Of a stretch of DNA of 64,000 nucleotides, positions 1-64,000 are shown piece after piece. Source of the stretch: an uncultured Ruminococcus sp. Lineage in GTDB: Bacteria > Bacillota > Clostridia > Oscillospirales > Acutalibacteraceae. The stretch covers positions 32,116-96,115 of the forward strand of contig CADCKR010000002.1 in assembly GCA_902802105.1 (NCBI GenBank), in the 5' to 3' direction. Numbering within the stretch: the stretch's first letter is position 1; each line of letters starts with the position of its first letter. Below the pieces are notes generated by a model that was not told the DNA's origin, did not search any database, and worked only from the letters and a program-made list of their open reading frames with translations. The position numbers and the translations under genes are program-made.

Positions 1-60
1 GCGGCGGCAGCGCAGAGCCTGCACCGGCGAGCCGCCGGCGCAAAATTCATTTCCCCTGAC
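1..60 (-). repeat. R1 dispersed repeat, fragment
   Basis: This GC-rich palindromic stretch ends in a reversed form of the R1 terminal motif (near AAATGAATTTTG on the minus strand) and contains the R1 core GCGCAGAGCCTGC. The fuller copies are at 34481-34684 and 60619-60821. It lies upstream of the efp promoter and may continue beyond the window edge. Confidence 0.5.
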
Positions 61-75
61 TACAGAAATTTTCCC

Positions 76-104
76 TTGCAATTTTATACGCGGTATAGTA
101 TAAT
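76..104 (+). promoter_or_regulatory. Sigma-A type promoter of efp
   Basis: TTGCAA at 76-81 and a perfect TATAAT at 99-104 are separated by 17 bp. The predicted start is about 75 nt upstream of the efp start codon. Confidence 0.75.
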
Positions 105-184
105 ATTAGGAGTATAAAGAGCCGTATGAAAAAATTTCCATCCGGCTCGCATCTTGTACATTTCTTAATCAGGAGGAAGTTTTT

Positions 185-742
185 ATGATCACAGCAGGCG
201 ATTTCAGAAACGGCGTTACGTTTGATATGGACGGACAGGTCGTTACAATTATTGAGTTCCAGCACGTTAAACCCGGAAAGGGCGCAGCTTTCGTCCGTAC
301 AAAGATCAAGAACGTCATCACAGGTGCCGTTATTGAAAAAACCTTTAACCCCAACGATAAGTACCCCACTGCTTTCATTGAGAGAAAGGATATGGAATAT
401 CTCTACAACGACGGCGACCTCTACTACTTCATGGATATGGAAAGCTATGAGCAGATCCCGATCAGCGCTTCTGTTCTCGGCGACAACTTCAAGTTTGTCA
501 AGGAAAATATGCAGTGCAAGATCCTTTCCTACAAGGGCAGCGTTTTCGGCGTAGAACCGCCTACATTCGTTGTTCTTACCGTTACACAGACAGATCCCGG
601 TTTCAAGGGCGATACTGCTACCAACGTAACAAAGCCCGCTACACTTGAAACAGGCGCCGAGATCAAGGTGCCGCTCTTCATCAACGAGGGCGATCAGATC
701 CAGATAGACACAAGAACAGGCGAGTATATGTCAAGAGCCTGA
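185..742 (+). CDS. efp: Elongation factor P
   Basis: EF-P binds between the P and E sites of the ribosome and relieves stalling at consecutive prolines. The 185-residue length is the normal bacterial length, with the KOW-like N-terminal domain followed by two OB domains. The tip loop reads PGKGAAF, with Lys32 at the position that is modified in many bacteria. No epmA/epmB-type modification gene lies nearby, so modification cannot be judged. The ATG follows an AGGAGG site at 171-176. A CD1247-like gene follows 28 bp downstream, probably on the same transcript. The protein continues without break to a typical C-terminus. Identification is secure. Confidence 0.97.
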
Positions 743-770
743 TCTCTGACTGTACTGCGGAGGGAATGAA

Positions 771-1229
771 ATGAAAATAACGGAAAAAGCAGCTTATGTA
801 AAGGGTCTTGTGGACGGCCTTGAGCTTGACCCCAAGGATAAGCAGACAAAAGTATTCAAGGCTCTTGTTGACCTTGTAAACGAAATGGCTGAGGAGATCT
901 CCAATCTCGAACAGTGTTATGATGACGTATGCGATCAGATAGATGCTCTTGATGAGGATCTTGCAGGCGTAGAGGATATTCTCAACAACGATGAGGATGA
1001 TGACGATTATGAGAGTCTTTGCAGCTGCGGCTGTGATGACGCTGCCTATGAAGTCACCTGCCCCACCTGCGGAACTGTCATCGGTCTTAACGAAAGCGAT
1101 CTCGGTCAGGGCGGCATGACCTGCCCGAGCTGCGGTGAGACTCTTGAATTCGACTATGATGAGGACGAACTTGATGACAAGGACGATGACGCTGAGGAGA
1201 ATGCTGAAAACGATCCTGAGCTTGACTGA
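771..1229 (+). CDS. CD1247-type acidic zinc-ribbon protein
   Basis: This 152-residue acidic protein has three visible parts. The N-terminal ~65 residues are helical (KAAYVKGLVDGLELD onward) and resemble the domain named CD1247 in clostridia. A Cys-rich middle follows with CSCGC, then CPTCG and CPSCG pairs, consistent with one or two zinc-binding knuckles. The tail is dominated by Asp and Glu. Zinc binding is inferred from the paired CPxCG motifs. The family is usually found beside efp in clostridia, as here, but I know of no established function. The gene is followed by a hairpin terminator at 1246-1283. Confidence 0.8.
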   Translation: MKITEKAAYVKGLVDGLELDPKDKQTKVFKALVDLVNEMAEEISNLEQCYDDVCDQIDALDEDLAGVEDILNNDEDDDDYESLCSCGCDDAAYEVTCPTCGTVIGLNESDLGQGGMTCPSCGETLEFDYDEDELDDKDDDAEENAENDPELD

Positions 1230-1245
1230 TCGTCGGGTAGATTTT

Positions 1246-1283
1246 GCGGAATCTTGCAACAGCAGGCAGGATTCCGCTTTTTG
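1246..1283 (+). terminator. Intrinsic terminator after the efp transcript
   Basis: GCGGAATC at 1246-1253 pairs with GATTCCGC at 1270-1277 and five T follow. It lies between the zinc-ribbon gene and the site-2 protease gene. Confidence 0.75.
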
Positions 1284-1312
1284 GTTATGACACCGAAAGG
1301 AGTAAAAGCTAT

Positions 1313-2041
1313 ATGCTTATACAGCTCATAAGACAGGGCATGGACATCACCTCCGTGCTGATCTATATCGCGTCGGTACTGATGATAATTTTTCTCGTCA
1401 ACCCCATACACGAGTGTGCCCACGGACTTATCGCATACAAGCTGGGCGACAGGACTGCCAAAAACATGGGCAGACTGACCCTCAACCCTATGGCGCACCT
1501 TGACTACATGGGCGCGATCACAATGCTCATAATAGGCTTCGGCTGGGCAAAGCCCGTGCCCGTGAACCTCCGCAATTTCAAAAAGCCTCGCCTCGGCATG
1601 ATGCTGACGGCGCTTGCGGGTCCCGTATCGAACCTGCTGGCGGCTATACTCGGCGGTCTGATATTCAATCTTATCAATACCATTATGATAAAGAACGGCA
1701 CATTTGTTTACTTTAACGGCAGCGTCTATCTTAATTCCGGATATGATCTCGGCGCATTGAAATATGTGTTCATGTTCCTGGAGTTCTTTATCGTCATCAA
1801 TATCTCGCTGGCTGTGTTCAACCTGATACCTATTCCCCCTCTCGACGGATCAAAGATACTTCTGTCCTTCCTTCCTGCGTCCGCATCCTACAAGGTGCAG
1901 CGCTACGAGATGTACATTTCCATCGTACTGCTCATACTGGTGGTGACAGGGGGAATCAGCAACATCCTGTACCCTGTACAGGGTTGGTTCTACAGCATCA
2001 TAAGCAAGCTGACCGCCCTGCCGTTCTCGTGGGCATGGTGA
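1313..2041 (+). CDS. Site-2 protease family membrane metalloprotease (M50)
   Basis: This 242-residue polytopic membrane protein belongs to the M50 family, whose members cut substrates within or near the membrane. The zinc motif HECAH (His33, Glu34, His37) lies in the first helix region, and the second conserved segment NLIPIPPLDGS supplies the usual Asp. There is no PDZ domain, as in the short YwhC-like subgroup, so it is not RseP or SpoIVFB-like in architecture. The ATG at 1313 follows AAAGGAG at 1296-1302. The gene directly precedes scpA, an arrangement common in clostridia. The substrate is unknown. Confidence 0.88.
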   Translation: MLIQLIRQGMDITSVLIYIASVLMIIFLVNPIHECAHGLIAYKLGDRTAKNMGRLTLNPMAHLDYMGAITMLIIGFGWAKPVPVNLRNFKKPRLGMMLTALAGPVSNLLAAILGGLIFNLINTIMIKNGTFVYFNGSVYLNSGYDLGALKYVFMFLEFFIVINISLAVFNLIPIPPLDGSKILLSFLPASASYKVQRYEMYISIVLLILVVTGGISNILYPVQGWFYSIISKLTALPFSWAW

Positions 2042-2075
2042 TCCACGGACGTCCCGTAATACAGGAGAATGCAAA

Positions 2076-2804
2076 TTGGAAAAGCTTTCCTACAAAACAG
2101 ACGTGTTTGAAGGTCCTCTCGACCTTCTTCTGCATCTGATAGAAAAAAACAAACTTAATATTTATGATATACTCATCTCCGAACTGCTTGACCAATATAT
2201 GGAGCAGATAAACCTCATGCAGCAGCAGGATCTCGACATTGCCGGAGAATTTCTCGCTATGGCTTCAAAGCTGATACAGATAAAATCAGCAATGCTGCTG
2301 CCTAAATATGAGGAAGCCGAGGAAATGCGCAGGGAGCTGTCCGGTCAGCTTATTGAATACAGGAAGTGCAAGCGTGTGGCGGCCGTGCTCTCATCAAAGA
2401 TCAGCTTTGACAGCTATTGCAGAGAGCCTTCAAAGATCAGGGCTGATATGAAATACAAGCGCAGCCATGAGCCCTCTTACCTTATCCCCTATTACCTCTC
2501 TGCCGTGGGGCGGGGCAAGGTAAGGATACCGCCGCCGAAGGATGCTTTTTCCGGCATAGTCGCAAGAAGGATAGTTTCCGTAAGCTCAAAAATATACAGC
2601 GTAATGCGCAAGCTGCGCAGAGAAAGCAGCAAGCCCTATCGTGAAATGTTCGATGATGCTGCCGACAGGAGCGAGCTTGTGGCAACATTTCTTGCAATAC
2701 TTGAACTCATTAAGGGCAAGCGTGTCCGTGTTATCGGCGACGGAGAGGACTGCGAGCTGAAACTGATATCCGGTGGTGAAACAAATTGGAACGAGCAAAG
2801 CTGA
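2076..2804 (+). CDS. scpA: Segregation and condensation protein A
   Basis: ScpA is the kleisin subunit that bridges the Smc heads in the bacterial condensin complex. The diagnostic N-terminus FEGPLDLLLHLIEKNKLNIY is present, followed by the QDLDIAGEFLAMASKLIQIK helix and a C-terminal winged helix. At 242 residues it is full length. A TTG start sits behind AGGAGA. The 3' end overlaps scpB by 19 nt, implying coupled translation. Smc itself is encoded at 14.0-17.6 kb on the other strand. Confidence 0.96.
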   Translation: MEKLSYKTDVFEGPLDLLLHLIEKNKLNIYDILISELLDQYMEQINLMQQQDLDIAGEFLAMASKLIQIKSAMLLPKYEEAEEMRRELSGQLIEYRKCKRVAAVLSSKISFDSYCREPSKIRADMKYKRSHEPSYLIPYYLSAVGRGKVRIPPPKDAFSGIVARRIVSVSSKIYSVMRKLRRESSKPYREMFDDAADRSELVATFLAILELIKGKRVRVIGDGEDCELKLISGGETNWNEQS

Positions 2805-3427
2805 AAAGTACAATAGAAGCCGTATTATTTGCCTGCGGAACGCCCGTGGAGGCTGACAGGATAGCTCAGGCTCTTGAGATCAGCGCTGACTATGCGGCAG
2901 ATGTTTGCGAGGAGCTGCTCAGGGAATATGCAGACCGTGACAGCGGCATACGCATAGTAAGGCTGAATAAAAGCTACCAGATGTGTAGCCGTGAGGAATA
3001 TGCCGGAGCAATAAGAGCCGTTATGGATATCAAACGCAACTCTCCGCTTTCTCAGGCCGCAGCAGAGGTGCTTGCGGTCATTGCCTACAATCAGCCCGTA
3101 ACCAAGGCTTTTGTCGAGCAGGTGCGCGGAGTAGACTGCTCAGGCGTTATCAGCGGTCTTATCGCGCGTCAGCTGATAGAAGAAAAGGGGCGCCTTGAGC
3201 TTCCGGGCAGACCGCTGGTCTATGGGACTACAGAGCACTTCCTGAGATGTTTCAATATTTCCTCCATAGATGAACTGCCGCCGCTTCCCGATGATGATGA
3301 CGGCGAAGCATCACGGAATGAAAACGACGCTATTACCTTTGATGATTATTTATCCGCACAAAACGAAAGCATCCCGGCAAGCGGAAGCGCCGGAAACAGC
3401 AAGACCGATTCGGGTGATCTGACATGA
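2786..3427 (+). CDS. scpB: Segregation and condensation protein B
   Basis: ScpB is the dimeric winged-helix (kite) subunit that binds ScpA in condensin. The N-terminus KSTIEAVLFACGTPV and the block AAAEVLAVIAYNQPVTK are characteristic of the family. After the second winged helix (to about residue 165) comes an acidic, poorly conserved tail. The start appears to be TTG within the end of scpA, and the stop overlaps the next gene by 4 nt (ATGA). The exact start is less certain than the identity. Confidence 0.95.
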   Translation: MERAKLKSTIEAVLFACGTPVEADRIAQALEISADYAADVCEELLREYADRDSGIRIVRLNKSYQMCSREEYAGAIRAVMDIKRNSPLSQAAAEVLAVIAYNQPVTKAFVEQVRGVDCSGVISGLIARQLIEEKGRLELPGRPLVYGTTEHFLRCFNISSIDELPPLPDDDDGEASRNENDAITFDDYLSAQNESIPASGSAGNSKTDSGDLT

Positions 3428-4155
3428 ATGTATTTCTGCTGATACTTGCGGGTATCATATTGATAATACTTCTGCTGCTTTTGTGTCCGTTCTCAATAAA
3501 GATAGTCTATGACGAAAAGGTGCATCTGAGCGTGGGATATTTCTTTCCCGTTTTCAGGATACCGCTTGAAAAGAAAGAAATAACCGACCCCAAAAAGCTT
3601 GCACGTCTGGAAAAGAAGAAGCAGAAAAAAGAGGAAAAGAAAAAGCGCCGTGAAGAAAAGCAGCGCATTAAAGAAGAAAAACAGCGCATGAAGCTAAAGG
3701 CTCAGGGCAAGGAGCTGCCCGAAAAGAAGCAAAACTTCATTGCCGGCCTGATAAAAAAAGAGGGACTTTCGGGGCTTATCGACCTTTTGAAGGAATTAGT
3801 AAGCATACTTGCGGGACTGATGAAAAAAACAACAGACCATCTTGTTATTTCAAAAATGGATCTGCAAATTGCTCTTGGCAGTGAGGATGCCGCGCACACG
3901 GCAGTGCTTTACGGTCAGACGTGCAGCGCAGTATATCCGCTTATAAACATCATTTCCTCTCACGTCAAAAAATGCAGGCACAGGGAGCGCATCGCTCCTG
4001 TATTCACCTCTGAAAAAACAAGGATACGCTTCATACTGCAGGCAAGAATACAGCCCTTCTTCATTCTCAGCGGCGCTGTAAGGGCGGGGCTGAGATTCCT
4101 TAAAACAATGCTTTCAAAGAAAGCCGCAGCTCAGCCTCAAAGCTCTGAGCGGTGA
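3424..4155 (+). CDS. DUF2953 membrane-anchored protein
   Basis: This 243-residue protein has one N-terminal transmembrane helix (about residues 3-22). A long, highly charged Lys/Glu/Arg segment (about 55-105) is probably a coiled coil. A C-terminal domain containing LYGQTCSAVYPLI follows, as seen in the DUF2953 family. The family usually lies between scpB and ytfJ in clostridia, and that order holds here. The start ATG overlaps the scpB stop. No enzymatic motif is visible. A sporulation role is suspected only from the neighbouring ytfJ and dacF. Confidence 0.75.
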   Translation: MNVFLLILAGIILIILLLLLCPFSIKIVYDEKVHLSVGYFFPVFRIPLEKKEITDPKKLARLEKKKQKKEEKKKRREEKQRIKEEKQRMKLKAQGKELPEKKQNFIAGLIKKEGLSGLIDLLKELVSILAGLMKKTTDHLVISKMDLQIALGSEDAAHTAVLYGQTCSAVYPLINIISSHVKKCRHRERIAPVFTSEKTRIRFILQARIQPFFILSGAVRAGLRFLKTMLSKKAAAQPQSSER

Positions 4156-4297
4156 TCTGCTGCCTATCCGACACATATCAAATTCAGCAGCGGCAAGCAC
4201 AAGTGTTGCCTTAAAGCTACAGCTCAGCTTTCGATGGGCTTTCACTTGAAGATCCACATTACAAAAACTGATTTCCGTGCACATTCAATGAAAGCTA

Positions 4298-4326
4298 TTG
4301 CAAAATTGTTCCAAGTGTATTATACT
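4298..4326 (+). promoter_or_regulatory. Promoter of ytfJ
   Basis: TTGCAA at 4298-4303 and TATACT at 4321-4326 are 17 bp apart, 42 nt before the start codon. This is a sigma-A-like form. I did not find a convincing sigma-F sequence, although ytfJ homologues are forespore genes in Bacillus. Confidence 0.55.
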
Positions 4327-4368
4327 TATCAATATAAAACAAGTAAAAAACAAAAGGCGGTGTTTATT

Positions 4369-4827
4369 ATGAGTGAACGTCCTATCGAAGGTCTGATGGG
4401 CACAACACTTGACAAGATCAGGGATATGGTAGATGTAAATACTATCATCGGTTCACCTATCACTGTTCCGGGCGGCACGACCGTAATTCCCGTTTCAAAG
4501 GTAATGTACGGCTTCGCTTCCGGCGGTTCTGAATTCAACAACAAGAACGAGAGCAAGGATAACCTTTTCGGCGGCGGCGCAGGCGCAGGCGTTACGATCA
4601 CGCCTATCGCTTTTATCGCTGTCACAAAGGATGACGTAAAGCTGCTTAATGTCACCAACTTCAAAGATTCTCAGGACAGAGCCGTTGGCCTTGTTCCGGA
4701 GCTTCTTGACAAAATAATCGGTCTTTTCAAAAAGGATAAGTCAGACGATAAAAACAATGACAGCTCCGAAGAAAAGAATAATGACGCCGAAAATGCCGAA
4801 ACAGGCATTGACGACCCGAAGGTATGA
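4369..4827 (+). CDS. ytfJ: GerW/YtfJ family sporulation protein
   Basis: This 152-residue protein has the family signature in order: IEGLMGTTLDKIRDMVDVN, then VIGSP-like and VPGGTTVIPVSKV segments, a glycine stretch GGGAGAG and the TPIAFIAV block. The C-terminal 40 residues are an Asp/Asn/Glu/Lys tail. GerW (YtfJ) is a forespore protein needed for germination responses in Bacillus subtilis. That role is carried over by homology. The ATG at 4369 follows AAAGGCGGTG. An upstream in-frame extension to 4234 runs through the promoter region and was not used. Confidence 0.92.
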   Translation: MSERPIEGLMGTTLDKIRDMVDVNTIIGSPITVPGGTTVIPVSKVMYGFASGGSEFNNKNESKDNLFGGGAGAGVTITPIAFIAVTKDDVKLLNVTNFKDSQDRAVGLVPELLDKIIGLFKKDKSDDKNNDSSEEKNNDAENAETGIDDPKV

Positions 4828-4846
4828 CAAATCAAGCCGACTGATA

Positions 4847-4905
4847 CGCCTGCCCTGTGCATATAAATTCTTATAGGTATTTATATAAAGGGCAGGTGTT
4901 TTTTT
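4847..4905 (+). terminator. Terminator-like hairpin containing the dacF ribosome-binding site
   Basis: CGCCTGCCC at 4847-4855 pairs with GGGCAGGTG at 4890-4898. An inner stem, ATATAAAT with ATTTATAT, extends it. Seven T follow at 4899-4905. The 3' arm is also the only Shine-Dalgarno-like sequence before the dacF TTG start at 4904, so the structure could both terminate ytfJ transcripts and mask dacF translation. Confidence 0.75.
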
Positions 4906-6028
4906 GTTTACTAAAAAGATCATACCGGCGGTGCTGTCGATGGCTGTGATGCTGTGTGCTTTATGCCTGAGCGGCAGTACAAATATCCGCACACAGGATA
5001 TCCCTTTAAGCGCAGGATCGGCAATACTTATCTGCGCTGACAGCGGACAGGTACTCTGCGAAAAGGATCCCGATCAAAAAATGCCGATCGCAAGCATAAC
5101 CAAAATAATGACAGCCGTTATTGCTTTGGAATATGCAAAAAAGAACGACATCGAAATCCGTTTTACAAAACAAATGGAGGCGGAGGGTTCAAGCCTTTAC
5201 CTTAAAGAAGGAGAGGTGCTCAAACTCTCTCAGCTGACAGCAGGAATGATGTGCGTATCGGGAAACGATGCTGCAAACGCTGTGGCCATAGGCATTGCAG
5301 GCAGCCTTGAGGACTTTGCCGTCATGATGAACGAAAAGGCGGCAGAGCTTGGCATGAGCCGCACTCATTTTGTAACGCCTTCGGGGCTTGACGATGAAGA
5401 GCATTATTCAACAGCCCGTGATATGGCTTTGCTGTGCCGTTATGCAATGTCGATGGAAAGCTTTGCTTCCATAGTATCTAAAAAAAGCCTGACCGTCAGC
5501 TATGTGCTGCCGAAGGGAAAAACTCAGAGCTGTACCAACCACAACAAGCTGCTTGCCGCCTATGACGGCTGCATCGGCATAAAAACAGGCTTCACCAAAA
5601 GGGCAGGAAGAACCTTGACGTCATGTGCAGAAAGGGACGGCGTAAGACTCATTGCAGTAACGCTGAAAGCCCCCGATGATTGGAACGACCACAAAAGACT
5701 GCTTGACTACGGATTTTCTGTTACAGAAGGAATAAAAGCCGTCAAGAAAGAACAAGACTTCCTGCTGCCCGTTGTCGGCGGAAATGCCGGCTTTGTAAAA
5801 GTAAGACCCAGGGACGACTGTATATGCACTGTCCTGAAAGGAAAAGAACCTGACATAACGATAAGGATATTCATGCCGCACTTTGTATATGCGCCGCAAT
5901 ACAAGGGCACGTCTGCCGGAAGGATATGCTGCTGCATAAACGGAGTGAAAACAGCCGAAACAGAGCTTATATACGCCGAGGATGCATATTTTAATGAAAA
6001 CGACCAACCGCTTGACCAAAAAGGATGA
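4904..6028 (+). CDS. dacF: D-alanyl-D-alanine carboxypeptidase, DacF type
   Basis: This penicillin-binding serine peptidase (S11) trims the terminal D-Ala of peptidoglycan stem peptides. DacF homologues act on spore cortex. An N-terminal signal peptide (MFTKKII then a hydrophobic stretch) is followed by all three active-site motifs: SITK (Ser64, Lys67), SGN, and KTG within IGIKTGFTKRAG. The ~100-residue C-terminal domain is present, but no clear amphipathic anchor is seen. The proposed start is a TTG at the end of a T-tract immediately after a strong hairpin, which is unusual. The family assignment is firm. The DacF rather than DacA label rests on the neighbouring ytfJ and on scpAB synteny. 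Confidence 0.88.
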   Translation: MFTKKIIPAVLSMAVMLCALCLSGSTNIRTQDIPLSAGSAILICADSGQVLCEKDPDQKMPIASITKIMTAVIALEYAKKNDIEIRFTKQMEAEGSSLYLKEGEVLKLSQLTAGMMCVSGNDAANAVAIGIAGSLEDFAVMMNEKAAELGMSRTHFVTPSGLDDEEHYSTARDMALLCRYAMSMESFASIVSKKSLTVSYVLPKGKTQSCTNHNKLLAAYDGCIGIKTGFTKRAGRTLTSCAERDGVRLIAVTLKAPDDWNDHKRLLDYGFSVTEGIKAVKKEQDFLLPVVGGNAGFVKVRPRDDCICTVLKGKEPDITIRIFMPHFVYAPQYKGTSAGRICCCINGVKTAETELIYAEDAYFNENDQPLDQKG

Positions 6029-6034
6029 GGAAAT

Positions 6035-6805
6035 ATGGAGAGCAACGAAAAAATCAGGATACAAAAAATAATTGCCGAAGCAGGCATTGCTTCAAGAAGA
6101 AAGGCCGAGGAGCTTATCACCCGCGGAGCCGTAACGATCAACGGCAGACGCGCGCAGCTTGGCGAAAAGGCTGACCCGTGCAGGGATAAAATAACAGTAG
6201 CCGGCAGAACAATAGTAGTGCGCAAAAATACGAAGAAATATTACATCATGCTTCACAAGCCGAGAGGCTTCATCACTACAATGAGCGATGAAGGCGGCAG
6301 AAAGTGCGTTGCAGAGCTTATTGACGAAATACCCGCAAGGCTGTTTCCTGTAGGCAGGCTTGACCGTGATTCTGAGGGACTGCTTTTTATGACAAACGAC
6401 GGCGATTTTGCCAACATGATAAGCCACCCCTCTACCCACTTTGCAAAGACCTATCGTGTTACAGTGCATCCGGCAATAACAGAGGATCAGCTCACGAGCC
6501 TGACAACAGGAGTTATAGTAGAAGGCCGTAAATCAATGCCGGCTGCCATCAGGGTAATAACTGCCGAAAAGGAACGAACTGTGCTTGAGATAGTGCTTGA
6601 AGAGGGACGCAACAGACAGATACGCAAAATGTGCGAGGCAGTCGGGCTTGAAGTGGCAAGACTGAAAAGGACAGCGATCGGTCCTGTTAAATTAGGTATG
6701 CTCCAGCCGGGAAAATGGCGCGAGCTTAAACCCGATGAGATGAGAGCCATCAGGAACTACCACAAAAAATTAGAAGCCAAAAAATCCGATCAGGAAAACG
6801 ATTAA
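6035..6805 (+). CDS. rluB: 23S rRNA pseudouridine synthase, RluB family
   Basis: The enzyme converts a specific uridine in 23S rRNA (position 2605 in E. coli numbering for RluB) to pseudouridine. An S4 RNA-binding domain covers about residues 7-55, and the catalytic core carries GRLDRDSEGLL with Asp110 as the nucleophile. The RNRQIRKMCEAVG block is also typical of the RsuA/RluB/E/F group. The ATG follows GAGGAAAT, 6 bp after the dacF stop, so it is probably co-transcribed with dacF. RluB over RsuA is the better call by synteny with scpB, but substrate is inferred. Confidence 0.9.
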   Translation: MESNEKIRIQKIIAEAGIASRRKAEELITRGAVTINGRRAQLGEKADPCRDKITVAGRTIVVRKNTKKYYIMLHKPRGFITTMSDEGGRKCVAELIDEIPARLFPVGRLDRDSEGLLFMTNDGDFANMISHPSTHFAKTYRVTVHPAITEDQLTSLTTGVIVEGRKSMPAAIRVITAEKERTVLEIVLEEGRNRQIRKMCEAVGLEVARLKRTAIGPVKLGMLQPGKWRELKPDEMRAIRNYHKKLEAKKSDQEND

Positions 6806-6806
6806 A

Positions 6807-6850
6807 ACAAAAGTCAGTGTACCGGAGCGATCCGGACACTGACTTTTATT
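6807..6850. terminator. Bidirectional terminator between rluB and leuS
   Basis: AAAAGTCAGTGT (6809-6820) pairs with ACACTGACTTTT (6835-6846), with an inner CCGG/CCGG stem. A- and T-runs on both sides allow termination of the convergent rluB and leuS transcripts. Confidence 0.85.
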
Positions 6851-6857
6851 TTAAATA

Positions 6858-9266
6858 TCACTTTGCTACAATATTGACAAGCTTGCCCTTTACATATATC
6901 TCCTTGATGATGTTCTTGCCGTCTATCATCGGAGCGATCTTCTCTGACTTCTTTGCAAGTTCAAGCGCTCCTGCCTGATCTATATCAACAGGCACCATTA
7001 TCTTGTCCCTGACCTTGCCGTTGATCTGTACGGCTATCTCTACAGATTCTTCCACACACTTGCTCTCGTCATATTCCGGCCATGCCGCAGCAGAAGCAAA
7101 ACCGCTGCCCAATTTAGCCTGCTCCCATACCTCCTCGGCTGCATGAGGCGCAAACGGGCTCATAAGGATAGTAAATATTTTCAGCTCTTCCTTAGTAACG
7201 GAGCCGGAAGCGTAAATATCGTTGATAAGCGACATCAGCGCTGCAATAGCGGTGTTGAATTTCAGGGTCTCCACGTCATCGCCGACCTTCCTGATGGTCT
7301 TGTGGAAGGCAGATTCAAGCTCAGGACGCACTGCATCGCCCTTGACCATTCCTTCAAGCCCGCAGAAACGCTCTATAAATCTGCGGCAGCCCTTGATGCT
7401 GCTTGAATTCCACGGAGCGGCGTTCTCAAAGTCACCGATGAACATTTCAAACATACGCATCGTGTCTGCGCCGTAGGTATTTACTATATCATCCGGATTG
7501 ACAACATTGCCCCTCGACTTGCTCATCTTCTCTCCGTTCTCGCCAAGTATCATGCCATGACTTGTACGCTTTGCATAAGGCTCAGGAGTAGGAACGACCT
7601 TTATATCATAAAGGAACTTGTGCCAGAAACGGCTGTAGAGCAGATGAAGCGTTGTGTGCTCCATGCCGCCGTTGTACCAGTCTACAGGCGACCAGTATTT
7701 CAGAGCCTCTTCGCTCGCAAGAGCATTGTCGTTATGAGGATCCATATATCTCAGGAAGTACCACGAAGAGCCTGCCCACTGAGGCATGGTGTCTGTCTCG
7801 CGCTTTGCATCGCCGCCGCATTTCGGACATTTTGTATTTACCCAGTCGGTCATCTTTGCAAGAGGTGACTCACCGTTATCTGTAGGCTCGTAGGATTCAA
7901 CATCCGGCAGCTCAAGCGGAAGCTCGCTTTCGGGCACTGCAACAGCACCGCAGCACGGACAATGAACTATCGGGATAGGCTCGCCCCAGTAGCGCTGACG
8001 TGAGAACACCCAGTCACGAAGCTTGAAATTAACCTTTGACCTGCCCTTGCCTGTCTTTTCGAGCTCTTCGATTATGCGCTTCTTTGCATCATCGACCGAC
8101 AGACCGTTGAGGTAATCGGAATTTACAAGCACACCTGTTGCGCAGTCGGTAAACGCTTCCTCCTGAACATTCTCTCCGCCCTTTACGACCTCAATTATGG
8201 GAAGGTCAAACTTCTTTGCAAAGTCGTGGTCACGGGTATCGTGTGCCGGCACAGCCATGATAGCGCCTGTTCCGTATGATACCAGAACATAGTCTGAAAT
8301 GAATATCGGTATCTGTCTGCCGTTTACAGGGTTTACCGCGTCAACTCCGCTGATGCGCACGCCCGTCTTGTCCTTGGCAACCTCTGTACGCTCAAAATCG
8401 GACTTTCTTGCAGCGGCGTCCTGATATGCCCTGATCTCGTCCATGTTGCCGATAACTCCCGAAAGCTTTTCGATTATCGGGTGCTCAGGCGATATTACCA
8501 TATATGTAGCGCCGAAGAGCGTATCGGGTCTTGTAGTATATACAGTGAGGGTATCGCCTGTCGTGGTAGTGAAGTCTACCTCTGCGCCGGTAGAACGGCC
8601 TATCCAGTTCTTCTGCTGCGCCTTTACCCTGTCGGGATAATCTACCAGATCAAGATCATTGATAAGTCTGTCGGCATAAGCCGTTATTTTCAGCATCCAC
8701 TGTGACTTTACCTTTCTTACGACCTCGCTGCCGCAGCGCTCACAAACGCCGTTAACGACCTCCTCGTTAGCAAGCACACACTTGCACGAGGTACACCAGT
8801 TGACTGCCATTTCCTTTTTATATGCAAGGCCGTTTTCAAAGAGCTTGAGGAATATCCACTGTGTCCACTTGTAATACTTGGGGTCTGTCGTGTTTATCTC
8901 TCTGCTCCAATCGAAGGAAATACCCAGAGACTGGAGCTGGCTCTTGAAGCGCGCCACGTTTTTCTCTGTTACGATCTTGGGGTGAATGTGATTCTTGATA
9001 GCGTAATTTTCCGTAGGCAGGCCAAACGCATCCCAACCGATGGGATAGAGCACATTATAGCCCTGCTGTCTGCGCTTTCTTGCGATGATATCAAGAGCAG
9101 TGTAGGATCTCGGATGTCCTACGTGCAGTCCCTGTCCGGAAGGGTAAGGGAACTCAATGAGCGCATAGAATTTCTTTTTGTCGGAGGAATTCTCGGCATG
9201 GAATATGCCTGCTTCCTCCCAACGCTTCTGCCACTTGGCTTCAATGTTTTTGTGATCGTACTTCAA
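6858..9266 (-). CDS. leuS: Leucyl-tRNA synthetase
   Basis: This class I aminoacyl-tRNA synthetase charges tRNA-Leu. Its 802 residues are a normal bacterial length. The HIGH-type motif is in [16 protein letters not shown], a zinc-binding CTSC...CERCG segment follows near residue 160, then the large CP1 editing domain with its [11 protein letters not shown] block, and the KMSKS loop in [10 protein letters not shown]. The start codon is TTG behind AAAGGAG. It is the last gene of the yqeK-rsfS-leuS group, 56 bp after rsfS. Identification is secure. Confidence 0.97.
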
Positions 9267-9322
9267 TGTTTTTCTCTCCTTTTTATAAATACATTTAAAA
9301 AAATCAAACGAACGAGCCTTTA

Positions 9323-9706
9323 TCAGTTCTGCTGAAACAGTTCTTCAAGAGGGAGCTGTTCGATATCAGAGATATCAATGGCCTCGCCGTCCTGCCACAG
9401 ACGCTCAAGACTATAATATTCTCTTGCCTCCTCAGAGAATACATGAACAATAACATCAACATAATCAAGAAGTATCCATGAATCAGAGCGGTAGCCCTCG
9501 ATATGGCTGACGCTGACGCCCATCTGATCGAGCCTGAATTCAACATTATCTGCAAGGCTCTTGACATGAGTTGTAGATGAACCGGCAGCAATAACGAAAT
9601 AATCCGCGATAGATGATATATCCGTTATCTTTATAAGCTTTATGTCTATTCCTTTTCTCTCCGATAGTGCTTTTGCGGCAGCCCTTGCCGTTTCAAGTGT
9701 TGTCAT
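9323..9706 (-). CDS. rsfS: Ribosomal silencing factor RsfS
   Basis: RsfS binds ribosomal protein uL14 and prevents 50S from joining 30S when nutrients are short. The 127-residue protein contains the conserved core [19 protein letters not shown] and the [20 protein letters not shown] block. The C-terminus is a short acidic tail. It lies between yqeK and leuS. The nadD-yqeK-rsfS order is typical of Firmicutes, although nadD is displaced here by a CPBP gene. Confidence 0.95.
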
Positions 9707-9709
9707 TAT

Positions 9710-10297
9710 TTATTTAGCCTCCTTTTTTGATCTTGCCCGAAGTGCAGCCATTTCATTATAGCCTGCAAAAGTATCGGGCGCTATGGTAAGCTTTCTCAGC
9801 GCAAGGTCAGACATGGTAAAGGACATTCCCTCAAGCACCGCCTCGTCAAGACTTTTGTCTGCGATCCTGCGTATCCTGTCCACACCTTCAAAATCACGGT
9901 CTGCGGAAGTAAAATCCGCGACAAATATCACCTTGTCAAGCAGAGTCATACCCGCCCTGCCTGTTGTATGGTAGCGTATAGCATCTATTACTTCCTTATC
10001 GGTGATGCCCAGCTCGACCTGTATGTATGCGCTGCCCGAAATAGCGTGCCACAGCTTTGGCGAATCCTTTTCCATATCGGTCAGCTCGATGCCTGCTCTG
10101 CGTATCAGCGACATCTGCTCAGGCCCGTCGGTTTCCTTTGTCGCATCGTGAAGAATGCCTGCAAGCTCGGCCTTTTCCACATCGGCCCCGTATTTTTTTG
10201 CAAGCCTTACAGCTTCCTTAGCAACATTTTTTGAATGCTTGAAGCGCACAGCCTTCATCCTCTGACTGATAATATCCTCATAATATTTACAATTCAT
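9710..10297 (-). CDS. yqeK: YqeK family HD-domain nucleotide hydrolase
   Basis: YqeK proteins are symmetrical Ap4A hydrolases of the HD superfamily. In this 195-residue protein the metal ligands are visible as RFKHSKNV (His), ILHDATKE (His-Asp) and DVIRYHTTGR-like IRYHTTGRAGM, with a final Asp in VIFVADFTSADRDF. The ATG follows GGAGC. It leads the three-gene group yqeK-rsfS-leuS, and a promoter lies just upstream at 10333-10361. Confidence 0.92.
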   Translation of the reverse strand: MNCKYYEDIISQRMKAVRFKHSKNVAKEAVRLAKKYGADVEKAELAGILHDATKETDGPEQMSLIRRAGIELTDMEKDSPKLWHAISGSAYIQVELGITDKEVIDAIRYHTTGRAGMTLLDKVIFVADFTSADRDFEGVDRIRRIADKSLDEAVLEGMSFTMSDLALRKLTIAPDTFAGYNEMAALRARSKKEAK

Positions 10298-10332
10298 TCA
10301 AACCAGCTCCAATAAAGCAATTTACCGTACCT

Positions 10333-10361
10333 ATTATATCAACAAATCCTCATTCTTTCAA
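10333..10361 (-). promoter_or_regulatory. Promoter of yqeK-rsfS-leuS
   Basis: On the minus strand TTGAAA (10356-10361) and TATAAT (10333-10338) are 17 bp apart, 36 nt before the yqeK start. It separates this group from the upstream CPBP/nadD operon. Confidence 0.75.
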
Positions 10362-10461
10362 GATACTTTCTGTTATGTCAAAAAACTTATTCGCAGGTAT
10401 TTCCCCGCAGGAAATCAGCTTTTTCAGGAGGGGTCCCCCGAGAAAAGCCTCAGAGGGCGAT

Positions 10462-11139
10462 TCACACAAACATAAACACGAGAAGGTCATAAAAAGAGTG
10501 GAGTATCGCCGCGACCCAGATATTTCTGCATTTTATAAAGCAGAACGAAAACAGCACGCTCAGAGCAATTATTGTCAGAAAAGCAAAGCTTTTGAAGTTG
10601 ATCACGAACACGCCGCTGCTTATCCATATCGGGAAGTGTATCACAAGGAACATAAGGGCATTGATACCCACCGCAATATATTTCTTTGTATCGGTATCGG
10701 CGTTTTTCATGGCAGCATTCAGATACAAGCCCCTGAATACTATCTCCTCGGTAAAGCCCACTAAAAGCGCAACTATAAGCTTTGAGGGATGGAACGTGCT
10801 GCTGATCGCCAGCGTATGTGTGCGCACAACGACACCGAACAGAACAAATCCCGCAAGAGCAAAAGCTATTAGCAGGTATTTCCGGCTCGCCCTGCTTAAT
10901 GTGAACAGCTCCTTAAAGCCCGCTGACATATCATCCGAAAAACGCTTTATGAGCAGCATCGCCGGCAGTATCCAGACAGCGCTTTTAAGCAGCACATCGC
11001 GCAGCAGGACATAAACATATTCATTTACGCCCAAACCGCTTATCGCCGGCATGAGGAGCATCTCGCTGACTGCCCACGCTCCATAGAGCCATATCGTGAA
11101 TATACCCAGATACAAAAGAAGCTTTTTATTCTTTATCAA
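10462..11139 (-). CDS. CPBP family intramembrane glutamic endopeptidase
   Basis: This 225-residue membrane protein has about six to seven hydrophobic segments. The Abi/CPBP motifs appear in order: EEIVFRG, then a Phe/His segment in FLVIHFP, then HSFYD near the C-terminus. These supply the Glu/His residues of Rce1-like proteases. Family members include bacteriocin-immunity and protein-maturation proteins, so the substrate cannot be named. The start overlaps the nadD stop by 4 nt. It interrupts the usual nadD-yqeK adjacency, suggesting a lineage-specific insertion into the operon. Confidence 0.85.
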   Translation of the reverse strand: MIKNKKLLLYLGIFTIWLYGAWAVSEMLLMPAISGLGVNEYVYVLLRDVLLKSAVWILPAMLLIKRFSDDMSAGFKELFTLSRASRKYLLIAFALAGFVLFGVVVRTHTLAISSTFHPSKLIVALLVGFTEEIVFRGLYLNAAMKNADTDTKKYIAVGINALMFLVIHFPIWISSGVFVINFKSFAFLTIIALSVLFSFCFIKCRNIWVAAILHSFYDLLVFMFV

Positions 11140-11756
11140 CCTTCATCGACCTCATTTTCTGACATATACAGACCCTTGCTGAGTATATAATGCTCAACTC
11201 TTTCGGGTACCATGCCCTTTATGCTCTCGCCTGCGCGTACACGTTCCCTTATCTCGGTAGACGAAACAGTCATTACCCTCACATTAAGAAGCTCTGTTCT
11301 TGCTCCTATGGTTTTCAGGTATTCAGCATGAGCTCTCAGCTTTGAAAAATCATCGTCATTTCTCGGAATAGTGCATACGGCAGCCTTTTTGAATATTATC
11401 TCCGGAGACCTCCAGCTTTGTATCGTAAGGAAGGCATCTGCGCCGGTAATAAGAAAAAGCTCGTCCTCCGGATAAAGCTCCGAAAGATACGAAAGAGTGT
11501 CGCAGGTGTAGCTTGAACCCTCACGTCTCAGCTCAATATCACTCACCACGGTATTTGCATAACCCTCAAAGGCAAGCCTGCACATTTCAAGTCTGTACTC
11601 AGGCGGTGCTGCTCCCTGCACTGTCTTGAAAGGAGAAACATAAGCAGGTATAACAATGACTCTGTCAATGGCAAGGCTGCTGACAAACGCCTGTGAAAGC
11701 GCAATATGTCCGTTGTGTATAGGGTCAAAGCTGCCGCCGAATACCGCTGTTTTCAT
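11136..11756 (-). CDS. nadD: Nicotinate-nucleotide adenylyltransferase
   Basis: NadD joins nicotinate mononucleotide and ATP to form deamido-NAD in NAD synthesis. The nucleotidyl-transferase signature GGSFDPIHNGHIAL is at the N-terminus, and the second ATP-binding motif appears as VSSTEIRERV near residue 170. At 206 residues it is full length. It lies 24 bp after yhbY and overlaps the CPBP gene. Confidence 0.96.
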   Translation of the reverse strand: MKTAVFGGSFDPIHNGHIALSQAFVSSLAIDRVIVIPAYVSPFKTVQGAAPPEYRLEMCRLAFEGYANTVVSDIELRREGSSYTCDTLSYLSELYPEDELFLITGADAFLTIQSWRSPEIIFKKAAVCTIPRNDDDFSKLRAHAEYLKTIGARTELLNVRVMTVSSTEIRERVRAGESIKGMVPERVEHYILSKGLYMSENEVDEG

Positions 11757-11780
11757 TGCCGTCTCTCCTTTTTTACAGAA

Positions 11781-12098
11781 TCACTGTCTTTTTTTGCCGC
11801 CCTTTGCCTTGGGCAGCTCTATCTTTGGCTGCTCCGTGTTTCTGCGGAACAGAACGAATTTTGAACCTATCACCTGCACTACCTCGCTGTCTGTTTCCAG
11901 CGCAAGCATCTCGGCCGCTTCTCTCGGCGTCACGTCGGCGGTCTCAAGCACCTTGCCCTTGATAAGTTCCCTTGCTCTCAGCGCATCGTCCGCCTGTTTG
12001 GTGATCTGTTCGCTCATGCCTCCCTTGCCGACCATAAGGATAGTATCCTCATTCATGGCAAGTGAACGCAAAAATGCTCTTTGTTTACTTGTCAGCAT
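11781..12098 (-). CDS. yhbY: YhbY/CRM-domain RNA-binding protein
   Basis: This small protein is made of a single CRM (KH-like) domain, a family associated with the large ribosomal subunit and ribosome assembly. The 105 residues begin with LTSKQRAFLRSLA and include the GxxG-type loop VGKGGMS. The C-terminus is basic (PKAKGGKKRQ). It lies 13 bp after rdgB and 24 bp before nadD, the usual yhbY-nadD order in clostridia. Confidence 0.93.
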   Translation of the reverse strand: MLTSKQRAFLRSLAMNEDTILMVGKGGMSEQITKQADDALRARELIKGKVLETADVTPREAAEMLALETDSEVVQVIGSKFVLFRRNTEQPKIELPKAKGGKKRQ

Positions 12099-12111
12099 AT
12101 TTTATCTCCTG

Positions 12112-12711
12112 TTATTTGATATTGTATTTCTTTCTGAGCTGTACTGAAAGGTCTTTCAGCGCCTTTCCTCTGTGGCTCATTACATCCTTCTGATTATCGC
12201 TCAGCTCAGCAAAGGTCTTGTTGCCCTCTACAAAGAATATCGGGTCATAGCCGAAGCCGTTTGTTCCTCTCGGAGCATAGCCTATAGTTCCGTCGCATCT
12301 TCCGTGTGCGAATATTTTATCCCCATTCGGGAAATAGCAGCAGATAACACACTCAAAATGTGCGCTTCTGTCGCTGCTGCCGGAAGTCATCATCTCAGCA
12401 AGTATCTTGTTTATTTTTTCCTCATCTGTAGCGCCTTCTCCGGCATATCTTGCCGAAAACACACCGGGCTTTCCTCCAAGCGCGTCTATCACAAGTCCGG
12501 AATCATCAGCTATAGCCGGAAAGCCCGTGCTCTCGCAGGCAGCCTTTGCTTTCAGCTCGGCATTTTCCTCAAAGGTAGCGCCTGTTTCTTCAACCGCCGG
12601 CAACTCCTTTCCAAGCTGTTCCGCGGTTTTCGTGTATATCTCAAGCGGATTGAGTATTCTCTCAAGCTCCTCGATCTTCTTCTTATTATTGGATGCGATC
12701 ACAAATATCAT
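12112..12711 (-). CDS. rdgB: XTP/dITP diphosphatase (non-canonical purine NTP pyrophosphatase)
   Basis: The enzyme removes inosine and xanthosine triphosphates from the nucleotide pool. The Ham1/RdgB signatures are present: ASNNKKKIEEL at the N-terminus, AIADDSGLVIDAL, FSARYAGEGATDEEK, GTNGFGYDPIF and MSHRGKAL. It is 199 residues long, the normal size. It lies between ftsY and yhbY in the long minus-strand operon. Confidence 0.96.
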   Translation of the reverse strand: MIFVIASNNKKKIEELERILNPLEIYTKTAEQLGKELPAVEETGATFEENAELKAKAACESTGFPAIADDSGLVIDALGGKPGVFSARYAGEGATDEEKINKILAEMMTSGSSDRSAHFECVICCYFPNGDKIFAHGRCDGTIGYAPRGTNGFGYDPIFFVEGNKTFAELSDNQKDVMSHRGKALKDLSVQLRKKYNIK

Positions 12712-12758
12712 AGCTGTTCCATCCTTTCTTTATTTTAAAAGAGCTTACAAAACCAATA

Positions 12759-14000
12759 TTACTGATTTTCTCCCTTTTTCCACTGCTCGAACCAATCATC
12801 ATCGGCCGCTGTTTCGGCTGCGGGCGCAGAGCTCCAGTTGTATTTTTTCTTTGCTCTGCTCTGACGTTCCTCAGCACGTTTTTCTTTTTCAAGACGCTCT
12901 GCTTCTTTCTGCTGCGCGATCTCCTCTGCCGTAGGCTGAGGCTCCTCCTGCACTTGTACGGATTCCTTTGCCTCCTTTTCCGCCTCTGCGTCTATCTGCG
13001 CCCAGATATCGGCAGTTGCGGGTCTGTGCTCCTGCGGCTCCTGCTCTGCTTCGGCTTCTGCCGTCTCAGGCGCATCATCGTCATCTATATCGTCAGCGCC
13101 AAAGAGTGCCCTTGCAAACTGCTCCGGATCAAATGGCTGCAGGTCGTCTATCTGCTCGCCTACACCGATGTATTTCACCGGAACATCAAGCTCTTCCTTT
13201 ATTGCAAGCACTACGCCGCCCTTTGCGGTACCGTCAAGCTTTGTGAGCACAATGCCCGTAATGCCGGCTGCATTCTTGAATTCCTTTGTCTGATTTACAG
13301 CGTTCTGTCCGGTGGTAGCGTCAAGCACAAGCAAAACTTCCTTGTCTGCATCGGGCAGTTCTCTGTCGATTATCCTGTTTATCTTTTCAAGCTCGGCCAT
13401 GAGGTTCTTTTTGTTGTGAAGACGTCCGGCTGTATCTGCAATGATTATATCGCTTCCTCTTGCCTTGGCTGATGAGATAGCGTCAAAAACAACCGCTGCC
13501 GGGTCTGAGCCCTCGTTCTGCTTTATAAGGTCTGCGCCTGCGCGGTCAGCCCAGATAGCCAGCTGATCTATCGCCGCTGCCCTGAACGTATCGGCGGCAG
13601 CAAGAGTGACACGCTTGCCGTCCCTTACAAAACGCGCAGCCATCTTGCCTATCGTTGTAGTCTTTCCGACACCGTTTACACCTATGACAAGTATAACCGA
13701 AGGCTTGGTCTCAACATGAAGCTCCTGACCGCCCTTCAGCATCTCGGTTATTACATCTGCAAGCAGCCGGTTTATCTCCTTCGGGTCGGTGATGCCCTGC
13801 TGCTTTACCCTCTTTTTAAGCTCATCACAGATCTTCTCGGACGTAGAGATGCCCACATCTCCCATGACAAGAAGCTCCTCAAGCTCTTCAAAGAGATCAT
13901 CGTCTATTTTGGTGAAGGATTTCAGCATCATGTCTATCCTGCCGAAAATAGCATCCCTTGTTTTCTTTAATCCTTCCTTGATCCTGCTGAATATACCCAT
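12759..14000 (-). CDS. ftsY: Signal recognition particle receptor FtsY with C-terminal acidic tail
   Basis: FtsY is the membrane receptor GTPase that docks the signal recognition particle for co-translational insertion. The N domain starts almost at residue 1 (MGIFSRIKEGLKKTRDAI). The G domain has GVNGVGKTTT (108-117), DTAGR (189-193) and TKLDGTAKGG (253-262), ending near residue 302. The remaining ~110 residues are Glu/Ala/Gln/Pro-rich and end in WFEQWKKGE. FtsY usually carries such an acidic region before the N domain, so its place after the G domain is unusual. It directly follows smc, the common smc-ftsY pair. Confidence 0.96.
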   Translation of the reverse strand: MGIFSRIKEGLKKTRDAIFGRIDMMLKSFTKIDDDLFEELEELLVMGDVGISTSEKICDELKKRVKQQGITDPKEINRLLADVITEMLKGGQELHVETKPSVILVIGVNGVGKTTTIGKMAARFVRDGKRVTLAAADTFRAAAIDQLAIWADRAGADLIKQNEGSDPAAVVFDAISSAKARGSDIIIADTAGRLHNKKNLMAELEKINRIIDRELPDADKEVLLVLDATTGQNAVNQTKEFKNAAGITGIVLTKLDGTAKGGVVLAIKEELDVPVKYIGVGEQIDDLQPFDPEQFARALFGADDIDDDDAPETAEAEAEQEPQEHRPATADIWAQIDAEAEKEAKESVQVQEEPQPTAEEIAQQKEAERLEKEKRAEERQSRAKKKYNWSSAPAAETAADDDWFEQWKKGENQ

Positions 14001-14031
14001 AATAAATTCCCTCCCGTTAAATTAAGCGAAG

Positions 14032-17000
14032 TTATGAATTTGACAGGTTCTTTTCTATATCGGCGGCCTGCAGCTGCAGCAGCTTTGAAATACCTCTGTC
14101 CTGCATTGTCACACCGTAAAGAACATCCGCCTCCTCCATAGTACCGCGCCGGTGAGTTATGCATATAAACTGCGTGTTCGCATTCATCCTGCGCAGATAG
14201 GCCGCAAAGCGGTATACGTTTACGTCATCAAGCGCAGCCTCGATCTCGTCCATCACACAGAACGGCGACGGGCTGACCTTCATTATCGCAAAGTAGAGCG
14301 CTATCGCAACAAGCGCCTTTTCTCCGCCGGAGAGCAGCTCTATATGTGAAACTATCTTTCCGGGCGGCTCTACGGATATATCTATGCCTGTAGTAAGCAC
14401 GTTTTCCGGATCAGAAAGCGAAAGCGAAGCCTTGCCGCCCCCGAAAAGCTCTACAAAGGTGGATGAAAAATTGCTGTTTATAAGCTTGAAACGCTCTATG
14501 AATATTTCCCTCATCTGCTTTGTCAGTTCACCGATAAGTCTTATCAGCTCAGACTTTGACTTCTCAACGTCACCGACCTGAACCTTCATAAACTCATACT
14601 GCTCACTGACCTCTTTATATTCCTCTATCGCGCCGACATTTACTGTGCCAAGCGAACGTATCTTCTGTTTAAGCTCGGCAAGCCTGCGCTGCGCCCTGCC
14701 CTGATCGCTCACATCTGCCGCGACCTTTTCGGCTTCACGCCTTGTAAGCTCGTATTCCTCCCAGAGCTTGCCGTTTATCTCGTCATACTGCTTTTGCAGG
14801 GTATCCCTTCGCTCTTCAAGACGCACAAGCTCGGCGCTTATGCCTTCACGCTCGGCAGTCTTTTCACGCTCGGCCTTTCTCAGTTCGGCCGAACGCTTTT
14901 CAAGCAGCAGCTTGTCTGCATTCAGCTTTTCTATCTGAGAGTTGAAGCCCTCAGTCCTTTCACGCAGTCTGCGGCTCTCTTCTTCAAGAGCCGAAATGTT
15001 CTGCTTTATCTCTTTATTCCTGCGGGTAAGCTCATCTATCTCGTCAGTGCAGTGCTTTATAGCCTCCTCAGCGTTTGAAGCTCTCAGCCGTGCGCCGGAG
15101 ATATCGTTTCTTGCCGATGCGATATCCTTTTCGCAGGTCAGCACGGCAATGCGAAGCTCCTGTATCTTTTCTCCAAGCTTTTCGCGCTTTCTGGCGTTTT
15201 CGTTCTTTGAGCCGGAAAGCACCTGCACAAGCTCCTCGTTTTTGCTTATCCTTACTGTGTATTCGTCATATTTCCTGCGCGCCTCGTTCATTGCAGCGGT
15301 AAGCTCTTCAAGGCGCTTTACATTGTCATTTCTCTCGGCAACGCTTTCTCCGTAGGAGTATGTTATATTGTCAAGCTCAGCCCTGCGGCTCTTTATCTCT
15401 GCCTCTATTTTTATGCGTTCCTCGCTTATTTTTGCAAGCTCGCGCCGGCAGCCTTCGGAAGCCTGCGTATATGCAGTAAGCAGCGAACGTGAGCTGCGCC
15501 ATTTTTCAAGCTCCTCCTCAGACCTTGCAGAAAGTTCCTTTGCCTTTGCGCGTATATTTTCTATTTCGGATGCTCTGCCAAGCAGACCGGTATTCTTTGC
15601 AAGAGAACCGCCTGTCAGCGAACCGCCGGTATTTACGACCTGACCGTCAAGGGTAACTATCCTGAAACGGTAGGAATATTTCTTGGCTATCTCAACGGCG
15701 CTGTCAAGGTTCTCCGCAACAACTATCCTGCCAAGAAGATTGTAAAGTATGCCCTTGTATATATCATCACAGGTGCAAAGTGACGACGCTATGCCCACAA
15801 AGCCCCGGCAGCCTTCAAGACCTGTTTCATTAAGCTCCCTGCCCTTTATGGTAGACATAGGCAAAAATGTCGCACGTCCTCCGTCACGGCTTTTCAGGAA
15901 GGCTATCGCTCTTTTGGCGTCGGCATCGGTCTCGGTGACAATATTCTGCATCGCGCCGCCCAAGGCTATCTCTATGGCTATGCTGTATTCCGATGAGGTC
16001 CTGATGACCCTCGACACCGGACCGTGAATGCCGCCAAGCGCACCCGCACTGCTTTCCTTCATCACAAGCTTTACGCTGTGCAGGAAGCCTTCAAGGTTCC
16101 TTTCAAGATCCTCCAGTGTTTTTGCTTTGCCGAAAAGCCTGTCTCCTTCAAGCTTCAGCCTGTCAGCCTCCGCTTTAAGCTTTTCGCTCTGCTCCTGAGC
16201 CTTTGACGCCGTTTTTTCAGCCGCTGCAAGCTCCTTCTGCTTCGCTACGTATTTTACGGCGTTGTCTTTCAGCATTCCGTTATATTCCGAAATGATGTTT
16301 TCAAGCGTACCCATCTGCGACTTTCGCGCTCTGATGTTGTTTTCAACTATCTCAGACCTGCTCGTTATATCGGTAACGGACGCCGATGATGTCATATATG
16401 TTATCTTTTCCTCAGCCGCCTTCTGCGACAACTGAGAAATAAGCTCGTTTATCTCGTCAAGTCTTTCGTTTGAGCTGCTCTCGTCAGTTTTCAGCGATGC
16501 AAGAAGCTTTGTATTAATCTCAAGCTCAGAGTTTTTCTGATTAAGCATACTCTCATTTTCGTTTATGACCTTCTGCTTGTTTTCGATCTCAGCATTTATT
16601 TCAATGCCTGAGCGCTTGTATTCTTCTATCTGTATCCTGCTGCGTTCGACTGTATGCTCGTTGTGGAGTATATCGTTCTGCAGAACGGATATTTCGGCTC
16701 GCTTTGCCGCCGCCTGCTCGTCAGAAGCGGCTATGTCCTTTCTCAGATCATCTATCCTGATGCTGAAACTGCTCTGATCCTGATATATCTTCTCGCCCTC
16801 TGCAAGAATAGCTTCAAGCTGCTTGCCGATATCGTCATACTGAGCCTGCGCAACGGCCAGCTTATCGGCCTGAGCCCTTATCTGCTGTGACGACCTGTCA
16901 AGCGTTTTCAGCCAGAGAGCTATTTCAAGGCCGCGCTTCTCCTCTGCATAGCCGAGATAAGCCCTGGCCTTTTCCGACTGTAATCTCAGCGGCTCGACCC

Positions 17001-17601
17001 TGCTTTCAAGAGAGAACAGGTTATCCCTGAGCCTTACAAGGTTTTCCTCTGTCCTGTCAAGACGTCTTTCGGCTTCGGCCTTCTTGTAGCGGAAGCGCGA
17101 TATTCCCGCAGCCTCCTCGAATATCTCACGCCTGTCCTCGCCCTTGGTCGAAACTATGGAATCTATCTTGCCCTGACCTATCATTGAATATCCGTCGCGG
17201 CCAAGACCGGTATCCATAAAAAGCTCGTGTATATCCTGCAGCCTTACATTTGTGTTGTTGATAAGATATTCGCTGTTGCCCGAACGATAGAAGCGCCTTG
17301 TTATTGCCACCTCATCGCCGTCAAACTGCAATGTCCTGTCGGAATTGTCTATTGACAGCGTGACCTGTGCATATCCTGTTTTTTTTCGCTGCTGAGTGCC
17401 GTTGAAGATAACGTCCTCCATTTTGGAGCATCTGAGCGACTTGGCAGACTGCTCGCCGAGCACCCACCTTATCGCATCGCTGATATTGCTTTTTCCGCTT
17501 CCGTTAGGCCCTACAACAGCAGTAATGCCGTTTGTAAAGTCAAGCTTAGTCTTATCCGGAAACGTTTTGAAGCCCTGCAGCTCAAGTCCTTTTAATTTCA
17601 T
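14032..17601 (-). CDS. smc: Chromosome segregation ATPase Smc
   Basis: Smc is the core of bacterial condensin, working with ScpA and ScpB (both encoded at 2.1-3.4 kb). The 1189 residues show the Walker A motif GPNGSGKSNI near residue 32, a first coiled coil, a hinge with IHGPVSRVI and a glycine-rich segment, and a second coiled coil. The ABC signature LSGGEKALVAIAL and the Walker B block PFCVMDEIEAALDD are near the C-terminus. Length and layout are normal. It lies 31 bp before ftsY. Confidence 0.98.
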   Translation of the reverse strand: MKLKGLELQGFKTFPDKTKLDFTNGITAVVGPNGSGKSNISDAIRWVLGEQSAKSLRCSKMEDVIFNGTQQRKKTGYAQVTLSIDNSDRTLQFDGDEVAITRRFYRSGNSEYLINNTNVRLQDIHELFMDTGLGRDGYSMIGQGKIDSIVSTKGEDRREIFEEAAGISRFRYKKAEAERRLDRTEENLVRLRDNLFSLESRVEPLRLQSEKARAYLGYAEEKRGLEIALWLKTLDRSSQQIRAQADKLAVAQAQYDDIGKQLEAILAEGEKIYQDQSSFSIRIDDLRKDIAASDEQAAAKRAEISVLQNDILHNEHTVERSRIQIEEYKRSGIEINAEIENKQKVINENESMLNQKNSELEINTKLLASLKTDESSSNERLDEINELISQLSQKAAEEKITYMTSSASVTDITSRSEIVENNIRARKSQMGTLENIISEYNGMLKDNAVKYVAKQKELAAAEKTASKAQEQSEKLKAEADRLKLEGDRLFGKAKTLEDLERNLEGFLHSVKLVMKESSAGALGGIHGPVSRVIRTSSEYSIAIEIALGGAMQNIVTETDADAKRAIAFLKSRDGGRATFLPMSTIKGRELNETGLEGCRGFVGIASSLCTCDDIYKGILYNLLGRIVVAENLDSAVEIAKKYSYRFRIVTLDGQVVNTGGSLTGGSLAKNTGLLGRASEIENIRAKAKELSARSEEELEKWRSSRSLLTAYTQASEGCRRELAKISEERIKIEAEIKSRRAELDNITYSYGESVAERNDNVKRLEELTAAMNEARRKYDEYTVRISKNEELVQVLSGSKNENARKREKLGEKIQELRIAVLTCEKDIASARNDISGARLRASNAEEAIKHCTDEIDELTRRNKEIKQNISALEEESRRLRERTEGFNSQIEKLNADKLLLEKRSAELRKAEREKTAEREGISAELVRLEERRDTLQKQYDEINGKLWEEYELTRREAEKVAADVSDQGRAQRRLAELKQKIRSLGTVNVGAIEEYKEVSEQYEFMKVQVGDVEKSKSELIRLIGELTKQMREIFIERFKLINSNFSSTFVELFGGGKASLSLSDPENVLTTGIDISVEPPGKIVSHIELLSGGEKALVAIALYFAIMKVSPSPFCVMDEIEAALDDVNVYRFAAYLRRMNANTQFICITHRRGTMEEADVLYGVTMQDRGISKLLQLQAADIEKNLSNS

Positions 17602-17649
17602 CTTTATATCCCTTCACTGCGGCAGACGGTCTGCCGCTCATTGATATTT

Positions 17650-18660
17650 TCACGGTATCTGGGATGAAGCCCGCACCTCATACTTTGAGAGCCTGCTGTC
17701 CTGACGTACTATCGCAGTGATGCCAAGCTCTCCCAGACGATTGAGATTTGCCCGTTTCTGACCGATGAACCGTGAAACAGACTGCGGAGCAACGTAGAAA
17801 TCTACTGCTCCATTACCGATACCGGCTGTTTTTATTGCTTCAAGAGCATTATTATACATGATCTCGCTTTCACAAAGCTCACGAAACGCCGGATGATAAG
17901 CACCCGCCGCCATGCTGTTCCTGAGACTGCCGCTGTCGTGCAGACCAAGCCTTATAACACGGATGCCGCTTTTTTCAAAAATCGAAAGCAGCTCTGCGCA
18001 CAGGGGCACTGCCTCTTCAAGAGTTTCAGGCTGATACTCGCCCTTTTCATACAAGCCGTAAAGCTCCGTTCCTTTAAGAACTATAGTAGGATATATCCTT
18101 ACTGTATCCGGGCTGAGAGCAGCTATCCTGCGGGCTGTCTCAACATCCGTTTCGAGGCTGCTGCCATACATTCCCGTCATCATCTGAAGCCCCAGAGAAA
18201 AGCCGTTATCTTTTATAAGATGTGACGCATTGACCACATCTGCCGATGTATGACCTCTGCGGTTAAGCTCCAGCACACGGTCCGACATACTCTGAGCGCC
18301 AAGCTCTATTGAGGTAACTCCGTATTCTTTAAGTATTCCGAGTATCTCATCGTCTATGGCGTCCGGCCTTGTTGAAATGCGTATGCCGTAAAATTCGCCG
18401 CTCTTTACAAAGGGCGACGCTGCCCTCAGCAGGCTTGTCATGTATTCTCTGTCTATGGCGGTAAAGCTTCCGCCGAAAAATGCGATCTCCGCATTTCCTG
18501 TTTTTTCTCCGAGTGACTCCTTAGCCGTCCGCACAGCCTCCAGTACATCCTCCGGCGAAGGCTGATATGACTGGCCTGTTATCTGCCGCTGATTGCAGAA
18601 TACACAGGCATGGGGACAGCCGTTGTGAGGCACAAATAATGCAACATTTGAATGTTTCAA
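17650..18660 (-). CDS. Elp3-like radical SAM protein
   Basis: The 336-residue protein has a radical SAM cluster motif CPHACVFC (C-x3-C-x2-C), the glycine-rich segment FFGGSFTAI, and the STRPDAID block. These are typical of the bacterial Elp3-like group found between rnc and smc in clostridia. There is no acetyltransferase domain, unlike full Elp3, so a wobble-uridine modification role cannot be assumed. The stop overlaps no gene, and the start overlaps the rnc stop by 4 nt. It is probably translated with rnc and smc. Confidence 0.88.
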   Translation of the reverse strand: MKHSNVALFVPHNGCPHACVFCNQRQITGQSYQPSPEDVLEAVRTAKESLGEKTGNAEIAFFGGSFTAIDREYMTSLLRAASPFVKSGEFYGIRISTRPDAIDDEILGILKEYGVTSIELGAQSMSDRVLELNRRGHTSADVVNASHLIKDNGFSLGLQMMTGMYGSSLETDVETARRIAALSPDTVRIYPTIVLKGTELYGLYEKGEYQPETLEEAVPLCAELLSIFEKSGIRVIRLGLHDSGSLRNSMAAGAYHPAFRELCESEIMYNNALEAIKTAGIGNGAVDFYVAPQSVSRFIGQKRANLNRLGELGITAIVRQDSRLSKYEVRASSQIP

Positions 18661-19331
18661 TATCCCATCAACTCCAAAGCTTCTCTTGCGGCCTGCTGCT
18701 CGGCTTCCTTCTTGCTTCTGCCGCCGCCGCGACCTATTATGTTATTGTTGAGATGCACTTCAACGCAGAAGTGCTTGTCGTGATCCGGCCCTTCCTCTCC
18801 TGTAAGAACATAGGTAAGGTGCTCCTCCGGATTTTTCTGTATTATCTCCTGTAAGGTAGTTTTGTAATCCTTGAATGCGCGCGGACGGGGATTTTTTATC
18901 TCCGGCTCGACAAAGCGAAGGATGAACCTTCTTGCCTGCTCCATTCCTCCGTCAAGATAAATAGATGCAATTATTGCTTCAAAGGCGTCAGCAAGTATCG
19001 ACGGGCGCTCATTGCCTTTAAGATTCCGCTCTCCGCGGCTCAGTCTTAGGTTATCGCCTACTCCGAGAGACTTTGAGAACCTGCACAGGCTCTTTTCGCA
19101 TACAAGAGCCGCCCTCAGCTTTGAAAGCTCACCCTCCGGAAGATCGGGACAGTTGCGGTATATATAATCAGACACCACCACGCTCAGAACCGAGTCGCCT
19201 AAAAATTCAAGCCGCTCATTGCTGCATACGCCGTGCCTGACCTCATTTGCATAGGATGAATGAGTAAGTGCATTTTCAAGATACGCTATGTTTTTGTAAT
19301 GGTAGCCTATTCTCTTTTCAAGCTCCTTCAT
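18657..19331 (-). CDS. rnc: Ribonuclease III
   Basis: RNase III cuts double-stranded RNA, including rRNA precursors. The catalytic signature NERLEFLGDSVLSVVV is present near residue 38, with the downstream acidic residues in LADAFEAIIASIYLD. The C-terminal dsRNA-binding domain starts at about residue 155 (YKTTLQEIIQKN) and ends with GRGGGRSKKEAEQQAAREAL. The gene overlaps plsX by 4 nt. acpP, which often lies between plsX and rnc, is absent. Confidence 0.97.
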   Translation of the reverse strand: MKELEKRIGYHYKNIAYLENALTHSSYANEVRHGVCSNERLEFLGDSVLSVVVSDYIYRNCPDLPEGELSKLRAALVCEKSLCRFSKSLGVGDNLRLSRGERNLKGNERPSILADAFEAIIASIYLDGGMEQARRFILRFVEPEIKNPRPRAFKDYKTTLQEIIQKNPEEHLTYVLTGEEGPDHDKHFCVEVHLNNNIIGRGGGRSKKEAEQQAAREALELMGY

Positions 19332-20353
19332 TGCTCAGATGTCTCCTCTTTTCCGGACTTTTTCAGTTTTTCAAGCGCATCTGCTATCTTTCCGGTAACA
19401 TTTGTCTCTGCATAATCCATAGCAGACTTCATAGCTGTTATCATTGTTTCCGCCTTTGCGCTTCCGTGAGTTTTGAGCACAGGCTTCGCAGCTCCCATTA
19501 TAGGCGCCGCACCATACTGATTGTAGTCGAAATACTGTTTAAGCTCGTATATATCCTTCTTTATCATACCGGCTGCTATCTTTGTCTTCAGGTTTTTCAG
19601 GAACATTGCCTTTATCTTCTTCATAAGCTCCTTGGCAACACCTTCATACATTTTAAGGATAATATTTCCCGTAAAGCCGTCAGCCACTATAACATCGCAG
19701 GAGCCTGCGGGGATATCCCTGCCCTCTACATTGCCGATGAAGTTCAGTCCGGAATTTTTCAAAAGCCTGAATGCTTCCTGCTGCAGCTCGCCGCCCTTGT
19801 GATCCTCTGTGCCGACATTTGCAAGGGCAACACGGGGATTTTTTATGTTAAGAACATTTTCAACATAAGCAGAGCCCATTATGCCGAACTGCAAAAGCAT
19901 CTCCGGACGCACCTCTACGTTTGCGCCGCTGTCGATGAGCAGGCAGGGACCTGTTGACGTAGGCATTACCGGAGCAAACGCCGGACGCTTCACGCCCTTT
20001 ATGCGCTTGACGATAAACGTTGAGCCCATAATAAGTGCGCCGCTGTTGCCTGCCGAAAGGAAAGCATCGCCCTCTCCCTGTGAAAGGAGTTTAAGACCTG
20101 CAGCCATTGATGAATCGTTCTTTGATTTCATTATCTCGCCCGCATCATCCTCCATTGTAAGTATATCGGGAGCGTGATGTATTTCAAGCCCTTCAAGCGG
20201 GATAGAATTTTCCTTTGCTGTCTTTTCAATAAGCTGCTGATTGCCTACAAGACCAATATTAAGGCCGTCATATTTTTCAAGGCAGAGCCGGCATCCCTTT
20301 ATAATTTCGAGAGGTGCGTTGTCTCCGCCGAATGCATCTACTAAAACTTTCAT
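19328..20353 (-). CDS. plsX: Phosphate acyltransferase PlsX
   Basis: PlsX converts acyl-ACP and phosphate into acyl-phosphate, the donor for PlsY in phospholipid synthesis. The 341-residue protein begins VLVDAFGGDNAPLEIIKG and carries FLSAGNSGALIMGSTF and LLIDSGANVEVRPE, all typical. It is peripheral to the membrane in Bacillus. It follows trmFO by one base and overlaps rnc. fapR, fabD and fabG are not adjacent. Confidence 0.96.
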   Translation of the reverse strand: MKVLVDAFGGDNAPLEIIKGCRLCLEKYDGLNIGLVGNQQLIEKTAKENSIPLEGLEIHHAPDILTMEDDAGEIMKSKNDSSMAAGLKLLSQGEGDAFLSAGNSGALIMGSTFIVKRIKGVKRPAFAPVMPTSTGPCLLIDSGANVEVRPEMLLQFGIMGSAYVENVLNIKNPRVALANVGTEDHKGGELQQEAFRLLKNSGLNFIGNVEGRDIPAGSCDVIVADGFTGNIILKMYEGVAKELMKKIKAMFLKNLKTKIAAGMIKKDIYELKQYFDYNQYGAAPIMGAAKPVLKTHGSAKAETMITAMKSAMDYAETNVTGKIADALEKLKKSGKEETSEQ

Positions 20354-20354
20354 A

Positions 20355-21677
20355 TCAACACTCTCCTGTCTTTATTTTTTCGAGTAACGGTTCAAGCATT
20401 TCAAGTGATCTCAGAGCATATTTTTCTGCCCGCATTTTTTTATCCCTGATATTTTCATCCAAAGGAGGAAGTATGCCGAGGTTTGCTCCCATCGGCTGAA
20501 AATCCTTTACTGTAATATCAGAAATATGACCCGAAAGCGCGCCTGTCATAGTCTGCGGCGGAAGTGTCACTGTCGGTTTGCCCTGCAAACGCCTGACAGC
20601 ATTTATTCCCGCCATCATACCGGATGAAGCGCTCTCCATATAGCCCTCCACTCCTGTCATCTGCCCTGCAAAGAAGAGCTCAGGCCTTTTCCTCATTGAA
20701 AAGTCGCTGTCAAGCAGTCTTGGTGAATCAAGGAAGGTATTCCTGTGCATTACGCCGTATCTGACAAATTCCGCATTTTTCAGAGCGGGTATCATTCCGA
20801 ACACCCTGCGCTGCTCGGGAAATTTCAGGTTAGTCTGAAATCCCACAAGGTTATACATCGTTTTGCCCTCGTTTTCGCTGCGAAGCTGCAGCACTGCCCA
20901 AGGCCTGTGTCCGGTTCTTGGGTCGCGCAGACCCACCGGCTTCATCGGCCCGAAGCGCATTGTATCAAGTCCCCGCTGAGCAAGTATCTCTATCGGCATA
21001 CAGCCCTCATAGACCTTCGGGTTCTGAACGTCCACATCATGCCTTGGTGCTCTTTCGGCGCTTACAAGCGCTTCGCGGAAGCTCTCATACTCATCCTTGT
21101 TCATCGGGCAGTTGATATATGCATCATCGCCGCCCTTATCATATCTTGACGCAGTAAACGCGCATTCCATGTCGATGCTTTCAGCTGTAACGATAGGCGC
21201 CGCAGCATCAAAAAAGTGCAGCGACTTTCCGCAAAGCTCCGATATCCTGTCAGCTAATGCATCGCTTGTCAGCGGGCCTGTAGCTATTACAGTCACGCTG
21301 TCATCCGGTATCTCGGTCACCTCCTTATCAATGACCTCGATAAGCGGTTCATTCCTGATATATTCTGTTACCATAGCAGAAAAACGCTCTCTGTCCACAG
21401 CAAGGGCGCCTCCTGCGGGAACACTGCATTTATCGGCGCACTGCATAAGCAGCGAACCTATCCTGCGCATCTCCTCCTTGAGAAGTCCTGCCGCGCTTTC
21501 CACTCTTGCCGCCTTGAGCGAATTTGAGCATATAAGCTCACAAAAATCCGTGCTCTTGTGGGCAGGAGTCATTTTATGGGGCTTCATTTCAAAAAGTCTG
21601 ACCCGAATCCCCCTGCGGGCTATCTGCCATGCAGCCTCGCAGCCGGCAAGACCGGCGCCCAGAACATTTATGTACAC
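20355..21677 (-). CDS. trmFO: Methylenetetrahydrofolate-tRNA-(uracil-5-)-methyltransferase TrmFO
   Basis: TrmFO makes 5-methyluridine at position 54 of tRNAs using methylenetetrahydrofolate and FAD. The N-terminal dinucleotide fold VLGAGLAGCEAAWQIARRG is followed by FEMKPHKMTPAHKS and CELICSNSLKA. The VEGYMESASSGMMAGINA block lies near the C-terminus. At 440 residues it is full length. The start is GTG behind GGAGGTGAG. It is the first gene of the long minus-strand operon, with a promoter at 21716-21744. In many clostridia the gene lies next to topA, which is not seen here. Confidence 0.95.
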   Translation of the reverse strand: MYINVLGAGLAGCEAAWQIARRGIRVRLFEMKPHKMTPAHKSTDFCELICSNSLKAARVESAAGLLKEEMRRIGSLLMQCADKCSVPAGGALAVDRERFSAMVTEYIRNEPLIEVIDKEVTEIPDDSVTVIATGPLTSDALADRISELCGKSLHFFDAAAPIVTAESIDMECAFTASRYDKGGDDAYINCPMNKDEYESFREALVSAERAPRHDVDVQNPKVYEGCMPIEILAQRGLDTMRFGPMKPVGLRDPRTGHRPWAVLQLRSENEGKTMYNLVGFQTNLKFPEQRRVFGMIPALKNAEFVRYGVMHRNTFLDSPRLLDSDFSMRKRPELFFAGQMTGVEGYMESASSGMMAGINAVRRLQGKPTVTLPPQTMTGALSGHISDITVKDFQPMGANLGILPPLDENIRDKKMRAEKYALRSLEMLEPLLEKIKTGEC

Positions 21678-21715
21678 AAAAGCTCACCTCCGTAATAACA
21701 GCGTCTATTCGTTTT

Positions 21716-21744
21716 ATTGTATCATACTTTAATGCTGATATCAA
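21716..21744 (-). promoter_or_regulatory. Promoter of the trmFO-plsX-rnc-smc-ftsY operon
   Basis: On the minus strand TTGATA (21739-21744) and TACAAT (21716-21721) are 17 bp apart, 38 nt before the trmFO start. Confidence 0.7.
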
Positions 21745-21767
21745 GTGAATTTGACCATAATCTGCGG

Positions 21768-21812
21768 AAATCAATTTGTACCGGTGATTTACACGGGAGA
21801 ACCACCTTCCCG
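21768..21812 (+). repeat. R1-like degenerate fragment
   Basis: CGGAAATCAATTT followed by a TTACACGGG-containing segment resembles the R1 terminus (CGGAAATCAATTTTGG...TTACACGGG) seen at 34483 and 60620, with changes. It lies between sigE and trmFO. The rest of this interval (to 22019) holds the sigE terminator and no gene that I can see. Confidence 0.4.
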
Positions 21813-21920
21813 ATGTGAAAGGATCATCCTACGAGTGAGTTTTGTGATATTGCCTGCCGCAAAACCTTAAAAATTGATATAGTATTATATAGATTGTCAT
21901 TTGATTTTACATTTTAAAAT

Positions 21921-21962
21921 TAAAAAGCACCGCCCGAACCGCTCTCCGTTCCTGACGATGCT
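21921..21962 (-). terminator. Probable terminator of spoIIGA-sigE
   Basis: On the minus strand AGCATCG and CGGTGCT flank a partly paired loop, followed by TTTTTAATTTT. It lies about 60 nt after the sigE stop. Confidence 0.6.
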
Positions 21963-22019
21963 CTGTAAATGAAAAATAATACTGTTCTATGGCAAAAGAA
22001 AGTACAAAAACGATCGCAG

Positions 22020-22739
22020 CTAAAGCTTGATCTCCTGCTTCAGCCTTGAAATTATCTTTTTCTCCAGTCTTGAAATGTACGACTGCGATATGCCGAGAAT
22101 ATCCGCCACCTGCTTCTGTGTGTGCGGCTTGCGGCCGTTAAGACCAAACCTCAGCTCCATTATAGTCAGCTCACGCTTGCTGAGTCTGCTTACAGCCTTC
22201 ATCAGCTGCGCCTGCTCTGATTCCTGCTCAAGACGCTGATTGACTTCATCCGCATCACTGCCAAGCACATCGGATATCAGCAGCTCGTTGCCGTCCCAGT
22301 CCACATTCAGCGGCTCGTCTATAGATATCTCGTTCTTCTGCTGCGCGCTTTTCCTGAAATACATCAGTATCTCGTTTTCGATGCACCTTGAAGCATAGGT
22401 CGCAAGCTTGATATTCCTTGACGGACAAAAGGTATTAACCGCCTTGATAAGCCCTATCGTTCCTATAGATATAAGATCCTCCACATTTGCGCCGGGAGCC
22501 TCGAATTTCTTTGCAATATAGACTACCAGCCTGAGATTATGTGTTATCAGCGGCTCTCTTGCCTTTTCATCACCCTTTTCTATGCGCTTCATGATCTCCG
22601 CTTCCTCATCGCTTTTCAGCGGAGGCGGCAGCGTTTCGGGACCGTTTATGTAGTATATCCCCTCACAGCCCTTTTTCAGCATTTCGGCAGACGACAGACG
22701 CGAAAGCATTTTTTCTGAAATTACATAGAACCCTTTCAA
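22020..22739 (-). CDS. sigE: Sporulation sigma factor sigma-E
   Basis: Sigma-E directs early mother-cell transcription during sporulation. The 239 residues contain [16 protein letters not shown], an N-terminal segment matching the pro-sigma-E cleavage region. Region 2 follows with [29 protein letters not shown] and [17 protein letters not shown], and region 4 with [16 protein letters not shown]. About 30 residues lie before the IYYI block, consistent with a pro-sequence removed by SpoIIGA. The TTG start lies 3 nt after the spoIIGA stop behind AAAGGGTG, so translation is likely coupled. sigG, often next, is not in this window. Confidence 0.96.
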
Positions 22740-22742
22740 AGC

Positions 22743-23588
22743 TTAACACCCTTTCATTATAAGCTCAGCGGGAACGATAGCATCACATCCGTCAGTGAGA
22801 TTTTTCCCGCTGCTCAGCGCCACATAAGCTCTTACATTCATCCTGCCGCTTTCAGTGACAACAGTTATCTCCGCAGGCCGGAACGCAGGCATCAGTCCGC
22901 TGCCGCCAACCGATGAAAACGGTATCATGCGCAGATTGGCGGGCGACCTCCTGCTTGTATCAGGATATTCCCCGAATCCGGATATGCCCGAAAAAAGCTC
23001 GCTTCTGCCCACAATAACAAGCTCTCCCGAAAACGGCTCCCTCAGCGTACTTCCGGTATCGGCTATCCCTTCGGCTTCAACAGTACCGCCGCAGTTGCGC
23101 ACTATAACACGGCACCTTCTGCTTTTTATGCCCGATCCCTTTATTCTGCCGAACAATCTCAGCACAAGGTAGCACAGCGCCGTCAGGGCGATAAGAGCAA
23201 ATGGCGATATACCGATATAAACTGAGCTGTTCCTCACCGTAAGGCCGTCCGGAGATGCAAGCGCAAGCACAGCCGTCATAATGCCGCAGTAAGTAAAGCT
23301 TACCGCAAAAAGCAGGAACGCAGTTCTGATATATCCCCTTATATTCATCGGGAGAAAAGCCGCCGCCGTCATAAGCAGCGCTTCGGATATGCTTATAAGC
23401 AGCGATACCGCAAACGGCATAGGCGGCAGCAAAACCGCAAATGAACCGATACCGCCGACAAGCGCTCCTGCTGCAAGCCTGCGCCGCTTTACATTCAGTG
23501 ACGTCATATATCTGACAGACAAAAGCATCACATAGTCTACTATAAAATTCACGCAGAAAAGAACATCCGCATAAACAGTCGTTTTCAA
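22743..23588 (-). CDS. spoIIGA: Sigma-E processing aspartic protease SpoIIGA
   Basis: SpoIIGA is the membrane protease that cuts pro-sigma-E in response to the forespore signal SpoIIR. The N-terminal half has about five transmembrane helices. The cytosolic half carries the aspartic-protease motif ADTGSTLREP and the CDAIVPAEL block near the end. I place the start at TTG 23588 because AGGAGG (23595-23600) lies 6 nt upstream and the protein then begins KTTVYADVLFCVNFIVDY, as in homologues. A longer in-frame extension to 23666 crosses the promoter. It precedes sigE directly. Confidence 0.93.
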   Translation of the reverse strand: MKTTVYADVLFCVNFIVDYVMLLSVRYMTSLNVKRRRLAAGALVGGIGSFAVLLPPMPFAVSLLISISEALLMTAAAFLPMNIRGYIRTAFLLFAVSFTYCGIMTAVLALASPDGLTVRNSSVYIGISPFALIALTALCYLVLRLFGRIKGSGIKSRRCRVIVRNCGGTVEAEGIADTGSTLREPFSGELVIVGRSELFSGISGFGEYPDTSRRSPANLRMIPFSSVGGSGLMPAFRPAEITVVTESGRMNVRAYVALSSGKNLTDGCDAIVPAELIMKGC

Positions 23589-23633
23589 TTCTGACCTCCT
23601 GTGAAGTGCAGCATCCGTTCCGTCTATATATTT

Positions 23634-23666
23634 ATTATCACACAACGCAGATACAAAAAATGTCAA
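23634..23666 (-). promoter_or_regulatory. spoIIG promoter with long spacer, Spo0A-type layout
   Basis: On the minus strand a perfect TTGACA (23661-23666) and GATAAT (23634-23639) are 21 bp apart, 46 nt before the spoIIGA start. The Bacillus spoIIG promoter likewise has a sigma-A -35 and -10 separated by 22 bp and needs Spo0A. TGTCAA on the plus strand resembles part of a 0A box (TGTCGAA). The Spo0A control here is inferred. Confidence 0.6.
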
Positions 23667-23705
23667 TTTTTGAAGTATGAATTTTATATTATTTTTTGTG
23701 CAGTA

Positions 23706-23741
23706 CAGCCGTTTGCAGGATCAGATCTCCGCAAACGGCTG
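23706..23741. other. Strong hairpin between mazF and spoIIGA
   Basis: CAGCCGTTTGC (23706-23716) pairs perfectly with GCAAACGGCTG (23731-23741) around a 14-nt loop. No T-run follows on the minus strand, so as a terminator for the mazF-like gene it is imperfect. Confidence 0.6.
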
Positions 23742-23759
23742 CCTTTCAGTGATACACGC

Positions 23760-24107
23760 TTATGTTCCCAGACCAAAGCTCACAGCAAGAGCTTCATCCA
23801 CCTTATACATATCGGTGCTGTTGAGTGTTCCCATTTTTTCCTTTAATCTTTTTTTGTCGATAGTCCTTATCTGCTCCAGAAGAACCACAGAATCCTTTGA
23901 CAGACCGCTGTTATCAGCATACAGTCTTATATGTGTGGGGAGCTTTGCCTTTGATTCCCGACTCGTTATCGCAGCAGCAATTACCGTCGGGCTGAACCTG
24001 TTGCCCACATCATTCTGTATGATAAGGACAGGTCTTATCCCACCCTGCTCCGAACCGACAACGGGACTAAGATCTGCATAATAGATGTCGCCTCGCCTGA
24101 TGTTCAT
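23760..24107 (-). CDS. MazF/NdoA (PemK) family endoribonuclease
   Basis: The 115-residue protein has the MazF fold markers: [20 protein letters not shown] at the N-terminus, RPVLIIQND, an ITS segment and [10 protein letters not shown]. These are close to the Bacillus NdoA/EndoA toxin that cuts single-stranded RNA. The Arg and Thr/Ser residues thought to be catalytic appear in IRPV and ITSRES. No MazE-type antitoxin gene is recognisable in the 325 bp upstream, and alr, the usual neighbour, is absent. Overlapping the start is a 30-codon open stretch of uncertain meaning. It may be an orphan toxin paired with an antitoxin elsewhere. Confidence 0.88.
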
Positions 24108-24432
24108 ATCCTTTTCACGCTCCGAATCTTTATTTGCGGCTGACCGCCAAGCGATGTGTCGATATCAATAGTGTTTCCACGTTCGGCGTGGTTTAATCAT
24201 TGCTTATCATGATCAACACATTATATTTTATTCCCGTAAATATTTTTTGTGAGCGTATATCCTTGTCAGGAAAAAGCAGTGATACAGTTTATTTTGTTGT
24301 TTATGTATGCATTCCTTGGCTTTGCGGTATGTTCCGGACTGTTGTGCGGTAATAAATGCCGGATCATTCAAAGCAATGACATAGTATAATATATGTTGCC
24401 GCTCGGCGTTTGATGCACCGGACTACAAAATC
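24108..24432 (-). other. Gene-free interval upstream of mazF
   Basis: I find no antitoxin-like gene here. A small hairpin CCACGTTCGGCGTGG lies at 24178-24192. A 30-codon minus-strand open stretch without a standard start ends at TGA overlapping the mazF ATG (ATATGA), which could be a remnant or chance. Confidence 0.4.
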
Positions 24433-25302
24433 TCATTTTTTATTATAATATCCTTCAAGTACAGACATCCAATCCTCCGGCGCACTTTTCAGCAGTACAG
24501 CTTCACGGGTAAGCGGATGAATAAACGAAAGCTCTGCGCAGTGCAGGCACTGACGCCGGAATATCCTGCAGCTGCCGCCGTACATATCATCGCCAGCAAG
24601 AGGATGCCCGATGCTCGACATATGTGTCCTTATCTGATGTGTCCTGCCCGTTTCAAGTTCAAGCTCAAGCAGCGTGTGTCCATATCTGATATCAAGCGGT
24701 CTGTAATGGGTAACGGCTCTTGCGCCGCCTTCTCCCACCTGACGCTCGATAATGTGTCCGGGACGAAGCATTATCGGCGCATCAACAGTGCCGCCTTCGG
24801 ATATTTCGCCCTCACACAGCGCAATGTATTTTTTCTTTGTTTTTCCGATAAGGAATGTATGCGCATAGCTGCTCTTTGCCGCAAGCACAAGCCCTGATGT
24901 GTTGCGGTCAAGACGGTTGACAGAGCGGAAGGTGCAGCTCTCTCCTTTGCTTTTCAGGTAATGCATAACGCCGTTTGCAAGAGTATCCGTCTGATGGTCA
25001 CGCACAGGATGCACCGGCATGAACGGCGGCTTATCAAGCACGATGACTGCATCATCCTCATAAACGATGCTGAGGGGCATTTCTACCGGAGCTATTTCCG
25101 TCTCATCCTCCGGAAAGCGCAGACATACCGCATCTCCGGAATGAAGCAGGTCTATGCTCCTTACCGGAGCGCCGTTTACCGTCATGCCGTTCTCTACCCT
25201 TTTCAGCTTTGCAAGCAGTCTTGACGAAACCTCGCAGTGCTTTCTCAGAAAAGCTTTTACGGTAATGCCGTCAAGCTCATCACCTACAGTAAACACAGGC
25301 AT
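24433..25302 (-). CDS. RluA family pseudouridine synthase
   Basis: The 289-residue protein has an S4-like N-terminus (about 10-70) and a catalytic core with VNRLDRNTSGLVLAAK, in which the Asp is the nucleophile. Other family blocks are DKPPFMPVHP, ELETGRTHQIRTHMSSIGHP and GDDMYGG. The family modifies uridines in 23S rRNA or tRNA, but the target cannot be read from the sequence. Near the C-terminus CRIFRRQCLHCAEL is the usual terminal block. It follows the HAD phosphatase gene by 12 bp and probably shares its promoter. Confidence 0.93.
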   Translation of the reverse strand: MPVFTVGDELDGITVKAFLRKHCEVSSRLLAKLKRVENGMTVNGAPVRSIDLLHSGDAVCLRFPEDETEIAPVEMPLSIVYEDDAVIVLDKPPFMPVHPVRDHQTDTLANGVMHYLKSKGESCTFRSVNRLDRNTSGLVLAAKSSYAHTFLIGKTKKKYIALCEGEISEGGTVDAPIMLRPGHIIERQVGEGGARAVTHYRPLDIRYGHTLLELELETGRTHQIRTHMSSIGHPLAGDDMYGGSCRIFRRQCLHCAELSFIHPLTREAVLLKSAPEDWMSVLEGYYNKK

Positions 25303-25314
25303 AAAAGCACCTCC

Positions 25315-26007
25315 TCAAAGCGAAAGCAGCTGCATCAGGTCGGTTATCCTGTAATCGCACAGTGCGTGCGGCATTTCTATTTTTCCCTTAGGGTCATAAA
25401 TACAGGTGTCAAGCCCCGCATTCCTGCCGCCCTGCATATCAGAGGTGAGCGAATCTCCCACCACAAGCAGCTTGCTTTTGTCCTTTTCGGGTATATCATC
25501 AAGCACCATGCTGAAATATTCCGCAGAAGGCTTCTGAACGCCCATAGCGTCAGAAATATATGATTTTTTTACAAACCTGTCAAGCTCCGCAAGAGCGAAT
25601 CTGCTCTCCTGAACAGGCTTCAGCCCGTTTGTGATTATGTATATCTCATAATGCTGCGACAGTTTTTCAAGTGCCTCCAAAGCGCCGTCTATAAGTATAG
25701 CCTGTTCAGCAAGACGCTTTACATACCGGTCGGCAACGGTTTCGCAGTCTGCTCTGCCATCGGTGCAGCCCTCGAAGCACTTAACTATTGTTTCCTTAAA
25801 GCGTCTCACGCGCAGTTCAGCGCGTGTTATACTGCCCTTTTCAAATTTTTTCCATAATGCGGCGTTTATACTGCTGAACTGTCTGCACACCTCATCGCTG
25901 AATTCATATCCGCAGTCCATGAGAGCATTTTTCAGTGCGCCGTACTCGCATTTTTCAAAATCGAATATAGTGTCATCCGCATCCATAAGCAGTGTAGTAT
26001 ATTTCAT
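25315..26007 (-). CDS. YjjG-type HAD phosphatase
   Basis: This 230-residue HAD-superfamily hydrolase has motif I DADDTIFDF (DxDxT), motif II in IITNG, motif III Lys in QKPSAEYF, and motif IV VVGDSLTSDMQGG. The pattern fits the YjjG/YfnB group, which dephosphorylates nucleoside monophosphates such as dUMP-like pyrimidines. Substrate is inferred. The ATG at 26007 follows GAAGGAGAG. An in-frame extension to 26166 crosses the promoter and an R1 repeat and was rejected. It is divergent from spoIIE. Confidence 0.88.
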   Translation of the reverse strand: MKYTTLLMDADDTIFDFEKCEYGALKNALMDCGYEFSDEVCRQFSSINAALWKKFEKGSITRAELRVRRFKETIVKCFEGCTDGRADCETVADRYVKRLAEQAILIDGALEALEKLSQHYEIYIITNGLKPVQESRFALAELDRFVKKSYISDAMGVQKPSAEYFSMVLDDIPEKDKSKLLVVGDSLTSDMQGGRNAGLDTCIYDPKGKIEMPHALCDYRITDLMQLLSL

Positions 26008-26032
26008 TATTTTCTCTCCTTCCGTTTTTATT

Positions 26033-26061
26033 ATTATACCCTGTCCCATTAAATCTTTCAA
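26033..26061 (-). promoter_or_regulatory. Promoter of the HAD-pseudouridine synthase pair
   Basis: On the minus strand TTGAAA (26056-26061) and TATAAT (26033-26038) are 17 bp apart, 26 nt before the start codon. Confidence 0.75.
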
Positions 26062-26070
26062 CCCATTGCC

Positions 26071-26103
26071 GACGAATCGGGAGCGCAGGCTCTGCGCCGG
26101 CGA
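26071..26103 (+). repeat. R1 repeat, short fragment
   Basis: GAATCGGGAGCGCAGGCTCT followed by GCGCCGGC is the R1 right end, as at 34665-34684 and 60795-60821. It lies between the divergent promoters of the HAD gene and spoIIE. Confidence 0.6.
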
Positions 26104-26113
26104 AAAACTTTTT

Positions 26114-26146
26114 CTGACAAAGATAGCAATCAAATAAATGTATAAT
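26114..26146 (+). promoter_or_regulatory. spoIIE promoter with 21-bp spacer, Spo0A-type layout
   Basis: CTGACA (26114-26119) and TATAAT (26141-26146) are 21 bp apart, 43 nt before the TTG start. The Bacillus spoIIE promoter also has a 21-bp spacer and is activated by Spo0A. The same spacing is found before spoIIGA in this window. Confidence 0.6.
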
Positions 26147-26189
26147 AAAAACAGCAGTATTTGCAAAATTTAATAATGAGGTGGTTTGT

Positions 26190-28541
26190 TTGAAGGTCAG
26201 AGAGCTTGCCGCAAAATTTTCATTACAGAATATTCTGCAAAACACTAATGCACGTAAAATTTTCTTTCAGGTGATATGTTTCAGCTGCGGATTCATCGCT
26301 TCGGGCGGCAAAATTTTCGGCGCCTATTCGCCGTTTGGCGTTTCTGTCGCTTCGGCCGTGCCGTTCAGGGGAATATTCTCCGCCGTGATCGGTTCTTCTA
26401 TGGGATATATCATTATGGGCGGCAGAACAGGCAATTTCAGGTATATTGCCGCAATGCTCGCCGTTGCAGCAATACGCTGGACGCTCAACGACATAAAGAA
26501 GCTCAGCCGTCATTCGCTGTATGCTGCCGCTGTATGCTTTGTTCCCACACTCGCTACAGGGCTTGCCGCTCTCAGCGTTACCGGAGTAAGGCCGGAAACA
26601 GTTTTCAGGTTTATAATTGAAGCTCTTATCGGCGCTGTTGCAGCATATTTCTTTTCAAGAACAGTCGTTATACTGCACGGAACAAAAACTCTCGGTATGC
26701 TGCTTATGCAGGAGGTAGCCTGTCTCGTTCTAAGCGGATGCATATTCATACTTTCTCTTTCCGGAATATGCATAGGCACTGTTTCACTCGGCAGGATAGC
26801 CGCAATAATCTGCATACTTATGGCGTCACGCTACGGCAGTACGGGCGGCGGCGCTGTTGCGGGGATATCTACCGGAATAGTGCTCAGCCTTTCGGACACG
26901 TCGCTGTATTTTATCGGTGCGGCATACGCTCTGGGCGGGCTTATGAGCGGTATATTCTCACAGGCAGGGCGCATTATATCGTGCGTTATCTTCACTCTCA
27001 GCGTTATACTCATATCTTTTCAGGGAGAGCAGCTGAGCACAACCTTCACGATGATATATGAATGTATTGCCGCATCCGTTGTATTCATTATACTTCCCAA
27101 AAATACAGGAAGCTTCATATCCGCAGTATTCTCATCATCCAAAGACGAAAACTGCGAGGGACTCAGACGCTCTATAATAATGCGGCTCGACTTTGCATCC
27201 AAAGCGCTTTCGGACGTATCCGAGGACGTTGAGGAGGTCGCCAGCAAGCTTTCAAGGTTAGTCACACCTACACTCGACAGCGTTTATGAAAAAGCCGTTG
27301 AGAGTACCTGCAAAAGATGCGGGCTGAAAGTATTCTGCTGGGAGCACAAGGACGGTGTGGCTATTGAATCGTTCCAGACTGTAAATCCTGTACTTATCGG
27401 GCGCGGCAGTATTGAGCCGGAGGATTTCTGTGATGACTTCCGCAGAAAATGCTGCCGCACTGCAGAAATGGCAAGAGCCGTCAACAAATGCTACCAGAAT
27501 TATCTTGCATCGGAGGCCGCATCAAAGAGAGTTGACGAGGTGCGTTCTGTTGTTGCAGGACAATTCTGCGGGCTGGGCGATATTCTCGGAGAAATGGCTG
27601 ACGAATACGAAAATTACGAATTCTTCGACAACGAGCTTTCGGACAGGATATCCATGAAATTCAAGGAGCTTGGGATGATACCCACAGACATAAGCTGCCG
27701 GGTAGATCATCTCGGACGCATGACTGTTGAAGCGGGCATATATGACGATGACAGGCGCAGGATCAAACGCAGCATTATACTGCATGAGGTCTCAAAAATA
27801 TGCGGCAGACACTTTGAAGCTCCCTCTGTCACGGCGGCTTTCGGTAAATGCAGGATACTTCTATGCGAGCGCCCGTCATTTGATGTTGAGATCGCATCAA
27901 GCCAGCACGTATGCGGCAGCGGGCTGCTTTGCGGCGATAATCTCAGATATTTCAACGACGGCATGGGAAGAATGATAACCGTACTGAGCGACGGCATGGG
28001 CACTGGCGGCAGGGCTGCCGTTGACGGAGGTATGGCTGTAAGCATAATCTCAAAGCTGATAAAAGCCGGACTTGGTTTTGACTGCTCGCTTAAAGTAGTA
28101 AACTCCGCGCTGCTTGTAAAATCCGAGGATGAATCCCTTGCCACTCTTGATGTTGTATCAGTTGACCTTTACACGGGTGACGTTGACTTTATGAAGGCGG
28201 GAGCAGCCGTATCATTCATACGCAAAGGCGGAGAGATGTACCGTGTTGAAACGCCCTCTCTGCCTGTAGGCATACTGCCGGATGTAGAATTCACCTGTAC
28301 TGAGGATATATTGCAGCCTGATGACATAATCGTGATGGTATCTGACGGTGCGATATCAAGCGGCGAAGACTGGATAGAGCGTATAATCATGAAATGGGGC
28401 AGCGAAAAGGATATGCAGGAGCTTGCGCACCTGATAAACGATGAAGCCACCGCCAGACGTGAAGACGGGCACGATGACGACATAACCGTGATAGCCATGC
28501 GCCTGACAACAAGCGTTTCAGACCTTGCTGCCTGCGCATAG
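26190..28541 (+). CDS. spoIIE: Stage II sporulation protein E, PP2C phosphatase
   Basis: SpoIIE localises to the polar septum and dephosphorylates SpoIIAA, releasing sigma-F. The N-terminal ~300 residues form about ten transmembrane helices. A central region (about 310-570) contains CKRCGLKVFCWE, and the C-terminal PP2C domain has VLSDGMGTGGRAAVDGG and MVSDGAISSG, with metal-binding Asp residues. At 783 residues it is slightly shorter than the Bacillus protein. I use TTG 26190 because GAGGTGG lies 5 nt upstream. GTG 26181 is the alternative. The 3' end abuts an R1 repeat. Confidence 0.95.
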   Translation: MKVRELAAKFSLQNILQNTNARKIFFQVICFSCGFIASGGKIFGAYSPFGVSVASAVPFRGIFSAVIGSSMGYIIMGGRTGNFRYIAAMLAVAAIRWTLNDIKKLSRHSLYAAAVCFVPTLATGLAALSVTGVRPETVFRFIIEALIGAVAAYFFSRTVVILHGTKTLGMLLMQEVACLVLSGCIFILSLSGICIGTVSLGRIAAIICILMASRYGSTGGGAVAGISTGIVLSLSDTSLYFIGAAYALGGLMSGIFSQAGRIISCVIFTLSVILISFQGEQLSTTFTMIYECIAASVVFIILPKNTGSFISAVFSSSKDENCEGLRRSIIMRLDFASKALSDVSEDVEEVASKLSRLVTPTLDSVYEKAVESTCKRCGLKVFCWEHKDGVAIESFQTVNPVLIGRGSIEPEDFCDDFRRKCCRTAEMARAVNKCYQNYLASEAASKRVDEVRSVVAGQFCGLGDILGEMADEYENYEFFDNELSDRISMKFKELGMIPTDISCRVDHLGRMTVEAGIYDDDRRRIKRSIILHEVSKICGRHFEAPSVTAAFGKCRILLCERPSFDVEIASSQHVCGSGLLCGDNLRYFNDGMGRMITVLSDGMGTGGRAAVDGGMAVSIISKLIKAGLGFDCSLKVVNSALLVKSEDESLATLDVVSVDLYTGDVDFMKAGAAVSFIRKGGEMYRVETPSLPVGILPDVEFTCTEDILQPDDIIVMVSDGAISSGEDWIERIIMKWGSEKDMQELAHLINDEATARREDGHDDDITVIAMRLTTSVSDLAACA

Positions 28542-28611
28542 CGCAGAGCCTGCGCCGAATCGGGAGCGGCAGCTTGCCGCCCGTGTAACCTGCCGGCCAA
28601 AATTGATTTCT
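28541..28611 (-). repeat. R1 repeat, internally deleted copy
   Basis: On the minus strand it starts GAAATCAATTTTGGCCGGCA, continues through the GGCGGCAAGCTGCCGCTCCC module, and ends in GCGCAGGCTCTGCGC. Relative to the copies at 34.5 and 60.6 kb it lacks the central ~120 bp. It begins at the last base of the spoIIE stop codon. Confidence 0.75.
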
Positions 28612-28646
28612 CCACACTGACAAAGTATCCGTAATGAATAAAACGA

Positions 28647-28675
28647 TTGACTTTCGGGGCGATATACTGTATAAT
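28647..28675 (+). promoter_or_regulatory. Promoter of the rubredoxin gene
   Basis: TTGACT (28647-28652) and TATAAT (28670-28675) are 17 bp apart, 36 nt before the rubredoxin start. Confidence 0.85.
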
Positions 28676-28711
28676 AAATTCAATTAATTTAGTCTTACGG
28701 AGGTAACAGCT

Positions 28712-28870
28712 ATGAACTATGTATGTCAGATTTGCGGCTATGTTTATGAGCCCGTCAACGGTGATCCCGATCACGGCATCGCAAAAGGAACTCCCTTTGA
28801 GGATATTCCCGATGATTGGACCTGCCCTCTCTGCGGCGTAGGCAAGGAAAACTTTGCTCCCGAAGAATGA
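28712..28870 (+). CDS. Rubredoxin
   Basis: This 52-residue iron protein has the two rubredoxin knuckles, CQICG (Cys5, Cys8) and CPLCG (Cys38, Cys41), with the usual aromatic and acidic residues between them ([18 protein letters not shown]). Rubredoxins carry single electrons, often to peroxide- or oxygen-detoxifying enzymes in anaerobes. No partner such as rubrerythrin lies nearby. The ATG follows GGAGG (28699-28703). It has its own strong promoter and is followed by a hairpin at 28900-28928. Confidence 0.97.
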
Positions 28871-28899
28871 TCTCTCAATCAGTATGAAAACCGCGTTTT

Positions 28900-28928
28900 C
28901 AAGGAGGGAACCTTGTGTTTCCTCCTTG
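28900..28928 (+). terminator. Hairpin after rubredoxin
   Basis: CAAGGAGGGAA (28900-28910) pairs with TTTCCTCCTTG (28918-28928), with a short T-containing tail (ATCCTTTAA). It also holds GGAGG, so it may affect downstream initiation. Termination strength is uncertain. Confidence 0.5.
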
Positions 28929-28948
28929 ATCCTTTAATGGAGAGAATT

Positions 28949-29890
28949 ATGGATATAAAAGAAAGACTGCGTGAGTGGAACGGGAGAAGATATTATTCCC
29001 TTGACTGCTTCCTGAAAAAGACCTTCCGCAAAAAGCTCTACAAGCTTTCTCTCAACGGCGGCATGACCTGCCCTAACCGTGACGGCACGATCTCATCCGG
29101 CGGCTGCATATTCTGCAGCGAGGGCGGCTCAGGGGAGTTTGCGCTGAAATGCACTCAGGACATTGACAAACAGATAGACGCAGCAAAAGCGCTTGTAAGC
29201 AGAAAGGCTGACGGTTCGGGATATATCGCATACTTTCAGGCATTCACCAATACATACGCACCCGCAGGCAGGCTTAGGGAGCTTTTTCTGCCTGTCATAA
29301 GCCGTGATGATATAGACGTGCTCTCGATAGCCACCAGACCGGACTGTCTTGAAGATGATAAGCTCAGGCTGCTTGAAGAACTTGCACAGATAAAGCCCGT
29401 ATGGGTAGAGCTTGGCTTGCAGACCATACACGAAGAAAGCGCGCGCTTCATAAACAGAGGCTATGAGCTGCCTTGCTTTGACAGGGCTGTAAGAGAGCTT
29501 AAAGGCATCGGCATAAACGTAATAGTACATACAATAGTCGGCCTGCCTTATGAGAGCCTTGACGATATGACAGCAACCGTGCGCTATGTCAGCAGGAGCG
29601 GCGCAGACGGAATAAAGCTGCAGCTCCTGCACGTATTAAAGGGCACAAGGCTTGCAGAGCTGTATGAAAAAGGTCTTGTCAGCACAATGAGTGAAGATGA
29701 ATACGTTCATGCGGCTGCCGTGCTCATCGGAAATATCAGCCCGGAAACAGTCATTCACCGTCTTACGGGTGACGGCAGCAGAGCGCTGCTCATATCCCCG
29801 AAATGGAGCGGCGATAAGCGCCGTGTGCTCAACCGGATAAATCACCAGATGAAGGAAATGGATATCATTCAGGGATCACTCATTGACTGA
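28949..29890 (+). CDS. YhcC-type radical SAM protein (TIGR01212 group)
   Basis: The 313-residue protein begins with REWNGRRYYSLDCFLKK and has the atypical cluster motif CPNRDGTISSGGCIFC, in which three Cys precede the SEGG segment. This spacing is the mark of the YhcC/YtqA group. SIATRPDCLEDDKL and WVELGLQTIHEESARFINRG are further family blocks. Members are named as radical SAM proteins of unknown reaction, possibly acting on tRNA. The ATG at 28949 follows GGAGAG. An upstream extension to 28913 lies in the hairpin. Confidence 0.88.
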   Translation: MDIKERLREWNGRRYYSLDCFLKKTFRKKLYKLSLNGGMTCPNRDGTISSGGCIFCSEGGSGEFALKCTQDIDKQIDAAKALVSRKADGSGYIAYFQAFTNTYAPAGRLRELFLPVISRDDIDVLSIATRPDCLEDDKLRLLEELAQIKPVWVELGLQTIHEESARFINRGYELPCFDRAVRELKGIGINVIVHTIVGLPYESLDDMTATVRYVSRSGADGIKLQLLHVLKGTRLAELYEKGLVSTMSEDEYVHAAAVLIGNISPETVIHRLTGDGSRALLISPKWSGDKRRVLNRINHQMKEMDIIQGSLID

Positions 29891-29926
29891 TATCCAAATA
29901 TTTACAAAATTGAAACCTCACACAGG

Positions 29927-29954
29927 TTTACAAATTTTGCCATTGTGGTATAAT
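29927..29954 (+). promoter_or_regulatory. Promoter of the citrate synthase gene
   Basis: TTTACA (29927-29932) and TATAAT (29949-29954) are 16 bp apart. The leader to the start codon is about 75 nt. Confidence 0.7.
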
Positions 29955-30036
29955 AGAATCAAACATATATATTATTATGCAATTCATGTACTGATAATAC
30001 TATTTCAGCAAATTCACAAAATCGGAGATGATAATA

Positions 30037-31401
30037 TTGATAAGAGATGATTTCTTCAACGTAACTCCCGAGCTTGTTGAACTCAGCAGGCTCTGTGAGA
30101 CAAACGGAAGGATCGACAAGGACCTTTATTCAAAATATGACGTTAAGCGCGGACTGCGCGATATTAACGGAAAGGGCGTTTTAGCAGGACTGACAGAGAT
30201 CTCGGAGATCTGTTCAAGCAAGGTCGTTAACGGAGAGACCAGGCCGTGTGAGGGCAAGCTTTATTACAGGGGCGTTGACGTTGAGGATATCGTCAGGGGC
30301 TTCATACACGATGACCGGTTCGGCTTTGAAGAGGTTGTATATCTGCTTATGTTCGGCAGACTGCCCACTCCGGAGCAGTATGAGCAGATAAAGCGTATCC
30401 TTGCAAAATACCGCAATCTTCCCCACTATTTTACAAGAGACGTGATACTGAAGGCGCCCAGCAAGGACATGATGAACGCTCTTGCAAGGTGTGTGCTGAC
30501 GCTGTATTCATACGACCCGAACGCAGACGACACATGGCTGCCGAATGTGCTCCGTCAGTGCCTTGAACTCATTGCAATATTCCCTGTGATATCGGTATAC
30601 AGCTATCAGGCATACAGCCATTACCACATGGGGCAGAGCCTTATCATACATTCACCGCAGCCTCAGCTCTCAACTGCCGAAAACATACTTTATATGCTGC
30701 GTCCCGATTCAAAATATACAAAGCTTGAAGCAAAGCTGCTCGATATGTCGCTCGTTCTTCATGCGGAACACGGCGGCGGCAACAACTCATCCTTCACAAC
30801 TCATGTCGTAACATCATCCGGAACAGATACCTACTCCGCAATAGCCGCTGCACTCGGATCGCTTAAAGGGCCAAAGCACGGCGGCGCAAATATAAAGGTA
30901 GTAAAGATGTTTGAGGATATGGAGCGCAATATTTCGGACTTCACAGATGAGGACGCCGTAAGGAATTACCTTACAAAGCTTCTTCACGGTGAAGCTTTTG
31001 ACAGGTCAGGTCTTATCTACGGTATGGGACACGCCGTTTATTCGATATCAGACCCGCGCGCAAGGGTATTCAAGGGCTTTGTGGAAAAGCTCTCCGAGGA
31101 AAAGGGACGTCAGGACGAATTCCGGCTTTATTCTATGGTAGAAAGACTCGCTCCGGAGGTGATTGCAAAAGAAAGGCGCATCTACAAGGGCGTAAGCGCA
31201 AACGTAGACTTCTACAGCGGCTTTGTATACAGTATGCTTGATCTGCCGCAAAAGCTGTTCACGCCTATATTTGCTATCGCAAGGATCGCCGGCTGGTCGG
31301 CGCACCGCATGGAGGAGCTTGTAAACTCCGGAAAGATAATCCGCCCTGCATACCTTAACGTACACGACCGTGTGGAATACAAGGATATCAGCGACAGGTA
31401 A
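30037..31401 (+). CDS. gltA: Citrate synthase
   Basis: The enzyme condenses acetyl-CoA and oxaloacetate to citrate, feeding 2-oxoglutarate and glutamate synthesis. The 454-residue protein has the catalytic segments LVLHAEHGGGNNSSFTTHVV (His), KHGGANIKV, and GMGHAVYSISDPRA with the His and Asp used in catalysis. The N-terminal ~65 residues form an extension typical of the clostridial type. I prefer TTG 30037, 9 nt after CGGAG, over ATG 30028, which touches the Shine-Dalgarno site. No aconitase or isocitrate dehydrogenase gene is adjacent. Confidence 0.95.
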   Translation: MIRDDFFNVTPELVELSRLCETNGRIDKDLYSKYDVKRGLRDINGKGVLAGLTEISEICSSKVVNGETRPCEGKLYYRGVDVEDIVRGFIHDDRFGFEEVVYLLMFGRLPTPEQYEQIKRILAKYRNLPHYFTRDVILKAPSKDMMNALARCVLTLYSYDPNADDTWLPNVLRQCLELIAIFPVISVYSYQAYSHYHMGQSLIIHSPQPQLSTAENILYMLRPDSKYTKLEAKLLDMSLVLHAEHGGGNNSSFTTHVVTSSGTDTYSAIAAALGSLKGPKHGGANIKVVKMFEDMERNISDFTDEDAVRNYLTKLLHGEAFDRSGLIYGMGHAVYSISDPRARVFKGFVEKLSEEKGRQDEFRLYSMVERLAPEVIAKERRIYKGVSANVDFYSGFVYSMLDLPQKLFTPIFAIARIAGWSAHRMEELVNSGKIIRPAYLNVHDRVEYKDISDR

Positions 31402-31408
31402 ATATATC

Positions 31409-31448
31409 AAAAATGCCGGCAGAGCCTGAGCTCCGCCGACATTTTTTG
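31409..31448 (+). terminator. Terminator of the citrate synthase gene
   Basis: AAAAATGCCGGCAGAGC pairs with GCTCCGCCGACATTTTTT (two mismatches), ending in a T-run. It lies just after the stop codon. Confidence 0.8.
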
Positions 31449-31474
31449 TTCTGGCGTTTTTACTGCAGTGCTTA

Positions 31475-31534
31475 TACTAATTCCTGATAAAAATCAGACC
31501 GCAAAAATTGTCTGCTTTTTGTTAGGTATTAGTA
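31475..31534 (-). repeat. R2 repeat, long (60-bp) copy
   Basis: Terminal inverted repeats TACTAATTCCTGA and TTAGGTATTAGTA enclose the core GCAAAAATTGTCTGC. On the minus strand it matches the copies at 44831 and 47949, but with about 9 extra bases that form a small CTGA/TCAG hairpin. It begins at the base next to the comF stop codon. Confidence 0.85.
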
Positions 31535-32203
31535 TTAATGCGGTTCCAATTCTGCTATCGCCGCCGCTGCGCACTGCACATCCCTTGCGCCCGCTTCAAG
31601 CAGCACTCTGCGGCATTCAGCCATGGTATAACCCGAAGTGCATATATCATCTATCAAAAGCAGTCTTTTGCCTGCAATGCTTTCACTGTCCGGCACCTCA
31701 TAGCAGCCGATCACATTTTCTTTTCGCGCTTCACGGTCAAGCGTGTGCTGCACTTTTTTCTGCTTTATCTTTTTCAGCGCAGGGTAAAACGGCAGACCAA
31801 GAAGCTCCGCAGTTTTCTTTGCCAGGATCCTTGTCTGATCGTATCCCCTTTTTTCAAGCGACAGCGCAGAAAGCGGAACATTTGTCACTGCATCCGTATT
31901 CCCTGCAATATCCTTCGTCACACCGTATATATGCTTTGCCAGACTGTCCGCAGGGCTTATATCCTCACGGAATTTGAATTTCAGTATCGCTCTCCTGACA
32001 GCGCCGGAATATTCAAACGGCGCAATACAGCTCCCGCCCATTGGCAGCTTTTGTATAACACTGCCTGCAAGCTTTTTGGCACAGGCGTCACACTCCGTAT
32101 CGTGATAGCCGATAAGCTTATTGCAATAAGGGCACCTGTTAGGACAGAAAAGCCAGATCGTTCTTTTTGCAAGCTCACGCAGAAATTTATTCAAGCCGCT
32201 CAC
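31535..32203 (-). CDS. comF: ComF family phosphoribosyltransferase-like protein
   Basis: ComF proteins are needed for uptake of transforming DNA in competent bacteria and interact with late competence helicases. The 222-residue protein has an N-terminal four-Cys zinc site, CPNRCPYC and CDAC. A PRTase domain follows, with RGYDQTRILAK and the phosphoribosyl loop LLLIDDICTSGYTMAECRR. The start is GTG overlapping the recD2 stop (GTGA). The usual partner comFA is absent. The R2 repeat abuts the stop codon. Confidence 0.92.
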   Translation of the reverse strand: MSGLNKFLRELAKRTIWLFCPNRCPYCNKLIGYHDTECDACAKKLAGSVIQKLPMGGSCIAPFEYSGAVRRAILKFKFREDISPADSLAKHIYGVTKDIAGNTDAVTNVPLSALSLEKRGYDQTRILAKKTAELLGLPFYPALKKIKQKKVQHTLDREARKENVIGCYEVPDSESIAGKRLLLIDDICTSGYTMAECRRVLLEAGARDVQCAAAAIAELEPH

Positions 32204-34401
32204 TCTCTTTCAAGAAAAGTTCTCAGTCCTGAGTAACGCAGTGTCTTTTTGTTATTATCCACCATTTTTTTCAGCGTTGATATATTGCCTACAAGAATGA
32301 GTATCCTTTTGGCGCGTGTCACTGCTGTATAAAGCAGATTCCTGTAATAAAGCTGAGGCGGTCCGTAATGCATCGGCATTATCACGGCGTCAAACTCATT
32401 GCCCTGGCTTTTGTGCACGGTTGAGGCGTATGCAAGCTCCAGCTGGAGCACCGAATCCTCGTCATAAACAGCAAGCTTGTCATCAAAGCGTACAAATGCC
32501 GATCTTGTTTTCTTGTCAATGGCTTCTATCGTGCCTATATCACCGTTGAAAATGCCCGAACCCTCAGAGCCGTCATCTCTGCTCCATAGTATGTCATAAT
32601 TGTTGCGCGTCTGCATAACCTTATCGCCCTGACGGAAGGTATAGAGCGGGACAGATATTTCCTCGTTCCTGCTGCGTGACGGATTGAGCGCCTGCTGGAG
32701 CCTTTTGTTCATTTCAGTTACACCCAGATCGCCGTTCCTTCCAGGGCAAAGCACCTGGATATTATTAAAAGCAGAATACCCATAGCTTGCCGGCAGCCGC
32801 CTTGCACACAGATCGACTATCGTTGAAGCTATTCTTTCACGCTCAGGACATACCATAAAGAAAAAGTCGCTGTCTGTACGCGAAATATCCGGCATTTCTC
32901 CGTGTACGATCCTGTGGGCATTGGTGACTATAAGGCTTTGCATCGACTGGCGGAATATTTCGGTCAGCTGTACTACAGGTATCCTGCCGGAATCTATAAG
33001 GTCGCCGAGCACGTTTCCGGGTCCGACTGACGGCAGCTGGTCGCTGTCGCCTACCATTATCAGCCTGCATCCGAGGGGAAGCGCACGCATAACGCATTCA
33101 AAAAGCTGCGCATCGACCATTGAAAGCTCGTCTATTATCAGCGCATCACATTCAAGAAGGTTCCTTTCGTTCCGCTTGAAAACAGGCGTATCATTCTTGT
33201 CCCACTCCACCTCAAGCAGTCTGTGAAGCGTCTTTGCCTCACGTGACGTCACCTCAGACATACGCTGCGCAGCCCTGCCCGTAGGCGCTGCCAATGCCAC
33301 TTTCAGACCGAATTTTGTAAAAAGGGCTATTATGCCGTTCAGCGTAGTGGTCTTGCCTGTGCCCGGCCCGCCCGTAAGTATAAGAAGCCCGCCCGAAAGC
33401 GCCTCGATTATAGCCTTCCTTTGCAGCTCTGCATAGCATATGCCGTGTTCCTTTTCAAATATTTCAAGCGCGTGTTCCACGCCGCTGATCCTTTCACACG
33501 GAAACTTGAGTATCATCGACAGTCTTTCTGCGGCAAAGGTCTCGCTCCTGTACAGCTTTGGCATAAAAACAAAAGCTCTGTCGTTTATCTCGTCATAGAC
33601 AAGACTGCCGTCAAGAAGCATTTCTTCAAGTATCGCACTCACCTGAGACGGCTCTAACCTCATAAATTCGGCAGCCACAGCAATAAGCTTTTCTTTTGGC
33701 AGGCAGGTATGTCCGTTGCAGGAATTGTATTTTATTACGTGGTTTATGCCCGCACGTATGCGGAAGATATCATCAGACGATTTTTTCAGCACTGCCGCGA
33801 TATTATCTGCCCTGTTGAACGGCACCTCTATTTCGCTGCTGCAAAGGATATAGGGATTTTCTTCTACAAGAGCTATAGTTTCAGCTCCCAAGGTCTTCCA
33901 TATCCTCACCATTTCCTGAGTAGATATGTGAAAGCGTTCAAGCCATAGCATCACCTCGCGCATACCGAAGTTTTTCTTCATTTCGGCGCTGATATTTTCG
34001 GCAGCCCTGACAGAAATGCCCTTTACCTGAGAAGTCCTGAGCGGGTCATTCTGCATGACCTCAAGAGTTTTATCTCCGAAGGCCTCCACAAGTCTTCTTG
34101 CGGTAGCCTTGCCTATTCCCTTTATCGCTCCTGTCGAAAGATATTTCAGTATGCTGTCGGCTGTTGAAGGCAGGTACTGCTCATAGTATTCAAAAGAAAA
34201 CTGTCTGCCATAGCTTGGATGATTTTCCCATGCGCCAAAAAGCCGCAGTTCATCGCCCGTATTCACCGCCGCCATCAGACCGTGTGCAGTAACATCCGTT
34301 CCCTCACTCAACATTTTGATGACAGTATACCCGTTGCTGTCGTTTCTGAATATTATTTCTTCAACTGTGCCGTATATCTGCAAGGGTTCTTTATCATTCA
34401 T
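32200..34401 (-). CDS. recD2: RecD2 family 5'-3' DNA helicase
   Basis: RecD2 is a superfamily 1B helicase of bacteria lacking RecBC, active at replication forks. The 733-residue protein has an N-terminal OB-like domain (about 5-80), a helix-hairpin-helix region with GIGKATARRL near residue 95, and Walker A GGPGTGKTTTL (344-354). DELSMVD (424-430), GDSDQLPSVGPGNVL and the C-terminal STVHKSQGNEFDAVI complete the helicase motifs. The gene overlaps comF by 3-4 nt, so the two are likely co-translated. Confidence 0.96.
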   Translation of the reverse strand: MNDKEPLQIYGTVEEIIFRNDSNGYTVIKMLSEGTDVTAHGLMAAVNTGDELRLFGAWENHPSYGRQFSFEYYEQYLPSTADSILKYLSTGAIKGIGKATARRLVEAFGDKTLEVMQNDPLRTSQVKGISVRAAENISAEMKKNFGMREVMLWLERFHISTQEMVRIWKTLGAETIALVEENPYILCSSEIEVPFNRADNIAAVLKKSSDDIFRIRAGINHVIKYNSCNGHTCLPKEKLIAVAAEFMRLEPSQVSAILEEMLLDGSLVYDEINDRAFVFMPKLYRSETFAAERLSMILKFPCERISGVEHALEIFEKEHGICYAELQRKAIIEALSGGLLILTGGPGTGKTTTLNGIIALFTKFGLKVALAAPTGRAAQRMSEVTSREAKTLHRLLEVEWDKNDTPVFKRNERNLLECDALIIDELSMVDAQLFECVMRALPLGCRLIMVGDSDQLPSVGPGNVLGDLIDSGRIPVVQLTEIFRQSMQSLIVTNAHRIVHGEMPDISRTDSDFFFMVCPERERIASTIVDLCARRLPASYGYSAFNNIQVLCPGRNGDLGVTEMNKRLQQALNPSRSRNEEISVPLYTFRQGDKVMQTRNNYDILWSRDDGSEGSGIFNGDIGTIEAIDKKTRSAFVRFDDKLAVYDEDSVLQLELAYASTVHKSQGNEFDAVIMPMHYGPPQLYYRNLLYTAVTRAKRILILVGNISTLKKMVDNNKKTLRYSGLRTFLERE

Positions 34402-34480
34402 TTTTTCAGCCCCATTTTTATTTACTACTCCATAGTTTACCTTTTCGTGTTTCTTATGTCAAGCCGGAATTATTTTTTAA

Positions 34481-34684
34481 CACGGAAATCAATTTTGGCC
34501 GGCAGGTTACACGGGCGGCAAGCTGCCGCTCCCGATCCGGCGCAGAAAGTAAACCGGCGTCTGCAAAAGAAAGTTTTTGCAAAGCACCGCGAATGCACCT
34601 GCTTCTACGGGAATGACTAAAGAATGAGCAGAACAAAGCGAGTGTAAACGAGCGGAGCGGACAAGGGTGCGCAGGCTCTGCGCC
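34481..34684 (+). repeat. R1 repeat, full-length (~204-bp) copy
   Basis: It starts CACGGAAATCAATTTTGGCC, carries the palindromic module GGCGGCAAGCTGCCGC, a central segment with CAAAGCACCGCGAATGCACC, and ends in GCGCAGGCTCTGCGCC. The same order is found at 60619-60821. It has no open reading frame. It fills most of the 384-bp interval between recD2 and the Nudix gene, and nothing else is visible there but the Nudix promoter. Confidence 0.85.
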
Positions 34685-34701
34685 ATTTTTTTAACCGATG
34701 C

Positions 34702-34730
34702 TTTACATCCGGCGAAAAATGATGTATAAT
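34702..34730 (+). promoter_or_regulatory. Promoter of the Nudix-hemW operon
   Basis: TTTACA (34702-34707) and TATAAT (34725-34730) are 17 bp apart, 55 nt before the start. It begins 17 bp after the R1 copy. Confidence 0.8.
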
Positions 34731-34785
34731 ATGTTATTATGGTATTTTTGTATCAAAACATAATACTTTAAGGAGGGACACTCAA

Positions 34786-35370
34786 ATGAGCAATACAGAA
34801 CAAAATAACAGCGGCCGTATACCGCACTTTGAAAAAACTATAGAATCCGAAGATAAATTTGTAGGACGTGTTATCCATGTAAAGCTCGATAAGGTAGAGC
34901 TTGAAGACGGCAGCGAATCCATGCGTGAGATAGTCGCTCATCCCGGCGGAGTTGCAGTAGCTGCATTGACAGAAAACAATGAGCTGCTTTTTGTGCGTCA
35001 GTTCCGCTACCCCTACAAGGAGGTACTGTTAGAGCTTCCCGCAGGCAAGCTTGAAAAGGGCATGAATCCTCTCGAAAACGGCAAGCGTGAACTTCTGGAG
35101 GAAACAGGCGCTGTCGGACGTCAGTATATGACACTCGGCAAGCTCTATCCAAGCCCCGGATACTGCGGTGAGATAATACACCTCTACTTTTGCAGGATAG
35201 ACCATTATGACAGGCAGAAACTCGATGAGGGCGAGTTCCTTGACGTGATCAGGATACCGCTTGACAAGGCTGTACAGATGGTGCTCAACGGTGAGCTTCC
35301 CGATGCAAAGACACAGACCGCTGTACTCAAAGTGGCAACGCTTCTGAGCAGACCGACTCCGGAGCTGTGA
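34786..35370 (+). CDS. Nudix hydrolase, ADP-ribose pyrophosphatase type
   Basis: The family splits ADP-ribose into AMP and ribose 5-phosphate. In this 194-residue protein the Nudix box spans residues 87-109, with REL-LEE-TG (RELLEETG, 101-108) intact. However, the first Glu of GX5E is Met93. HPGGVAVAAL and RQFRYPYKEVLLELPAG before the box are typical of NudF-like ADP-ribose pyrophosphatases, as is PSPGYCGEIIHLY after it. The REXXEE acidic residues that bind metal remain. It leads an operon with a small membrane protein gene and hemW. Confidence 0.92.
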   Translation: MSNTEQNNSGRIPHFEKTIESEDKFVGRVIHVKLDKVELEDGSESMREIVAHPGGVAVAALTENNELLFVRQFRYPYKEVLLELPAGKLEKGMNPLENGKRELLEETGAVGRQYMTLGKLYPSPGYCGEIIHLYFCRIDHYDRQKLDEGEFLDVIRIPLDKAVQMVLNGELPDAKTQTAVLKVATLLSRPTPEL

Positions 35371-35407
35371 ATAACAGCCCGACCATTTTCCGGAAAGGAG
35401 GAGGAAC

Positions 35408-35770
35408 ATGATAAATCCTATCGTTGTTATCATAAGTGCGGCGCTGATATTGTCAATGATATCCGTATCATTGATAAACAAGCCCCAAAAGCCGCTGGTA
35501 ACAGGCACTGTCATAGTTGTGCTCATCGGCTTTGTGGTATTCACGTTTATGATAGACAGGGCTCTGTCAACTATCTCTTCGGGTGATATGAACGGATTTG
35601 TGTGCTTCCTTACTATGAATCAGCAGCCTACATACGAAAGCCTTGCCGAATCCTTCAATACCTTCATGTACTTTGACATAGTGCTGATAGCCGCTTCGCT
35701 TATCACATTGTTTATTGAGATAATGCTAATACTCAGAAAAGGTGCTGTCAAAAGTGACCATAAAAAATAA
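35408..35770 (+). CDS. Small membrane protein of unknown function
   Basis: This 120-residue protein has hydrophobic helices at about residues 4-22, 31-50 and 86-110, a short polar middle (MNQQPTYESLAESF) and a basic C-terminus. No family is recognised. ATG 35408 follows AAAGGAGGAGG. The 3' end overlaps the hemW start by about 17 nt, so they are co-translated. It may be a small membrane partner, but no function is supported. Confidence 0.7.
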   Translation: MINPIVVIISAALILSMISVSLINKPQKPLVTGTVIVVLIGFVVFTFMIDRALSTISSGDMNGFVCFLTMNQQPTYESLAESFNTFMYFDIVLIAASLITLFIEIMLILRKGAVKSDHKK

Positions 35771-36887
35771 CGCTTCGTCCGTAAGCAGCCGCAAGCCGCC
35801 CATAGGCCTGTATCTGCATATCCCGTTCTGCCGCAGCAAGTGCCCATACTGCGATTTTTTCTCTCGGAGAGGGAACGATGAACAATACGATGAATACACT
35901 ATCCTTCTTTGCAGGAGCATTGAAACATACGGACGCAGGCTTGCGCGCACTGCCGATACCGTTTATTTCGGCGGAGGCACTCCGGGCATATTGGGCGCAC
36001 AAAGGCTGTGCAGGATACTTTCACAAGCTGTGCAGAGCTTCTCCGTAAAGGACGCAGAGATCACGCTTGAGCTTAATCCGGAAAAAAAGGACACCGACTT
36101 TGAAGCTCTGAGAAAAGGCGGATTCAACCGTGTTTCCATCGGGCTGCAGTCGTCAGATGACAATGAGCTGAGACTTCTCGGCAGGCTTCACGACTCAAAG
36201 GCCGCAAAAGCCTGCATCAGAAAGGCGCAGTCTGCGGGGTTTGACAATATCTCTCTTGACCTTATGATAGCCACACCCGCGCAGACAACGGACAGCCTGA
36301 AGCGTTCAATAGATTTCTGCGCAGAGCACGGAGCAGCGCACATATCGGCATATATTCTCAAAATAGAGCCGGGCACGGTCTACTATAAGAAAAAAGACAG
36401 CCTGCTCCTTCCTGACGAGGACGAACAGGCTGATATGTATCTGTTTGCTGTTGAAACACTGAAAGAATACGGTTATGCTCAGTATGAAATATCCAATTTT
36501 GCAAGACCGGGCTATGAGAGCCGTCATAATCTGAAATACTGGCACGATGAAGAATACCTCGGTCTCGGTCCCTCTGCGCATTCCTTTATTGACGGAAAAC
36601 GCCGATGCTTTGACCGTTCCTTTGAGAGCTTTGCTCAGGACAGATATACAGATGACGGCGAAGGCGGCAGCATCGAGGAATACATCATGCTTGGTCTGCG
36701 TCTGAACGAAGGCATAAGCTATGAGCGCTTTGCGCAGCGTTTCGGCATGAGCATACCCGATGAATACATCAGCAGAGCCGTCAGATTTGCCGGAATGGGA
36801 TATACCGAGGTCAGCAGTGAAGCAATAAAGCTCACTGAGAAAGGCTTCCTGCTTTCAAATGCCATCATCGGCGAGATACTCGCATAA
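35754..36887 (+). CDS. hemW: HemW-type radical SAM protein (heme chaperone family)
   Basis: HemW is a radical SAM protein related to HemN that binds heme and is not itself a coproporphyrinogen oxidase. The 377-residue protein has YLHIPFCRSKCPYCDF, with Cys26, Cys30 and Cys33 as the cluster ligands. It lacks the fourth Cys of the HemN CxxxCxxCxC motif (Phe is in that place). VYFGGGTPGIL and RVSIGLQSSDDNELRLLGR are other marks. I chose GTG 35754. GTG 35742 is also possible. It overlaps the preceding gene. Confidence 0.92.
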   Translation: MTIKNNASSVSSRKPPIGLYLHIPFCRSKCPYCDFFSRRGNDEQYDEYTILLCRSIETYGRRLARTADTVYFGGGTPGILGAQRLCRILSQAVQSFSVKDAEITLELNPEKKDTDFEALRKGGFNRVSIGLQSSDDNELRLLGRLHDSKAAKACIRKAQSAGFDNISLDLMIATPAQTTDSLKRSIDFCAEHGAAHISAYILKIEPGTVYYKKKDSLLLPDEDEQADMYLFAVETLKEYGYAQYEISNFARPGYESRHNLKYWHDEEYLGLGPSAHSFIDGKRRCFDRSFESFAQDRYTDDGEGGSIEEYIMLGLRLNEGISYERFAQRFGMSIPDEYISRAVRFAGMGYTEVSSEAIKLTEKGFLLSNAIIGEILA

Positions 36888-36911
36888 TAATACATTTACA
36901 TTATAAATTCT

Positions 36912-36941
36912 GCTCCCTCAGCGAGGGAGCTCTTTATTTTT
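36912..36941 (+). terminator. Terminator after hemW
   Basis: GCTCCCTC (36912-36919) pairs perfectly with GAGGGAGC (36923-36930) around a 3-nt loop, followed by TCTTTATTTTT. Confidence 0.85.
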
Positions 36942-36993
36942 ACGGGAGCTGCGCCGAAGCCCCGCAAACGTCCTTTGTATAACTTATGCAGCA

Positions 36994-38055
36994 TCAGAAT
37001 GCCGTTATGACAGATCTTATCAGCAGGAAATAGCAGGCTCCCGCCCATAACAAGCCGATCAATATCAGCAATATGCTCATTGTGCCGTCTCGCCTGACAT
37101 CGTAAAAATCCTCGGGAGCATCAGGATTTATCATAAGATCACACTCAGAATTGACCGACGGCGGACTGATATTGCTGTAATAATCCATTTTTACAATGTA
37201 CTTGTTTCCCCTGTATAAAAAGCCGTAAACAGGACAATATGTAGTGCCGCCCTTTTTAGAACGATGCCTGAGCACCTCAAGACATATCGCATTTACCTTT
37301 TCGGTACATCTTGTTTTACGGTTATGCATCGAAGCGATCGAATACACCATAATAAACAATCCAAAAGAAGCGACAAAAGATATCGAAATGTCAGTAGGCG
37401 CCGAAACGAACGACAACCGTCTGAATACATCCGGATAAAAGCACCTTGCTCCGATCAGCGCACCGGTCAGCAAAACGACGGCTATCAGATATACTGTGAA
37501 TAATTTCAATTTGTTTTTCGGCAAAGAACAGGAATATATCGTGATCCCTGCCGTCATTTGCAGTATGAACCATGTTATCGTCCAGAATTCATGCTTCCAT
37601 GCCGCCAATGCTGTAAGTACAATGCTTACAAATATCCAGCCAAGAAAGACCTTTATCGCAGTATTATTGGCACTCCTGCTCTTCTGCTTTTTTCTTTTTA
37701 CTGCTTTTGATGCATACGGGTGACGTGTTTCCCATGAGCGTCTCCCCTGCATATTGCGTGAAAACTCAGATTCCCATACGCTGTTCAATTCTTTTTTTAC
37801 AGGGTCGGATTCCGGTTCCAAAAAATCACCGCGGCTCAGCGGTTTATCGGCATAACCGAAATCGTTATTACCGTAGTTTTCCGGCTGACCACTAAAGCCG
37901 TTATTACCGTAGCTGTCCGGCTGACTGCTAAAGCCGTTATTTCCGTAGCCGCCCGGCTGATTGCTAAAGCCGTCTGTTCCGCCAAGCCAGCCGTCCGTAT
38001 CGGAAAAGCCAAAGGAAAAATCATCGGCTCCTTTATTTCCGCTGCTGTTATTCAA
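36994..38055 (-). CDS. Membrane protein with ADDFSFGFS motif, DUF3592-like, paralog 1
   Basis: The protein starts with a motif ADDFSFGFSDTDGWLGGTDG and then has a Gly/Asn/Phe-rich imperfect repeat (GYGNNGFSSQP, SYGNNGFSGQP, NYGNNDFGYA). A basic stretch, two to three hydrophobic helices, a cytosolic or extracellular beta-like segment GGTTYCPVYGFLYRGNKYIVK and a last helix follow. The final part resembles DUF3592 proteins. I use TTG 38055, 8 nt after GGGGAGG, rather than ATG 38061 directly on that site. The N-terminus then aligns with the next gene, its clear paralog. No function is known. Confidence 0.72.
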   Translation of the reverse strand: MNNSSGNKGADDFSFGFSDTDGWLGGTDGFSNQPGGYGNNGFSSQPDSYGNNGFSGQPENYGNNDFGYADKPLSRGDFLEPESDPVKKELNSVWESEFSRNMQGRRSWETRHPYASKAVKRKKQKSRSANNTAIKVFLGWIFVSIVLTALAAWKHEFWTITWFILQMTAGITIYSCSLPKNKLKLFTVYLIAVVLLTGALIGARCFYPDVFRRLSFVSAPTDISISFVASFGLFIMVYSIASMHNRKTRCTEKVNAICLEVLRHRSKKGGTTYCPVYGFLYRGNKYIVKMDYYSNISPPSVNSECDLMINPDAPEDFYDVRRDGTMSILLILIGLLWAGACYFLLIRSVITAF

Positions 38056-38077
38056 TGTCATCCTCCCCGTTCCATTA

Positions 38078-39247
38078 CTAATAATATACGCTCAAAAACG
38101 CATTAATAATAGATACTATAAAAAATATCGAGCTTGTTACCGCAAATATTGCGCCGCACACTATTACAATAACATACAGATTTCCATCACGCTTGACATC
38201 AAAATAATCGGTCGGATTAAGCGGGTTTATCCGGAGCTTATACATTTTTCCGCGTTCAGGCGGAGCAGCGCTGGTGTATGAATCAGGTCTGACGATATAT
38301 TTGCGCTTGTTATAGAAAAATTCGTAGATAGGACAATAAACCACGGTGGTGCTTCCTCTGGTGCCGACCCTGACATAATTCATACACATACCCATAATTT
38401 TGACCGAACATCTTGAAAGAGAGCGGAAAAGCACGACCGAGCCGAAAGTGACAGTGATAACTCCGACAATTGCAAAAAAAAGCCCGCCAAAAATAGATTT
38501 CATGTTTTCCGAAAGCGCCGCAAAGCCTCGCGGCTCTGCAAACCTGAACGCAATGATGCCTCCGGTAAGAAGAGCATCAACAACAAGGAATACCGGAAAT
38601 TTTTTAAGTCTGTTCCTCGGGAGCAAAGCGAAATATGCGCATATTCCCGCAGTGATCTGCATCGTGCCCCAGATGATAGTCCAATATTCGCGCTTTGAGA
38701 AAAATACGGCCGTGAGCACTATGCTGACAGCGAGCCATGCCACAAACATTATCTTTGCCGCCAAGTGCGAACGTCCATATAAAGCCCTTAAAAACCTTGG
38801 TCTTTTCACAGCAACGTCGCCGTATTTGTACTTTTCGACTTCGTGCCTGGCAGGCCAGTCGGGCATACCAAAATCGGCCCCGTTGCTTTCTCCGAAACTG
38901 TACTGCCATATGCTTTTTTTATCCTCTTTGTGACGGCTTACCTTGGAAAGCGCTTTTTCATAAGCTTCGGAATATTCACCGTCCTCGGCAGGTCTGTCAT
39001 AAACCTGAGCCTCATCGCTTTCATTATACGTTCCTGCTGATACCGATATACTGTCGGGCTCACTGTATTCATCTCCGAACACGCTTTCATAATCGTTAAT
39101 ACCGCTGTTATTAAAACCGTTATCAGTTATATATGCATTGCTGCTGTTCACATCGCTTCTGCCGTCTGTACCGCTCAGCCAGCCGTCCATTTCTGAGAAG
39201 CCGAATGAAAAATCATCAGCTCCGCCGCTTCCGTTCTTGTTGTTCAC
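38078..39247 (-). CDS. Membrane protein with ADDFSFGFS motif, DUF3592-like, paralog 2
   Basis: The 389-residue protein has the same layout as its downstream neighbour. GGADDFSFGFSEMDGWLSGT is at the N-terminus, followed by an acidic Ser/Glu/Tyr region. Four hydrophobic segments come next, with FVAWLAVSIVLTAV matching FLGWIFVSIVLTAL of the paralog. Then comes the segment GSTTVVYCPIYEFFYNKRKY and a final YFDVKRDGNLYVIVI. The start is GTG behind AGGAGGG. The 22-bp gap to the second paralog indicates one transcript. Only the ends and helices are conserved; the disordered part differs. Confidence 0.72.
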   Translation of the reverse strand: MNNKNGSGGADDFSFGFSEMDGWLSGTDGRSDVNSSNAYITDNGFNNSGINDYESVFGDEYSEPDSISVSAGTYNESDEAQVYDRPAEDGEYSEAYEKALSKVSRHKEDKKSIWQYSFGESNGADFGMPDWPARHEVEKYKYGDVAVKRPRFLRALYGRSHLAAKIMFVAWLAVSIVLTAVFFSKREYWTIIWGTMQITAGICAYFALLPRNRLKKFPVFLVVDALLTGGIIAFRFAEPRGFAALSENMKSIFGGLFFAIVGVITVTFGSVVLFRSLSRCSVKIMGMCMNYVRVGTRGSTTVVYCPIYEFFYNKRKYIVRPDSYTSAAPPERGKMYKLRINPLNPTDYFDVKRDGNLYVIVIVCGAIFAVTSSIFFIVSIINAFLSVYY

Positions 39248-39280
39248 GCCTGTTCCCTCCTGTCAGTACTGTATATATCT

Positions 39281-39309
39281 ATTATAGTACACCTGCGCGA
39301 TTTCGGCAA
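39281..39309 (-). promoter_or_regulatory. Promoter of the paralog pair
   Basis: On the minus strand TTGCCG (39304-39309) and TATAAT (39281-39286) are 17 bp apart, 34 nt before the GTG start. Confidence 0.65.
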
Positions 39310-39320
39310 GTGATTTTGAA

Positions 39321-39375
39321 ATTTTGCGCCGGCAAGTTGCACGGCTGAAACCCTTTTCCTGCAGAAAAACAGTTT
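39321..39375 (+). repeat. R1-like degenerate fragment
   Basis: GCGCCGGCAAGTTGCACGGC followed by TGAAACCCTTTTCC matches the R1 copy at 60635-60670 (GGCCGGCAGGTTACAC, AGCAGAAACCCTTTTCC) with substitutions. Confidence 0.5.
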
Positions 39376-39558
39376 CCGCACGAACCCCCTTCTCAAAACC
39401 GCAGAATTTTGCAGGCTTTTGTCATCGGCTTGCCGGATAACCGCCGCCGTTTATGCAGAATACAGCCTTTCTCCGTCAATGAAAACGATTTTTGACACAA
39501 AATTGTTGCAGCCGACAAGATTTTTGCAATTTTTATGAGTGAATCTTGCGTTAAATAA

Positions 39559-39587
39559 TTGACATACATCCAAAATTGCTCTATAAT
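39559..39587 (+). promoter_or_regulatory. Consensus promoter of serC-serA
   Basis: TTGACA (39559-39564) and TATAAT (39582-39587) match consensus at all 12 positions, with a 17-bp spacer. The transcript has a leader of about 230 nt before serC. Confidence 0.9.
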
Positions 39588-39594
39588 ATGGTAG

Positions 39595-39812
39595 TACGGC
39601 ATATATTGAATAACAAACGCACCGTTCACGCAAAGCAGAGGAGCAGTCTGAGGAAGCTATCCGCCGGCTGCGCATCCTCATTAGCTGCCCGAGCAGCTTT
39701 CAAAGCAGCGCCGTGCGTTGTCCGCGCCGGAAAGACCGGAAAGAAATCGACCGGCACGACAGACTCAGCGTTTGAAACGGAGCGCAATAAAAGCGCAGAT
39801 AATGCGCCGCAT
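39595..39812 (+). other. Long leader of serC
   Basis: About 230 nt lie between the promoter and serC. Short GC-rich pairings are visible, such as GCCGG (39740-39744) with CCGGC (39762-39766), and GCGC...GCGC stems next to the ribosome-binding site. No T-box sequence (AGGGTGGNACCGCG) or known riboswitch core was found. A reading frame in phase with serC begins at 39718, but I consider it leader. Confidence 0.45.
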
Positions 39813-39825
39813 GGAGGTAATAAAA

Positions 39826-40911
39826 ATGAAAAGAGTGTACAATTTTTCAGCAGGTCCTTCAGTTCTTCCTGAGGTCGTACTGAAAAGAGCAGCAGAGGAA
39901 ATGTTTGACTATCAGGGCTGCGGTCAGTCCGTAATGGAAATGTCACACCGCTCCAAGGTATTCGAGGGCATCATCACAGGCGCAGAGAGCCTTCTGCGTG
40001 AAATAATGAACATCCCCGATAACTACAAGGTGCTTTTCCTTCAGGGCGGAGCTTCCACACAGTTTGCAGCTATCCCGCTCAACCTCGGCAACAAGAACCG
40101 CAAGGCTGACTATGTTCTCACAGGTCAGTGGGCAACAAAGGCTTACAAAGAGGCTGCAAGATATCTTGATGCAAATGTTGTTGCTTCTTCAAAGGACAAG
40201 ACCTTCTCATATATCCCGAAGCTTGATCCCGATACATTCACAAAGGATGCAGATTACTTCTACATCTGCATGAACAACACGATTTACGGTACTGTTTACC
40301 ATGATATCCCCGATACAGGCGATGTTCCGCTGGTAGCTGATATCTCATCATGCATCCTTTCAACACCTATTGATGTTTCAAAGTTCGGTATCCTCTATGC
40401 AGGCGCACAGAAGAACATGGCTCCTGCCGGCCTGGTAGTTGCTATCATCCGCGAGGATCTCATCGGCAATGCTATGGATATCTGCCCGACAATGCTCAAC
40501 TTCCAGACACACGCTGACAACGGCTCAATGTTCAACACACCGCCCTGCTGGACGATCTACATTGCAAAGCTCGTTCTCGAGTGGATCAAGAACGATATAG
40601 GCGGTCTTGAAAATATGCAGAAGATCAACGAGAAGAAGGCTTCAATCCTCTACAACTTCCTCGACAGCTCAAATATGTTCAAGGGCACTGTTGTTCCTGA
40701 GGATCGTTCTCTCATGAACGTACCGTTCGTAACAGGCAATGCTGATCTCGACGCTAAGTTTGTTAAGGAAGCTACTGCACATGACTTTGTTAACATCAAG
40801 GGTCATCGTACAGTCGGCGGTATGCGCGCTTCTATCTACAACGCTATGCCTGTTGAGGGCGTTGAGAAGCTCGTAGCATTCATGAAGGAGTTTGAAGCTG
40901 CAAACAGCTGA
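39826..40911 (+). CDS. serC: Phosphoserine aminotransferase
   Basis: SerC converts 3-phosphohydroxypyruvate to 3-phosphoserine with glutamate, in serine and (where present) pyridoxal phosphate synthesis. The 361-residue protein begins VYNFSAGPSVLPEVVLKRAA, has LFLQGGASTQFA, ADISSCILSTPIDVSKFG, and the PLP Lys196 in YAGAQKNMAPAG. I chose ATG 39826 because GGAGGT (39813-39818) lies 7 nt upstream; a longer form from 39718 has no such support. It is followed by serA, 101 bp away with a hairpin between. Confidence 0.97.
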   Translation: MKRVYNFSAGPSVLPEVVLKRAAEEMFDYQGCGQSVMEMSHRSKVFEGIITGAESLLREIMNIPDNYKVLFLQGGASTQFAAIPLNLGNKNRKADYVLTGQWATKAYKEAARYLDANVVASSKDKTFSYIPKLDPDTFTKDADYFYICMNNTIYGTVYHDIPDTGDVPLVADISSCILSTPIDVSKFGILYAGAQKNMAPAGLVVAIIREDLIGNAMDICPTMLNFQTHADNGSMFNTPPCWTIYIAKLVLEWIKNDIGGLENMQKINEKKASILYNFLDSSNMFKGTVVPEDRSLMNVPFVTGNADLDAKFVKEATAHDFVNIKGHRTVGGMRASIYNAMPVEGVEKLVAFMKEFEAANS

Positions 40912-40953
40912 TAAACGCATTATAAGCATACACAATAATACATTCTTTATTTA

Positions 40954-40982
40954 TCCGGAACGGTGAAAGCTCCCGTTCCGGA
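40954..40982 (+). other. Hairpin between serC and serA
   Basis: TCCGGAACGG (40954-40963) pairs with CCGTTCCGGA (40973-40982). No T-run follows, so it is more likely an RNA processing or stability element than a terminator. Confidence 0.6.
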
Positions 40983-41012
40983 AAATATCATTTTATCGGA
41001 AGGTGACATAAA

Positions 41013-42170
41013 ATGTTCAATGTTAAAACACTTAACAAAATTTCTCCCGTAGCTGTCAACGCTCTTGGCGCAGGCTACAATGTAGCTGACGATATCGAAG
41101 CTCCTGAGGCTGTTCTTGTACGTTCAGCTTCCATGCACGAAATGGAAATGCCCGAAAGCCTTCTCTGCATTGCAAGAGCCGGCGCAGGCGTAAACAACAT
41201 TCCTCTTGACAAGTGCTCCGAGCAGGGCATCGTTGTTTTCAACACACCCGGCGCTAATGCAAACGCTGTTAAAGAGCTTGTTCTCACCGGTCTCCTTCTC
41301 AGCTCAAGAAAGGTAGTAGACGGTATCGCATGGGCTAAGACACTCAAAGGCAACGGCGACCAGGTAGGCAAGATGGTAGAAAAAGGCAAGAGCCAGTTCG
41401 TAGGCCCCGAGATCAAGGGCAAGACCCTCGGTGTTATCGGTCTTGGCGCTATCGGTATCCTTGTTGCAAATGCTGCTTCTGCTCTCGGCATGAAGGTAGT
41501 CGGCTATGACCCGTTCCTTTCAGTAAACAACGCTCTCCGCGTATGCCCGAGTGTAAGCTATGTAAAGACTCTCGATGAGATCTATGCTGCAAGCGACTAC
41601 ATCACGATCCATGTTCCGCTCACACCCGACACAAAGGGCTTTATCAACGAAGGCAGCATCGCAAAGATGAAGGACGGCGTCCGCATCATGAATTTCTCCA
41701 GAGCTGACCTTATCGTTTCAGCAGACGTGCTCAAGGGCATCGCTGACAAGAAGATCGCCTGCTATGTAACAGACTTTGCAACAGACGACATTCTCGGCGA
41801 GGACGGCGTTATTGCTATCCCCCACCTTGGCGCATCTACACCTGAGTCTGAGGACAACTGCGCTCAGATGGCTGCTGACGAGATCAAGGACTTCCTTGAG
41901 AACGGCAACATCACCAACTCTGTGACCCTGCCCAATGTAGCTATGGCTAAGTCCGGCGCTGCAAGAGTATGTGTTATCAGCAAGAACACTCCCGATATGG
42001 TCGCTGCTGTTTCTGCAAAGGTAGCTGAGAGCGGCAACAGCATCGCTGCTATATCAAGCGCATCAAAGAAGGACTATGCATACACGATCATCGACACAGC
42101 TGCTCCCGCAGACGCTGCTGCTGAGGCGATCAAGTCTGTTGACGGTGTTATCCGTGTAAGAGTTATCTGA
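41013..42170 (+). CDS. serA: D-3-phosphoglycerate dehydrogenase
   Basis: SerA oxidises 3-phosphoglycerate to 3-phosphohydroxypyruvate with NAD, the first step of serine synthesis. The 385 residues have ARAGAGVNNIP, the NAD-binding VIGLGAIGILVANAASALG, the catalytic Arg in NFSRADLIV and the catalytic His in PHLGASTPESEDNCA. The C-terminal ~75 residues resemble an ACT-type domain ending in VDGVIRVRVI, a likely serine-sensing site. The large allosteric intervening domain is absent. It lies downstream of serC and ends before a strong terminator. Confidence 0.94.
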   Translation: MFNVKTLNKISPVAVNALGAGYNVADDIEAPEAVLVRSASMHEMEMPESLLCIARAGAGVNNIPLDKCSEQGIVVFNTPGANANAVKELVLTGLLLSSRKVVDGIAWAKTLKGNGDQVGKMVEKGKSQFVGPEIKGKTLGVIGLGAIGILVANAASALGMKVVGYDPFLSVNNALRVCPSVSYVKTLDEIYAASDYITIHVPLTPDTKGFINEGSIAKMKDGVRIMNFSRADLIVSADVLKGIADKKIACYVTDFATDDILGEDGVIAIPHLGASTPESEDNCAQMAADEIKDFLENGNITNSVTLPNVAMAKSGAARVCVISKNTPDMVAAVSAKVAESGNSIAAISSASKKDYAYTIIDTAAPADAAAEAIKSVDGVIRVRVI

Positions 42171-42218
42171 TCATATCAGCGCAAGGTCTGATAAAATCTC
42201 ACATATAGATCATTAAAC

Positions 42219-42262
42219 AGCTGCTGCACAAGCGTAAAAATAACGCAGTGCAGCAGCTTTTT
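42219..42262 (+). terminator. Terminator of serC-serA
   Basis: AGCTGCTGCAC (42219-42229) pairs perfectly with GTGCAGCAGCT (42248-42258) and five T follow. Confidence 0.9.
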
Positions 42263-42291
42263 CATTTGCCCCGGCGGCGAATAACAAAAAA

Positions 42292-42365
42292 GAACAGTGA
42301 ACAGAGAATAGCACATAAGCGCCGCTCGGCGCTTCATTATAAACTATTCCCTGTTCACTATTCGC
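42292..42365. repeat. 74-bp imperfect palindrome
   Basis: GAACAGTGAACAGAGAATAG (42292-42311) is inverted as CTATTCCCTGTTCACTATTC (42344-42363), around a central AGCGCC-GCT-CGGCGCT stem (42319-42333). The whole could fold into a cruciform or long hairpin. It lies between the serA terminator and the tRNA terminator, and may be a small non-autonomous mobile element. Confidence 0.7.
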
Positions 42366-42375
42366 TATTAAACAA

Positions 42376-42399
42376 GCCCCGGCACGTCAGTGCCGGGGC
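42376..42399 (-). terminator. Hairpin downstream of tRNA-Ser
   Basis: GCCCCGGCAC and GTGCCGGGGC form a 10-bp perfect stem with a 4-nt loop. On the minus strand it is followed by TTGTTTAAT, and it lies 6 nt after the tRNA 3' end. Confidence 0.7.
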
Positions 42400-42404
42400 A
42401 TTTC

Positions 42405-42495
42405 CGGAGACGGAGGGATTCGAACCCTCGGACCGGCTCATCACCGGTCAAACGATTTCGAGTCGTTCTCGTTATGACCGCTTCGATACGTCTCC
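42405..42495 (-). tRNA. tRNA-Ser (anticodon CGA)
   Basis: The 5' acceptor strand GGAGACG (42489-42495 complement) pairs with CGTCTCC, and the discriminator is G. The anticodon stem AACGA/TCGTT holds a loop CTCGAAA with anticodon CGA, which reads UCG. The T arm is GAGGG-TTCGAAT-CCCTC. A long variable arm, built around GACCGG/CCGGTC, is typical of serine tRNAs. No CCA is encoded. Confidence 0.95.
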
Positions 42496-42731
42496 ATATA
42501 CGAAAACACATCAATGCGCTTTCTGTTACTCAACTATTTTACATTATTACTCTCAAAAAGTCAAGTCAATAAGGACAAAATCATAGAAATCAATTTTTTA
42601 ATTTTACACTTTGATCACAGGCGCACTGAAACCGCCGGAAAAGCGGTTCCTCCGTGTGTTTTGCCCTCTCATTAGCAAAGATGGAATTTATTGTTAATTT
42701 CACTATATTTTCTGTTATCGCAATAAAAAAC

Positions 42732-42759
42732 TTGACAAAATAGTGCAGTTTAGTATAGA
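42732..42759 (+). promoter_or_regulatory. Promoter upstream of the long rny leader
   Basis: TTGACA (42732-42737) and TATAGA (42754-42759) are 16 bp apart. The next gene, rny, starts about 440 nt downstream, so the transcript either has a very long leader or makes a separate small RNA. Confidence 0.6.
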
Positions 42760-42765
42760 ATATAT

Positions 42766-43132
42766 GAGAGGCGAGAAGTTTATTGGTAGTATCGCCTGTA
42801 TACGGTTTTATACCTTATTTCCTGTTTTCATCTCAATGATGCCGTTGGGATTTTAATGATATTATATAATTCTGCTAATGCTGCCCTGTATATACCGCCT
42901 TACCGCAAGACAAGCTGATAATGTCCTTACAAAATAATGCTGTCTATGCCGTAGGATATGCTGCTTTTCAGGGTTCCCGCAGTCCGGCTCTGCGCGGACT
43001 GATTCAGATATGACTGAATTTATTGTCTATAGTTCTGCAGCTGTGCAGTATAAGACGGACTAAAAGGAGTTTTGTATTTCAGAAACAGGCATAAAACAAT
43101 ATAATAAATTCAATGACCTGCGGCACCTTGAG
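42766..43132 (+). ncRNA. Candidate structured RNA or long 5' leader of rny
   Basis: There is no open reading frame of note in these ~370 nt. Hairpins visible by eye are GGCGA/TCGCC (42770-42796), GTATAC/GTATAC-like pairing near 42798-42813, AGTCCG/CGGACT (42981-42999) and CTGCA/TGCAG (43036-43049). I found no terminator. I could not match it to 6S, tmRNA or any riboswitch core. A second promoter at 43133-43161 may serve rny itself, which would leave this RNA as a separate product. Confidence 0.3.
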
Positions 43133-43161
43133 CTGACGGATAGATTTTTATACGGTATATT
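43133..43161 (+). promoter_or_regulatory. Proximal promoter candidate of rny
   Basis: CTGACG (43133-43138) and TATATT (43156-43161) are 17 bp apart, 46 nt before the rny start. It is weaker than the upstream site. Confidence 0.5.
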
Positions 43162-43207
43162 AACGAGTTCACAAAATCAACTATCAAATCAGGAGGTGTC
43201 AGTAAAC

Positions 43208-44761
43208 ATGGAACCGGTCATAGCCATAATCCTTATTATAGTTGTGGCTGCAGCTGTTGGTACAGGTACTTTCTTTGCGGGCATACAGTACCGCAAGAAG
43301 GTGGGCGAAAACAAGATAGGCTCTGCTGAGGAAGAAGCAAAGCGTATTGTTGACGAAGCTCAGAGAGATTCCGAAGCCATCAAGAAGGAAGCAGTCATCG
43401 CAGGTAAGGACGAGGCTCATAAGCTGCTTTCGGACGCAGAACATGAGATTTCCGACCGAAGGAAGGAAATACAGCGTCAGGAACGCAGGATCCAGCAAAA
43501 AGAAGAATCAGTAGAAAAGAAGCTTGAAAACCTTGAGAAAAAAGATGAAACCGTCAACCAGAAGATAAAAGCCGCCGAGCAGCGTCTTCAGGAGGCTGAA
43601 GATCTTAAACAGAGCCAGTTCTCTGTGCTTGAAAAGATCTCAGGCTTTACGCAGGAGCAGGCAAAGGCTTATATCCTCGATAACCTCGAAAATGACCTTA
43701 CCCATGAAAAGGCAGTAAGGATCATGGAGTACGAACAGAAGACCAAGGAGCAGTGCGAAAAGACAGCAAGAGAGATAATCTCGCTTGCAATACAGCGTGT
43801 TGCCGCCGACCACGTAAGCGAATCGACTGTATCTGTTGTGCCGCTGCCAAGCGACGAAATGAAGGGCCGCATAATCGGCCGTGAAGGAAGAAACATAAGG
43901 GCAATAGAAACTCTTACCGGCGTTGATCTTATCATAGACGACACACCGGAGGCTATCACCCTTTCATGCTTTGAGCCTGTAAAGCGTGAGATCGCAAGAG
44001 TAACGCTCGAAAAGCTCATTTCAGACGGCAGGATACATCCCGCAAGGATCGAAGAAATGTATGAGAAGGCTCGCAGAGAGGTCGAATACATGATAAAGTC
44101 CGAGGGCGAAAGGGCTATCATCGAGGCCGGCGTAAACGGAATACATCCGGAGCTTGTAAAGCTTCTGGGCAGACTGCATTTCCGTACAAGCTACGGTCAG
44201 AACGTGCTTGACCATTCACTTGAGGTCGCATATTTGGCAGGCATCATGGCATCGGAGCTCGGTCTTGAACCCACAATGGCAAGAAGAGCCGGTCTGCTGC
44301 ACGATATCGGCAAGGCTCTTGACCACGAGATCGAGGGTTCACACATTGAGATCGGTGTTGATGTTGCCCGCAAGTATAAAGAAAGCGAGATCGTTGTACA
44401 CGCCATACACGCTCATCACGGTGATGTTGAAGCCAAAACGATCATTGCTTGTCTCGTACAGGCTGCGGACGCTATTTCAGCAGCACGTCCGGGCGCCCGC
44501 CGTGAGAATCTTGAAAACTACATAAAGCGCCTTGAAAAGCTCGAAGAGGTCGCATCATCGTTTGACGGAGTTGAACGCTGCTTTGCTATTCAGGCAGGCC
44601 GTGAGATACGCATTATCGTCAAGCCTGAAACGATCAAGGACGATGATATGGTGCTGCTTGCCCGTGATATCTGCAAGAAGATCGAAGAAGACGTTGAGTA
44701 TCCGGGTCAGATAAAGGTAAACATCATACGCGAATCCCGTGCGGTAGAATATGCGCGCTGA
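43208..44761 (+). CDS. rny: Ribonuclease Y
   Basis: RNase Y is a membrane-bound endoribonuclease that starts mRNA decay in Firmicutes. The 517-residue protein has one N-terminal transmembrane helix ([18 protein letters not shown]) and a long coiled coil (about 35-200). A KH domain follows with [15 protein letters not shown], then an HD domain with [17 protein letters not shown] and [14 protein letters not shown] 43208 is preceded by AGGAGG at 43191-43196. Length and order are as in Bacillus Rny. It has its own terminator. Confidence 0.97.
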
Positions 44762-44769
44762 CAAACAAT

Positions 44770-44807
44770 AAAAATCTCGGTGAGGATCATTTCTCACCGA
44801 TTTTTTA
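44770..44807 (+). terminator. Terminator of rny
   Basis: TCGGTGAG (44777-44784) pairs with CTCACCGA (44793-44800), flanked by AAAAATC and GATTTTTT. Confidence 0.9.
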
Positions 44808-44830
44808 TTGCCGCCGGTGAGAAATATAAA

Positions 44831-44881
44831 TACTAATACCTGACAAAAAGCAGACAATTTTTGCGGCCTCAGGAATTAGTA
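44831..44881 (+). repeat. R2 repeat, 51-bp copy
   Basis: TACTAATACCTGA at the left and TCAGGAATTAGTA at the right are inverted repeats matching at 12 of 13 positions. The core is GCAGACAATTTTTGCGG. It lies between the terminators of the convergent rny and metG genes. Confidence 0.85.
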
Positions 44882-44930
44882 AAAGAAACACACAGAACCA
44901 CCCTTTTGAATCGGGTGATGCTGTGTGTTT
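44882..44930 (-). terminator. Terminator of metG
   Basis: AAACACACAG and CTGTGTGTTT flank an inner CCACCC/GGGTG stem. On the minus strand a T-rich run (TTTCTTTT) follows. Confidence 0.85.
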
Positions 44931-44956
44931 TGCTGTTTATAATTATACCATAGCTG

Positions 44957-46924
44957 TCAGCGGATCTGTGTGCCGGCAGGAACTCCGTCAAGGAAAATGA
45001 CCTTTACTGTGTCGCCTGCATCGGCAGCAAGTATCATTCCGTTGCTTTCAACGCCGCAGAGTACGGCAGGCTTGAGGTTTGACACAAGAATTACCGTCTT
45101 TCCTATAAGCTCATCGGGAGTATAATACTTTGCAATGCCGCTTGCGACAGTGCGCTCGCCCTTACCGTCGTCAAGAGTGAGCTTGAGCAGCTTTTTGGCT
45201 TTCTTTACAGGCTCACAGGCGGTTACCCTTGCGGCTGTCAGCCTGACCTTCATAAAATCCTCGATACCGATCATTGCGACGTTTTCCGGCTCATCAGCAG
45301 CTTTTTCGGGCTTGCTCACGGTCTTTTCCGGTTCGGCAGGCTTGCCTGCGCCCAAAAGCTTGTTAAGCTCCTCTATCTCCTTTTCGGTGTCTATTCTCGG
45401 GAAGATGATATCGCCCTTGTGAACGGTAACATTCCTGGGAAGTGCGCCGAAGGTGTCTGTCAGCTCGTAAACAGCAGTATTCTCATCCGCGCCGATCTGC
45501 TCCCAAACGATGGGCATTGTCGTGGGCATAAACGCAGAAAGGAGAGTTGAGATTATTCTTATCGTTTCAAGCAGGTTATACAGTACACAAGCAAGACGCG
45601 GCTTTTTGCTCTCATCCTTTGCAAGCACCCAGGGCGTTGTTTCGTCAATATACTTGTTTGCTCTTGATACGACCTTGAAAATTTCTTCAAGGGCTTTGTT
45701 GAGCTGAGTATTGTCAACATATTCGTCAACAGCAGCGCTGAGGGCTTTGGCCTGCGCGATCAGGTCATCGTCAAACTCGCCGCTTTCCTGTTCTTCCGGC
45801 AGGGTGCCGCCGAAGTATTTATCGACCATCGCAACAGTTCTTGAAACAAGGTTGCCCAGACCGTTTGCAAGGTCTGTGTTCATGCGGTTTATCATTATCT
45901 CATTTGAGAATGAGCTGTCCGAGCCGAGCGCCATCTCGCGGAGTATATGGTAACGCACAGCATCAGCGCCGTAACGCTCACCAAGCTGGAACGGGTCTAT
46001 AATATTGCCCAGAGACTTGCTCATCTTTTTGCCGTCAAAGGTTATCCATCCGTGAACGGCAAGGTGCTCAGGCAGCGGCAGGTCAAGAGCCATGAGCATA
46101 GCAGGCCAGATGATAGCATGGAAGCGCATGATATCCTTTGCTACCATGTGAACATTGGCAGGCCAGAATTTATCATAGTCGCTGTATCTGTCATTGTCAT
46201 AGCCAAGAGCAGTTATATAGTTTGAGAGAGCGTCTATCCACACATAGACAACGTGCTTTTGATCGAAGGTGACAGGTATGCCCCATGTGAAGCTTGTTCT
46301 TGAAACGCAGAGATCCTCAAGACCGGGCTTTATAAAGTTGTTTACAAGCTCGACTGCTCTTGTCTTCGGGCGCAGATAGTCGGTTTCGGTCAGGAGCTTT
46401 TCTATCCTCTCGGCAAAAGGCGACATTCTGAGGAAGTAAGCCTCTTCCTTTGCCTCAACGACAGGCCTTCCGCAGTCGGGGCACTTGCCGTCAACAAGCT
46501 GTGATTCCGTCCAGAAGCTTTCGCAGGGAGTGCAGTATTTGCCCTTGTATTCGCCCTTGTAGATATATCCGCGGTCATAAAGATCCTTGAATATCTTCTG
46601 CACCGACTCAACGTGATAGTCGTCTGTTGTGCGGATGTATCTGTCATAGCTGATGTTCATATAGCTCCAGAGAGACTTGAATTTTTCAACTATCTTGTCA
46701 ACATATTCCTTGGGGGTAACGCCTGCTTCGGCAGCCTTCTGCTCGATCTTCAGACCATGCTCGTCCGTTCCGGTAAGGAACATAACGTCATACTTCTGCA
46801 TACGCTTGTATCTTGCGATAGAATCACAGGCAGCGGTGGTGTAGCAGTGGCCTATATGCGGATTGCCCGAAGGGTAATATATCGGCGTTGTGATGTAATA
46901 TTTTTCTCCGTTATGAAGCTGCAT
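44957..46924 (-). CDS. metG: Methionyl-tRNA synthetase
   Basis: This class I synthetase charges tRNA-Met. The 655-residue protein has the HIGH-type motif in IYYPSGNPHIGHCYTT, a zinc-binding CTPCESF...CPDCG pair (near 125-145), and KMSKSLGN. The C-terminal ~110 residues form a Trbp111-type tRNA-binding OB domain (from DFMKVRLTAARVTACEPV), which dimerises the enzyme. A stretch of Glu/Pro/Lys links the two. The ATG at 46924 follows AGGAGGAG. It lies 32 bp after the GNAT gene and is probably in one operon with it. Confidence 0.97.
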   Translation of the reverse strand: MQLHNGEKYYITTPIYYPSGNPHIGHCYTTAACDSIARYKRMQKYDVMFLTGTDEHGLKIEQKAAEAGVTPKEYVDKIVEKFKSLWSYMNISYDRYIRTTDDYHVESVQKIFKDLYDRGYIYKGEYKGKYCTPCESFWTESQLVDGKCPDCGRPVVEAKEEAYFLRMSPFAERIEKLLTETDYLRPKTRAVELVNNFIKPGLEDLCVSRTSFTWGIPVTFDQKHVVYVWIDALSNYITALGYDNDRYSDYDKFWPANVHMVAKDIMRFHAIIWPAMLMALDLPLPEHLAVHGWITFDGKKMSKSLGNIIDPFQLGERYGADAVRYHILREMALGSDSSFSNEIMINRMNTDLANGLGNLVSRTVAMVDKYFGGTLPEEQESGEFDDDLIAQAKALSAAVDEYVDNTQLNKALEEIFKVVSRANKYIDETTPWVLAKDESKKPRLACVLYNLLETIRIISTLLSAFMPTTMPIVWEQIGADENTAVYELTDTFGALPRNVTVHKGDIIFPRIDTEKEIEELNKLLGAGKPAEPEKTVSKPEKAADEPENVAMIGIEDFMKVRLTAARVTACEPVKKAKKLLKLTLDDGKGERTVASGIAKYYTPDELIGKTVILVSNLKPAVLCGVESNGMILAADAGDTVKVIFLDGVPAGTQIR

Positions 46925-46956
46925 AATTTCTCCTCCTGTATGCAATTAGTGCATTT

Positions 46957-47790
46957 TCAGTTTGTATCGTCAGTTTTTATAAGGTATATCTTATCGTGTA
47001 TTCTGAATCCGGCCTTTTTGAAAAGCCCCATTGCCGCCGCATTCTTTGTGTGAGTATAGAGTACAGGCTTTTTATCGCATGATGTTATCCTGTTTATAAT
47101 ATAGCGGCACATCTTGTAGCCTATTCCCTTATGCCGTTCACCTGCAAGGACAGCGACAGACTTGATGCGGATATAATCATCGGTATGACCGCCAATAACC
47201 GTATTGGCAAGCATTCGTCCGTCCTTCACATAAGCATAGAGCTGCATATCAAGATATTCCCTGATCTTCCTGTCAAGCTTATCATGCCAGTGGAATTCAT
47301 CACAGCAAGCCTGATAGAAACCGTTGACAAGTCTGACGTGCTCCGGATTGTTTTTATCAACATGAATGATAGCACCGTTATCGTCATCAGCCTCAAAGTG
47401 TTCACCGTCATAGACAAGCGCAGCAAGTGAAAGCTCATCCTTTACCACATAGCCGTACTCGGAAGTAGCTATTGCATAAAGGTCAGAAAAGTTATCCGAG
47501 ACCTCGTGTTTAAGGTATATCTCAGGCTTTACGATCTTTGAATCCCTTACAAAGCGGCAGATGTCGATAAGCCTGGAGGTATCGGTCTTGATAGCCGACG
47601 ACGTCCATATCCACACACGGCTGCCTTCCTTCGGAAGAAGTATCACCGAATTTTTATGGTCGCTGTAAATATCCGGCTCGTCTGTAAAGCGGGCAGACTC
47701 GATATAGTTGAAGAGCAAGGCGTCATTCTTATATTCTGCGCCGTTAAATATCTCATCATCCCTGCTTATCCTTTCAAAAGTTGTTGCCAT
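46957..47790 (-). CDS. GNAT family acetyltransferase
   Basis: The 277-residue protein has a C-terminal GNAT domain. The acetyl-CoA segment is VAVLAGERHKGIGYKMCRYII (around the R-x-x-G-x-G/A motif as RHKGIGY), followed by HTKNAAAMGLFKKAGFRIHD. The N-terminal ~140 residues resemble no family that I recognise and may be a second degenerate GNAT-like domain. The substrate is not identifiable. It precedes metG on the same strand, 32 bp apart. Confidence 0.82.
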   Translation of the reverse strand: MATTFERISRDDEIFNGAEYKNDALLFNYIESARFTDEPDIYSDHKNSVILLPKEGSRVWIWTSSAIKTDTSRLIDICRFVRDSKIVKPEIYLKHEVSDNFSDLYAIATSEYGYVVKDELSLAALVYDGEHFEADDDNGAIIHVDKNNPEHVRLVNGFYQACCDEFHWHDKLDRKIREYLDMQLYAYVKDGRMLANTVIGGHTDDYIRIKSVAVLAGERHKGIGYKMCRYIINRITSCDKKPVLYTHTKNAAAMGLFKKAGFRIHDKIYLIKTDDTN

Positions 47791-47842
47791 AATTTTCCCT
47801 CCGTTTTCCCGTATTTCAGATCAGCCGAAGCTTTTCCGAACT

Positions 47843-47871
47843 ATTATTATTTTAACTCAAATCTTCGTCAA
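47843..47871 (-). promoter_or_regulatory. Promoter candidate for GNAT-metG
   Basis: On the minus strand TTGACG (47866-47871) and AATAAT (47843-47848) are 17 bp apart, about 52 nt before the start. Confidence 0.5.
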
Positions 47872-47908
47872 TTTCAATATACAATTACTAAAGACTGAAT
47901 ATTACTTT

Positions 47909-47945
47909 GCGCAGAACCTGCGCACCCGTATCCGGCGGCACGAAC
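47909..47945 (-). repeat. R1-like fragment next to an R2 copy
   Basis: GCGCAGAACCTGCGC followed by ATCCGGCGGC resembles the R1 end. It runs within a few bases of the R2 copy at 47949. Confidence 0.45.
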
Positions 47946-47948
47946 TGA

Positions 47949-47999
47949 TACTAATACCTAACAAAAAGCAGACAATTTTTGCGGTCTCAGAAATTAGTA
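47949..47999 (+). repeat. R2 repeat, 51-bp copy
   Basis: TACTAATACCTAA and TCAGAAATTAGTA flank the core GCAGACAATTTTTGCGG. It differs from the 44831 copy at only a few positions. It lies in the 354-bp interval between the GGDEF gene and the GNAT gene. The interval also holds the GGDEF terminator and no gene. Confidence 0.85.
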
Positions 48000-48025
48000 T
48001 GAGGTATGAGAAAGACAAACAACAA

Positions 48026-48055
48026 TACCCTCCGCAGCAGCAAACGCGGAGGGTA
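48026..48055 (-). terminator. Probable terminator of the TPR-GGDEF gene
   Basis: TACCCTCCGC (48026-48035) pairs perfectly with GCGGAGGGTA (48046-48055). On the minus strand the sequence after it is TTGTTGTTTGTC, so the T-run is weak. Confidence 0.6.
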
Positions 48056-48144
48056 AACGATCATTACAAAACTGCGCCGGAATATGCTCCGGCTTAACCG
48101 CCTGACGGCAGTTCTTGCGCGGTGCTGCCTTGATATGATGCGGT

Positions 48145-51100
48145 TTATTCTGCCGCATACTCAGGGTCATAAAGCTTATAGCGTGACTTTCCGTTTCTCT
48201 TTACGTAATAAAGCATCTGATCGGCTCTGTTGAGCGCGCGCTCAAGCTCTTCTTTAGAGCCTCCTAAGAATCCGGCTATGCCGATAGAACATGATATCTT
48301 TTTCTCATCGGGAATGTAAATTTCCTTTTTCAGCTTTGCACTTATCTTATCAACAAGACCATCGCTGATCTCCCGGTAAATGCGCTCGGCAAAATTTACT
48401 CCGTCCTGTTCTGTCTTATTATAGAGCAGCACGATAAACTCGTCTCCGCCGTATCTTACGGCAAGGCCGCTGCCCTGTGACATACGCTTTACTATCCTCG
48501 CAAAGGTAACAAGCACAAGGTCGCCTACATCGTGGCCAAAGGTATCGTTGTAATACTTGAAATTGTCCAGGTCGATATAAAGAAGGACATTGTTTTTGAT
48601 GTTGCCCTGAGCGCAGATTATCTCTGCCTGACGGCTGAAGCCGCTGCGGTTCGTTATGCCTGTGAGGTGGTCTGTTATGGCCGACTGTTCAAGCTTCTGG
48701 TTCATGCGCTCGATCATCAGCCTGTTGTCGATCCTTCTCATCATTTCGCAGAACTGGCTGAATGCGAATTTAAGTATCATAAGGTCATCGCCGTTTAAAT
48801 GTATCATGCTGCCTACAGTACGGCGCTTTACTCTTACATAGGCAAGGAATACAGTTTCTGTTCCTGATTCCTCCATTATGGGTATGCCTATCATCGTCAT
48901 TATTGGCTTGTCATTGAAAAAATCCATTATCGGCAGGAACTGGGTAAAATTCTTATCGGAGCGGTTCGAGAGAAAAGCCTGTCTGTAACTGCGGAAGAAA
49001 TCAAAAATACGGTCAAACTCTTCATCGGAAAGCTCCCGTGAATCCGCATCAAGCATAGCTTCACGCTTGTTGTTCCTGCGGCGAAGTATCACCAGCTCAT
49101 CAATATTGTAGGTGTTTTTGATAACGGCAGATGTATTGAAGTAGAGTGTGTCGGCTGTCATATTTTCACGGCTTATCGCTTCCTGCAAAACAGTGAGAAA
49201 CTTTATGTCTTTTTCGCGTTTTTCAAGCTTTAGCTGAGTTCCTGCATGGCGTGTTATCTGCATTATATCCTCAATGGGCAGCTCGTCCTGCACATTCATT
49301 ATAGGCTCAGTGCAGCGTGTATGGTGCTCTTTAAAATAAACAAGCCTTTCCTTCTTGCGCGGCAGACTATCCTTTTCGCAGAAGCTTATGCCCTCGTCAA
49401 TTACCCTGTCGGCTTCATCGTTCATGCCCTGTTTCAGATAAAGCGACGCAAGCTCAACGCAGTAGAGCGGCACAGCGAAGAACTGCGCGCCATGAGTCGC
49501 ATCCGCCTTTCCCTTCACCTTTTCAAGCTCGGAAAGGCAAGGCTCATAGTTGTTCTCGTAGTTATACATCATGCTTTTCACAAGATGATACAAAAGCAGA
49601 TCCTCATCCCAGATACCCTCATCGTCCTCTTTTAGTACCATTATCATGTGCTCTACTATTATCTCTATCTTGCTGAGGTAGTAATAGCTGTTGTAATACT
49701 CCTTAAGATAATAGCAGCTTATGGCGATTATGCTGTAGAGCTTGATCGTACTGCACGCTCTTATGGAATGGTATCCCATCTCCTTCAGCATTTTAAGTAT
49801 CAGCTCAATGACAGATATCGCGCCGGTATAGTTTTCGGAAACGAAGTGTACCATTGCAAGGTTATAAAGCGAATTCATAACATCATCGGGCTTTTCTAAC
49901 CTTGTAAGATTCAGAACGCTTTCGGTAAGATATGAATGTGCCTTTTCAAAATCCTCAAGGATTATGCTGTTATATCCAAGGCCTGCCAGCATATGCGATT
50001 CTCTCAGCGGATTCGGGCGCCGGAGCACGGCAAGTCTCTTCTTATACATATCACGTACAAAGCTGTGATATCCTGAGCGTGAGTAGAGAATGATATTTTT
50101 CATGTATGCATTAAGCAGGAAATTATCATTGCCCAGCTCCGTTCCTAACTTTATGCCAAGGTTGAAATAGTAAGGCTCCCTTTTGCCTGATGCGATATCA
50201 TGTATAGTCTCGCTTTCGTTCTCAAACCCGAAAACATAAATATATGCAAGAAAATTGAAAAATCCGTAATGCTTTGCCTGCTCGACCACATCGGGGTCGC
50301 ACTTGTAATTGAAATCGTATTCAAAAATATCCTTACCGATACCGCAGTAGGTAGACCAGAGCAGTATCTTTGCCTTGCAGGCAAGAAAGCTGTCGTTCAT
50401 CTCGTTGGCGATCCCGATGCATTTTTCACACGATTTTTTCACCTGATCGGGCTGAGCGGCTATCATCCGTGCTCTTGCGCAGCTGTAGTAATAGATGTAG
50501 CGCAGATAGCTGTCCTCACTGTTATGACACTGCAGATCGGTCAGCTTGTCACACATGACCAGAGCCTGATCTATCTGCCTGATATTCATGTCTATCAGCG
50601 CCGAAAGCTGTATGAACTGTATCTGCTCCTTCTTCTCAAAGCGTATTGTCTTTTCGTCCAGACGGCCAAGGATGTTATTCATGTAGTAATAAGCATCCTC
50701 CAGCGAGAAGGTATAATACATATTGCGCAGCTTCATAAGGTAATCGTTTGTATATTCCTTATCGAACCAGAATTCGTCCTGTACATCCATTGTCCTTTCG
50801 CTGTCAAGACGTCCCCATTCCAGCTCCAGATCCTGATCTGTTGCCGCCTGCAAAAGATCGTTCCAGACGGATTTTTTATAGTCTGTAATGATGAATTCAT
50901 CGTTATACATCAGTATTGCGTGTATGCCTACAGACTGGTCTATAATAGCCCGCAGAAGCTGTATAGTGCTGTAGGGCGCAAGGTGGAGCTTGGAGATAAT
51001 GAGTATCAGTGAATGCTCCTTTGAAATATATTGCAGTATGCTGAGTATATTCTGCTTCATACGGTAGACTTCATACTGTATCTCAAAATAAAGCACGTCT

Positions 51101-51444
51101 TCTTTCCTTGAGCACAGGTCATCACGTATAAAACCAGCAAGAGGCTCTATATGCATCGAATAAACGCCGCATTCACGAAGAAACTCCTCTGCTGTCATAG
51201 CATCTCTGTAGCAGGTATTGTAGCAATACTGTATCCACTGAAGAAACGGAGCGTATGAGCTGTGCATATCATGCATTGCATACTCATGATACAAAAAGAT
51301 CTTATCATCGGTTTTATCCACCTGAGCCAGGATTTCATTCCTGGTTATATCAAGCGTATTGTAGTGTTTGATGAATATTATATTTTTGTTTTCCTTGGCA
51401 ACATAAGATGCAACAACGCTCTGTACATAGGTTTTAAAATCCAT
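48145..51444 (-). CDS. Large TPR protein with C-terminal GGDEF (diguanylate cyclase) domain
   Basis: The 1099-residue soluble protein has three parts. Residues 1-230 resemble a degenerate NTPase module without a Walker A motif. Residues ~240-750 are TPR-like helical repeats. A region at ~780-910 precedes the GGDEF domain (~925-1095). The active site reads VRYGGDEFIVLLYNK with GGDEF intact (about 999-1003), so cyclic di-GMP synthesis is likely. The RxxD inhibitory site is absent. The first part is like the STAND-type regulators fused to GGDEF in clostridia. I use ATG 51444, 5 nt after GGGGGAGC. No EAL domain or partner is near. Confidence 0.86.
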   Translation of the reverse strand: MDFKTYVQSVVASYVAKENKNIIFIKHYNTLDITRNEILAQVDKTDDKIFLYHEYAMHDMHSSYAPFLQWIQYCYNTCYRDAMTAEEFLRECGVYSMHIEPLAGFIRDDLCSRKEDVLYFEIQYEVYRMKQNILSILQYISKEHSLILIISKLHLAPYSTIQLLRAIIDQSVGIHAILMYNDEFIITDYKKSVWNDLLQAATDQDLELEWGRLDSERTMDVQDEFWFDKEYTNDYLMKLRNMYYTFSLEDAYYYMNNILGRLDEKTIRFEKKEQIQFIQLSALIDMNIRQIDQALVMCDKLTDLQCHNSEDSYLRYIYYYSCARARMIAAQPDQVKKSCEKCIGIANEMNDSFLACKAKILLWSTYCGIGKDIFEYDFNYKCDPDVVEQAKHYGFFNFLAYIYVFGFENESETIHDIASGKREPYYFNLGIKLGTELGNDNFLLNAYMKNIILYSRSGYHSFVRDMYKKRLAVLRRPNPLRESHMLAGLGYNSIILEDFEKAHSYLTESVLNLTRLEKPDDVMNSLYNLAMVHFVSENYTGAISVIELILKMLKEMGYHSIRACSTIKLYSIIAISCYYLKEYYNSYYYLSKIEIIVEHMIMVLKEDDEGIWDEDLLLYHLVKSMMYNYENNYEPCLSELEKVKGKADATHGAQFFAVPLYCVELASLYLKQGMNDEADRVIDEGISFCEKDSLPRKKERLVYFKEHHTRCTEPIMNVQDELPIEDIMQITRHAGTQLKLEKREKDIKFLTVLQEAISRENMTADTLYFNTSAVIKNTYNIDELVILRRRNNKREAMLDADSRELSDEEFDRIFDFFRSYRQAFLSNRSDKNFTQFLPIMDFFNDKPIMTMIGIPIMEESGTETVFLAYVRVKRRTVGSMIHLNGDDLMILKFAFSQFCEMMRRIDNRLMIERMNQKLEQSAITDHLTGITNRSGFSRQAEIICAQGNIKNNVLLYIDLDNFKYYNDTFGHDVGDLVLVTFARIVKRMSQGSGLAVRYGGDEFIVLLYNKTEQDGVNFAERIYREISDGLVDKISAKLKKEIYIPDEKKISCSIGIAGFLGGSKEELERALNRADQMLYYVKRNGKSRYKLYDPEYAAE

Positions 51445-51497
51445 AAGCTCCCCCCTCATATCATCAGCTTTGATATATAATGAAAGATAATACTATT

Positions 51498-51525
51498 ATT
51501 ATATCATACATTTAGGAAGTTTCAA
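51498..51525 (-). promoter_or_regulatory. Promoter of the TPR-GGDEF gene
   Basis: On the minus strand TTGAAA (51520-51525) and TATAAT (51498-51503) are 16 bp apart. Confidence 0.65.
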
Positions 51526-51662
51526 TATAAATAGCTTCATTTTTAATAATTTATTGTCTGTTTTTTATGACTTTAAAGCACTAATGCGTTTTATATAGGT
51601 ATTAACTATAATTATTTTTTATTTTGATTGAAAAAAAGCGCGCAATGATTTATCATATAAAG

Positions 51663-51686
51663 TGAACGCTTGATAATTTGCGTTCA
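51663..51686. promoter_or_regulatory. Inverted-repeat operator candidate
   Basis: TGAACGC (51663-51669) and GCGTTCA (51680-51686) are perfect inverted repeats around TTGATAATTT. They lie just upstream of the TTG start of the membrane protein gene, next to a TATAAA at 51656-51661. Regulator unknown. Confidence 0.5.
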
Positions 51687-51710
51687 ATAAAAAATCAGGG
51701 AGTGTTGAAA

Positions 51711-52379
51711 TTGATATCGAAAAAAAATGTGATCATCTCACTTGTAATGAACATTATCATAGTTCTTGCAACGATCGGCGTGATAATATCCTATTTCTGC
51801 GGAAACGACGGAGAATACCACATACCGCCGGATTTCAGGTTCTGTCTTTTTACGACAGACTCAAATATTTTGTGTGCGCTTTCGGCAGCTGTACTGAGCT
51901 TTTTCGAGATAAGGAACCTGAAAACAGGCAAGGCTATCCCTAAGGCTGCAATGGCACTTAAGCTTGTCGGCAGCACGGCTGTAGCACTCACGTTTGTTGT
52001 GGTGGTGCTTTTCCTTGGTCCGACCACAGACTTTATGTCAATGGTATTCGGCGGTACTTCTGTTTATATGCATTTTGCAGGACCCCTGCTCGGTATAATC
52101 TCGTTCTGCTTTATTGAGCGGCTCCACCTGATGGAAAAGAAGCTTATCATACCGGCTATTATCCCTACGGTCGTTTATGCGATAGTTTACGTGACGATGG
52201 TAATAATTATCGGAGAGAAAAACGGCGGCTGGTATGATTTCTACGGCTTCAATATAGGCGGGTTCTGGTATATATCAAGCATTGTGATAATTCTTGTATC
52301 AGCAGGGCTTGCCGCTATTATGCGCCTGATACATAACCGCATGACAAAAACCTGCACAAAGTCTGCACAGCCCCTATAA
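51711..52379 (+). CDS. Integral membrane protein, Pr6Pr-like
   Basis: The 222-residue protein has about seven hydrophobic segments. The stretch FRFCLFTTDSNILCALSA is like the YFTxqSNxl motif of the Pr6Pr/FAR-17a type membrane proteins common in clostridia. I do not know a function for these. TTG 51711 follows GGGAGTG by 6 nt, so the long form from 51678 is less likely. It is divergent from the TPR-GGDEF gene and preceded by an inverted repeat. A hairpin AGCCCC/GGGGCT spans the stop codon. Confidence 0.7.
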   Translation: MISKKNVIISLVMNIIIVLATIGVIISYFCGNDGEYHIPPDFRFCLFTTDSNILCALSAAVLSFFEIRNLKTGKAIPKAAMALKLVGSTAVALTFVVVVLFLGPTTDFMSMVFGGTSVYMHFAGPLLGIISFCFIERLHLMEKKLIIPAIIPTVVYAIVYVTMVIIIGEKNGGWYDFYGFNIGGFWYISSIVIILVSAGLAAIMRLIHNRMTKTCTKSAQPL

Positions 52380-52531
52380 GGGGCTACTGCCGGCCAGCGC
52401 TTGCAAGCGCATTGAACGGATTGCCTATCGCGCCACTTTTTCTAACTACCGCTAAAGCGGTTTATCTTTTGTTTCTGCTTTCCGGCTCACCCGTAAACGG
52501 ATCGAGGTTTTTTCTTTCAACTTATATCTAA

Positions 52532-52561
52532 TACTAATACCTAACAAAAAGCAGACAATTT
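52532..52561 (+). repeat. R2 repeat, truncated copy
   Basis: TACTAATACCTAACAAAAAG then CAGACAATTT is the left half of R2. The right half is missing and is replaced by a terminator hairpin. Confidence 0.75.
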
Positions 52562-52568
52562 CGCCCAC

Positions 52569-52593
52569 CACCTGCATAAGCAGGTGTTTTTTT
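52569..52593 (+). terminator. Plus-strand terminator
   Basis: CACCTGC-ATAA-GCAGGTG followed by seven T is a near-ideal intrinsic terminator, for transcripts from the membrane protein gene. Confidence 0.85.
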
Positions 52594-52639
52594 GTGCAGC
52601 AACCGGCAAGACGCTTGTTGCACCCGCTAAAGCGCACAA

Positions 52640-52670
52640 TAAAAAATGCCGCCTGCAAAAGCAGACGGCC
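52640..52670 (-). terminator. Terminator of the secreted protein gene
   Basis: On the minus strand GCCGTCTGC and GCAGGCGGC form the stem around TTTT, followed by ATTTTTTATT. Confidence 0.85.
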
Positions 52671-52712
52671 AAAAAACATATCAATTTTTTATTATTGCTT
52701 TACCGGTAAGAA

Positions 52713-53549
52713 TTACTCCTTAGAAGAAGCCTTCTTTGTCATTGCAACTGCAACGCCGAGTGAAGCGATAACTACAGCTACGAGAGCAACTGCAGATGTT
52801 GTGTCGCCGGTACCAACTGTCTTTGTGTCTTCAGTTGAATCCTCTGCTGCAGGAGCTGTAGACTCCTTGCTCTCCTCAGCGGGCTCCTCAGCTGACTCCT
52901 CAGCAGACTCCTCAGCTGACTCTTCAGCGGGCTCCTCAGCTGACTCCTCAGCGGGCTCTTCAGCTGACTCCTCAGCAGGCTCCTCAGCAGGTGCCTCAGA
53001 AGCAACTACCTCATAGCTTACTACCCATACGTTGAAAGCATCGTCAGCGCCAGCCTCGTAACGGTCGTCCTCATCAATGTTGGACTGATCAGCGATAGCG
53101 TTTGTGTCGAGCTTAACCTTGATGGTAAGGGGAGAACCAGCAGTAGCCTCTACGCAGCAGTTTGTCTGGCTGTTGTAGGTACGGTTGTAAGCTTCCTCGA
53201 AATCGCCCCAGCTGTCATCCCAGTTGCCGTTTGTACGAATCTTGAACTGTACGCCTGAGAAACCTCTTGATACAGACTCAGAGCCGTTATCTGTCATAGC
53301 CTCAGAGATCATGTTTTCTGCAACGCTGTCGATAACGATAGTACCCTCGTAAACACCGTCACCGTCATCATCGGTCATGGGAGTGTCAGCTTCGCCCTTG
53401 TCGCCCCAACCGCAGAAAGAACCTGTGATACCAACTGTGCAGCTCTTGATGTCTGCACTCTCTGCCATTTTAGCAAAAGCTGTCATTGAAGCAGCTGATG
53501 TGATCATTGCAGCAGCGAGAGCTATGCCAAGAATCTTTGACTTTTTCAT
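52713..53549 (-). CDS. Secreted, wall-linked protein with starch-binding-like domain
   Basis: The 278-residue protein has a signal peptide (MKKSKILGIALAAAMITSAASMTAFA). A globular domain (~30-185) follows, where FCGWGDKGE, DDDGDGVYEGTI and FKIRTNGNWDDSWGDF resemble the outer-surface starch-binding SusE/CBM26-like modules. A linker has five or more copies of EEPAEESA/EESAEE. The C-terminus has GTGDTTSA, a hydrophobic helix and KKASSKE, a sortase-like signal that does not match LPxTG. The binding call is by resemblance only. A strong promoter and AGGAGG precede the ATG. Confidence 0.75.
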   Translation of the reverse strand: MKKSKILGIALAAAMITSAASMTAFAKMAESADIKSCTVGITGSFCGWGDKGEADTPMTDDDGDGVYEGTIVIDSVAENMISEAMTDNGSESVSRGFSGVQFKIRTNGNWDDSWGDFEEAYNRTYNSQTNCCVEATAGSPLTIKVKLDTNAIADQSNIDEDDRYEAGADDAFNVWVVSYEVVASEAPAEEPAEESAEEPAEESAEEPAEESAEESAEESAEEPAEESKESTAPAAEDSTEDTKTVGTGDTTSAVALVAVVIASLGVAVAMTKKASSKE

Positions 53550-53608
53550 TGTAGTAAATCCTCCTAAAAATTATTCGGCAGCATACATAACTATGCCCCT
53601 TTAGCAGT

Positions 53609-53637
53609 ATTATACACTCTTATCCAAAAAAAATCAA
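53609..53637 (-). promoter_or_regulatory. Promoter of the secreted protein gene
   Basis: On the minus strand TTGATT (53632-53637) and TATAAT (53609-53614) are 17 bp apart, 60 nt before the start. Confidence 0.75.
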
Positions 53638-53720
53638 GAGTAAAAATTCTTATTGATATGGTAAAAATTACAAAAATGTCATACAATAATAGATGTATTT
53701 TACAACAAAAACATAGTTTC

Positions 53721-53808
53721 CCGTTATAAGCGAATAAAATGACAATAATTGCCAAAAGTTTGGAGGTGTTGTCCTAAAAACAGGATAATTAATTGTCGCT
53801 TATAACGG
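53721..53808. repeat. 88-bp element with 13-bp perfect terminal inverted repeats
   Basis: CCGTTATAAGCGA (53721-53733) and TCGCTTATAACGG (53796-53808) are perfect inverted repeats. Next to them, GACAATAATT on the left and AATTAATTGTC on the right extend the similarity. A hairpin TCCT-AAAAAC-AGGA lies in the middle. It could be a small mobile element or an operator pair, about 85-200 bp upstream of the secreted protein promoter. Nothing else is seen in the interval. Confidence 0.7.
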
Positions 53809-53931
53809 ACGTTTTCAACAGAAGCAGCATAATTTATAATCTTAAACATATTATTATCCTTAAAAAGCGTGATCAATATGCATAACCCACAAAAAGCAAA
53901 CTTGCGTTTGCCGGTAAAACACATATCAATA

Positions 53932-54501
53932 TTATCTGCCGGAGCCGGAAAGCGCGTTTATCTCTTTCTGATATGCCTCAAATGTCCTGCTGTCAAACAG
54001 CACCCATTTAATTACCTCAAGACTGCCCGGGTGTCTGTCTGCAAATGCCCTTGCGGTGCTCACCGCAATGTGTGCGGCTTCCTCAAGCGGAAAATGATAT
54101 ACGCCTGTAGATATGGACGGGAACGCTATGCTTTTTATCCCATACTGCACAGCAAGCTCCAGACATGAGCTGTAGCACGATGCAAGCTTTTCCCGCTCGC
54201 CTGCGGCGCCTCCGAACCATACAGGGCCGGGCGTGTGTATAACATATCGGCACGGAAGCCTGTAGGCCTTGGTGATCTTGGCTTTGCCGGTCTCGCATCC
54301 GTTCAGGGTGCGGCATTCCTCCAGAAGCTCCTTTCCGGCTGCACGATGGATAGCGCCGTCTACACCTCCGCCGCCAAGGAGACTTGTGTTGGCCGCATTT
54401 GCGATAGCGTCAACGCCGTGGTCCCTTGTTATATCTCCCAGAACGGCAGCAAATACTGTTCCGGAGCTGACAGGAGCCTTGTTTACTTTTTCTTCCGACA
54501 T
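53932..54501 (-). CDS. Macro-domain ADP-ribose deacylase/hydrolase
   Basis: The 189-residue single-domain protein matches bacterial macro domains that hydrolyse O-acetyl-ADP-ribose or remove ADP-ribose from proteins. The ligand-binding signatures are [43 protein letters not shown] and [17 protein letters not shown]. The ATG at 54501 follows AGGGAGG, and the extension to 54690 is not needed. It follows the carboxypeptidase gene by 68 bp on the same strand. No NAD-consuming or ADP-ribosyltransferase gene is next to it, although a Nudix ADP-ribose pyrophosphatase is encoded 19 kb away. Confidence 0.94.
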
Positions 54502-54569
54502 AAAAATACCTCCCTTAGTGATTTTCATGATCGTCCGGTCAGCGCCTAAGCTCTCCGCACTGTTATATT

Positions 54570-55904
54570 TCAGAACTTGCGGTACTTCTTGACAGGGCGC
54601 TGAGAACTTTTTTTGCGCTTGTATACCAGAACAACGATAATGTATATCATAATAAGAAAAGCAATGATACCTACTGCTAATAAGAACCATTTTGAGGTTA
54701 TGACGTTTTTGATGCCGTCAAGAGCCGTAAGCAACTCACTGCGGTCTATATTTTCTGTTGCGATAAGATCAACGGTGCAGATCGGCTGATCCTCATAGCT
54801 AAGCGTTACAGTGCCGATAACATCGCCCTCTTTTACAGGAGCATCTATTCTTTCGGGCAGACTGTAGCTTCTTTCGAGAGAGCCTATTTTAACATCATCC
54901 GGAAGTATGGTCGAAAAGCTGTTTGAAGGAGAGAGCTGTATTGTGTCCTTGTTCCACGCAAAGTCAAGTCCTATCTCCTTTACAAGATCGTTTTTGTCTA
55001 TCACGGTCTTTATGCTCAGGTTATCGAACGCCCAGTCGTAAAGGCTGATGGAATCGAGCATAGCGCCGTTTTCGTAGTTTTCGCCCTCTTCGTCCTCATA
55101 AGGCGCGCCGTAGGCAACACAAAGATAGGTGTAGCCGCCCTTTGATGCAGTCGAAACAAGACAATAGCCCGAATCATTTCCGGTCGAGCCGGTCTTTATG
55201 CCCTTTGCATAAGGATAATAAAGATCGCCGCCGCGCACCGGGTCGATCATCGAGTTCGTGGTCACAAGATACCTGTCGTCCCCGATGATATCCGAGGTCA
55301 CGGTATCGGTAATGTTTACAAATTCAGGAAGCGTCATAGCATACTTTGCGATCTTGGCCATATCGCTTACGGTAGTGTAGTGGTTAGGGTCATTCAGACC
55401 GTGAGGATTTGCAAAGTGGGTATTCTCACATCCAAGCTCTCTGGCTTTTGCGTTCATCATTTCCACGAATTTATTTATATCTCCATTGCCGATATAATCG
55501 GCAAGCACAAGAGCCGCATCGTTGCCCGACGGTATCATCATACAGTTGAGCAGCTGATATACCGTAAGCGTCTCCCCTTCTTTAAGCCCCGCCATAGAGC
55601 TGCCCGTGCCGTCAAGCATATGCAGTATGCTGCTCTTGACCTTTACGTTTGTTTTGTTTATATCAGCTACATTCTCGCAGGTTATGATGTATGTCATAAT
55701 TTTTGTGGTCGATGCGGGATATCTGCGTTCATTCTCGTTTTTCTGATAGACAACGCTTTCAGTGTCTATGTTTTCAAGATAGAGCGCCGTGCAGTGCGTT
55801 TCAAAGTCGATGTCAAATTCTGCTGCTTTTACCTGCAATCCCGGCAGCAGAAAAACCGACAGCGCTATTGCAGCGGCAATGATAACTGCCGTAAATTTTT
55901 TCAT
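54570..55904 (-). CDS. D-alanyl-D-alanine carboxypeptidase, membrane-anchored (DacA-like)
   Basis: The 444-residue S11 peptidase has a signal peptide and the three motifs: STTK (in [10 protein letters not shown]), SGN (in [10 protein letters not shown]), and KTG (in [12 protein letters not shown]). A domain of ~90 residues follows, then a C-terminal transmembrane helix ([20 protein letters not shown]) and a basic tail. It is thus anchored by a true helix rather than an amphipathic one. The leader contains a terminator-like hairpin (55952-55985). The ATG has only a weak Shine-Dalgarno sequence. It is a different gene from the dacF paralog at 4.9 kb. Confidence 0.92.
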
Positions 55905-55951
55905 GTTGAATAACAACTCCAGTCTATTATGCGGACATATCACTGTGTCCG

Positions 55952-55985
55952 AAAAAATCAACGCCGTCCGAAAAGCGGACAGCGG
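55952..55985 (-). terminator. Terminator-like hairpin in the dacA leader
   Basis: On the minus strand CCGCTGTCCGC and GCGGACGGCG-like arms pair around TTTT (CCGTCCG-AAAA-GCGGACAGCGG on plus). A T-run (TTGATTTTTTC) follows. It lies between the promoter and the start, so it could act as an attenuator. Confidence 0.55.
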
Positions 55986-56008
55986 TATATAAACACCTAT
56001 ACATTGTT

Positions 56009-56037
56009 ATTCTACACGAATCAGGCTAAAAACGCAA
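56009..56037 (-). promoter_or_regulatory. Promoter of the DacA-like gene
   Basis: On the minus strand TTGCGT (56032-56037) and TAGAAT (56009-56014) are 17 bp apart. Confidence 0.55.
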
Positions 56038-56190
56038 TGGAACAATGTTATAATTTAAAGCTATATTATTGCGGAAATGTAGTTATTTTTTATGTTTAAA
56101 AAAATAAACCCGCAAATATAACAGCTCGTGAATAATCGCATGAGCTGCCGCGCATAATAATCGTGTACCCAATTTCAAGGAGGTAGTTAT

Positions 56191-56364
56191 ATGACAAGCA
56201 AAGAATTGCTTTATGTTGAGGACGCTCTCGGACATGAGAAGTATTTCAGGACACAGTGCTGCGAGACTATGAACAGACTCCGTGACGGCGAGCTAAGAAG
56301 CTTTGTGCAGCAGCTTGAACAGTCACACAACACGATATTCCAGAGCCTTTACGGTCTGCTTTGA
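56191..56364 (+). CDS. Small spore-coat-associated protein next to a coat F protein
   Basis: The 57-residue protein starts TSKELLYVEDALGHEKYFR and ends IFQSLYGLL. It is helical and polar, with no secretion signal. Small proteins of this type, with ELLYxEDALGHE, are usual neighbours of coat F family genes in clostridia. AAGGAGG precedes the ATG. The stop is followed at 3 nt by the Shine-Dalgarno of the next gene. A possible sporulation sigma site (CATAATAAT near 56153) is weak. Confidence 0.75.
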   Translation: MTSKELLYVEDALGHEKYFRTQCCETMNRLRDGELRSFVQQLEQSHNTIFQSLYGLL

Positions 56365-56375
56365 GGAGGATGACT

Positions 56376-56624
56376 ATGGAAGACAGAGATCTTATGGAAA
56401 ATATGCTTCTGCTTGAAAAGGGAGTGTGCGACCTTTTTATGCACGGAGCAATAGAGTCGTCAAGCCAGGATGTTCATCAGGCTTTTTCAAGCTCTCTGAA
56501 CACTGCGCTCAATATGCAGTCGCAGATATACGGCCAGATGAAAGCAAGAGGCTGGTACAAGCCTGACAGCGCAGAGCAGCAGAAGCTCAGCTCTGTCCGC
56601 ATGAAGTTCGCACAGAACAACTGA
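56376..56624 (+). CDS. Coat F (CotF) domain spore coat protein
   Basis: The 82-residue protein is made of one coat F domain: LMENMLLLEKGVCDLFMHGA, IESSSQDVHQAF, and MQSQIYGQMKARGWY, the family's signature end. In Bacillus, CotF family proteins form part of the spore coat. GAGGAGG (56363-56369) stands 6 nt before ATG 56376. The preceding 57-residue gene overlaps that site. A strong terminator follows. Regulation by sigma-E or sigma-K is likely but not proven by the sequence. Confidence 0.88.
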   Translation: MEDRDLMENMLLLEKGVCDLFMHGAIESSSQDVHQAFSSSLNTALNMQSQIYGQMKARGWYKPDSAEQQKLSSVRMKFAQNN

Positions 56625-56668
56625 TATCCCGCCGCTTTCAGGCGATGCTTTTCCGGACAATAAAACTC

Positions 56669-56714
56669 ACAGGCACAGCAAATCTCCTTACGGGGCTGCT
56701 GTGCCTGTATTTTT
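56669..56714. terminator. Terminator between the coat gene and purL
   Basis: ACAGGCACAGCA (56669-56680) pairs perfectly with TGCTGTGCCTGT (56697-56708) and ATTTTTT follows. The convergent purL also ends here. Confidence 0.85.
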
Positions 56715-56720
56715 TATATA

Positions 56721-59700
56721 TTACTTGAAGTAAGCTGTACCGCTTTCAAATATCTTCTGATCCTTCTCAAAGGGAACATTAAAGTAAAGATCATTTCCCT
56801 TACGCTCAGAGTGACCCATCTTGCCGAGCACACGGCCGTCAGGACTGGTTATGCCTTCAATAGCGCATATTGAACCGTTGGGATTGAAGGTGATATCGTT
56901 TGCAACGCTTCCGTCCGGCGATACATACTGCGTAGCGATCTGACCGTTTGCGATAAGACGCGCAAGAGTTTCATCATCAGCAACAAAGCGGCCTTCACCG
57001 TGTGAGATCGGCACTGCATGGATATCGCCTGCATTGACAAGTGAGAACCACGGCGACTTGACTGAGGTTATCCTTGTATACGCCATGCACGAAATATGAC
57101 GGCCGACAGTATTGAAGGTAAGCGTCGGGTCGTTCGGCCTGAGGTCTGTGATCTCTCCGTACGGAACAAGGCCAAGCTTGATAAGCGCCTGGAATCCGTT
57201 GCATATACCAAGCATAAGACCGTCACGCTTTTTGAGCAGTGTGTTGACCGCTTCGGACACTTTAGGATTACGGAATGTCGTAGCGATGAATTTGCCTGAG
57301 CCGTCCGGCTCGTCACCGCCTGAGAATCCGCCCGGCAGCATTATCATCTGCGACTGCTCGATAATGCGCACCATTTCGTCTATTGTTTCTTCTATATCTG
57401 AGGGCGTGAGGTTGCGCACGATAAGGAGCACAGGCTCTGCGCCGGCCTTTTCAAAGGCTCTTGCAGTATCTACCTCGCAGTTTGTGCCCGGGAACACGGG
57501 AATGAATACCTTTGGCTTAGCTGTCCTGATAACAGGTGATGAGGTGTTTCTTTCTGTATACAGCGGGATATCCGTCTTGTTTTCCGGGCAGGCAGCCTTT
57601 ACCGGGAATACGCCCTCAAGCTTTGAGGTCCAGTCGTTTATAAGGGTATCTATCGGCATTGAGCAGCCGTTTACGGTTATCATGCCGTCATCCGTTGTCG
57701 TACCAAGCTCGTATGATGTAACGGTCTCACTGAGCGCAGCGCCGTCAGCAAGCTCAAGTATCAGCGAACCGCTGAGAGGAGCGAAAAGCTCGTCCTTGGT
57801 AAGTTCCTTGGCAAAGCGTATTCCTATCTTGTTGCCGAAGCTCATCTTTGCAGCAGCAGCAGCCGCGCCGCCCTCCTTGACCGTGTATGCCGAAAGCACC
57901 TTTCCCTCGCTCATAAGCGCATAGACAGCCTTATATACGGCGATAAGCCTGTCCCAATCGGGCATGAGAGAAGCCTTGTCTTCGGGAACAGGAACATATA
58001 TTACCCTTGAACCGCTTTTCTTGAATTCAGCAGAAACAGTCTTTGATGCTTTTGTCATAGCTACGGCAAAGCTCACAAGCGTAGGCGGAACGTCAAGATC
58101 CTCAAACGAGCCGGACATACTGTCCTTGCCGCCGATGGACGGCAGGCCGAGCTTTATCTGAGCGGTGAGCGCGCCCAAGAGAGCAGCGGCAGGCTTGCCC
58201 CAGCGTGAGGGTACATCGTGCAGACGCTCAAAGTATTCCTGGAAGGTAAGTCTTGCTGTCATGGGATCGGCGCCGATAGCAAGGAGCTTCGAGAGAGACT
58301 CAACAACTGCATAAGCTGCGCCGTGGAATGGGCTCCATCTTGAAATGCCGGGGATATATCCGTAAGCCATAGCCGTAGCATCGTCTGTTTCACCGTGGAG
58401 CAGCGGTATCTTTGCTGCCATTGCATCCTGCGGAGTAAGCTGTGTTACGCCTCCGAACGGCATAAGGACCGTAGCAGCGCCTATGCTTGAATCGAAGCGC
58501 TCACACAGACCCTTCTGTGAGCACACCTCAAGCCTTGAAAGGTTAGCCCTGAAAGCACTCTCGGTATCCATTTCAGCAAGCTCTGCGGGAGCCATTCTGC
58601 GGTAGCACCTGCCGGCATCCGGAGCAGTGATATATGCGCTTGCGACCTGAGTTACACCGTTTGTATTAAGGAAAGCTCTGCTGAGGTCAACTATAGTCTT
58701 GCCTCTCCAGTTCATGGTGAGTCTCGGAGATTCCGTTACAACTGCAACGGCAGTAGCTTCGAGGTTCTCCTTGCCGGCTTCTGCGATGAATTTATCAACG
58801 TCCTTCGGGTCGAGCACAACAGCCATTCTCTCCTGAGACTCGGAGATAGCAAGCTCTGTTCCGTCAAGTCCGTCATATTTTTTTGTTACCTTATCGAGAT
58901 CAACTGTCAGACCGTCTGCAAGCTCACCGATAGCAACACAAACGCCGCCTGCGCCGAAGTCATTGCAGCGCTTTATCATAGCAGAGACCGTACTGTTCCT
59001 GAAAAGCCGCTGTATCTTTCTCTCGGTAGGAGGATTACCCTTCTGTACCTCTGCGCCGCAGGTCTCTATTGATTCCATAGTATGAGCCTTTGATGAGCCT
59101 GTTGCGCCGCCGCAGCCGTCACGTCCTGTTCTGCCGCCGAGGAGAACGATTATATCATCCGGAGCAGGCACCTCACGTATAACATTAGACTTTGGCGATG
59201 CGCCGATAACGGCGCCTATTTCAAGTCTTTTAGCCACATAGCCCTTGTCATACAGCTCTGTCACCTGGCCTGTCGCAAGACCGATCTGGTTGCCGTATGA
59301 GCTGTATCCGGCAGCTGCGCCTGTGGTTATCTTTCTTGAAGGGAGCTTGCCCTCCATTGTCTTTTCAAACGGAACAGTCGGGTCGCCCGATCCTGTAACA
59401 CGCATAGCCTGATAAACATAGGCTCTGCCCGAAAGCGGATCTCTGATCGCTCCGCCAAGACAGGTAGCTGCGCCGCCGAAGGGCTCTATCTCAGTCGGAT
59501 GGTTGTGAGTTTCGTTCTTGAACTGTACGAGCCACTGCTCTGTCCTGCCGTCTATTGTCACCGGCACCTCTATGGAGCAGGCGTTTATCTCATCGCTGAG
59601 ATCAAGGTCAGGTATCATGCCTCTCTTTTTAAGGAGCTTCATCCCAACGAGAGCCATATCCATGAGTGAAACATCCCTTGTGCTGTTCTCTCCGTAGATC

Positions 59701-60488
59701 TCGTTTCTGCTCTCGTAATAAAGTCTTAGAGCGTCCTCAATGGTTTTTGTGATCTCGCTTTTTTCTATCTCTACCTTTTCCAGTCTGGTAAGGAATGTAG
59801 TATGTCTGCAATGGTCTGACCAGTATGTGTCGATCACCCTCAGTTCTGTAACGGTAGGATCTCTGTGTTCATCGTCACGGAAGTAATCACGGCAGAATTT
59901 AAGGTCTGCAAGCGTCATTGCAAATCCCATTGAGTCAAAGTATTCCTTCATCCTGTCATCGTCCCATTTGATAAAGCCCTCAACAACTGCAACGTCGGCA
60001 GGTCTTTCGGCCTTCATGTCGAGGCTTTCGGGCTTTTCAAGCGAAGCAAGCCTTGATTCAACGGGGTTGATAAGATAGTGCTGTATTTTGAGGAACTCAT
60101 CGTCTGTAATGTCACCCTTTACAGCGATCAGCTTTGCGCTGACGACCTTGGGTCTTTCGCCCTGAGTAAGAAGCTGAACGCACTGCGCTGCGGAGTCCGC
60201 CCTCTGGTCGTACTGTCCCGGCAGGTATTCCATAGCAAACACCCTGTAAGCCTTGTCTTCGGGAAGTACCTCATCATAAACTATATCTGCATTTGTTTCG
60301 CTGAGGATAGTGTTCTTTGCCTTCTCAAAGCTTTCGCCCTCCAGACCGCTGATATCGTAGCGGTTGATTATCCTTACTGCTTCGATAGCGGCAAGACCCA
60401 GATTGTTTCTCAGGTCAGCCATCAGATTAGAGGCTTCTACATCAAAGCCCTTCCTCTTTTCCACGAATATTCTTTTTACACCACTCAT
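56721..60488 (-). CDS. purL: Phosphoribosylformylglycinamidine synthase, single chain (clostridial type)
   Basis: This enzyme makes FGAM from FGAR, glutamine and ATP in purine synthesis. The 1255-residue chain combines three parts. An N-terminal PurS-like and linker region (to ~200) is followed by the PurL core with YWSDHCRHTTF, FKNETHNHPTEIEPFGGAAT and GGKDSMSGSFED. A C-terminal class I glutamine amidotransferase has LMLGICNGFQALIKLG (nucleophile Cys) and the final His/Glu in SHGEGRF. Single-chain PurL of this type is typical of clostridia rather than Bacillus. The ATG follows AGGGTGG. No other pur gene is adjacent. Confidence 0.96.
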   Translation of the reverse strand: MSGVKRIFVEKRKGFDVEASNLMADLRNNLGLAAIEAVRIINRYDISGLEGESFEKAKNTILSETNADIVYDEVLPEDKAYRVFAMEYLPGQYDQRADSAAQCVQLLTQGERPKVVSAKLIAVKGDITDDEFLKIQHYLINPVESRLASLEKPESLDMKAERPADVAVVEGFIKWDDDRMKEYFDSMGFAMTLADLKFCRDYFRDDEHRDPTVTELRVIDTYWSDHCRHTTFLTRLEKVEIEKSEITKTIEDALRLYYESRNEIYGENSTRDVSLMDMALVGMKLLKKRGMIPDLDLSDEINACSIEVPVTIDGRTEQWLVQFKNETHNHPTEIEPFGGAATCLGGAIRDPLSGRAYVYQAMRVTGSGDPTVPFEKTMEGKLPSRKITTGAAAGYSSYGNQIGLATGQVTELYDKGYVAKRLEIGAVIGASPKSNVIREVPAPDDIIVLLGGRTGRDGCGGATGSSKAHTMESIETCGAEVQKGNPPTERKIQRLFRNSTVSAMIKRCNDFGAGGVCVAIGELADGLTVDLDKVTKKYDGLDGTELAISESQERMAVVLDPKDVDKFIAEAGKENLEATAVAVVTESPRLTMNWRGKTIVDLSRAFLNTNGVTQVASAYITAPDAGRCYRRMAPAELAEMDTESAFRANLSRLEVCSQKGLCERFDSSIGAATVLMPFGGVTQLTPQDAMAAKIPLLHGETDDATAMAYGYIPGISRWSPFHGAAYAVVESLSKLLAIGADPMTARLTFQEYFERLHDVPSRWGKPAAALLGALTAQIKLGLPSIGGKDSMSGSFEDLDVPPTLVSFAVAMTKASKTVSAEFKKSGSRVIYVPVPEDKASLMPDWDRLIAVYKAVYALMSEGKVLSAYTVKEGGAAAAAAKMSFGNKIGIRFAKELTKDELFAPLSGSLILELADGAALSETVTSYELGTTTDDGMITVNGCSMPIDTLINDWTSKLEGVFPVKAACPENKTDIPLYTERNTSSPVIRTAKPKVFIPVFPGTNCEVDTARAFEKAGAEPVLLIVRNLTPSDIEETIDEMVRIIEQSQMIMLPGGFSGGDEPDGSGKFIATTFRNPKVSEAVNTLLKKRDGLMLGICNGFQALIKLGLVPYGEITDLRPNDPTLTFNTVGRHISCMAYTRITSVKSPWFSLVNAGDIHAVPISHGEGRFVADDETLARLIANGQIATQYVSPDGSVANDITFNPNGSICAIEGITSPDGRVLGKMGHSERKGNDLYFNVPFEKDQKIFESGTAYFK

Positions 60489-60571
60489 GTTTTTTCCACC
60501 CTTCTTTTAGTCTTGGGTTATGTCAGCATTCCCGTCATCAGCTGCTGCACTGATCTATGCTGCTATCTCAC

Positions 60572-60600
60572 ATTTTAACATACATTATGATCGTTTTCAA
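60572..60600 (-). promoter_or_regulatory. Promoter of purL
   Basis: On the minus strand TTGAAA (60595-60600) and TAAAAT (60572-60577) are 17 bp apart, about 84 nt before purL. I saw no purine riboswitch in the leader. Confidence 0.7.
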
Positions 60601-60618
60601 GCATAGTTACATTATTAT

Positions 60619-60821
60619 CACGGAAATCAATTTTGGCCGGCAGGTTACACAGCAGAAACCCTTTTCCGGCGGAAAAAGGCGGCAAGCTGCCGCTCCCGAT
60701 TCGGCGCAGAAAGTAAATCAGCGTCTGTAAAAGAAGTCTTTGCAAAGCACCGCTGATGCACCAGCTTCTACGGGGATGACTAAGGAATGAGCAGACACGG
60801 GAGCGCAGGCTCTGCGCCGCC
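60619..60821 (+). repeat. R1 repeat, full-length (~203-bp) copy
   Basis: CACGGAAATCAATTTTGGCC starts it, with an extra AGCAGAAACCCTTTTCCGGC insertion after the first arm. Then come GGCGGCAAGCTGCCGCTCCC and the central segment with CAAAGCACCGCTGATGCACC, and it ends in GCGCAGGCTCTGCGCC. It shares its order and most of its bases with 34481-34684. It fills the purL-thrH interval, where no gene is seen. Confidence 0.85.
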
Positions 60822-60888
60822 TATAAAATAGTATCAGAACAAATCAATAAATTCCAAAAAAATCCTTTTATTATTAGGGGAAATATGT

Positions 60889-60894
60889 TATAAT
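60889..60894 (+). promoter_or_regulatory. -10 element of the thrH-like gene
   Basis: A perfect TATAAT lies 47 nt before the start codon, 17 bp after a poor -35 (TTTATT-like). Confidence 0.4.
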
Positions 60895-60941
60895 CAGCTT
60901 GTCGGGTAACCGATAATGCTATTGTTAAAGGAGTAAGAAAA

Positions 60942-61544
60942 ATGGATATTGTTTGTTTGGACCTTGAAGGCGTACTCGTTCCTGAAATATGGATCGCATT
61001 CTCTCAGGCAAGCGGCATTCCGGAGCTCAAAAGAACCACTCGCGACGAGCCTGATTACAACAAGCTCATGAACTGGCGCCTTGGTATTCTCAAGGAGCAC
61101 GGACTCGGTCTTAAAGAAATTCAGGAGACTATCGCAAAGATCGACCCCATGCCGGGAGCAAAGGAGTTCCTTGATGAGCTTCGCTCTCTTACACAGGTAA
61201 TAATCATCAGCGATACCTTCACTCAGTTTGCAAAGCCGCTTATGCAGAAGCTTGGCTGGCCGACTATCTTCTGCAACACCCTTGAGGTTGCAGACAACGG
61301 CGAGATCACCGGCTTCAGGATGCGTATCGAAAACTCAAAGTACACCACCGTCAAGGCTCTCCAGTCCATCGGCTACGAGACTATCGCAAGCGGCGACAGC
61401 TATAACGACCTTGGCATGATAAAGGCAAGCAAGGCCGGCTTCCTCTTCAAGAGCACCGATAAGATCAAACAGGATAACCCCGATCTTCCCGCTTTTGAAA
61501 CATACGATGAGCTTCTTGCAGCCATCAAAGCAAATCTCGGATAA
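60942..61544 (+). CDS. thrH: ThrH-like phosphoserine phosphatase / phosphoserine:homoserine phosphotransferase
   Basis: The 200-residue HAD protein has motif I DLEGVL (Asp7, Glu9), with Glu in place of the usual second Asp, a mark of ThrH. The rest of the domain includes ISDTF, a Lys in the NSKYTTVKAL segment, and GDSYNDLGM. Pseudomonas ThrH dephosphorylates phosphoserine and can transfer the phosphate to homoserine. Here it may close serine synthesis, since serC and serA are encoded nearby. That role is inferred. AAAGGAG precedes the ATG. Confidence 0.9.
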   Translation: MDIVCLDLEGVLVPEIWIAFSQASGIPELKRTTRDEPDYNKLMNWRLGILKEHGLGLKEIQETIAKIDPMPGAKEFLDELRSLTQVIIISDTFTQFAKPLMQKLGWPTIFCNTLEVADNGEITGFRMRIENSKYTTVKALQSIGYETIASGDSYNDLGMIKASKAGFLFKSTDKIKQDNPDLPAFETYDELLAAIKANLG

Positions 61545-61566
61545 AATATCATGTCCGTGATATCCC

Positions 61567-61605
61567 AAAAGACCTGCCCTCTGTCCAGAAACGGCAGGTC
61601 TTTTT
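61567..61605 (+). terminator. Terminator of the thrH-like gene
   Basis: GACCTGCC (61571-61578) pairs with GGCAGGTC (61593-61600), with AAAA before and TTTTT after. Confidence 0.85.
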
Positions 61606-61721
61606 CGGGATCACAGCAAAGCTGCATCCGTATTTTCTCTCCAAAGCATTACCGTCACTTCTCCGAAAGCAAAGACACATTTTCTCTGGATCAGAACAAA
61701 AAACAAAAGGAAGTGTTTTTT

Positions 61722-63353
61722 ATGTCCGATTTCAGTCTGCTGTATCCAAACGGCATCAAGCCCTCCGGCAAAATTCTCAGCGATGATACCGTAAACGACC
61801 TGTCTGTTGACATGATATGCGAAAAGCTCTCCGGTGAGCTTTTTGAACAGAACATAATAAAGAATATTATGATAAATATTGAAAAGGATCCTCGCGTGAT
61901 AAAATACCGCAGGGATGTTTTTGACGACCTGTATCATTTTCCGGAGCTCCGCGAAAGAATAAAAGGTCTGCTCGAAGAGCTTGCCTACCTTAAAGACCTC
62001 GAAAAATCCACCAAAGACCCGACGGCTTCGCCAGTGTGGCAGCTTGTCAACAGGCTTCACGAGCTTGACATTTACGTTACCTGTATCTCAGAGATACATG
62101 ACTGCCTGCAGCAGCACGATATACAGTCCGAAGGCCTCAGACAGCTCAAGGATTTTGTCGGCTCAATATACAACGAAAACGGTTTTGAATACCTGCATAA
62201 CGACATAAAGGAGCTTGTCGGAGAGGTATCTCAGGTAAAGAGCCTTTCTCTCGGCGTAAACCTCGACAACAGACTGATGCCCGTTGAGGTAGGCATACTT
62301 GCCATAAACGACAAGCAGTTTACACGTCCGGGACTTCTCAATAAATTTCTTGATTTCTCCTCAAATAAGAAAAACGGCATACACAGCGGCACCGATTTTC
62401 GCGGCATGACAAAGATCCATACCGTAGGCAAGGTAACGGGCGATGACCCGCTTATGAACAACCTCAGCCGCGTTGTTACAGAAATGCTCAGCACTACCGT
62501 AAAGCAGCTCAAAAGCAAGCTTGCCAAATATACGAACGTAAGCGGCTACGGTCTGATAAAAATGATACCGGAGTTTATTTTCTATATCAGATGGGCTGAC
62601 TTTATGCAGCAGCTCATGGATAAGAAAATACCTCTCTGCAAGCCTGAGATACTTAACGACGGCAGCCATGACCTGTATGTCAAGGGGCTTTATAATTTCA
62701 AGCTTGCCATACGAAAAATGACAGCAAGCAAGGATGAAGAAATAATCCTCAACGATTTTGAATTTACAAAGGGACACGGCATCTACATTATGACAGGCCC
62801 GAACCGCGGCGGCAAGACCACATTCACACAGGCTGTCGGACTGCTTTTCCTTATGGCTCAGTGCGGAGTCTACGTTCCTGCCGAAAGTGCAAGGCTCGCA
62901 CCGGCAGACTGCATCTACACGCACTTTCCGGCTGACGAAAACAAGACGGTCGATCTTGGCCGTCTTGGTGAGGAATCGCAGCGAATGAGCGAGATATTTT
63001 CCGTCGCCACAAACGAAAGCCTGCTTCTCTTTAACGAATCACTTGCAACGACCTCTTTTGCAGAGGGTCTTTACATAGCAAAGGATGTTGTGCGCGCGCT
63101 CCGTTATCTTGGCGCCCGCACTATCTTCAACACCCATATGCACGAGCTTGCCATGTCTTGCAGCGAGGTAAACAAGCAGATAAACGGTGAGCTTGACATC
63201 GCAAGCCTTATCACCGGCATACACGAGGGCAAGCGTTCCTACAAAATATTCATTGCGCCTCCGGAGGGCGTCAGCTACGCTCAGGATATCGCCAAAAAGT
63301 ACGGCGTTACCTTCGACCAGCTTTCAAGTAAGATCGACAAAACGAGCAAGTGA
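61722..63353 (+). CDS. MutS-like ATPase without mismatch-recognition domain
   Basis: The 543-residue protein has only a helical lever-like region (about 20-330) and a MutS domain V ATPase. Walker A is GPNRGGKTTFTQ (from residue ~359). The Walker B equivalent is LLLFNESLATTS, with Asn (~438) where mismatch-repair MutS has Asp. A His segment NTHMHELA follows. The mismatch-binding domain I is missing, so it is a relative such as MutS-III-type proteins and not repair MutS. ATG 61722 follows AAAGGAAG. The 57-codon extension is a leader. Confidence 0.87.
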   Translation: MSDFSLLYPNGIKPSGKILSDDTVNDLSVDMICEKLSGELFEQNIIKNIMINIEKDPRVIKYRRDVFDDLYHFPELRERIKGLLEELAYLKDLEKSTKDPTASPVWQLVNRLHELDIYVTCISEIHDCLQQHDIQSEGLRQLKDFVGSIYNENGFEYLHNDIKELVGEVSQVKSLSLGVNLDNRLMPVEVGILAINDKQFTRPGLLNKFLDFSSNKKNGIHSGTDFRGMTKIHTVGKVTGDDPLMNNLSRVVTEMLSTTVKQLKSKLAKYTNVSGYGLIKMIPEFIFYIRWADFMQQLMDKKIPLCKPEILNDGSHDLYVKGLYNFKLAIRKMTASKDEEIILNDFEFTKGHGIYIMTGPNRGGKTTFTQAVGLLFLMAQCGVYVPAESARLAPADCIYTHFPADENKTVDLGRLGEESQRMSEIFSVATNESLLLFNESLATTSFAEGLYIAKDVVRALRYLGARTIFNTHMHELAMSCSEVNKQINGELDIASLITGIHEGKRSYKIFIAPPEGVSYAQDIAKKYGVTFDQLSSKIDKTSK

Positions 63354-63417
63354 TCCACCTTTAACTGCTGTGCGCAGATTGAAACCAGGAAGATCAGCAA
63401 AACAAATAAACGAAGCT

Positions 63418-63464
63418 ATCCGGTACAGCGTCACCTTATATGTGCGCTGCACCGGATCATTATT
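63418..63464. terminator. Terminator between the MutS-like gene and the phosphatase gene
   Basis: ATCCGGTACAGCG (63418-63430) pairs with CGCTGCACCGGAT (63445-63457) with one mismatch. CATTATTT follows on the plus strand. Confidence 0.75.
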
Positions 63465-63912
63465 TGCACAGATATCTGAACAAGCCCTCGCAGCCCCTGA
63501 CTATATCATCATACGCCCTGTCAAAATCTCTCGTGTACCACGGGTCAGATACCGTTCCGCCCTCAGGCGTATAGCTCATAAGCATACTCAGCTTATTGTC
63601 AGTATCGTTTGTTATTATCCGCTTTGCATTGCGCATATTATTGTTGTCCATCAGTATTATCATATCATAGTAGTGATAATCCTCAACAGTCATCTGTCTG
63701 GCAGTCTTGCCGTCACAGCTTATGCCGTGTTCAAGAAGCTTGCGTCTTGCCGGCGGATATACCGGAGCGCCAAGCTCTTCTCTTGACGTTGCCGCCGATG
63801 CGATCTCAAAATCATTCTGCCTGTTGTGCTTTTTTACGATATCCTTCATTACAAATTCAGCCATCGGGCTTCGGCAGATATTGCCGTGGCAGACGAACAG
63901 TATTTTTATCAT
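63460..63912 (-). CDS. Low-molecular-weight protein tyrosine phosphatase
   Basis: The 150-residue protein has the P-loop VCHGNICRSPMAE (Cys8, Arg14) and the general acid Asp in VSDPWYTRDF, both typical of the family. The TSREELGAPVYP and MDNNNMRNAKRII segments lie between. Homologues act on tyrosine-phosphorylated proteins, such as capsule kinases, or on arginine phosphate. None of these partners is near. The start ATG 63912 lies behind AAGGAATT. An extension to 63960 is unsupported. The window ends ~90 bp upstream. Confidence 0.94.
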   Translation of the reverse strand: MIKILFVCHGNICRSPMAEFVMKDIVKKHNRQNDFEIASAATSREELGAPVYPPARRKLLEHGISCDGKTARQMTVEDYHYYDMIILMDNNNMRNAKRIITNDTDNKLSMLMSYTPEGGTVSDPWYTRDFDRAYDDIVRGCEGLFRYLCK

Positions 63913-64000
63913 ATAAAATTCCTTTCTCAAATTGCTGTAAAAGGGCATAAAATGCCGCATTATACGAGGGTGTCGGGGTGGTATAGCTGCTTTGACAGAG

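What the first reader, a model, noticed from the sequence alone, without database searches (positions are those of the whole stretch)
1..60821. R1: a modular GC-rich repeat, about 200 bp when complete, with shortened versions
Near-complete copies are at 34481-34684 and 60619-60821. An internally deleted copy is at 28541-28611, and fragments lie at 1-60, 21768, 26071, 39321 and 47909. The ends are CGGAAATCAATTTTGG and GCGCAGGCTCTGCGCC. The central ~120 bp can be missing while the ends remain, and one copy has an extra AAACCCTTTTCC module. All are between genes, mostly next to promoters or stops. This is the behaviour expected of a mosaic MITE or a transcribed structured repeat.
Basis: seen in the sequence. 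Interest (0 to 1): 0.7.

Follow-up and report, generated by a model that had tools for sequence, protein, structure and literature searches.

The report
Hairpin-capped mosaic repeats of one genus
The repeat is a patchwork of two spreading DNA elements, one of them a short stretch capped at each end by a tiny hairpin; the hairpins are shared by many species of one bacterial genus while most of what lies between them differs, which hints at an unknown machinery that copies whatever sits between the caps.

Summary
In detail: R1 matches 98 pieces in its own 2.0 Mb draft genome. It is not one element. The CGGAAATCAATTTTGG end and the AAACCCTTTTCC module are the left arm of a small TIR element (here MITE1). 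The rest is a separate element of about 200 bp: hairpin, WCCC tail, body, GGGW tail, hairpin. Its caps come from a small set (GCGGCA-AGC-TGCCGC, GCGCAG-AGC-CTGCGC, CCGGCG-AGC-CGCCGG) and lie tails inward (29 inward, 2 outward pairs). The two ends nearly always carry different hairpins (2 of 29 alike, 8.5 expected). One hairpin occurs exactly in 23 of 64 genomes of the genus, with mostly different bodies in the species read; with its tail it occurs once each in 3 of 392 sampled genomes of the order outside the genus. Only the caps are conserved as structure, so a body-wide functional RNA is not supported. Sites occupied in one species and not in others support insertion. No target duplication was found at the caps; Y1 (RAYT-type) transposases do not track copy number. 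Best reading: a non-autonomous REPIN/BOX-like element recognised at its caps by an unidentified enzyme. New variant of a known kind.

The parts
34481..34514 (+). Left arm of MITE1 (terminal repeat CACGGAAATCAATTTT and GGCCGGCAGGTTACACGG)
   Evidence: 50 TIR matches at up to 1 mismatch in 311 kb held versus 0.4 in mononucleotide shuffles; 11 inward TIR pairs at up to 2 mismatches
34515..34529 (+). Cap H1, tail to the right (GCGGCAAGCTGCCGC + TCCC)
34530..34611 (+). Tail and body block D (34547-34611), the unit that is tandem in other copies
   Evidence: 72 near-full D copies in the DNA held; tandem arrays in L031, L045
34612..34668 (+). Body block E ending in GGGT
34669..34683 (-). Cap H2, tail to the left; right edge of the copy
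60619..60678 (+). MITE1 left arm including the GAAACCCTTTTCCGGCGGAAAAAG module (from 60655)
   Evidence: same module inside MITE1 copies; position
60679..60693 (+). Cap H1, tail to the right
60694..60802 (+). Tail, block D (from 60711) and shortened block E (from 60775)
60803..60817 (-). Cap H2, tail to the left
28541..28555 (+). Cap H2 of the shortened minus-strand copy; its first G completes the spoIIE stop codon TAG
28556..28565 (-). 10-bp linker (on this strand TCCCGATTCG, the tail of H1), all that is left of the body
28566..28580 (-). Cap H1
28581..28611 (-). MITE1 left arm
10..38 (+). Caps H2 (10-24, one mismatch) and H3 (24-38) fused
39..57 (-). MITE1 terminal repeat fragment
21764..21812 (+). 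Degraded MITE1 left arm
26073..26097 (-). Lone cap H2 with its tail (on this strand TCCCGATTCG)
39320..39411 (+). Degraded MITE1 left half with AAACCCTTTTCC module
47909..47933 (+). Cap H2 (one mismatch) with tail ACCCGTATCC

Best explanation
R1 is a chimera: the left arm of one small inverted-repeat element (MITE1) joined to a second non-autonomous element. The second element is a body of about 170 bp closed at each end by a 15-bp hairpin cap with an inward-facing W-CCC tail (shown). The caps come from a small set shared by many species of the genus; the bodies are mostly species-specific (shown for the loci read). The inferred part: an enzyme supplied in trans recognises the folded cap plus tail, probably on single-stranded DNA, and copies or moves whatever lies between two inward caps, without leaving a target duplication. 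Nested insertion, and recombination between caps, then produce tandem, deleted and fused copies. The enzyme is not identified. The caps are read as structures under selection, the body as cargo.
For: Inward pairs 29 versus outward 2 in G000, and 20 versus 1 in 161 loci of relatives after repeated pairs were dropped (21 versus 1 before); commonest spacing 171 bp. Anchoring on the tail alone, not on the hairpin, a stem of at least 5 of 6 pairs lies directly upstream of 110 of 344 tails in G000 versus 4 of 344 ten bases further up (107 of 339 versus 4 with identical contexts counted once), and in relatives of 79 of 385 versus 4 (74 of 377 versus 4); the stems form discrete types, mostly with loop AGC. 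Cap H1 exact in 23 of 64 genus genomes, up to 95 copies, reversed control 0; H1+WCCC in 5 of 394 genomes of the order, the three outside the genus with one copy each. Relatives' loci were chosen mostly by exact H1, but H2 and H3 in them are also letter-identical to those of G000 (10 and 8 tails). Bodies next to identical caps differ between species, and the whole R1 finds only short pieces in 6 of 63 other genus genomes. Site comparison: after spoIIE G000 has cap-linker-cap, G045 another cap with a different body, G020 a hairpin-like stretch in the last codons; in 11 of 18 relative loci the downstream rubredoxin start was recognised, and none of these 11 has a cap of types H1-H5 at up to 2 mismatches in the 330 bases before it. 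Upstream of the HAD gene 27 of the 29 relatives fetched have no H1-H3 within 420 bases or to the contig end. Body-wide structure absent. H2 sits in 11 of 13 ends of a second MITE found in the DNA held (that DNA was gathered by hairpin, so the share is inflated), and a 20-bp insertion, a one-mismatch H2 with CGCTG on both sides, interrupts block D twice in C4.
Against: No movement was observed. No target duplication at the outer caps in 39 clusters (lowest of 392 permutation values 0.02). No transposase was seen between two of the three wide inward pairs; the third was not read. The C4 insertion occurs twice in one array, so it may be one event. 49 of 107 clusters are single caps, and 46 of 200 cap-like hairpins at up to 2 mismatches lack a CC tail. 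G012 shares block E at 81-85%, and some G020 bodies begin like block F of G000 (L332, L333), so bodies are not always species-specific. Unoccupied sites could also be losses. The genome is a draft of 50 contigs, 89.5% complete.
Confidence: 0.6

Rival explanations
1. REPINs moved by a RAYT-type Y1 transposase.
For: Two palindromes in inverted orientation, mostly intergenic, high copy number, no target duplication seen. REPINs are described as REP doublets in inverted orientation and linked to RAYTs (PMC3116915, abstract and passages).
Against: No PF01797 match in G000. Genomes with at least 10 exact H1 copies carry it in 2 of 10, the others in 15 of 54 (Fisher P=1); with any H1, 8 of 23 against 9 of 41 (P=0.38). 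Of 12 fetched Y1 loci only one (L344) has an H1-H3 cap within the stretch. The two ends carry different hairpins.
Confidence: 0.08
2. The caps are host-functional sites (protein binding, mRNA 3' end protection or nucleoid structure), kept by selection, and the mosaic arises by ordinary recombination between them.
For: Cap sequences agree between species although bodies differ. Clusters lie nearer to gene 3' ends (median 60 bases) than to 5' ends (median 128) by a rough ORF rule.
Against: 41 of 64 genomes of the genus have no exact H1. Strict inward pairing with a commonest spacing of 171 is not needed for such a role.
Confidence: 0.2
3. A transcribed, structured RNA repeat.
For: Cap stems are conserved as pairings. 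Full-length consensus folding beats column shuffles (z -6 and -7 on the two strands).
Against: The signal disappears when the caps are removed (z about -1). Single-copy folding z averages -1.7, from +1.6 to -5.6 in 21. No Rfam match.
Confidence: 0.07
4. An ordinary MITE whose terminal repeats happen to contain hairpins, moved by a conventional DDE transposase.
For: MITE1 has TIRs; MITE2 (TIR GGCAAYACCGCACAAAGA) has TIRs and, by eye, a 4-bp duplication in 6 of 6 paired copies, so conventional MITEs exist in this genome.
Against: The capped element has no shared terminal sequence: its two ends match in type in 2 of 29. No duplication was found.
Confidence: 0.15

Closest known systems
REPINs / REP doublets (Pseudomonas and others)
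   Same: Short palindromes in inverted pairs, in extragenic space, tandem clusters, singlets proposed as remnants (PMC3116915, passages)
   Different: Different hairpins at the two ends, WCCC tail, body of about 170 bp, no RAYT found in this genome, mostly different bodies between species that share caps
BOX elements of Streptococcus pneumoniae and S. suis
   Same: Modular repeat with a tandem middle unit and, in S. suis, several kinds of end module; 67-637 bp; found inserted into other repeats (PMC3049150, passages)
   Different: BOX has terminal inverted repeats and target duplications according to that paper; here neither was found. No direct sequence comparison with BOX was made
Small dispersed repeats of Nostoc (recalled; named in one passage of PMC3116915)
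   Same: Very small units (recalled: about 21-27 bp) that sit inside other repeats
   Different: Here the unit is mainly a paired cap around a body. The original paper was not seen
MITEs
   Same: Small, non-coding, many copies, probably moved in trans
   Different: No common terminal sequence and no target duplication for the capped element; MITE1 and MITE2 in the same genome fit better

Membership tests
REPIN | Two palindromic REPs in inverted orientation | tested here: met
   29 inward versus 2 outward pairs
REPIN | The two REPs are copies of one another, so that the doublet pairs end to end | tested here: not met
   Same cap type at both ends in 2 of 29 pairs, 8.5 expected, permutation P=0.002. 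Relatives 2 of 20, 6.4 expected, but those loci were mostly chosen for H1, which biases that count
REPIN | RAYT (Y1) transposase in the genome | tested here: not met
   0 matches of PF01797 in G000, a draft at 89.5% completeness; no association over 64 genomes
REPIN | Conserved tetranucleotide (GTAG type, recalled) beside the palindrome | tested here: not met
   The flanking tail is mostly WCCC or TGCC
BOX | End modules around a tandem middle module | tested here: met
   Block D, single or in tandem, between F and E
BOX | Terminal inverted repeats and target duplication | tested here: not met
BOX | Sequence homology to pneumococcal BOX modules | not tested
   Only Rfam was searched, without a match
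MITE | Terminal inverted repeats | tested here: inconclusive
   Met for MITE1 and MITE2, not for the capped element
MITE | Target site duplication | tested here: not met
   None at the caps; none obvious by eye for 11 MITE1 pairs; 4 bp by eye in 6 of 6 MITE2 pairs
MITE | Parent transposon with the same ends | not tested
   The genome was not scanned for transposases other than PF01797; only stretches around copies were read
Structured RNA family | Conserved pairing through the whole element | tested here: not met
   z about -1 without the caps

The most novel reading that the evidence does not exclude
A genus-wide kit of three to five exact hairpin caps acts as a universal transposition handle: any DNA that comes to lie between two unlike, inward-facing caps becomes a spreading element, with neither a RAYT, nor terminal inverted repeats, nor a target duplication. 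Unlike caps at the two ends would be required because like caps would form one long, unstable palindrome. This would be a new mode of non-autonomous mobility acting on folded single-stranded DNA.
Probability: 0.25. Interest if true: 0.75.

Novelty: new variant of a known kind. Interest (0 to 1): 0.5.

Why it matters
Small bacterial repeats are usually tied to one transposase through common ends (general knowledge). Here the ends are interchangeable hairpins that agree letter for letter between species while most of the contents differ, so ends and contents seem to evolve separately. That lets one ask directly which enzyme reads the cap, because cap-rich and cap-free species exist side by side in one genus (23 of 64 with exact H1). 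The second long copy also sits where gene order differs: purL lies beside the HAD gene in G000 but its start was found in only 1 of 29 relatives' stretches.

Tried and rejected
Fixed target duplication directly around single caps: no strong peak (best 12 versus 4.9 expected at one offset among 179 sites, which I put down to tandem caps). Target duplication around cap pairs: none. RAYT drive: rejected. An autonomous capped transposon inside the wide inward pairs: in two of three such pairs only ordinary-looking genes, a sigma factor-like and a zinc-finger-like ORF in C27 and a membrane protein-like ORF in C17 (my reading, no family search); the third pair (C8) was not read. Body-wide RNA structure: rejected. 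An apparent stem in block D (TGC-AAA-GCA, GTC-AAAA-GAC, GGT-AAAAG-ACC) uses a different register in each allele and gave no alignment support. Viral spread: three IMG/VR matches to H1+WCCC show none of the body in the flanks printed and look like chance in coding DNA; no plasmid or phage match at E 0.001. Exact H2 outside the genus: 8 places in 7 of the 296 family genomes outside the genus, none with the WCCC tail, probably chance; the reversed control also hit once in that search. Searches of open papers listed nothing on this repeat; only listings and passages of two papers were seen. Empty-site comparison at the 60619 copy failed on the left side because the purL start was found next to the HAD gene in only G000 and G046 among the 30 loci. 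At the 34481 copy the six relatives printed upstream of recD2 did not line up by eye, and gene neighbours there were not compared.

Full report
The repeat is there. The two long copies, the shortened minus-strand copy and the fragments are at the stated coordinates. A blastn of the 204-base copy against its own genome (G000, 2,000,699 bases, 50 contigs, 89.5% complete) gives 98 pieces, and each of the three hairpins is found many times with none for the reversed control (85, 73 and 32 places at up to one mismatch). The nearest named relatives by RecD2 protein are uncultured Ruminococcus or Clostridia metagenome assemblies, several with rumen in the title. The genome itself is not named.

R1 is composite. 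I gathered 311 kb around copies. The end CGGAAATCAATTTTGG is a terminal inverted repeat: 50 matches at up to one mismatch against 0.4 in mononucleotide shuffles, and 11 inward pairs 88-495 bases long at up to two mismatches. The AAACCCTTTTCC module is an internal part of the same element, called MITE1 here. The junction ACACGG-H1, or close to it, occurs in six places by eye, which suggests that the chimera itself was multiplied.

The other part is a capped element. A 15-base hairpin with loop AGC is followed by W-CCC (T-GCC for one type), and the same is found at the far end in the opposite sense. In G000, adjacent caps point inward in 29 cases, outward in 2 and in the same sense in 12 (spacing 40-330, up to one mismatch). 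With looser rules the counts are 28, 2 and 34. Eight of the 28 inward spacings are 170-172 bases. Between the caps lie block F, one to several copies of block D (about 65-68 bases) and block E. Relatives show the same: 20 inward, 1 outward and 21 in the same sense in 161 loci, after two repeated pairs were dropped (21, 1 and 22 before).

Caps are conserved as pairings and come in discrete types. To avoid choosing hairpins because they pair, I anchored on the tail motif alone. Of 344 tails in G000, 110 have at least 5 of 6 stem pairs directly upstream, and 4 when the frame is moved by ten bases; in loci of relatives 79 of 385 against 4. With identical contexts counted once these are 107 of 339 against 4, and 74 of 377 against 4. 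The stems are GCGGCA, GCGCAG, CCGGCG and, more rarely, CCGGCA and CCAGCG. The loci had been gathered largely around hairpins, so the proportion is not a genome-wide rate, but the shift control is fair. Letter identity of H1 between species follows from searching for it exactly; that of H2 and H3 in relatives' loci (10 and 8 tails) does not.

The two ends differ. In G000, where all three cap types were searched genome-wide, only 2 of 29 inward pairs have the same cap at both ends, against 8.5 expected (permutation P=0.002). Some pairs lie in one array and are not independent. In relatives it is 2 of 20 against 6.4, but most of those loci were chosen because they hold H1, so that second result should carry little weight. 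This is the reverse of what terminal inverted repeats or REP doublets give.

Distribution. Exact H1 occurs in 23 of 64 genomes of the genus, from 1 to 95 copies, control 0. H1 with WCCC occurs in 5 of 394 genomes drawn from the order: G000, another species of the genus, and three single copies elsewhere. Exact H2 occurs in 9 of 300 of the family, in more than two copies only in two genomes of the genus; the reversed control hit once. The eight places outside the genus lack the tail. In the species read, the letters after the tail mostly differ (G001, G005, G012, G020, G022, G030 against G000), though some G020 bodies begin like block F. The whole R1 finds only short pieces in 6 of 63 other genus genomes, among them block E in 12 places of G012 at 81-85%.

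Evidence of insertion. At the end of spoIIE, G000 carries H2-linker-H1-MITE1 arm, and the first base of the cap completes the stop codon. G045 has a one-mismatch cap five bases after its stop codon with a different body, G020 has a hairpin-like stretch in its last codons, and G005 and G030 have none there. Of 18 relative loci scanned, the start of the downstream rubredoxin was recognised in 11; none of these has a cap at up to two mismatches in the 330 bases before it. In some of the 11 another gene may lie between. Upstream of the HAD gene beside the second copy, 27 of the 29 relatives fetched (of 46 with a match) have no H1-H3 at up to one mismatch within 420 bases or to the contig end; G022 and G052 have H3. 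In G005 and G030 the promoter lines up by eye with G000 from about TAAAATAG onward, just right of the copy, so the copy appears to have cut into the promoter region. The left side is not comparable because the neighbouring gene differs.

Mechanism. Shown: inward caps, discrete pairings, unlike ends, cap sharing without full body sharing, presence/absence between species, no structure in the body, no duplication found at the caps. Inferred: an enzyme acting in trans on the folded cap. Not shown: the enzyme. Y1 transposases do not fit: none in G000, 2 of 10 cap-rich against 15 of 54 other genomes. Two MITE-like families live in the same genome; MITE2 has 4-base duplications by eye in 6 of 6 paired copies, and 11 of the 13 MITE2 ends in the DNA held carry an H2 cap, 10 of them at one position. 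That DNA was gathered by hairpin, so the share is inflated, but caps clearly also ride on another element.

Limits. The genome is a draft, and repeats lie at many contig ends. The ORF calling was a simple longest-first rule: 94 of 107 clusters are not inside an ORF, while ORFs cover 79% of the DNA held and 89% of the window. The searches of open papers gave two analogues, REPINs (PMC3116915, passages) and BOX (PMC3049150, passages), and listed nothing on this repeat. Nostoc small dispersed repeats are named from recall and from one passage.

Noticed in passing
G000 C32:15403, C22:24090, C13:44449 and others (L161, L158, L088): A second MITE, TIR GGCAAYACCGCACAAAGA, with 4-bp target duplications (CTAA, TCAA, TTAA, TAAG) by eye in 6 of 6 paired copies; several copies run into contig ends.
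   Followed up: partly
window 28539-28541: The stop codon of spoIIE is completed by the first base of the inserted hairpin; in G020 a hairpin-like stretch forms the last codons of the same gene.
   Followed up: partly
window 60818-60900: The second long copy seems to have cut into the promoter region of the HAD gene: sequence of G005 and G030 lines up only to its right.
   Followed up: partly
L190 and L192, upstream of recD2: Other GC-rich hairpin repeats (TTTGGGGCAGCGCCCCAAGACGG; TTTGGGGCAAAGCCCCAAG) in relatives, in L190 in tandem.
   Followed up: no
G012, 12 places: Block E with its cap end is present at 81-85% identity while block D is not matched there, so E may be an older or independently moving module.
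   Followed up: no
G000 C5:20145, C14:14343, C24:9749, C10:41041, C38:7541: Caps repeatedly abut block D at the same point (CAGCG/CGCTG), as if this were a preferred breakpoint or insertion point.
   Followed up: partly
L032, L048, L050 and other arrays: Low-complexity words (CTCCACACTCCACACTCCTAACTAATTTT, TTTTAACTTTTCACTTTT) replace part of block F or D in several copies.
   Followed up: no
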